Source: a virus. Taken from it: 21,686 nucleotides of DNA. Position numbers and translations under genes: made by a program. Where the stretch lies: positions 1 to 21,686 of IMG/VR virus record IMGVR_UViG_3300050120_000315, one strand, 5' to 3'. Below, in pieces: positions 1 through 21,686 of the stretch (its first letter is position 1; each line of letters opens with the position of its first letter). The notes beneath the pieces are model-generated. The model was not told the origin of the DNA, searched no databases, and saw nothing but the letters and a program-made list of their open reading frames with translations.

Positions 1-47
1 GCCAGCGCAAGCCGGCGGCCTTCTCTTTAGGTCAGGAATTTGGACAC

Positions 48-749
48 TTAGGCGATCGAGAGCGCCATATGGCCGACCATCCGGCCGAGGACCTTCACGT
101 TCCGCGCGTTCACGGTCTCGGAGGACTTTTCGATGAAGACCTCGATCCCCTCCTTCACCCGCTTCAGGTCGCCGACGAGGACGTCGGCGCCCATGACGTA
201 GAGGAACTCCTGGCGCTTGTCGGTGATCTTGACCTCGCGCTGGACGATCGCGATATCATCGGCGTCGAGCCCGCCGACGGAGTTTGGCAGGCGAACCGCG
301 CAGAGGGTCTTTTGGTCGATGTCCGGGAGGTGTTGCTTCACCCACTGCGGGTTCAGGGCGCAGACGTTGACCTGGACCCACCCCTTGCTCGGGATGTCAT
401 AGGCAAGTTCGGGCATCGAGACGCGCTCGCCCACGCCGAACGCGATCCATTCCGGCGTCGTTTCCAACGCCTCGGCAAGTTTGATGATCTTCGCGAGACT
501 CGGGACGACGATCCGCGTCTCATATTGCGAATAGGCCGTGCGGGCGACGCCGATGCGCGCCGCGACCTCTTCCTGCTTAAGTCCCAGGTGCTCGCGCTGG
601 ATCGTCAGGCGACCTCCAAGGGAGGTAGAATCCAGGTGGCGAGACCAGTAGGTAGAACTGATCGGGGGCGCAAACGCCTGCGAGGGCGTCTGTTGTTCTG
701 TGCGGCTCGGGGCTGGTTCAGCCCGAACCATCTGGGCGGTGCGTGCCAT
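48..749 (-). CDS. CI-like transcriptional repressor (XRE HTH plus possible S24 domain)
   Basis: This 233-residue protein carries an XRE-type helix-turn-helix at about residues 46-103, with core QEEVAARIGVARTAYSQYE, followed by a C-terminal half that resembles the S24/LexA-CI dimerisation domain. In that half PNSVGGLDADDIAIV (155-169) lines up with the Ser-Met catalytic region (Ser157), and GDLKRVKEG (193-201) with the lysine region (Lys196). Whether it self-cleaves is not certain because the Met after Ser is Val. The first 40 residues are Pro/Gln-rich and probably disordered. The start at 749 has a good ribosome site (AAGGAGAG); the frame stays open upstream to 902, but that stretch has no good site and contains the promoter region. 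It is a single-gene unit downstream of the glutaredoxin. A copy of the dispersed inverted repeat sits 75 bp upstream, suggesting autoregulation. The role as phage repressor is inferred from the family. Confidence 0.8.
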   Translation of the reverse strand: MARTAQMVRAEPAPSRTEQQTPSQAFAPPISSTYWSRHLDSTSLGGRLTIQREHLGLKQEEVAARIGVARTAYSQYETRIVVPSLAKIIKLAEALETTPEWIAFGVGERVSMPELAYDIPSKGWVQVNVCALNPQWVKQHLPDIDQKTLCAVRLPNSVGGLDADDIAIVQREVKITDKRQEFLYVMGADVLVGDLKRVKEGIEVFIEKSSETVNARNVKVLGRMVGHMALSIA

Positions 750-762
750 TGGTGCTCTCCTT

Positions 763-780
763 AGTTCGAAATCGTGAACT
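763..780. repeat. Short inverted repeat in the repressor leader
   Basis: AGTTC and GAACT are separated by 8 bp immediately upstream of the ribosome site of the repressor gene. It could form a small hairpin in the leader or be a protein site. It differs from the dispersed ATGTCA repeat, and a chance occurrence is possible. Confidence 0.3.
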
Positions 781-823
781 GCGGGGAGCATGTAACAAGG
801 CACAAATAAAAATGCAAGCACAA

Positions 824-842
824 ATGTCAGGGTACTTGACGT
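824..842 (-). promoter_or_regulatory. Dispersed operator copy, repressor gene
   Basis: ATGTCA-N7-TGACGT differs by one base from the perfect 19-bp inverted repeat found elsewhere in the window. It lies in the 293-bp gap (750-1042) between the repressor and glutaredoxin genes. On the minus strand the TGACAT arm reads CTGACA, a possible -35 box, followed by an AT-rich stretch (TTGCATTTTTATTTG), though I see no confident -10. Position and family membership suggest repressor autoregulation; this is inference. Confidence 0.6.
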
Positions 843-937
843 GAGCCACGAGGGCTGTCCCGGAACCAACCCCTTAGCAACAGATTTGTCCAAAAATGAC
901 ATTTCGACCCCGATACAATCGCATGGGGCAGTACAAA

Positions 938-967
938 GGGTTAAATAACGAGGTTATTAGTTTACCC
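938..967 (-). terminator. AT-rich hairpin downstream of glutaredoxin
   Basis: AATAAC (944-949) and GTTATT (953-958) form a perfect stem with a 3-base loop, and outer GGGT/ACCC arms extend it with a small bulge. On the minus strand it lies about 75 bases after the glutaredoxin stop and is followed by TTTG. A terminator for the nrdB-grx unit is plausible, although the T-tract is short. The rest of the 750-1042 gap holds no gene that I can support; half a repeat (ATGTCA on the minus strand) also occurs near 897-902. Confidence 0.45.
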
Positions 968-1042
968 GTTGGCCGAGCACCCGAGGGTTACCAAAGCCTG
1001 CGTCACCAATTTCAGGTGAATACACGAGAGGGCCCTAGATGG

Positions 1043-1294
1043 CTAAGGCGCGTTAACTGTGACAATAAGCTCACTTGCGCCGCCGATAAACGCACTCGGC
1101 TTGCCGTTACTCCCTAGAGCAAAGACAGCGGGCCACGTGTTCCAACCATTTAGCTTATTCAGAAAGTCACGTTGTTCGGGTTCCGTTTCAAACATCACCG
1201 TAGAAAACTCAATCCCCTTGGCGGTTAGGAAGGTCTTCGCTCGCAGGCAATGACCGCAATCCGGCTTGGAATAGATCAGGTATTGCGCGGCCAT
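1043..1294 (-). CDS. Glutaredoxin
   Basis: An 83-residue single-domain thioredoxin-fold protein. The dithiol active site CGHC is at residues 14-17 after a first beta strand (YLIYSKPD). TWPAVF supplies the cis-proline loop and GGASEL the GG motif that binds glutathione. It begins 3 bases after the stop of nrdB, so it is translated from the nrdB message. The likely job is to re-reduce the disulfide formed on NrdA at each turnover, giving the phage its own reductant. Its length is normal for phage and bacterial glutaredoxins. NrdH-type specificity (thioredoxin reductase rather than glutathione) cannot be excluded from sequence. Confidence 0.85.
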   Translation of the reverse strand: MAAQYLIYSKPDCGHCLRAKTFLTAKGIEFSTVMFETEPEQRDFLNKLNGWNTWPAVFALGSNGKPSAFIGGASELIVTVNAP

Positions 1295-1297
1295 ATT

Positions 1298-2281
1298 TTA
1301 TGCCTGTCCGAGGAAATCGAAAGCATGCTCCCAGCCGGGAACCTCGCCCTTGCTATATTCCGTCGAACGACCCTCGAAGAAGTTGGTGTGGGTGGGGATG
1401 TTCGTCAGTGTGTCGAGCCACTCGAAGGGGTTGTTCTTGACGTTGTAGTTCTTCTTCAGGCCCAACTGCATCAGGCGCCGGTCCGCGATATAGCGGATAT
1501 ACTGCTTCGCTTCTGGCGGCGTCACTCCCTCAATGTGACCGATCCCGAAGGCTTGATCGATGAAGGCGTCTTCGAGCTTCACCATCGCGCGGCACGTCTC
1601 GTAAACGCGCTTCTTCGTGTCATCGTTCCAGACGCGGGGATGTTCCGCGATCAGGGCGTGGAACAGCTTCAGCATCGATTCCACGTGGTGGGTTTCATCG
1701 CGGATGGAATATTCCACCACCGTCGACATGCCCTTCATCAGGTTGCGCCGCTGGAAATTCATCAGCAGGGCGAAGCTGGAGAAAAGCTGCATCCCTTCGC
1801 CGAAGGCGCTGAAGACCGCGAGGTCCACGACCAGATCGGTGATCGACTTCGATCCGGTGTCGCGAGCGAACATGTACTCGTGCTTCTCTCGCATGGCCTT
1901 GTAGTCGTGAAAGGCCTTGTACTCGCCCTCCGAGATGCCGAGCGTGTCCATCAGGAGGGAGTAGGCGTGGATGTGATTGGCCTCGGCCGCGCCGAAAGAG
2001 AGGAGCATCATCCGCACCTCGGGCGTCTTGAACCGGGGGATATAGCGTTCCGCATAGCCCTGGCTCACGTCCAAGTCGGCTTGAGTGAAGAATCTGAAAA
2101 GCTGGGTCAGGAATTCCCTCTCGTCGTCCGTGAGTTTGGATTCCCAGTCCCGGAGATCGTCGGCCATCGGGATGTCGTCGGCCGACCAGTGCAGGTCGTC
2201 GAACATCGTCTTGAAGGCGTCGAACGCCCAGGGATGGGAATGCGGACGATAATAGTCGCGGCCGGTCAGCAGGGATGACAT
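1298..2281 (-). CDS. nrdB: Ribonucleotide reductase small subunit (class I)
   Basis: This 327-residue R2 protein houses the di-iron/tyrosyl radical cofactor that starts ribonucleotide reduction in NrdA. By alignment with E. coli R2 the ligands are Asp71 (DLDVSQG), Glu100 and His103 (EANHIHAY), Glu162 (FGEGMQ), and Glu196 and His199 (RDETHH). The radical tyrosine is Tyr107, at the same spacing from Glu100 as in E. coli (E115/Y122). All key residues are present, so it should be active as a standard class Ia-type subunit. The start at 2281 follows a weak CGGAA ribosome site. It is separated from nrdA by 96 bp containing an operator copy and a hairpin, so it may be transcribed on its own with glutaredoxin, which follows after 3 bases. 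Confidence 0.95.
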   Translation of the reverse strand: MSSLLTGRDYYRPHSHPWAFDAFKTMFDDLHWSADDIPMADDLRDWESKLTDDEREFLTQLFRFFTQADLDVSQGYAERYIPRFKTPEVRMMLLSFGAAEANHIHAYSLLMDTLGISEGEYKAFHDYKAMREKHEYMFARDTGSKSITDLVVDLAVFSAFGEGMQLFSSFALLMNFQRRNLMKGMSTVVEYSIRDETHHVESMLKLFHALIAEHPRVWNDDTKKRVYETCRAMVKLEDAFIDQAFGIGHIEGVTPPEAKQYIRYIADRRLMQLGLKKNYNVKNNPFEWLDTLTNIPTHTNFFEGRSTEYSKGEVPGWEHAFDFLGQA

Positions 2282-2298
2282 GGAGGATTCCGGAGCAC

Positions 2299-2316
2299 GG
2301 TCGCATGGACGCGACC
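2299..2316 (-). other. Hairpin in nrdB leader
   Basis: GGTCGC and GCGACC form a perfect 6-bp stem with a 6-base loop, ending 17 bases before the nrdB start. It has no T-tract, so it is not a classical terminator. It could modulate access to the weak ribosome site or stabilise the message. Confidence 0.4.
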
Positions 2317-2354
2317 ATAAAGGGGATTGGGGCTAGATTAAGGAGGCGTGACGG

Positions 2355-2373
2355 ATGTCACGTGGCCTGACAG
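2355..2373. promoter_or_regulatory. Dispersed operator copy, between nrdA and nrdB
   Basis: ATGTCA-N7-TGACAG lies 4 bases beyond the nrdA stop and 73 bp upstream of nrdB. The flanking GTGACGG is on the plus-strand left side, whereas the other copies carry the equivalent flank on the opposite side, so this copy appears inverted relative to the rest. On the minus strand a GTGACA followed by TTAATCTAG could be a promoter, but the spacing is not ideal. It is the only copy between the two reductase genes. Confidence 0.6.
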
Positions 2374-2377
2374 GGAA

Positions 2378-5194
2378 TTATCCCTGGCAGGCGAAGCAGT
2401 CATCGTCGGCCGACGCTTCGATCTTCGCCAGGGTGTCACGGACGAGATTGCCGAGATCGAGATCGGATTGATCAACGATGTCGACGCGGCGCCCTTCTTC
2501 CAGCCCCTTCGAGGGGTCCGGGTAAAAGTGAGACGCATCGAACGACACCGTTTTCGTCCGTTCAATCTCCGTATTGACGTTCTCACCACGCTTGGGCGCC
2601 GTGGAGCGCAGGTAGTAGAGTGACTTCACTCCACCCTCCCAGGCCCGGTAGTGGACGCGGGTGAGCGTCTCCGCGTCGGTGCCGGCGGCCATGAAGATGT
2701 TGACTGACTGACCCTGGCAGATGTCCTGGGTGCGGTCGATCGCCATCTCGATGACCGGCATCATGTCCATCTCGAACGCGCAGAGGAAGACGCGCTTCTC
2801 GTACTCGTCGAGGCAGTCCAGGTGCTGGACCGAACCCTCGGCGGCGGTGATCGACTTCCACACCGCGTCGGTGTTTTGGCCCTTCGATTCCAGCAAACGC
2901 ACGAGGTGCTTGTTCTTCACCACGAAGGAACCCGAGAGGGTCTTGTGCAGGAAGATGTTGGCCGGGATCGGCTCGGTTGATGGCGATGTATAGAGGAGGA
3001 TGGACGACGACGCGTTCGGCGCCAGTGCGAGCTTGTGCGCGAACCGCTCGCCGGTTCCGGCCATGTCTGGAGCCTCACCGCGCTCTGCACCGAGCTTGAG
3101 CGACGCCGCATCCGCTTGGGATCGGAGGTGGCGGAAGAGCATCTTGTTGATGTCCCGCGCCTCCTCGGAATCAAAGGCAATGTTCTTGCTTTGAAGGAGG
3201 GAGTGGAAACCCAGCAGCCCGAGGCCGACGCTGCGTTCGCGCGAGGCGGAATAGATAGCGTTCTCCAGGACCGCCGGCGCCGTGGTGATGAACACCTCCA
3301 GCGCGTTGTCGAGCATCCGCATCAGGTCTTCGATGAAGTCCGGATGGTCGATCCATTCGTCCTTCTTCTCGGCGTTCACCGACGAGAGGCAGCAGACGGC
3401 CGTCCGCATCTTGTCCAGATGGTCACGCCCGGAGTGGAGCATGATCTCGGTGCATTGACCGGCCAGCACCCCATTGAAGATGGCCTTGTGGCGCTCGGCT
3501 TCCGTGAAGCAGTACGTCGCTGTCTTGTAGGGCAGCCGATGGACGTCGGCGACGATCTGGGCGCGGTCGGGATCGATCGAAATCAGGCGCGGCTCGTGGC
3601 CGACGCTGTACTGCCCCATGATCAACCCGTTGGCGTCCCATGCGCTCAAGAGGAAACAGTTGCCGGTGTCGCTGGTGCGGATCACGGGCTGCATGCCGAG
3701 TTCGAGCGCCATCAGACGCATCTCTCGGATCAGGTCGGCGTCGTCATGAGCGAAGCCCAGGTAGTCGATGCCATCGACGTTGACCCATTCGCCCACGGCA
3801 TCCACGAGGCCACCGAACCAAGAACGCCGGGCCTCAACGGTCCAACGCAGCGGGACGAAGCCGGTCTTGACCGAACCGTGCTCGAAACGGATCGCGAGCA
3901 CACCATCAGCTTTCTTCATGTCGACCGAGAGCGTGGTCAGCCGCATCTTGGTCAGATCAGCCGCGTCCTCGTCGACCAGCAGCGTCAGAGCGCCATCGTC
4001 TTCGATGCCGGCCAGGACCGCGTAGCCGGCCGTATAGGCGGCGGCCGGGCCCATGTCCGTGTCGCCAGCGTTTGAGATTATGGGATGACTGGAGGGTTCA
4101 AGCACCGTGCCGTCGCGAAGCTGCGCCGCCCTGATCTCGACGCCGGCCGCGTCGTAGAACTTGTGGTCCGGCGTGCAGTCGAGATACGAGCCGTCATTGA
4201 ACCAGACCCGAACGAGTTCGGACTGCTCCGAGGTCCGCATGATCGTGGTCTCGCTCCAGTCCTGGCCGTTCCAGACCTTGACCTTTTCGTTTTCGAGCGA
4301 GCCGATTGGCAGGTAGCCGCTGGACGTCAGGAGTTCGGTGTTCGGCGCGACGCAGAGGTTCGACTGGCTCACCCTGAGGCCGAGGGCGCGCTGCGCCGCC
4401 GGCATCGCGCGGTTCGAAGTGTCCGTGAAATGCATGTACGGCTCGCCGGTCTGCATGCGTGTCTCGATCAGGAGACGCCACACCGCGCGAGCGCTGAGGT
4501 ACTTCGTGATCTTCTTCGAATGGGGATCGACGAGGGGGTAGTCGGTGTCGTCGCGAACGGCGTACATGAACGCGTCGGTGATGTTGACCGCGTTGTGGAG
4601 GTTCAGGGCCTTGCGGTTGACGTCGCCGCCGGCCTTCCGGATCGTGATGAACTCCAGGATGTTCGGATGGTCGATGTCCATGTACGCGGCATAGGACCCG
4701 CGCCGTGTGCCGCCCTGGCTCACGCTGAGGATGATGCGGTCCATCGCCGCGACGAAGGGAATGGGACCGGTCGAGCTTGAGCCTTGCGACGTTTCTTCGC
4801 CGTTGGCCCGGAGCGGCCAGTAGCCACCGACGCCACCGCCGAAACTGGAGAGCCAGCCCACCTCGGCCCAATGGCTGAAGATGCCCTCGCGGCTATCCTC
4901 GGCCGCCGCGAGGAAGCACGAGATCGGCTGGCCCCGAGTGGTGCCGCCATTTGAGAGGAGTGGGGTGGCGAACATGAACCAGCCGCGCGAGACATAGTCG
5001 TAGAGGCGCTGGGCGTGGTCTTCATCGTCCGCGAATGCTGCGGCGGCTCGGGCGAAGCCTTGTTGAGGGCTCGTCTCACCCGGCATCAGGTAGCGATCTT
5101 TGAGCGTGGTCTTGGAAAAATCGTAGAGGTCTTGGTCCCGGCTGAGGTCGATATTGATCACAGACGGAACGACGGACATATTACGGGCATCCAT
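2378..5194 (-). CDS. nrdA: Ribonucleotide reductase large subunit, intein-containing
   Basis: The 938-residue precursor should splice to a 638-residue class I large subunit that reduces ribonucleotides with NrdB. Catalytic residues are all present: Cys93 (GQPISC), the thiyl-radical Cys581 with Glu583 (CTE), Cys601 (CCLSSVN), the radical-transfer pair Tyr860-Tyr861 (KSLYYLR) and a C-terminal CFAC pair (Cys933/Cys936) for re-reduction. There is no room for an N-terminal ATP-cone, so overall activity control by dATP is probably missing. I chose the ATG at 5194 because a GAGGG ribosome site lies 8 bases upstream. A TTG at 5215 and an ATG at 5179 are alternatives without comparable sites. The gene stands alone behind a strong promoter, an operator copy and an attenuator-like hairpin. 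An intein lies directly in front of the catalytic cysteine. Confidence 0.95.
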   Translation of the reverse strand: MDARNMSVVPSVINIDLSRDQDLYDFSKTTLKDRYLMPGETSPQQGFARAAAAFADDEDHAQRLYDYVSRGWFMFATPLLSNGGTTRGQPISCFLAAAEDSREGIFSHWAEVGWLSSFGGGVGGYWPLRANGEETSQGSSSTGPIPFVAAMDRIILSVSQGGTRRGSYAAYMDIDHPNILEFITIRKAGGDVNRKALNLHNAVNITDAFMYAVRDDTDYPLVDPHSKKITKYLSARAVWRLLIETRMQTGEPYMHFTDTSNRAMPAAQRALGLRVSQSNLCVAPNTELLTSSGYLPIGSLENEKVKVWNGQDWSETTIMRTSEQSELVRVWFNDGSYLDCTPDHKFYDAAGVEIRAAQLRDGTVLEPSSHPIISNAGDTDMGPAAAYTAGYAVLAGIEDDGALTLLVDEDAADLTKMRLTTLSVDMKKADGVLAIRFEHGSVKTGFVPLRWTVEARRSWFGGLVDAVGEWVNVDGIDYLGFAHDDADLIREMRLMALELGMQPVIRTSDTGNCFLLSAWDANGLIMGQYSVGHEPRLISIDPDRAQIVADVHRLPYKTATYCFTEAERHKAIFNGVLAGQCTEIMLHSGRDHLDKMRTAVCCLSSVNAEKKDEWIDHPDFIEDLMRMLDNALEVFITTAPAVLENAIYSASRERSVGLGLLGFHSLLQSKNIAFDSEEARDINKMLFRHLRSQADAASLKLGAERGEAPDMAGTGERFAHKLALAPNASSSILLYTSPSTEPIPANIFLHKTLSGSFVVKNKHLVRLLESKGQNTDAVWKSITAAEGSVQHLDCLDEYEKRVFLCAFEMDMMPVIEMAIDRTQDICQGQSVNIFMAAGTDAETLTRVHYRAWEGGVKSLYYLRSTAPKRGENVNTEIERTKTVSFDASHFYPDPSKGLEEGRRVDIVDQSDLDLGNLVRDTLAKIEASADDDCFACQG
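3455..4354 (-). mobile_element. NrdA intein with decayed LAGLIDADG-like region
   Basis: The 300-residue protein insertion (precursor residues 281-580) begins with Cys281 in CVAPNTELL (block A), has the TPDH block B motif at 341-344 and ends in AIFNGVLAGQ (block F), followed by the extein Cys. The C-terminal residue is therefore Gln rather than Asn and the penultimate residue is Gly rather than His. That variant is known in some ribonucleotide reductase inteins and still splices. Residues 384-403 (TAGYAVLAGIEDDG) and 459-470 (WFGGLVDAVGEW) look like the two LAGLIDADG helices, but in the second the catalytic acid position is Val, so the homing nuclease is probably inactive. The insertion site is SQSNL|CTE, immediately before the radical cysteine. 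Confidence 0.92.
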
Positions 5195-5221
5195 TAAAAA
5201 AGCCCTCGAAATCAAGGGCTT
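5195..5221 (-). terminator. Terminator-like hairpin covering nrdA ribosome site (attenuator candidate)
   Basis: On the minus strand AAGCCCT pairs with AGGGCTT around an 8-base loop and is followed by a run of T, the form of an intrinsic terminator. It ends directly against the nrdA ATG, and the GAGGG ribosome site lies in its right arm. It is downstream of the predicted nrdA promoter, so it can only act on the nrdA transcript itself or on read-through from unit D. Confidence 0.7.
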
Positions 5222-5242
5222 AGCAGAGTTACAGGATTACGA

Positions 5243-5271
5243 AGTCTAGGGGAAAAGGCCCCCGATGTCAA
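5243..5271 (-). promoter_or_regulatory. nrdA promoter
   Basis: TTGACA (5266-5271, minus) and TAGACT (5243-5248) are spaced by 17 bp. The -10 also matches the alphaproteobacterial form CTANAW. Predicted transcription starts near 5236, giving a leader of about 42 bases that contains the attenuator-like hairpin. The -35 box is the right arm of the operator copy, so a bound protein would block polymerase. Confidence 0.65.
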
Positions 5272-5283
5272 GTTTCATGACAT
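5265..5283 (-). promoter_or_regulatory. Dispersed operator copy, nrdA
   Basis: A perfect ATGTCA-N7-TGACAT inverted repeat overlapping the -35 box of the nrdA promoter. On the minus strand it is preceded by GTGACGG, the flank shared with most copies. Confidence 0.7.
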
Positions 5284-5328
5284 CCGTCACATGCTTGAAC
5301 ACCGGGGCCGTTTCAGATCAAGCGCTTA

Positions 5329-5345
5329 GCGGACTTAGCGTCCGC
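5329..5345 (-). terminator. Hairpin at the end of unit D
   Basis: GCGGAC and GTCCGC form a 6-bp stem with a 5-base loop that contains the TAA stop of the 64-residue gene. No T-tract follows, so it is a weak terminator candidate for unit D or a 3' stabilising structure. Confidence 0.35.
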
Positions 5346-5529
5346 CCCAGGCTCCGAACCAGTGGCCGATGCCATGGATCGTGCCGATCGGCGCCAGGAT
5401 TGCGCCGGCGATCAGCAACAGCCATTCTTGCTGTTGGATACAGACGATGATGTGGGTCAGCCATCCGGCAACCAGGGTCACGCAGAACGTGATCCAGGCC
5501 AAAACGGCTCCAACGCTCAAGGTTTTCAC
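5335..5529 (-). CDS. Small two-helix membrane protein
   Basis: A 64-residue protein, almost all hydrophobic, with predicted transmembrane segments at about residues 5-30 and 36-52 and a short Gly/Trp-rich C-terminus (GHWFGAWGGR). It starts with GTG overlapping the stop of the upstream gene by 4 bases (GTGA), so it is translationally coupled. It is the last gene of unit D. I do not recognise the family. Two-helix proteins of this size occur among phage holins, but no endolysin or spanin gene is beside it, so I do not call it a holin. Confidence 0.65.
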   Translation of the reverse strand: MKTLSVGAVLAWITFCVTLVAGWLTHIIVCIQQQEWLLLIAGAILAPIGTIHGIGHWFGAWGGR

Positions 5530-5807
5530 TCAATCTCCTCTTCGAGAACTACTGCACCGTGATGCGCGATGAGCACAAGTCTCGCACCACAGGCCACGAT
5601 CTTGTTGTGAGGGTCATATATAAACCGGGCGACCTCATTCCCGGCGGCGTCCAATACTGAGACGCCGTGCCCATACTTCGCCTTTCCCGACTTCCCCTTC
5701 TGGACCCGGATCACCGGCTCATTCGTTTTGAACCGCGTGTTCCGGTCGACCGCCTGTCGATTGACGTTGACGACGGTCGTCTTCCGGGTGATCGGGATTG
5801 GGTCCAC
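5526..5807 (-). CDS. Hypothetical protein, 93 aa
   Basis: Unrecognised. The N-terminal half is basic (TRKTTVVNVNRQ, then KGKSGKAKYGHG) and the second half is predicted beta-rich (VSVLDAAGNEVARFIY, KIVACGARLVLI), ending in an acidic EEEIE. No signal peptide or membrane segment is present. The start is GTG at 5807, 7 bases after the stop of the upstream gene, without a strong ribosome site. It overlaps the downstream membrane-protein gene by 4 bases. High GC at third codon positions and the tight packing support it as a real gene of unit D. Confidence 0.65.
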   Translation of the reverse strand: MDPIPITRKTTVVNVNRQAVDRNTRFKTNEPVIRVQKGKSGKAKYGHGVSVLDAAGNEVARFIYDPHNKIVACGARLVLIAHHGAVVLEEEIE

Positions 5808-5814
5808 GGTCGGC

Positions 5815-6222
5815 TTACTTGCCGGCCTTGGGAGCGAACGACACGAAGGCCGGGGTCGCGGCCTTGGCGGCGATCTCGGTGGCGGTGACGCCGGCCACGG
5901 TCGGATCGATCAGGTTGGCCGCGCCGTCCAGGCACTTGGCCAGGGTCTCGGCGACCTCGCCGTGCGCGCCCGTCAAGGCGCCGGTGCCGAGCAGCGCTTC
6001 GGTGCGGCGCAGGGCCGAGCCGGTGGCGTTGCGGATCGCCGCGAGTTCATCGTGGGCGATGGTCTCGATCTTCTGCGTGCCGGCCTTGAGGTCCGCCTCG
6101 GCCTTCGCCAGGACGACGTCGTAGTCGTGCTCGACCGCCGCCTTGAGTTGGGTCAGCTTGGCGGGGATCGCCGGGTTGGTGAAGAAGTGGATCACCGTGG
6201 TGATCAGAGTCTTGAAAGACAT
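5815..6222 (-). CDS. Hypothetical helical protein, 135 aa
   Basis: Unrecognised. The protein opens with a short hydrophobic, amphipathic stretch (FKTLITTVIHFFTN) and continues as a long predicted helix (about residues 20-75) rich in Ala, Glu and Lys, with coiled-coil character. The C-terminal third is Ala/Thr/Val-rich. The ATG at 6222 is 18 bases after the upstream stop, with only a weak ribosome site (GGCTCCC). The N-terminus could associate with a membrane surface, but no clear transmembrane segment is visible. It lies in the middle of unit D among other small unknown genes. Confidence 0.65.
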   Translation of the reverse strand: MSFKTLITTVIHFFTNPAIPAKLTQLKAAVEHDYDVVLAKAEADLKAGTQKIETIAHDELAAIRNATGSALRRTEALLGTGALTGAHGEVAETLAKCLDGAANLIDPTVAGVTATEIAAKAATPAFVSFAPKAGK

Positions 6223-6240
6223 GGTCGGGAGCCTTCGGGG

Positions 6241-6768
6241 TTACGTTTTCGGGAGGGGACGCCGACGCTTGCGCCGGCGCGTGGGTGGGGAACGCTGGAG
6301 AACTTCTTCGTCCGCGTACTGGAGACCGGCGGCGCGGACGACCTTGTCGGTGTTGGCCGGTTTTCCGTCGAGCAAGTAACCCTGACGGTTCTCGCCCATG
6401 CGATCCTTCAGGACATCTTTGCAGCGCTCCATCAGAGGCGCACGGTCATCGAAGGGGATCACGATGGCGAAGTCTTCGCGAGGGAGCCTGTTTGAGAGGT
6501 TGGCGTTCTTGGCCGGCTTCACCTTCTCCGATCCCTCGATCGTCTCGTCTTTTATTTCCATGCGTTGCTCGATCCTGTCGGAAAAGGCGTACTCGGCGGA
6601 CTCGTCGTCCTGGCAGTACGAGGCGAAGTTGGGGTCGGTCTCGGCGTAGGAGACCTCGATCGAGCCGTGGGCGCGGAACTGCCGGAGCAAGTCCCGCTCA
6701 TCCTCGATCAGAGGCAGCGTCCAAGAGAGGAACGCGAGCGCCGAACTCTCGTAGAAGTTACCCGACAC
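6241..6768 (-). CDS. Hypothetical protein with basic tail, 175 aa
   Basis: Unrecognised. The body contains an acidic middle (YCQDDESAEYAF, then alternating charged residues EQRMEIKDETIEGSEK) and a strand-helix stretch (DFAIVIPFDDRAPLMERCKDVL). It ends in a strongly basic tail, PPTRRRKRRRPLPKT, which could bind nucleic acid. The start is uncertain: the GTG at 6768 overlaps the upstream gene by 11 bases and is preferred. A GTG at 6825 would give 194 residues but would overlap by 68 bases and its N-terminus looks like an out-of-frame shadow of the neighbour. Confidence 0.6.
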   Translation of the reverse strand: MSGNFYESSALAFLSWTLPLIEDERDLLRQFRAHGSIEVSYAETDPNFASYCQDDESAEYAFSDRIEQRMEIKDETIEGSEKVKPAKNANLSNRLPREDFAIVIPFDDRAPLMERCKDVLKDRMGENRQGYLLDGKPANTDKVVRAAGLQYADEEVLQRSPPTRRRKRRRPLPKT

Positions 6769-7114
6769 GGAAGTGGACGCCGTGGGTCTCGCGGATCGCC
6801 CGCAGGGCGTCGCCGTCTGCGCCACCCTCCTGGGCGTCCAGCATCTCCGTGATGCAGTTGACGACCTTGTTGTAGGTCGCGGTGAACTCTTCCGACTTGT
6901 TCAGGGCGAGGTTGAACAGGGTGAGGGCGACGAGGTCACAGGTCGGGATCGAGTTGACCTCGTCGGGGTCGCGGCCGTCGCCGGAGAGGTCGATGGAGAA
7001 CATCACCCGACCGGGATTGCCGGGGTCCTGGTGGACCGTGATGAGCGCTTCGGCCGCCGACATCTGCGTCGCGATCGCTTGCTCATCGCTGTGGGAAATG
7101 GAATCACTGGACAA
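6758..7114 (-). CDS. Hypothetical acidic protein, 118 aa
   Basis: Unrecognised acidic protein. It begins with TTG, supported by an AAGGAG ribosome site 9 bases upstream inside the preceding gene, with which it overlaps by 11 bases. A beta-like segment (GRVMFSIDLSGDG) is followed by a hydrophobic helix (DLVALTLFNLALN) and another helix (YNKVVNCITEMLDA). This order is shared with the next gene upstream (strand, acidic loop, hydrophobic helix, helix), and the two may be divergent paralogues. No catalytic motif is visible. Confidence 0.65.
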   Translation of the reverse strand: MSSDSISHSDEQAIATQMSAAEALITVHQDPGNPGRVMFSIDLSGDGRDPDEVNSIPTCDLVALTLFNLALNKSEEFTATYNKVVNCITEMLDAQEGGADGDALRAIRETHGVHFRVG

Positions 7115-7415
7115 CGCTGTCGTCTCCTTGAATGAGCATTCCGAGGTAGGCTTCGACCTGCTTCTCGGTGGGGTGATCGATTGGGAAGACCGTCTCGATG
7201 ATCTTGTTGAGCGTGCCTTGCTGCTCGGCGATCATGATCGCCAACCCCGTGAGCAGCGCCGGCGACGCCGGCCTTTCATCGGAGAGGTCGGTCTTGATGT
7301 GGACGACGACGTCGAAGTCATCACCTTCGTCGCTGTCCCAAAGGCTGATGGAGAATTCCGGCGCCGCGCTCGGGTCTTCGTTGGAGGTCTGCGTGACGAC
7401 GATGGGATCGGACAT
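7104..7415 (-). CDS. Hypothetical acidic protein, 103 aa
   Basis: Unrecognised. It is the first gene of unit D, starting with ATG behind an AAGG ribosome site 7 bases upstream, and lies about 35 bases downstream of an operator copy. The protein is acidic with a beta segment (DFDVVVHIKTDLSDE), a hydrophobic helix (ALLTGLAIMIAEQQG) and a second helix (LNKIIETVF). The layout resembles the following gene and may reflect duplication. First position behind a regulated promoter-like element suggests early or strong expression; that is inference. Confidence 0.65.
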   Translation of the reverse strand: MSDPIVVTQTSNEDPSAAPEFSISLWDSDEGDDFDVVVHIKTDLSDERPASPALLTGLAIMIAEQQGTLNKIIETVFPIDHPTEKQVEAYLGMLIQGDDSVVQ

Positions 7416-7450
7416 GGACTGCCTTGACTGAGGGAACTTGGTTAATGGTC

Positions 7451-7476
7451 ATGTCATCGTTCATGACAGCGGTCAA
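7451..7476 (-). promoter_or_regulatory. Dispersed operator copy, unit D
   Basis: ATGTCA-N7-TGACAG (7451-7469) with the adjoining half-site CGGTCA (7470-7475). On the minus strand this reads TTTCTTGACCGCTGTCATG, nearly identical to the copies before units A and B. It fills the gap between the thyX stop (7495) and the first gene of unit D (7415). Confidence 0.68.
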
Positions 7477-7494
7477 GAAATGCGGCGCCGATAT

Positions 7495-8436
7495 TTACGC
7501 GCACTCGCCGGGCAGAAGTTTTCTGAACTGGACGAACCCATCCAGGTTGCCCTGGAGCGTCGGCGAGTCGAAGCGTGAGAGCGGCCGAGCTTGGTGTTCG
7601 AGCGGGCTCGCATGCATCGGCAAGCTGATCGACTCGGGCACGAGCGACTTGAACCGGATCATGTCCTCATCGAGCGAGGGATGGGTGCCGTCGACCTTGG
7701 AGTAGGAAACACGACACGAGCGCGCGGCCGACATCGCGACCAGGAGCATCTTGGCGTACTCATCGGGGCGGAAGCCGTTGTCCTGGAGCATCCCAATCAC
7801 ATCGGCGCAGTCGCTCGACAGGCCGGCGTAGCCTACGCTGGCCACGTGCTCGTGGATCGCCCACTCCTCCGCCTGCGGAACAAAGGGAAGGTGCCATTGC
7901 CCCGGCTTCAGGAGCCGTGGCGTGGTGCGTTCACGTTCGCCCCAGATGAGTTCGGCGAGAATCTTCATCTCGCGCTGGGCATCGGTGTGGCGCCGGAGGT
8001 GGAAGAAATTCGACCAGTTGGTCGAACTGATCAGCACGTCGATGTAGCCGAACCATTCGAGCGGCCGGTTCGCGTGCTCCTTGTGGACGCCCAACGCGGC
8101 GAGTTTCTCGACGCCGGCGCGGCAGAACTCGGCCATCTCGATCCAGACCGCCTCGGCCTCGGCCTGCTTCGAGGAGTCGAAGTCGGTGCCGGGCTGCATG
8201 CCGGGCTTGTTCCGAGCGAATTGCGGGACATAGATCGAGGCGTCGCGGACCAGCATCGTCTTGGTCGGGATCGCGCGGCTCGAAGACGAGTTCTTCGAGT
8301 GCTTCCGGTGCGTCATGTTCTCGGAGTGGATCATCCGAGGATAGCGCGCGACCAGGGTGTCGATCCGGTCGCCATTCTCGGTGATCGATGAGGCGATCAT
8401 CCGAACGCTGAAGGCTTCTGCGATGGGCGTGCTCAT
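7495..8436 (-). CDS. thyX: Flavin-dependent thymidylate synthase
   Basis: A 313-residue ThyX-like enzyme that methylates dUMP to dTMP using FAD, NADPH and methylenetetrahydrofolate. The signature appears as THRKHSKNSSSSR (residues 42-54), a variant of the classical RHRxxSxNxxSxR in which the first Arg is Thr. From memory this variant is common in a phage and bacterial subgroup of the family. The C-terminal block (SPLEHQARP, then GNLDGFVQFRKLLPGE) also fits that subgroup. The start at 8436 overlaps the upstream gene by ATGA. The open frame extends further upstream to 8709, but that part is an out-of-frame shadow rich in Arg and Pro. It closes unit C, next to the dNMP kinase, and supplies dTTP for phage replication. 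Confidence 0.88.
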   Translation of the reverse strand: MSTPIAEAFSVRMIASSITENGDRIDTLVARYPRMIHSENMTHRKHSKNSSSSRAIPTKTMLVRDASIYVPQFARNKPGMQPGTDFDSSKQAEAEAVWIEMAEFCRAGVEKLAALGVHKEHANRPLEWFGYIDVLISSTNWSNFFHLRRHTDAQREMKILAELIWGERERTTPRLLKPGQWHLPFVPQAEEWAIHEHVASVGYAGLSSDCADVIGMLQDNGFRPDEYAKMLLVAMSAARSCRVSYSKVDGTHPSLDEDMIRFKSLVPESISLPMHASPLEHQARPLSRFDSPTLQGNLDGFVQFRKLLPGECA

Positions 8437-8675
8437 TCGCCGGCCTCCCACTCTGAGGACCACACCTGGGTCCACGCGAGTTTCAGGAGTTCGGTGGCTC
8501 GGTCGTTGGTCTGGAACGCCCACTCGTCGAGCAGGCCTTCCCAGGCACTCCCGATGCAGTGACCGACGAGCCCGATGAGCGCCGGCGCCAGCATGACCAG
8601 TAGGATCGGCGTGATGCCGATCATCGCGGCGCGGCGCAGGCCGGTGTGTTTGATCTTGGCGACGGGGAGTTCCAT
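8433..8675 (-). CDS. Small membrane protein, 80 aa
   Basis: Unrecognised. A basic N-terminus (VAKIKHTGLRRAA) is followed by one long hydrophobic stretch at about residues 17-42 that could span the membrane once, then a soluble acidic C-terminus (WTQVWSSEWEAGE). Positive-inside reasoning puts the N-terminus in the cytoplasm. The gene start shares one base with the stop of the dNMP kinase (TGATG), and its stop overlaps the thyX start, so it is coupled on both sides. Context gives no specific function. Confidence 0.65.
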   Translation of the reverse strand: MELPVAKIKHTGLRRAAMIGITPILLVMLAPALIGLVGHCIGSAWEGLLDEWAFQTNDRATELLKLAWTQVWSSEWEAGE

Positions 8676-9211
8676 CAGTCTTGCGCCAGGACGAAGCGGC
8701 CGAAATCAAGAGCCTTCGCGCGAAGCTCCTCGATCGTGCCGTCGTTGATGATCGTGAAGTCGGGGGTGACGCGGTCCTGACCGGATTCGGAGATGTGTTG
8801 GTCGGTGCCCGAGGGCTTGTTCGGATTCACGACCCGAACGACGTAGCCTCCGAGCGCGCGCACCGAATCCGCTTCGTTGGGAAAGCGAAGGTCGCCCGTG
8901 ACAACCGCGAGCTTGTCGGGGATTGCCCGCTTCCAGGCCTCGATCCAGGTGTCGTCGATCCAGTCGCGGAAGAGATCGGTGCCGATCTGCTGCATGATCT
9001 CGCGCGGCGAGATGAACGGGAAGCGATCGAGGGGCATTTCCTTCAGGTCGTCGTTCTCCATCTCTTCATAGGTGATGCCGAAGACGAGATGGGCGACGGC
9101 GCGGACCGGGTCGGCGAAGTTGACCGTCTCGAACCCCAGATCGAACAGCGTCTGGGCGATGGTCGACTTGCCGTGGCGCTTCTCGCCCGTTATTGCGATG
9201 ATATGCTGCAT
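8675..9211 (-). CDS. Deoxynucleoside monophosphate kinase
   Basis: A 178-residue P-loop kinase like T4 gene 1 product, converting dNMPs to dNDPs. The Walker A loop is GEKRHGKST at residues 9-17. NFADPVR (31-37), the helix with SPREIMQQIG, and VVTGDLRFPNE (Asp and Arg in the nucleotide-binding region) match the phage dNMP kinase pattern. The ATG at 9211 has a good AGGA ribosome site 6 bases upstream and follows the helicase stop after 7 bases. With thyX two genes downstream and the reductase genes nearby, it completes the dNTP pathway to the diphosphate level. Exact substrate preference cannot be read from sequence. Confidence 0.82.
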   Translation of the reverse strand: MQHIIAITGEKRHGKSTIAQTLFDLGFETVNFADPVRAVAHLVFGITYEEMENDDLKEMPLDRFPFISPREIMQQIGTDLFRDWIDDTWIEAWKRAIPDKLAVVTGDLRFPNEADSVRALGGYVVRVVNPNKPSGTDQHISESGQDRVTPDFTIINDGTIEELRAKALDFGRFVLAQD

Positions 9212-9218
9212 GTAAATC

Positions 9219-10625
9219 CTAGACTAGGAGGGTGAGTTGTTCGGCTGCGCGGGTCACGGCCGTGTATTTCCACTTCGCGGAATCTTCGCGAAACATGCCG
9301 CTTTCATCGATGACAACGACGTCGTCGTATTGAGAACCTTGGGCTTTGTGACAGGTGATGGCCCAACCCCAATCGAGTTCGACCGAGTTCTTCTTCGCGC
9401 GGTATGCAGCCCGGCTGTCAGTGGAATAGCCGCCGGGCTTTCGGGAGAAGTGCTCTTCGAAGTGGCCCTGGAAGCACTTGTTCGTGTACTTGACGCCGTC
9501 TTCGTCTTCGAACGACATCGTGAACGTCGTCTGGTTCGCCACGAGTTGGCCGTCTGTGACTGCCGTTACATCAGAGCCATTGACGAGGTTCGGGTACTGG
9601 CGCGAGTTCTTGCGCACGATCATCGGCTCGCCCGTGCGGGGACCGAGGCGTTCGGCGCCTTCGCCGAGGTAACCCGAGCGCAGGAGCTTGGTGACGGCCC
9701 AGCGCGTCTTGTTCGCGCCGACGATGAATTTCGGGGCCGGTTCGCGCCAATCGAAATGGCCGTCGTTGAAGGCCGAGCGCTTGATCACGACCGCGCGGCC
9801 GTCACCATAGACGCCTTCGGGAATCTGCTTTCCCTCCCGCGCCATGGTCGCGATCTCAAGGATCGGGTTGTCCAGCGCCTGCCGGTGAATCTCGGTCAGG
9901 AAGTAATCGGGGGTTCCACAGGTGAGGCCGGGCTCTTCTTCGACCGGAGGAAGCTGGCCGGGGTCGCCCATCACTAGGATCGGGACGCCCCAGTACATGA
10001 GGTCGCTTGCGCCGGTGACGCCGACCATAGAGCCCTCGTCGACGACGATGAGCTTCTTCGACTCCATGCCGCAGTCCATGTTCAACTGGAACGACGGCTT
10101 GTCCGAGGAGTAGGCGTTCTCCAGTTCCTCGGTCAGGCGCTTGACCATCTTCTTGGTGTCGAGGAATTCGAGTTCGCGCCCCTGGCCGCCGTGGGCGATC
10201 AGTTCGTCGAGATGCCGGCGCGCCTCGTCGAGATTGCCTTCGAGCATCGCGATCGGCGCCGGCCGCGCTCGATAGATCGCGGAGTGGTAGGTCGTGGCCA
10301 TCCAGTTCGTGAAGCCCTGCGCCTTGAGCTTCGTCCGCATGACCTTCGCCGCCTTGCCTGTGGGCGCGACGAACGCGATGTCGTTCGGGTTGATGCCGGC
10401 ATCGTCGAGGATGAAGGGCAGGATCGTCGACTTGCCGGTCCCGGCGTAGCCGGCGAGATAGGTCAGCTTTTCAGGGTTCGCGCCGGTGATCCGACTACGG
10501 ATGAGCCTGACCGCCTCCTCTTGCTGTGGAGCGAGGGTCGTCGTGGGGCGCTTCTTCGGCGGCTCGGGCTGCTCGATGCAGTCGACCACACCGTCGTCAT
10601 CCGAGATGACGGTGATCTCGGTCAC
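9219..10625 (-). CDS. SF1 DNA helicase (RecD/Dda-like)
   Basis: A 468-residue superfamily 1 helicase. Motif I is GYAGTGKST (59-67), motif Ia includes APTGKAAKVM (88-97), motif II is VDEGSM (195-200), motif III GDPGQLPP (220-227), motif IV region EIHRQ (245-249), motif V ITCHKAQGSQYDD and motif VI YTAVTRAAEQ near the C-terminus. This is the RecD2/Dda class of 5'-3' helicases used by phages in replication and recombination. The N-terminal 30 residues are acidic and probably flexible. It starts with GTG overlapping the RNA ligase stop by GTGA. Its place between the ligase, the nuclease genes and the polymerase unit fits a replication role. Confidence 0.9.
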   Translation of the reverse strand: MTEITVISDDDGVVDCIEQPEPPKKRPTTTLAPQQEEAVRLIRSRITGANPEKLTYLAGYAGTGKSTILPFILDDAGINPNDIAFVAPTGKAAKVMRTKLKAQGFTNWMATTYHSAIYRARPAPIAMLEGNLDEARRHLDELIAHGGQGRELEFLDTKKMVKRLTEELENAYSSDKPSFQLNMDCGMESKKLIVVDEGSMVGVTGASDLMYWGVPILVMGDPGQLPPVEEEPGLTCGTPDYFLTEIHRQALDNPILEIATMAREGKQIPEGVYGDGRAVVIKRSAFNDGHFDWREPAPKFIVGANKTRWAVTKLLRSGYLGEGAERLGPRTGEPMIVRKNSRQYPNLVNGSDVTAVTDGQLVANQTTFTMSFEDEDGVKYTNKCFQGHFEEHFSRKPGGYSTDSRAAYRAKKNSVELDWGWAITCHKAQGSQYDDVVVIDESGMFREDSAKWKYTAVTRAAEQLTLLV

Positions 10626-11209
10626 GCTGATGCGACCTCACCCGGCAGGTAGTCGTGCGACGTCTTGTTCTTCTTGTGCTCGACGCCGTCGCCGTCGAAG
10701 GTCCACTTGTACAAGTGGCCGCCAGCGGTGTGGAAAACGACGATCCCCTCGGGGCGCATGAATCCGGGCGAGAGCCGCGAACCGTTCTTCACGAGGTCGG
10801 CTATGACCTCGTTGATCTCGTCGAAATTGAAGACGCCTTGGTAGAGTGTGGGCACGACGCCGCAGCACTCGGGCCGCATGAATTTGTTGCCCCAGCGGGA
10901 GACGTTGAAGAGGCTCCAGCGCTTCTCGCCCTTGGTCAGGCCATAGCCGCGTTGGATGCCTGAGCCCCACCATTCGCCGTAGTGGCGGCCGGGACCGAGA
11001 CGCAGGAGTTCGGTCTTGTTCTCCTGGACCCACTTGGCAAAGCCGTGGTTGTCGTCCTCGGGCGTGATGAAGCGGTTGCGCGAACAGGCCAGGAGATCAT
11101 CGCCGGTGTCGTTGACGACGACCTGGGCGTTGGTCCCATCCGCCTTCTCGGTGATGATGATCTCGCGGTTCAGACGCGCGAGCTTGGGAAACCCCACGAA
11201 CTCCGTCAT
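10622..11209 (-). CDS. RNA ligase, compact Rnl2-like nucleotidyltransferase
   Basis: A 195-residue nucleotidyltransferase. Motif I is EKADGTN with Lys22 as the expected AMP-bound residue; motif III is HYGEWWGSGIQRGYG (Glu79), motif IV PEGIVV (Glu154) and motif V LYKWTF (Lys168). The protein resembles small RNA ligases encoded by many tailed phages. It is much shorter than T4 Rnl2 and lacks the C-terminal domain, so it is either a minimal ligase or works with a partner. Such ligases repair tRNA or mRNA cut by host defences. It has an AGGA ribosome site and is preceded by an 11-bp GC hairpin that may lower or punctuate its transcription. Polynucleotide kinase, the usual partner, is not in this window. 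Confidence 0.82.
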   Translation of the reverse strand: MTEFVGFPKLARLNREIIITEKADGTNAQVVVNDTGDDLLACSRNRFITPEDDNHGFAKWVQENKTELLRLGPGRHYGEWWGSGIQRGYGLTKGEKRWSLFNVSRWGNKFMRPECCGVVPTLYQGVFNFDEINEVIADLVKNGSRLSPGFMRPEGIVVFHTAGGHLYKWTFDGDGVEHKKNKTSHDYLPGEVASA

Positions 11210-11241
11210 GGACAGTCCTTTGTATTTTGAAGGGAAAGGGT

Positions 11242-11269
11242 GGTCCCGCCGCGTCGGGGCGGCGGGACC
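11242..11269 (-). terminator. Strong GC hairpin between the 299-aa gene and RNA ligase
   Basis: GGTCCCGCCGC and GCGGCGGGACC form a perfect 11-bp stem with a 6-base loop. On the minus strand it is followed by ACCCTTTCCCTTC, a poor T-tract. It is the longest perfect hairpin I found. A partial terminator or an RNA-processing/stability element inside unit C are both possible; no promoter or operator copy follows it. Confidence 0.6.
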
Positions 11270-11286
11270 AGAGACGTCAGTCGGGC

Positions 11287-12186
11287 TTAGAAGCGCCCGC
11301 GACGGGCCGCCGGTTGGACGGCGGCGGGGGCTTGAGCGACGGGCTCGGGAGCCGGCGCAGCCTGGGCGGCTGGCGCGGGGCGAGCGGCCGGGCGACGCGG
11401 AGCCGCCTTCGGCGTGGGCTCGGGAGCCGGGGCCTCGTACGCGGCGTTGTCATCCTCGGCGGCGGGCGCCTCAGCGACGGGAGCCGCGACTTGCTGGACC
11501 GGGGCCGCGAGCGCCAACGGAGCGGGCTCGGGCTCATAGTCGCCCGCGTCGTCGCCTTGGATCGCCAGGAGTTGGGCTTCCGTCACCCAGGCGACGATCT
11601 TGAACACCGGGGCGTGCTTGCGCGCGCCTCGGGCTTCCTTCGCCTTCGACTCGTATTCGACCTCGTCGACTTCGACGATTGGCACGAGGCCGGGGTTGGC
11701 CTTGTAGGACTTGACGAAGTCCTGCACGAGCCGGCCGACCGCGTTGCGCTTGCCGATGCCGGTGGCCTTGAAGGTCAGTTCGGCGAAGGGCTCTTCCACC
11801 ATCTTGAAGATGATGATCGACTGCTCCTGCCAACCGTCACCTTTGACGTCGTACGGGCCGTGGTCGGCGAGCGAGCCCTTGTCGACGGGCTTGCCGGTGA
11901 GGAAGCCGGTCATGACCTCGTCGACGACTTCTTCGTCCTTCCAGCAAATCCAGCCGCGTTGGAGCGACATCGGATTGAAGGCGACCTGGGTGCCGAGGCT
12001 GAGTTGGTCGCCGGTCGAGCCGTAGGTATAGATGCCGGTGTTACCGTCGAACTTCAGGTAGACGCCGCCGCCGGAGCCCATTTCGTTTGCGGCTTCGGCC
12101 AGTGCGGCGTAAGCATCGTCGCTCTGAGCGAGGAAGCCGGAGTTCTGGGTCGTCAATTCATTGGACATAAGTGCGTGATTATCCAT
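11287..12186 (-). CDS. Conserved-looking phage protein with Ala/Pro-rich tail, 299 aa
   Basis: Unrecognised at family level. Residues about 37-200 form a compact alpha/beta domain with many aromatic residues (YLKFDGNTGIYTYG, RGWICWKDEE, WQEQSIIIFKM, FKIVAWV). The last 90 residues are a low-complexity Ala/Pro/Glu tail ending in basic ARRGRF. The tail resembles flexible linkers of DNA-binding accessory proteins. It lies directly downstream of a Cas4/RecB-like nuclease gene, so a single-strand-binding or recombination-mediator role is a reasonable guess, but its C-terminus is basic rather than acidic as in true SSB. The ATG at 12186 with GGAGA upstream is chosen; an internal ATG 6 codons later is possible. 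Confidence 0.75.
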   Translation of the reverse strand: MDNHALMSNELTTQNSGFLAQSDDAYAALAEAANEMGSGGGVYLKFDGNTGIYTYGSTGDQLSLGTQVAFNPMSLQRGWICWKDEEVVDEVMTGFLTGKPVDKGSLADHGPYDVKGDGWQEQSIIIFKMVEEPFAELTFKATGIGKRNAVGRLVQDFVKSYKANPGLVPIVEVDEVEYESKAKEARGARKHAPVFKIVAWVTEAQLLAIQGDDAGDYEPEPAPLALAAPVQQVAAPVAEAPAAEDDNAAYEAPAPEPTPKAAPRRPAARPAPAAQAAPAPEPVAQAPAAVQPAARRGRF

Positions 12187-12242
12187 AGGGATTACGTCTC
12201 CGGACGATCCAGAGTCGCTTGGTTACATGGTCGTGGAAGGTC

Positions 12243-13343
12243 TTAGTCTTCGTCGGCCTTGGTCGATCCCTTTTCGGTTACCCGCAGGGTGTCGAAGCCT
12301 TCGCCTTCTTGGTCGTACTTGGAGAGATTTAGACCGTCTTCTTCAGCCGCCTTGCGGTTGAAGCTCTTCCGGCCCTTGCTCCAAGAAATGGTGGCCTTGA
12401 TGTCTCCGACTTCGACGCGTTTAACGCCGATTTCCCGGAGCCATTCCTTGAGTTGTTCTTGTATCGACTTGTGGGCCTTCTCAGCGTCGACGGCTGCTTT
12501 CTTGAGCCCGCGCTCCTCGATCAGGATTTTCTCGATTTCGGCCATCAGCGCCGGCGGCATGTTGGAAGACGTCGCCTCGCCGTCCGTGGGCGTCGCTTCG
12601 CGCGAGGCCCTGGCGCAGGCGTGGGTGTATTTGCAGAACTTGCAGGAATCATCGAGCTTGCCCTCGGGCATGATCTCGGACGGGTCCTTGACTTCGTAGA
12701 CGCGCACGCCACGTTCTTTCGCGGCGTCATAGGTCCGCTGGTCGAACGGGACGATGAAGACATCGATGTCATCAAGAAACGATGCATCGACATAGAGGAT
12801 GACTGCGAAGTTTGGCTTGAACATCAGTTGTTCGCGCGTCAAGCCCATCTGGACAATCGTTTGTCCTCTATGAACGGCCTTCTCTTCCTTGAGGTTTACT
12901 CGTGGATCGATGGACTTAATCTCAAAGTTGAAGCAACCGCTTCCGCCGAGACTTGGGATGCCATAGATCGCGAGCGCGTCATCGTCGGCGCCGACCACGA
13001 GACCGTCGGGCGTTGCCGAGATTTTGTTCACGGTGTCGATCAGCGTGCGCTGACGCTTACCCCCCATCGTGAGACGCGCGCCCTTGTCGGGGAACTTGTT
13101 CTCCAGGTACCAGCGGATCGCGGGCTCGACGTGGAACTCCTCGATCAGGTTCCCGCGTTCCATCGCGCCCCACGACTCCTTGTGGTTGGGGTCGACCGGG
13201 GTGTCGTGCTTGCCGAACCACGCCTTGCGCAGGCAGCCGAAGATTTCGGACGCGCCAACCGAGAGCTTACGGTCGTGCTTCCAGGTCTTCTGGTGGGCCG
13301 CGATATAGTCGTCGAAGCCGGCTTTGAAGTCGAGTTCGGCCAT
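12243..13343 (-). CDS. Cas4/RecB-like PD-(D/E)XK nuclease with predicted 4Fe-4S cluster
   Basis: A 366-residue protein with the PD-(D/E)XK nuclease core: ASEIFGCLRKAWFG (motif with Cys37), RGNLIEEFHVE (64-73), TPDG with Asp113, FEIKS with Glu141 and Lys143, and QTIVQMGL with Gln165. Three further cysteines, Cys234, Cys237 and Cys243 (SCKFCKYTHAC), complete the four ligands typical of the Cas4/AddB type Fe-S cluster. This predicts a DNA exonuclease. The C-terminal 110 residues form a charged helical region, unusual relative to minimal Cas4. No CRISPR array or Cas1 is near, so it belongs to phage recombination or end processing. The start has no clear ribosome site and lies 2 bases after a small ORF, suggesting coupling. 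Confidence 0.85.
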   Translation of the reverse strand: MAELDFKAGFDDYIAAHQKTWKHDRKLSVGASEIFGCLRKAWFGKHDTPVDPNHKESWGAMERGNLIEEFHVEPAIRWYLENKFPDKGARLTMGGKRQRTLIDTVNKISATPDGLVVGADDDALAIYGIPSLGGSGCFNFEIKSIDPRVNLKEEKAVHRGQTIVQMGLTREQLMFKPNFAVILYVDASFLDDIDVFIVPFDQRTYDAAKERGVRVYEVKDPSEIMPEGKLDDSCKFCKYTHACARASREATPTDGEATSSNMPPALMAEIEKILIEERGLKKAAVDAEKAHKSIQEQLKEWLREIGVKRVEVGDIKATISWSKGRKSFNRKAAEEDGLNLSKYDQEGEGFDTLRVTEKGSTKADED

Positions 13344-13345
13344 GA

Positions 13346-13429
13346 CTACGCCGGGGACATGTCATCGTCGTCGTTGGCCAAGGCCAAGGCCAAGGCGAGG
13401 AAGGCAATGAGAAAAACAAGGAGGAACAT
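13346..13429 (-). CDS. Possible 27-residue membrane peptide
   Basis: A short ORF starting MFLLVFLIAFLALALALAN and ending DDDDMSPA. It is one hydrophobic helix followed by four Asp. It fills the otherwise empty 91-bp gap between the exonuclease and Cas4-like genes. Its stop is 2 bases before the nuclease ATG, which lacks its own ribosome site, so translation of this ORF could deliver ribosomes to it. The hydrophobic stretch comes from a GC-rich near-repeat (GGCCAA units), so chance cannot be excluded. Confidence 0.4.
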   Translation of the reverse strand: MFLLVFLIAFLALALALANDDDDMSPA

Positions 13430-13434
13430 GAGCG

Positions 13435-14025
13435 TCAGACCTGCTTCGGCTTCATCAGTTCCTGCATGTGGAAGAAGACGTTCATGCAGGCGCGGACGTC
13501 GGCCAGTGCATCGTGAGCGCCGTCGAACCCGACACCGTTGAAGTGGGTGTAGGCTTCTTGGAGCGTCGGCCACTTGAAGCCGCCGCGCTGGCTCGGGAGC
13601 TTGCAGATGTTGGTGGAGGCCCGCATGGTGCAGAAGGCCTTCTTGCCCGCGAACGGATCGGCGTTGGGCTTGCCGTCGAGGATTGCGACGGCGTTGGTGA
13701 TGATCTTCTGGTCGAACTCGCCGTTGTGGGCGATGACGAGATCGGCCTGGGCGAGGAATTCCTCGAAGACCGCCAAGGCGGTGCCTTCGTTGATGCCGTG
13801 GGCGTGGAGGATTTCGGTGGTGATGCCGTGGAATGCGGCGGTCGCGGCCGGCACGCTCTCCTGGTAGACCAGGAAATTCATGCTCATGACTTCGCGTCCC
13901 TCGTCATTGGCGAGGATGGCGGCGATCTGAACCGGCCGCACTTGATGGGGATGGCCCATCGGTAGTTTCGGGTTCCACTTACCGGTGGTTTCGGTGTCGA
14001 AAAACAGCAGCATTCCGCTGGGCAT
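13435..14025 (-). CDS. DnaQ-like 3'-5' exonuclease (DEDDh)
   Basis: A 196-residue exonuclease of the DNA polymerase III epsilon family. Exo I is FFDTETTG (Asp and Glu at about 10 and 12), Exo II is AHNGEFDQK, and Exo III is HDALADVRA with the His of the DEDDh class. The length equals a single catalytic domain without a clamp-binding tail. The polymerase of this phage has its own proofreading domain, so this enzyme more likely processes DNA or RNA ends or degrades nucleic acid. The ATG at 14025 has GG directly before it. An ATG 4 codons later, behind AAGGA with a 12-base gap, is an alternative start. Confidence 0.88.
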   Translation of the reverse strand: MPSGMLLFFDTETTGKWNPKLPMGHPHQVRPVQIAAILANDEGREVMSMNFLVYQESVPAATAAFHGITTEILHAHGINEGTALAVFEEFLAQADLVIAHNGEFDQKIITNAVAILDGKPNADPFAGKKAFCTMRASTNICKLPSQRGGFKWPTLQEAYTHFNGVGFDGAHDALADVRACMNVFFHMQELMKPKQV

Positions 14026-14064
14026 CCTTGCTTAACTTAAAAAGTGAATTTGCTTAGAAGTCGA

Positions 14065-14079
14065 AACCCAGCTTGGGTT
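14065..14079 (-). terminator. Small hairpin after the membrane-protein gene
   Basis: On the minus strand AACCCA and TGGGTT pair around AGC, overlapping the TAA stop. It is followed by TTCG and then an AT-rich stretch with CTTTTTAAG. It is a weak terminator or processing hairpin, with a short stem. Confidence 0.35.
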
Positions 14080-14479
14080 AGGACTTGGGCGCCGTTGCTT
14101 CGGCAAGTTCGCGGTAGAAAAGGTCCCGCTGGTCTTGGGTAAACTCGGCCAAGGTCTTTCCGGCCGGGATCACCATCATCGCTTGCTCAAGTTCCGCGCG
14201 GAGAGCGAGGGACGAGAGAATGCCGTGCAGAACGGCGCCTCGGATCGCCAGCATCGTCACCAGAAGAAAGGCGAGCGCGGCGTCGAAGTCCCCAAGGCCT
14301 GCGACCGAGATCGACGTGAACACGCCGAAGAAGTGGCAGACGGTCCCGGCGGCGTAGGGCACGAAGAGCAGGAGGATCAGCGCCAGCAGAGCCGGCAATG
14401 AACCCTCGGACATCTTCATCGCTTCGGCGGTCGAAGGCATTCTGGCCTTGAACGCCGGGGCGTTGTGGAGCTTGGTCAC
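14078..14479 (-). CDS. Membrane protein, 133 aa
   Basis: Unrecognised. It has two predicted transmembrane segments, at about residues 28-52 and 66-88, flanked by an N-terminal polar arm and a C-terminal helical, charged region (QDQRDLFYRELAEATAPKS). It is the first gene of unit C. I place the start at the GTG at 14479 because AAGGA lies 7 bases upstream. The frame is open to a GTG at 14512, but that lies within the predicted promoter -10 region and would be upstream of the expected transcription start. No lysis-gene neighbours are present, so a holin call is not supported. Confidence 0.65.
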   Translation of the reverse strand: MTKLHNAPAFKARMPSTAEAMKMSEGSLPALLALILLLFVPYAAGTVCHFFGVFTSISVAGLGDFDAALAFLLVTMLAIRGAVLHGILSSLALRAELEQAMMVIPAGKTLAEFTQDQRDLFYRELAEATAPKS

Positions 14480-14503
14480 CGGGTGTTCCTTGGGTATGCC
14501 CCG

Positions 14504-14532
14504 ATTAACCACGAGGCAGTTTCTATGTCAAG
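14504..14532 (-). promoter_or_regulatory. Unit C promoter
   Basis: TTGACA (14527-14532, minus) and GTTAAT (14504-14509) are 17 bp apart. The wider GGTTAATC resembles the alphaproteobacterial GCTANAWC -10. The predicted start of transcription falls about 15-20 bases before the GTG at 14479, leaving room for its AAGGA site. The -35 box is the right arm of the operator copy. Confidence 0.6.
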
Positions 14533-14544
14533 AAACGTGACATG
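14526..14544 (-). promoter_or_regulatory. Dispersed operator copy, unit C
   Basis: A perfect ATGTCA-N7-TGACAT inverted repeat in the gap between the DNA polymerase stop and the first gene of unit C, overlapping the -35 box. Confidence 0.7.
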
Positions 14545-14565
14545 CGTAAGTAAAACAGCACACGA

Positions 14566-16860
14566 TCAGTGGGTTTCCGACCAGTTGCGCCCGAACTTCG
14601 GCTTGCCGATTTCGACCGGCAGGCGGAAGCCCACACGCTCGCCGGCATAGGTCGCGGCCTCTTCGACGTAGCGTTCGGCCGCAGCCATGACGCGGGGGTC
14701 GTCGCGGACGCAGATTTGGAGTTCGTCGTGAATCCAGGCGACGATGACGAAGTCGCCGTTCCAGCCGTGGACGAAGCCCGCTTCCTCCATGAAGCTCTCG
14801 AACGAAACGGCCCAGATTTTGGCGAGCGTTGCGCCCATCCCCTGGAGCAGGGTGTTGAGCGCGGCATGCTTGGACCGCGTCATCAGCCGGCGGCCGTCCA
14901 GGGCCGTGACAAAGCCCTGGCGCGCGGACTTCTGGACCGACTTGATCAGCAGCTTCAGCGCCGGGAAACGGCTCATCAATCGCTCGCGAGACTTCGCGCC
15001 CAGCGCTGTACAGGCGGCGACGTTGTTCGCCAGCGTCGGGTCGATGATCGTCCCGAGCTTGAAGTCGCCGGCGCCGTAGAGGAAGGCGTAAATCCAGGTC
15101 TTGGCGGTGTCGCGGGAGTCGAGTTCCAGGGCGGCTTGGTGGGCGTCGTGGACGTCGGCTTCGAGCAGCAGCTTGGCGTAGACGCCGTTGTCGAACTCCC
15201 ACATCGCGTCGGCGAGGGCCCGGAGTTCGATCCCCTGCTGGTCGGCGCCCATGAGGAGCCAGCCCGGCGGCGAGACGAAGAGGCGACGACAGTCCCAGCC
15301 ATGGTCGCCGGCGCGGCCCTTCATCAAGGTCGCTCTGGTCTTGATCTTTCCTTCGTCGTCGCGGTCGTACTCGCCCGTCGTCTTGTTCACGACGGGCACG
15401 CCGACAAACTGGACCCCGTCGGGATCGAGCATCGGTGTCAGGCCGGTCTGGTCGAAGACTTCTCGACCCGACGAGTCAGCCGAGATGCGGCCGTAGATGA
15501 GCTTGCCGTCGATGCCCTTGCGCGCGACGACATCGGACTCCATCCACTGGAGGAGCTTCTTGAACACCACGCGGGGGACCTGGGCGATGTTCGGCTTGGA
15601 GTGGCTGGCGCGGTTCGTCACCGTGCCGCCGGGATTGATCCGGGGATGGATGCGCCCGTCTGGCTGGCAGTTGCCGATCCAGGATTCGGCGCCATCGGCC
15701 AACTGCCCGAGGCGCTTCTTGTAGTAGAAGATTTCGGCGAGTTCGGTGCAGATCGGGATCGTGTGCCCAAGGTCGCGCAGGACCTCGTCGTTCACGACCG
15801 GATTGTTCTTCTCGGTGAACTCCTGCGGTTCCCAGAGGTAGATCGACTTCAGCCGGTCGATGATCATCGGCCGCGAGTTCGGGTTGAAATCCTTCAGGAC
15901 GATCGGGCAGTAGGCGCAGCCTTCGGTCTTGTCGCCGCCCTTCGCGATCGGGTCCTTGAACTTCATGGACCGCTTGGGAATCTGGACCTGACCCCACATT
16001 TTGCGGGAGTCGTCCTCGCCAAACTCCGGGCGCGGAGCATCGCGGTGCCACTTCGCCGCCGTCAGCCATGTGCCGAAGTGCTCGTGAGCGATATCGGCCT
16101 TGGTGTCGTGCTCCTCGCGCAGCAGTCCTTCGAGAAGGTGCGCCTCGTCGCGATCGAAGTAGATGCCGTTCTGCTCGACCCGAGCCATCAGGTCGCAGAT
16201 CATGTGTTCGAGGATCGTGGCGTCCTCGGACCAGTCGACGAGTTCGATCTTGCGCCACAGGGCCTCCGTTGGGTCGAGGTCCTGACAGCCGTAGTCTTCC
16301 ATCTCCTGCGACCACTCGGCCCAGGTCGCCCAGGATGTAAAAGCCTTGAGGTCTTTGAAATCGTTGGCCCAGTTCGGGTCCGCTTCCCACCACTCGGCCG
16401 CCCGCACTTTCATGCGCGCGCTGTATTCGTCCTTCGGAAAACCGAGGCGCATGCCCCAGGCTTCGAGCGTGTGGGAACCGATGAGCTTGCCGTCGAGTTC
16501 GCCGCGCTTCCAGCGGCGGAAGTCGCGTTCCTTCTCGTCGCTGAACATCATGCGGGCCATGATCAGCGTGTCGCGCATCGTGCCCGTGGGCGCGAACAGG
16601 TCGCCGTAGACCTTCCAGAGCGCGTAGTTGTCGAAGCCGATGATGTTGTGGCCGACGATGAGTCCGGCCTCGTTCAGCATCTTCAATCCCTCGGGGATCG
16701 AGTGCTCTTCGTCGTTGTGACGGAAACGGAAGGTCTCGCGACTATCGATGTCGCGGATCGCCAAAACGTGGACCCGATCCAACTCGCGGAGCAGGCCGTT
16801 CGTCTCGATGTCATACAGCAGGCGTCGACCAGCGACGACCGGTTCGGGGGGAAGTTGCAA
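14566..16860 (-). CDS. Family A DNA polymerase, T7-like, with 3'-5' exonuclease
   Basis: A 764-residue replicative polymerase. The proofreading domain has Exo I YDIETNG (Asp17, Glu19), Exo II GFDNY (Asp77) and Exo III YGCQD (Tyr190, Asp194). In the polymerase domain motif A is GADQQGIELR (Asp540), motif B is RDTAKTWIYAFLYGAG (Arg583, Lys587), almost identical to T7, and motif C is HDE (711-713). Compared with T7 polymerase (704 residues) there is an extra segment of roughly 80 residues at about 431-515, between NIAQVPR and CRRLF, and a CAYC pair at 315-318. The start is TTG at 16860, supported by AGGA 8 bases upstream. It is the last gene of unit B, 75 bp after the cupin-like gene. Confidence 0.95.
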   Translation of the reverse strand: MQLPPEPVVAGRRLLYDIETNGLLRELDRVHVLAIRDIDSRETFRFRHNDEEHSIPEGLKMLNEAGLIVGHNIIGFDNYALWKVYGDLFAPTGTMRDTLIMARMMFSDEKERDFRRWKRGELDGKLIGSHTLEAWGMRLGFPKDEYSARMKVRAAEWWEADPNWANDFKDLKAFTSWATWAEWSQEMEDYGCQDLDPTEALWRKIELVDWSEDATILEHMICDLMARVEQNGIYFDRDEAHLLEGLLREEHDTKADIAHEHFGTWLTAAKWHRDAPRPEFGEDDSRKMWGQVQIPKRSMKFKDPIAKGGDKTEGCAYCPIVLKDFNPNSRPMIIDRLKSIYLWEPQEFTEKNNPVVNDEVLRDLGHTIPICTELAEIFYYKKRLGQLADGAESWIGNCQPDGRIHPRINPGGTVTNRASHSKPNIAQVPRVVFKKLLQWMESDVVARKGIDGKLIYGRISADSSGREVFDQTGLTPMLDPDGVQFVGVPVVNKTTGEYDRDDEGKIKTRATLMKGRAGDHGWDCRRLFVSPPGWLLMGADQQGIELRALADAMWEFDNGVYAKLLLEADVHDAHQAALELDSRDTAKTWIYAFLYGAGDFKLGTIIDPTLANNVAACTALGAKSRERLMSRFPALKLLIKSVQKSARQGFVTALDGRRLMTRSKHAALNTLLQGMGATLAKIWAVSFESFMEEAGFVHGWNGDFVIVAWIHDELQICVRDDPRVMAAAERYVEEAATYAGERVGFRLPVEIGKPKFGRNWSETH

Positions 16861-16873
16861 GGAGGGTCCTTCA

Positions 16874-16896
16874 CCCGACGCATTTCCGTCGTCGGG
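16874..16896 (-). other. Hairpin between cupin-like gene and DNA polymerase
   Basis: CCCGACG and CGTCGGG form a 7-bp stem with a 9-base loop, just upstream of the AGGA ribosome site of the polymerase gene. There is no T-tract. It may slow transcription or tune polymerase translation. The 75-bp gap holds no operator copy. Confidence 0.45.
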
Positions 16897-16935
16897 CTAT
16901 TGGGCGTGGCCGGGACGCGGCGCTGCCGTGGGTAG

Positions 16936-17493
16936 TCAGTCGGACGAGTTCAGGGCCTCGACGACGTAGGCGTAGAGTTGCTCGGGAGAGAGTTGGAAGC
17001 GGTCGAAACCGACATCGAAGTCGACGCCGCGCCGGCAGACCGAGTTGGCGTGCAGCGTGGTCTCTTCATGCTTCTTCAGCACCGTGACCACGATCCCTTC
17101 GCAGGGCGTGTGATGGTACTCCATCGCCGGCATGTGATACTCTTCGCCGGCGCCGTAGAACTCGATGCCGCGCCCGATCACGTTGACGTCGCACACCGGG
17201 TAGCTGAGCCGACTGCCCGTTGGCATCCTCGGGCCGTTGTGGCTGATCAAGAGGTGTGAGCCGTCTCCCGGCTTGACGTATTCGAGGTCGCAGCGCTGGT
17301 TGACCTGCTGCCCCTTCAGCACACGCGAGGTGAAGCTGAAGCGGTGGTTGTGGACGGCCGAGTGCTCGTAGCAGGCGCGGCGCGGCAGATCGGGATGCCA
17401 GACGTGCATCCGCTGACTGCCTTCGAGCACGAGTTGGATGAACCCGAGCCCGTGCAGGGAGATCGTCTCTTTGGTCGGGGTAAAATCTTTCAC
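16936..17493 (-). CDS. Cupin-like hypothetical protein, 185 aa
   Basis: Probably a beta-barrel cupin-fold protein of unknown reaction. HNHRFSFTSRVLKG (48-61) resembles cupin motif 1 with two His spaced as metal ligands. MPAMEYHHTPCEG and IVVTVLKK may form the second motif. Many His and aromatic residues are present and no membrane segment. It starts with GTG overlapping the methyltransferase stop (GTGA) and precedes the polymerase gene. Dioxygenase or isomerase activity, or binding of a small ligand, are all possible; I do not assign one. Its coupling to a DNA methyltransferase allows a role in base modification, but this is speculation. Confidence 0.6.
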   Translation of the reverse strand: MKDFTPTKETISLHGLGFIQLVLEGSQRMHVWHPDLPRRACYEHSAVHNHRFSFTSRVLKGQQVNQRCDLEYVKPGDGSHLLISHNGPRMPTGSRLSYPVCDVNVIGRGIEFYGAGEEYHMPAMEYHHTPCEGIVVTVLKKHEETTLHANSVCRRGVDFDVGFDRFQLSPEQLYAYVVEALNSSD

Positions 17494-18296
17494 GGAAGCA
17501 CTTTCATCAGATTACGGATCAGTTCGGCCGCGACTTGGGGCACGATGGCATTTCCGTATGCTCGGACCTGCTCCAGGCTGGTGGGAAACCCATCGCCCAG
17601 CGGCAGAATTCCGGCTGGAGCCCGTCGGCGGTTGTTGTCGGGTCCGAGGAAGACCAGGGAGCCGTCCCATGGTCCCTCAGCAGCATCGAGACATAGCGGA
17701 CGCCGACCTGCGCCTTCCCGCCACCGGGCTTCCGCCCGGTCAAAGAAGTTCCCTTCGGCGGCATCTTGCCGCCGGCTCCATCGCTCACCGCAATCGTTGG
17801 ATAGAGCGCAAAGCCAAAGCCGTTCGCGTCGCGTGGGCGCGTTGACGCCACAAGCCGGGACAAGGGCCGCCCTGCTGGTGTAGTTGTGTCGCTCCAGGTC
17901 AGCGAGCACTCCGTCGAGCGCCAGCCGGACGATTGGCGGCACGTTTTCAGCCAGGACGATAGGAGGTCGGCCGCCGGCGATGAGGCGGTCGAACTCGGGC
18001 CAGAGATGTCGGTCGTCGTCGGCGCCACGTTGGTCTCCGGCTTCGGAAAAGGGTTGGCAGGGAAAACCGCCGGTCCAGATCGGTTCGTCGTCTGGCCAGT
18101 GCGCGAGACGCAGCGCGTAGGCGAAACCACCGATGCCCGAGAACAGGTGGACGTGGTCGAATCCCTTGAGGTCCTCGGGCTGCACGTCGCGGATCGAGCG
18201 CGTGTCGACCTCGCCATCGGGGATCAGCCCTTTGGCGATGAGTTCCCGCGTCCATTCCGCGAGGAATGGATCGAAGTCGTTGTAATAAGAGGACAT
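17490..18296 (-). CDS. DNA (cytosine-5) methyltransferase
   Basis: A 268-residue C5 methyltransferase. Motif I is HLFSGIGGFAYAL (50-62), motif IV GGFPCQPFS with catalytic Cys80, motif VI AENVP (116-120), motif VIII APTRRERLW (153-161), and motif X YGNAIVPQVAAELI near the C-terminus. The target-recognition region between VIII and X is short, so the enzyme is compact. The ATG at 18296 has no ribosome site and lies a few bases after an operator-like element, so a leaderless message is possible. Part of the 3' half is also open in the +1 frame, where it encodes family-like sequence (see findings). No restriction enzyme is nearby; protection against host restriction or regulation is the likely role. 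Confidence 0.9.
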   Translation of the reverse strand: MSSYYNDFDPFLAEWTRELIAKGLIPDGEVDTRSIRDVQPEDLKGFDHVHLFSGIGGFAYALRLAHWPDDEPIWTGGFPCQPFSEAGDQRGADDDRHLWPEFDRLIAGGRPPIVLAENVPPIVRLALDGVLADLERHNYTSRAALVPACGVNAPTRRERLWLCALSNDCGERWSRRQDAAEGNFFDRAEARWREGAGRRPLCLDAAEGPWDGSLVFLGPDNNRRRAPAGILPLGDGFPTSLEQVRAYGNAIVPQVAAELIRNLMKVLP

Positions 18297-18319
18297 TGAC
18301 TACCAAAAGCCACTAATCG

Positions 18320-18344
18320 TGACATGGGTCAAGAAACGCGACAC
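18320..18344 (-). promoter_or_regulatory. Degenerate tandem operator copy, unit B
   Basis: TGACAT (18320-18325) followed by GGGTCA-N7-CGACAC (18326-18344). The minus strand reads GTCGCGTTTCTTGACCCATGTCACGA, almost the same as the element before unit A, but the distal arm next to the gene is lost. The TTGACC could serve as a -35 box, placing the transcription start at about the methyltransferase ATG. Confidence 0.6.
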
Positions 18345-18348
18345 CGAA

Positions 18349-18660
18349 TTATCGGAACGCGGTCACCGGCAGAATCCGCTCCTGCTCGATCACCTCGCCG
18401 TCGCTGCACGTCGCGGCATAGGTGAGGAGATAGTCAACGCCCGGCAGGCCGGCGATGACCTCCTGGCTCACCACGGCGCCGGCGACGGTCGCGTTGCCAG
18501 AGAGGATGTCCGTGGGCGTCGCGTCGACACCGAGGTAGACCCCGGCCGTAACGGCGGCCGAGGCGATCGTGACGCCGGTCGGGAGCAGGGTGGTGTAGTC
18601 GACCGGCTCGATAAGGGTCTCGCCCACGAGCTTCGGCGGTAGGGAAACGGGCGTCGTCAT
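18349..18660 (-). CDS. Hypothetical beta-rich protein, 103 aa
   Basis: The sequence has the periodic look of small phage proteins with a beta-sandwich (ILSGNATVAGAVVSQEVIAGLPGVDYLLTYAATCSDGEV). Similar small proteins occur near virion genes in many tailed phages, but I cannot name the family, and here it sits beside DNA-metabolism genes. The start overlaps the previous stop by ATGA. No signal peptide is evident. It is the last gene of unit A, and its stop lies directly next to the operator copy of unit B. It could be a minor structural or decoration protein; the evidence is only resemblance in pattern. Confidence 0.7.
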   Translation of the reverse strand: MTTPVSLPPKLVGETLIEPVDYTTLLPTGVTIASAAVTAGVYLGVDATPTDILSGNATVAGAVVSQEVIAGLPGVDYLLTYAATCSDGEVIEQERILPVTAFR

Positions 18661-19289
18661 TGCGGACTCCAGATGGCGTCGGACATGCTCACGAGCGCCT
18701 TGGCGACCTCGGCGGATTTGTCCTTGGGGAGGGTGGTGGTGTGGTCGCCCCAGTTTGGCGGCGCCGAGTTGAAGCTGAGCTTGATCACCCCGACGAAGAG
18801 TTGGGCGCCAAGCGTCAGGCAGCCGTCCTGGTCCAGGAAGGCTGCGGTGCTGCATAGTTGCGAGACGCCCTGGGAGACGCGCTCCAGGCCGATCTCGATC
18901 GCATCCTTACGGGCGTTGTACTTGAGGAAGACCGCGCGGCCGTGATCGTCGAGGCGGATGATCCGGCGCAGCTTGCGCGGATCGCAGGCTTCCTTCCAGA
19001 CGCGCTCGATCAGCGCGATGAACTCGCCCTTCTTGTCGCCGCTGACCAACTGGGGAACCATGAACTCGTCGGCCATCGAGGCGCCGATGTCGATGAAGGG
19101 TCGGGCTTCGAGGAAGCCGAGTTCGCGGTCCATCTCCAGGAGGTGGACACGGTCGATCTCGACGTGCTTGACCTGGAGACCGTTGGTGCTGCGGTAGCCG
19201 ACGCCGTACTGGATGAAGTTCGAGTCGTCGGCGTAGTGGGCGTAGAGAAAGAGCGAGCGCCGGCGGTACGGCAGGGTTTCGTAGATCAC
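18657..19289 (-). CDS. Hypothetical protein, 210 aa
   Basis: Unrecognised. It is an alpha/beta protein without membrane segments. Notable stretches are YRRRSLFLYAHYADD, DRVHLLEMDRELGFLEARPFID, KKGEFIALIERVWKEA and a C-terminal part with NWGDHTTTLPKDKSAEVAKAL. The start is GTG at 19289, overlapping the stop of the metallophosphoesterase gene by GTGA, with GGAAAGG 7 bases upstream. The frame remains open further upstream to 19748, but that portion is an Arg-rich shadow of the neighbouring gene. Tight coupling suggests it functions together with the metallophosphoesterase. Confidence 0.72.
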   Translation of the reverse strand: MIYETLPYRRRSLFLYAHYADDSNFIQYGVGYRSTNGLQVKHVEIDRVHLLEMDRELGFLEARPFIDIGASMADEFMVPQLVSGDKKGEFIALIERVWKEACDPRKLRRIIRLDDHGRAVFLKYNARKDAIEIGLERVSQGVSQLCSTAAFLDQDGCLTLGAQLFVGVIKLSFNSAPPNWGDHTTTLPKDKSAEVAKALVSMSDAIWSPQ

Positions 19290-20923
19290 AGGTGAGCCTT
19301 TCCGTCCTGAATCGTCAGGAGCGTCCGCTTGCCGGACTGGTATTGGAGGGCGTGGGACCAGGACCAGGACGAGGCGCCCCGGTTGTAGCCGAGGTCCATT
19401 TTCGAGGAGGTCCCAGTCTGCATCGAGCCATCGGTGATGCCGGCGGAGTGGGAGTGGCCGATCGTGGTCTTCGCCGCCATGCGGGCGAATTGCTTGATCG
19501 CGCCGCGCGCGCCGTTGGCGCCGGTGTGTCCGTGATTGGCGTGCTCGACGCCGCCGACGACGAAGCTGTCGTCCTCGATCAGGAACCGGACACCGTTGCA
19601 GCCGTACTCGAATGCCTCGCGCATGACGTGCTCGAAGATCGAGAAACGATCGAGGCCCTGCTCGATCGCCAAGAGCGAGGCGAGCGTGCATTGGATGAAG
19701 AAGCGGGCGTTCGCTGGGTCGGTGCGGAAGTCGCTTGTTTTCAGCCACTTCAGGAGGGCTTGGTCGTGGTTGGAGTCGACGACCACGACTTCGCGGTGGG
19801 GGTCTTCGAGCGCGGACAGGAAGAGCGCGACCTCGCGGAGTTCCTGCTCGACCGACTCCTTCTGATTGATGTGGAGACGGAAGCGATCATAGGGGTCGGC
19901 GATCGAGTGGTGATTCCGCGCCCGGAAGTCACTGACGTCGTGGACGAACAGGTACTCGGGCTGGAGCGTGTCGATGAGCGACGGCTCTTCGGTCTGGAGC
20001 CAGATGCGATTGCCATTCGGATCGCGGTCTTCGGTCGGATAGATGCCGAAGGTCACCTTCGACACTTCCGGATCGATCTGGGCGACGTGGACGTCACCGG
20101 GCGTCAGGCATTGGGCCCGGTGGCCCTCGGTCACGACGCCGTTGAAGACGAACCGATCGAGATCGTAGAACGAGCCATCGTCGTCGTCGGCGATGAGATG
20201 GCGACAGAAGTGACGGCCGTCCTTGTCGAGTTCGACGATGACGGCGCCAAAGACGTGGTGGAAGGCGGCCTTGATGCCGGCTTTCTTCGGCACATAGTTG
20301 GGCAGCGTGACAGCGCCGGTGGTCATGATCTGCTTCGCCGGCAGCGACTTCATCGTCGGCACGCTGCGGAGTTCGATCTTGGCGTGGGGGAAGATGCCCC
20401 ACCGTTCTCGGGTGTAGGTCTCGAAGCCCGAGAGCGGCGATACGGCTGTCGGCAGGGTGTTCATCTCGCCGCAGAAATCGACGAGGTTGTTCATGCGCAG
20501 GCGTTCGCTGCGCATGTACGGCATGATCTGAGACGGCCAGAAGACGTGGTTCTTCGAGTGGTCCTCGAAGAGCGATTTGTTGTAGGTGAAGCCGGCGATG
20601 ATCAGTTCGGCGTTGCGGAACTGATTGAGCCACTCGACGTAGGCTTCGAGGTTGCGCAGGAACGGCTCGTGGAGCTTCGTGCCGTCCTGGGCCGAGGTGT
20701 AGATGAAGGACTTGTCCAGGCCGTCGGAGAAGTCATCGGCGATCTCGGTCACGTCCGGCGCCGGTCGATGCCCGAAGGGATCGTTCCGCATCTTGTAGAG
20801 TCGGTGCTGGATGGTGGTCCGGGGGATGCCGTGCTTGCGGGAGAACGGCCGTTGACCGCCGGCCTTCCTGACGGCTGCGAGCAAGGCTTCGCCGTCGAGG
20901 GCGTCGAATTCTTCGGATGTCAT
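19286..20923 (-). CDS. Metallophosphoesterase resembling phage T5 A1, with N-terminal HTH
   Basis: A 545-residue protein. Residues about 15-46 (GQRPFSRKHGIPRTTIQHRL) look like a helix-turn-helix. The C-terminal half shows the ordered metal-binding motifs of calcineurin-like phosphoesterases: GDVH (276-279, D-x-H), HDVSD (328-332), DSNHD (383-387), HANHGH (461-466) and GHSH (489-492). The architecture resembles what I recall of A1-type proteins of T5-like phages, which act early in infection and are linked to host DNA breakdown and transfer. The match is from memory and not proven. It begins 2 bases after the methyltransferase stop. A nuclease that spares methylated phage DNA would fit this neighbourhood, as inference. 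Confidence 0.8.
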   Translation of the reverse strand: MTSEEFDALDGEALLAAVRKAGGQRPFSRKHGIPRTTIQHRLYKMRNDPFGHRPAPDVTEIADDFSDGLDKSFIYTSAQDGTKLHEPFLRNLEAYVEWLNQFRNAELIIAGFTYNKSLFEDHSKNHVFWPSQIMPYMRSERLRMNNLVDFCGEMNTLPTAVSPLSGFETYTRERWGIFPHAKIELRSVPTMKSLPAKQIMTTGAVTLPNYVPKKAGIKAAFHHVFGAVIVELDKDGRHFCRHLIADDDDGSFYDLDRFVFNGVVTEGHRAQCLTPGDVHVAQIDPEVSKVTFGIYPTEDRDPNGNRIWLQTEEPSLIDTLQPEYLFVHDVSDFRARNHHSIADPYDRFRLHINQKESVEQELREVALFLSALEDPHREVVVVDSNHDQALLKWLKTSDFRTDPANARFFIQCTLASLLAIEQGLDRFSIFEHVMREAFEYGCNGVRFLIEDDSFVVGGVEHANHGHTGANGARGAIKQFARMAAKTTIGHSHSAGITDGSMQTGTSSKMDLGYNRGASSWSWSHALQYQSGKRTLLTIQDGKAHL

Positions 20924-20925
20924 GA

Positions 20926-21564
20926 TTACTCGGCGTAAAGGTCGGCGGGGAGGGCCGACTGGTCTCGGGACCAGTCCCAGCAGAACCAGGAATAGGAGAA
21001 GCGCGGGCTGCTCGCCTTGACGCCCGGCGTGGGTTCAATCCAGCGCGGGCGATAGAGCAGGGTGATCTTGCCGGCGTAGGCCGGGTGATCCTTGAAGATG
21101 TCGCGGCGCCCTTTGGCGCAGGACCATTCGTGACGACAGAGGACGGCGACGACGCCGCGATCGGGCTCGGTCAGCTTGAGCGCGTGGCGGACGAACTGCT
21201 CGGCTTCATCGCCATAAGGCGGGTTGGTGATGATCGCCGACGGCACGAAACCGGCCATCGCCTGAATTTCCTTCAGGTTCTGGACCACCAGGAAGTCTGC
21301 GAGGCAGTCCGGCTCAAAGCCCTCGTAGGCGGCGATGTCGGAGGAAAAGACGTTCAAGCCTTCGTCGGCCAGGACCTTGGAGATCGCGCCGTTACCGCAC
21401 GCGGGCTCCCAGACGCTATGGACGGTCCCGACGGCTTGCTCCCACATACTCAAGAAAGAGCGCGTGCATTTCGTCGGCGTGGGATAGAAGTCGAGCGGCC
21501 GTCGCGGATAGTGGGTCTGACCCAGCATGCTGGGGTCGACGCGGGACGCTTCTGATTGGTGCAT
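20926..21564 (-). CDS. DNA adenine (N6)-type methyltransferase
   Basis: A 212-residue SAM-dependent methyltransferase. DFYPTP (25-30) precedes motif I VWEPACGNGAISKVL (51-65), SSDI (74-77) is the acidic loop, and motif IV NPPY (114-117) is the amino-methyltransferase catalytic signature. Motif IV NPPY is used by N6-adenine and sometimes N4-cytosine enzymes. The C-terminus (FSYSWFCWDW) is typical of phage members. No clear target-recognition domain is visible, suggesting short or relaxed specificity. It is the first gene of unit A, and its ATG lies 9 bases from an operator copy and has no ribosome site, consistent with a leaderless message. A start at Met13 is possible. Confidence 0.85.
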   Translation of the reverse strand: MHQSEASRVDPSMLGQTHYPRRPLDFYPTPTKCTRSFLSMWEQAVGTVHSVWEPACGNGAISKVLADEGLNVFSSDIAAYEGFEPDCLADFLVVQNLKEIQAMAGFVPSAIITNPPYGDEAEQFVRHALKLTEPDRGVVAVLCRHEWSCAKGRRDIFKDHPAYAGKITLLYRPRWIEPTPGVKASSPRFSYSWFCWDWSRDQSALPADLYAE

Positions 21565-21573
21565 AGGACCGAA

Positions 21574-21611
21574 ATGTCATCTTTCGTGACATCGGTCAAG
21601 AAACGCGACAT
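21574..21611 (-). promoter_or_regulatory. Tandem dispersed operator, unit A
   Basis: A perfect ATGTCA-N7-TGACAT (21574-21592) abuts a second copy CGGTCA-N7-CGACAT (21593-21611); the centres are 19 bp apart. The minus strand contains TTTCTTGACCGATGTCACG, matching the unit B and D elements. Beyond it, 21612-21686 holds no gene I can support. Confidence 0.7.
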
Positions 21612-21686
21612 TTCCAGCTTGACGTCCCGAACGTGATGCACTAGCCAGCCAGGACGAATCTGTGATGAGAGTTAGACACCAAAACG

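Follow-up and report, generated by a model that had tools for sequence, protein, structure and literature searches.

What reads a short palindrome that recurs ahead of one gene unit after another in a phage genome, and what would such a reader do? The question is raised by a stretch of 21,686 nucleotides (IMG/VR record IMGVR_UViG_3300050120_000315; hereafter the window), part of the genome of a phiCbK-like phage of the Dolichocephalovirinae. Members of this subfamily have recently been reported to persist as episomal pseudolysogens, and a repressor was suggested as possibly missing (PMC12195562). CtrA-based lytic deferment has also been proposed (PMC9437464), and the mechanism was left unexplained in both studies. 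A literature search, with subscription papers outside its coverage, turned up no previous account of the element considered here.

The initial annotation had described a dispersed inverted repeat, ATGTCA-N7-TGACAT or a near match, in seven gaps of the window, and the motif is indeed found at all seven places. Three copies match exactly, perfect in both arms as had been claimed, and six match with at most one mismatch, every one of them in a gap preceding a minus-strand unit, where 'transcription unit' is assigned from gene layout alone. Matches with at most 0, 1, 2 and 3 mismatches number 3, 6, 8 and 22, far above the 0.00, 0.01, 0.32 and 4.24 expected from Markov-1 simulations of the window, and a control with the pattern reversed gave no window matches at up to 2 mismatches. 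Palindrome-only discovery without a seed reached a log-likelihood ratio (LLR) of 63 in the window as against 29 in a shuffled control. The motif also reaches inwards, position 8 being usually G and position 12 usually C (ATGTCANGNNNCNTGACAT). Rather than being as frequent inside genes, the sites are strongly intergenic: 9 of the 10 found at 13 bits with the window's own matrix lie between genes, against a base rate of 15%, as do 6/6 when the phiCbK matrix is scored on the window. An Rfam search returned no matches. The sites, all on the minus strand, and the gene that stands beside the first of them are as follows.

48..749, minus strand: candidate CI-like repressor gene, 233 aa; Cro/C1 HTH at about residues 42-106 and a LexA/186-CI-like C-terminal domain at about 110-231
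824..842, minus strand: operator-like palindrome ACGTCAAGTACCCTGACAT before the CI-like gene; 1 mismatch, 20.8 bits, start codon 84 bp away
2355..2373, minus strand: palindrome CTGTCAGGCCACGTGACAT before nrdB-glutaredoxin; 1 mismatch, 17.9 bits
5265..5283, minus strand: palindrome ATGTCATGAAACTTGACAT before nrdA; exact match, right arm forming the -35 of TTGACA-N17-TAGACT (promoter 10/12)
7451..7488, minus strand: tandem pair, 7451-7469 strong (1 mismatch) and 7470-7488 weak, before the small-gene unit starting at 7415
14525..14543, minus strand: palindrome ATGTCACGTTTCTTGACAT before the unit running from 14512 to 7495; exact match, 27.6 bits
18307..18344, minus strand: tandem pair, 18307-18325 and 18326-18344, before the DNA methyltransferase / DNA polymerase unit; 19.8 and 11.4 bits
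21574..21611, minus strand: tandem pair before the methyltransferase / A1 unit; exact match with a 16.6-bit partner at a 19 bp step

Most of the coordinates first annotated hold. The copy given as 14526-14544 lies 1 bp lower, and what had been taken for one degenerate copy at 18320-18344 is in fact a tandem pair. The pair at 21574-21611 was correctly recognised, whereas the site at 7451, recorded as single, has a weaker partner. Three gaps of the window thus carry tandem pairs, all with a 19-bp step (7451/7470, 18307/18326 and 21574/21593). The unit from 14512 to 7495 encodes an exonuclease, RecE, a nucleotidyltransferase, an RNA ligase-like protein, a helicase, a dNMP kinase and thyX. As annotated, the motif is missing from the gaps inside units: no score of at least 9 bits was found there before thyX, the helicase, the nucleotidyltransferase, RecE, the PolIII-like exonuclease or the DNA polymerase.

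Is the element a peculiarity of this fragment? Unbiased searches recovered the same 19-bp palindrome genome-wide in phiCbK, CcrSC, CcrColossus, CcrPW and Domovoi, a TTGAC-anchored search recovered it in Bajun, and Gurke and one metagenomic phage have it at matching genes. Seedless palindrome-only discovery gave LLRs well above those of shuffled controls in phiCbK (227 vs 35), Colossus (204 vs 27) and CcrPW (196 vs 30), with sharp palindrome solutions too in Domovoi (216 vs 29) and CcrSC (140 vs 31). Free palindrome expectation-maximisation (EM) drifted into degenerate solutions in Bajun, Domovoi, CcrSC and Gurke and gave another palindrome in the genome G001 (GTCACTTNAAGTGAC); counting exact arms without a seed does not work in phiCbK, whose arms are asymmetric. 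Each scored genome holds 18-52 intergenic sites at 13 bits, and 73-95% of hits are intergenic against base rates of 19-22%. The window matrix alone finds 34 sites in phiCbK at that threshold, 76% of them intergenic against a base rate of 19%, while the reversed matrix finds 1. The half-sites are genus-specific (TGTCG, TGCCAG, ACGTCG and TGACG), TGCCAG being that of Colossus.

The same gaps hold sites in related phages. The element stands at orthologous gaps of nrdA (6/6, and upstream in every relative checked), the C5-MTase (6/6) and the A1-MTase (5/5), the window's DNA methyltransferase of the 18307..18344 unit standing at the C5-MTase position of the relatives. The gap matching 14525..14543, or the next one, has a site in phiCbK, Colossus, Domovoi and Bajun; the gap matching 18307..18344 has sites in 6/6 phages compared; and the gene orthologous to that after 21574..21611 has the element upstream in phiCbK, Colossus, CcrSC, Bajun, Gurke and G001. 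Among orthologous genes inside units, no 13-bit site precedes thyX, helicase, nucleotidyltransferase, RecE, polymerase or A1. In phiCbK the element promoters include those of the endolysin (78364), nrdA (86940) and an MTase (101253). Hardly a replication, structural or lysis operon of this giant phage of the Caulobacter type, or of its relatives, lacks the palindrome at its predicted promoter.

The annotated overlap of the arms with TTGAC -35-like boxes proves to be a fixed geometry, in which the right arm of the palindrome doubles as the -35 box of a TTGACA-N17 promoter of the sigma70 type. With a spacer of exactly N17, 76-87% of element promoters have A at position 2 of the -10 box, as against 0-47% at other spacings, and a -10 TA stands at N17 in 31-49% of elements. 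In the window, the full arrangement (TTGACA, a 17-bp spacer, TAnnnT) is clear only at nrdA; in the pair at 7451..7488, TTGACC lies in the distal site and the TG preceding the -10 comes from the proximal right arm. Since TTGACA belongs to the element, the palindrome could be imagined as a mere by-product of sigma70 -35 boxes and chance upstream sequence. However, TTGAC-anchored EM shows a conserved upstream arm (LLR 206-288 vs 51-64 in shuffled rows), the remaining TTGACA promoters of the same genomes differ upstream, and tandem positions include palindromes without TTGACA. The anchored EM and the seedless discovery together refute the by-product reading, to which we attach a negligible probability. 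With a shared 19-bp architecture, orthologous gaps, intergenic bias and a fixed -35/N17/-10 geometry across independent genomes, the proposal of a phage-wide operator or promoter system is borne out, and the operator architecture, that is, sites, conservation and promoter geometry, is well supported. Of the two outcomes named in the initial annotation as refuting it, equal frequency inside genes and lack of conservation in related phages, neither was seen.

A candidate reader is encoded beside the first site. The 48-749 protein matches Pfam HTH_3 (E 1.6e-14), a PHROG of transcriptional repressors and, among PDB profiles, 434 Cro, P22 C2 and the 434 and lambda repressors. Its AlphaFold model (built on a seven-row protein alignment; mean pLDDT 77) matches P22 C2 (Z 13.3) and also a full-length CI hybrid, and its C-terminal domain matches the LexA and 186 CI C-terminal folds (Z 12-13). 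The Cro/C1-type HTH domain is found as Pfam HTH_3 in 9/9 orthologues, and Pfam S24 is weak (1/9, E 0.047). An orthologue lies beside nrdAB in named relatives and another in a metagenomic relative; that of phiCbK is gp309 (NC_019405 80860-81660). A viral-contig search with the repressor protein returned no relatives; searches with nrdB, A1 and phage records did find them.

We consider it rather more likely than not that the repeats are operators and that a single dimeric repressor encoded by the phage, of the lambda-CI/P22-C2 type and probably the 48-749 protein, reads them all. One dimer would contact both half-sites of the 19-bp palindrome. The downstream half-site serves, at most sites, also as the -35 hexamer (TTGACA) of a sigma70-type promoter, whose spacer is N17 and whose -10 is in many cases extended, and therefore a bound dimer should shut out RNA polymerase. 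Tandem sites may allow two dimers to bind cooperatively. The repressor would jointly silence nucleotide-metabolism, replication, virion and lysis operons and, in the window clade, also its own gene. We infer, then, that the 48-749 protein binds the sites, that binding represses, and that repression supports dormancy, be it episomal pseudolysogeny or lytic deferment. Strong sites before the CI-like gene itself in the window and CcrSC speak for the repressor reading; in phiCbK, Colossus, Domovoi and Bajun that gap has weak sites or none, which counts against it. So does a report on superinfection: pseudolysogens remain open to it (PMC12195562), and an abundant trans-acting repressor should block it.

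The tandem arrangement also counts against repression, and invites the reading that the element is an activator site, at which the same or another phage protein beside sigma switches on a middle/late promoter class. Outside the window clade the second site lies more often upstream, near -60, than downstream, as at a CI-activated promoter; lambda OR1/OR2 at PRM are arranged comparably. The position of the element is fixed relative to the -10, and -10 boxes are weak at some element promoters. Yet the palindrome spans the entire near-consensus -35 hexamer TTGACA, so that sigma and the dimer would both need one and the same major groove, and the window's proximal tandem site also overlies the -10 region. 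Moreover, replication genes are reported as early and structural and lysis genes as middle/late (PMC10688885), and elements precede both, so that no single temporal class is marked; the phiCbK early region (138-193 kb) is depleted, with 5 of 51 sites against about 10.6 expected, yet not empty. Activation seems to us fairly unlikely.

Would a protein other than the CI-like one read the sites? Each genome has several XRE genes, that at 48-749 being the one with an nrd-locus orthologue in all compared genomes. Binding to host DNA has been demonstrated for the phage XRE repressor TgrL (PMC10688885), and the conserved A1 protein has been put forward as altering RNA polymerase (PMC3556154). Across phiCbK, Colossus, CcrPW, CcrSC and Bajun, however, TgrL keeps the same recognition helix, TFQQVQKYE, despite their unlike half-sites, and A1 has no demonstrated specific DNA-binding domain in this analysis. 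TgrL, A1 or an unrecognised phage factor is quite unlikely to be the reader. The recognition helix of the nrd-linked protein does vary between genera; Colossus, Domovoi, Gurke and G001 share nearly one helix with unlike half-sites, and no simple residue-to-base code links helix to half-site in the compared genera.

A host regulator, for instance GcrA with CcrM or an XRE protein of Caulobacter, could be suspected: phiCbK, Colossus, CcrPW and Bajun have a GANTC methylation site (GAATC/GATTC) at the centre of the element, and phage infection is indeed affected by XRE and CtrA proteins of the host (PMC10688885, PMC9437464). GANTC is nevertheless missing from the window elements and confined to some genera, and was rejected as the purpose of the element. 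Bacterial genomes contain the phiCbK consensus roughly as often as chance predicts (49 matches vs about 60 expected), and no match falls in a Caulobacter record. Half-sites unlike among phages of one Caulobacter host argue for a phage-encoded reader; a host factor is highly improbable and, like TgrL with its near-constant helix, is disfavoured.

Among known systems, the initial annotation had drawn parallels with L5 stoperators and P1. Dispersal is shared with P1, whose C1 repressor is regarded as occupying many operators along a plasmid-like genome, and Dolichocephalovirinae are likewise reported as episomes (PMC12195562). L5 fits less well. It shares numerous dispersed sites for a single repressor, but L5-type repressors are described as monomers that read an asymmetric site and also stop elongation at genome-spread sites (PMC9283540), whereas the element is palindromic and locked to the -35/N17/-10 of promoters. 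The closer parallel is with the operators of CI/P22-C2-type dimeric repressors, dispersed as in P1. P1 operators are asymmetric; those here are symmetric and embedded in the -35 box. The operators of lambda CI, P22 C2 and 434 are palindromic, of similar size and overlap sigma70 promoters, with tandem spacing of about two helical turns, and the candidate protein shares their HTH and a LexA-like C-terminal domain. Unlike them, tens of sites are spread here over 200-350 kb, one per operon, with no clustered switch region, in phages without known integrase-based lysogeny. Phage 186 CI gives the closest full-length fold match (lambda-186 hybrid, 186 repressor), and the candidate, too, seems to be without an intact LexA-type catalytic dyad; identity is only about 15%, and 186 CI uses few operators. 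TgrL (gp216), an XRE repressor from the same phages, is another gene, without the C-terminal domain, whose known targets are host promoters (PMC10688885) and whose helix does not track the half-sites.

A conserved CI-like gene and a genome-wide operator set constitute a concrete candidate mechanism in the model phage phiCbK, and silencing of replication, virion and lysis genes would fit the unexplained episomal pseudolysogeny. The system would also chart the promoters of genomes of 200-350 kb, allow superinfection-immunity groups to be predicted from the half-sites, and be a further example of repressor and operator drifting jointly across tens of sites. More tentatively, and with somewhat more doubt than belief, it may be proposed that the giant phiCbK-like phages, for decades treated as virulent, are equipped with a full repressor system of the temperate style. 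A CI-like protein and tens of operators embedded in the -35 boxes of lytic promoters, with genus-specific half-sites as immunity types, would keep the genome as a silent non-integrated episome, possibly with host CtrA sites reporting the cell cycle. CtrA-regulated phage promoters carry TTAA-N7-TTAA sites (PMC9437464); the element is distinct from these, and GTTAAC half-sites occur near elements 3-6 times above expectation.

Finally, tandem steps are of 19-20 or of 22-23 bp, the step being 19 bp in the window and CcrSC and 22-23 bp elsewhere. An insertion between helix 2 and helix 3 of the repressor goes with the longer step and its absence with the shorter, an association that represents one phylogenetic split.

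The operators and promoters of these phages are shown here to form one composite element, built on a 19-bp palindrome and kept across genera. In the window, a 21.7-kb IMG/VR fragment, ATGTCA-N7-TGACAT occurs three times exactly, six times at up to one mismatch and 22 times at up to three, with simulated expectations of 0.00, 0.01 and 4.24, respectively. The initial annotation had placed the motif in the gaps before minus-strand units and found none in the gaps inside units; both observations hold, as all six best copies are intergenic and ahead of such a unit, and the internal gaps are empty. Tandem pairs are found at three places:

7451/7470, tandem pair of palindromes, 19-bp step
18307/18326, tandem pair of palindromes, 19-bp step
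21574/21593, tandem pair of palindromes, 19-bp step

The window follows the gene order of the Dolichocephalovirinae (methyltransferase, A1, C5-methyltransferase, T7-like polymerase, exonucleases, Dda-like helicase, dNMP kinase, thyX, small genes, nrdA, nrdB, HTH), and its A1-type DNA transfer protein shares 66% and 62% identity with those of the Caulobacter phages CcrSC and phiCbK and 59% with that of Brevundimonas phage Bajun. Its nrdA (2378-5194, minus) carries an apparent intein (Pfam Intein_splicing, E 0.002), annotated likewise in phiCbK and Colossus.

A pattern search of whole genomes matched the motif in phiCbK, CcrBL10, CcrRogue, CcrBL9, CcrSC and the 279-kb metagenomic phage G001, while the backward pattern gave zero matches in the same search. 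A mixture model anchored on TTGAC that assumed nothing about the bases upstream returned TGTCGTGAATC directly before TTGAC in phiCbK, TGCCAGnATTC in Colossus and CcrPW, TGCCGTAAnTC in Domovoi and ACGTCGTGAATC in Bajun, each well over row-shuffled controls. Palindrome-only EM, which is blind to TTGAC, recovered the 19-bp palindrome as the best solution in the window, phiCbK, Colossus and CcrPW, and as an additional sharp solution in Domovoi and CcrSC. The strongest palindromic motif of G001 is a different one, GTCACTTNAAGTGAC. When matrices were scanned across genomes, 71-95% of matches were intergenic in most genome pairs against a base rate of 15-22% (approximate fractions, since our simple gene caller misplaces a few genes), and reversed matrices gave almost no sites.

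Conservation at the same gaps, whose absence the initial annotation named as a refutation, was borne out in every phage compared for nrdA (6/6), the C5-MTase (6/6) and the A1-MTase (5/5). Across the same six phages, a site also stands before the unit after thyX in four and in the gap after DNA polymerase in five, and none of at least 13 bits precedes thyX, helicase, nucleotidyltransferase, RecE, DNA polymerase or A1. Gurke and G001 carry their own versions, ATGTTGTAATTCTTGACG and GTGTCAGAATCCTTGACAC, at nrdA and A1-MTase.

Of 152 element promoters from five phages, 76-87% have A as the second base of the -10 with a distance to TTGACA of exactly 17 bp, and T and G are enriched at the extended -10; the palindrome thus covers about -47 to -29, with the -35 hexamer inside. 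The nrdA promoter of the window reads TTGACA-N17-TAGACT. In its three tandem pairs the distal site supplies TTGACC and the proximal site the TG and -10 region, so that two bound dimers would span the entire core promoter. In other phages the partner is more often upstream, and tandem-position palindromes can be without TTGACA, such as GCGCCAGGATTCCTGGCTA in Colossus. CcrSC and Gurke each have a second promoter class, clustered near one genome end, with a fixed sequence (TGCAAGAAAnCTG and TTTTCTgaaAAAaAGngG, respectively) before TTGACA. A plus-strand element promoter in phiCbK (80502-80812) is followed about 300 bp on by an annotated terminator with no annotated gene between, and the stretch could hold a small RNA or a short gene.

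The candidate reader is the Cro/C1-type product of 48-749. Every complete relative that was examined has one orthologue adjoining nrdAB, and G001 has one as well. Among PDB entries, the profile of this protein matches 434 Cro, P22 C2 and the 434 and lambda repressors. In an AlphaFold model built on a seven-sequence alignment (mean pLDDT 77), the HTH domain matches P22 C2 (Z 13.3, 0.8 A over 65 residues) and the beta-rich C-terminal domain matches LexA and 186 CI (Z 12-13). In the alignment, as we read it, the catalytic lysine of LexA is not conserved and the serine is present in some members only, which makes SOS cleavage unlikely. Most orthologues have an insertion of 10-21 residues between HTH helices 2 and 3 and tandem spacings of 22-23 bp; the window and CcrSC proteins have none, with spacings of 19-20 bp. 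For TgrL, another conserved phage XRE protein and the rival reader, the recognition helix is identical among phages with differing half-sites.

The CI-like protein would bind the element as a dimer and repress by covering the -35 box, and phages with differing half-sites would fall into separate immunity types. Elements are depleted in the phiCbK early region and almost missing at 160-280 kb in CcrPW, so that a repressor would shut down the replication, virion and lysis genes and leave host-takeover genes freer. Such silencing suits the episomal pseudolysogeny described for the subfamily (PMC12195562) and the temperate BACPHLIP prediction cited in PMC9437464. The finding that pseudolysogens are open to superinfection (PMC12195562) counts against repressor-based dormancy.

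Per genome, 13-16 of 40-44 elements have the CtrA half-site GTTAAC no more than 45 bp away, 3-6 times over expectation, a proximity that may tie cell-cycle control to the operators. The CcrM site GANTC is depleted genome-wide in phiCbK (303 observed vs 458 expected under a Markov model) and forms the element centre in 21 copies.

Dispersed operators served by one repressor are already known in P1 and L5, a system of the same kind; what is new here, in giant phages taken to be virulent, is the placement within -35 boxes at tens of promoters. A literature search limited to non-subscription papers found no earlier description, and the element is not described in the available parts of PMC3556154 (phiCbK genomics), PMC10688885 (TgrL, infection RNA-seq) or PMC9437464 (CtrA sites in terminal repeats).

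One further structure lies between the operator-promoter and nrdA:

5200-5221, minus strand, terminator-like hairpin AAGCCCTTGATTTCGAGGGCTT followed by TTTT

A hairpin of other sequence occupies the equivalent place in the nrdA leader of all eight other genomes examined, and the structure resembles a conserved nrdA attenuator.
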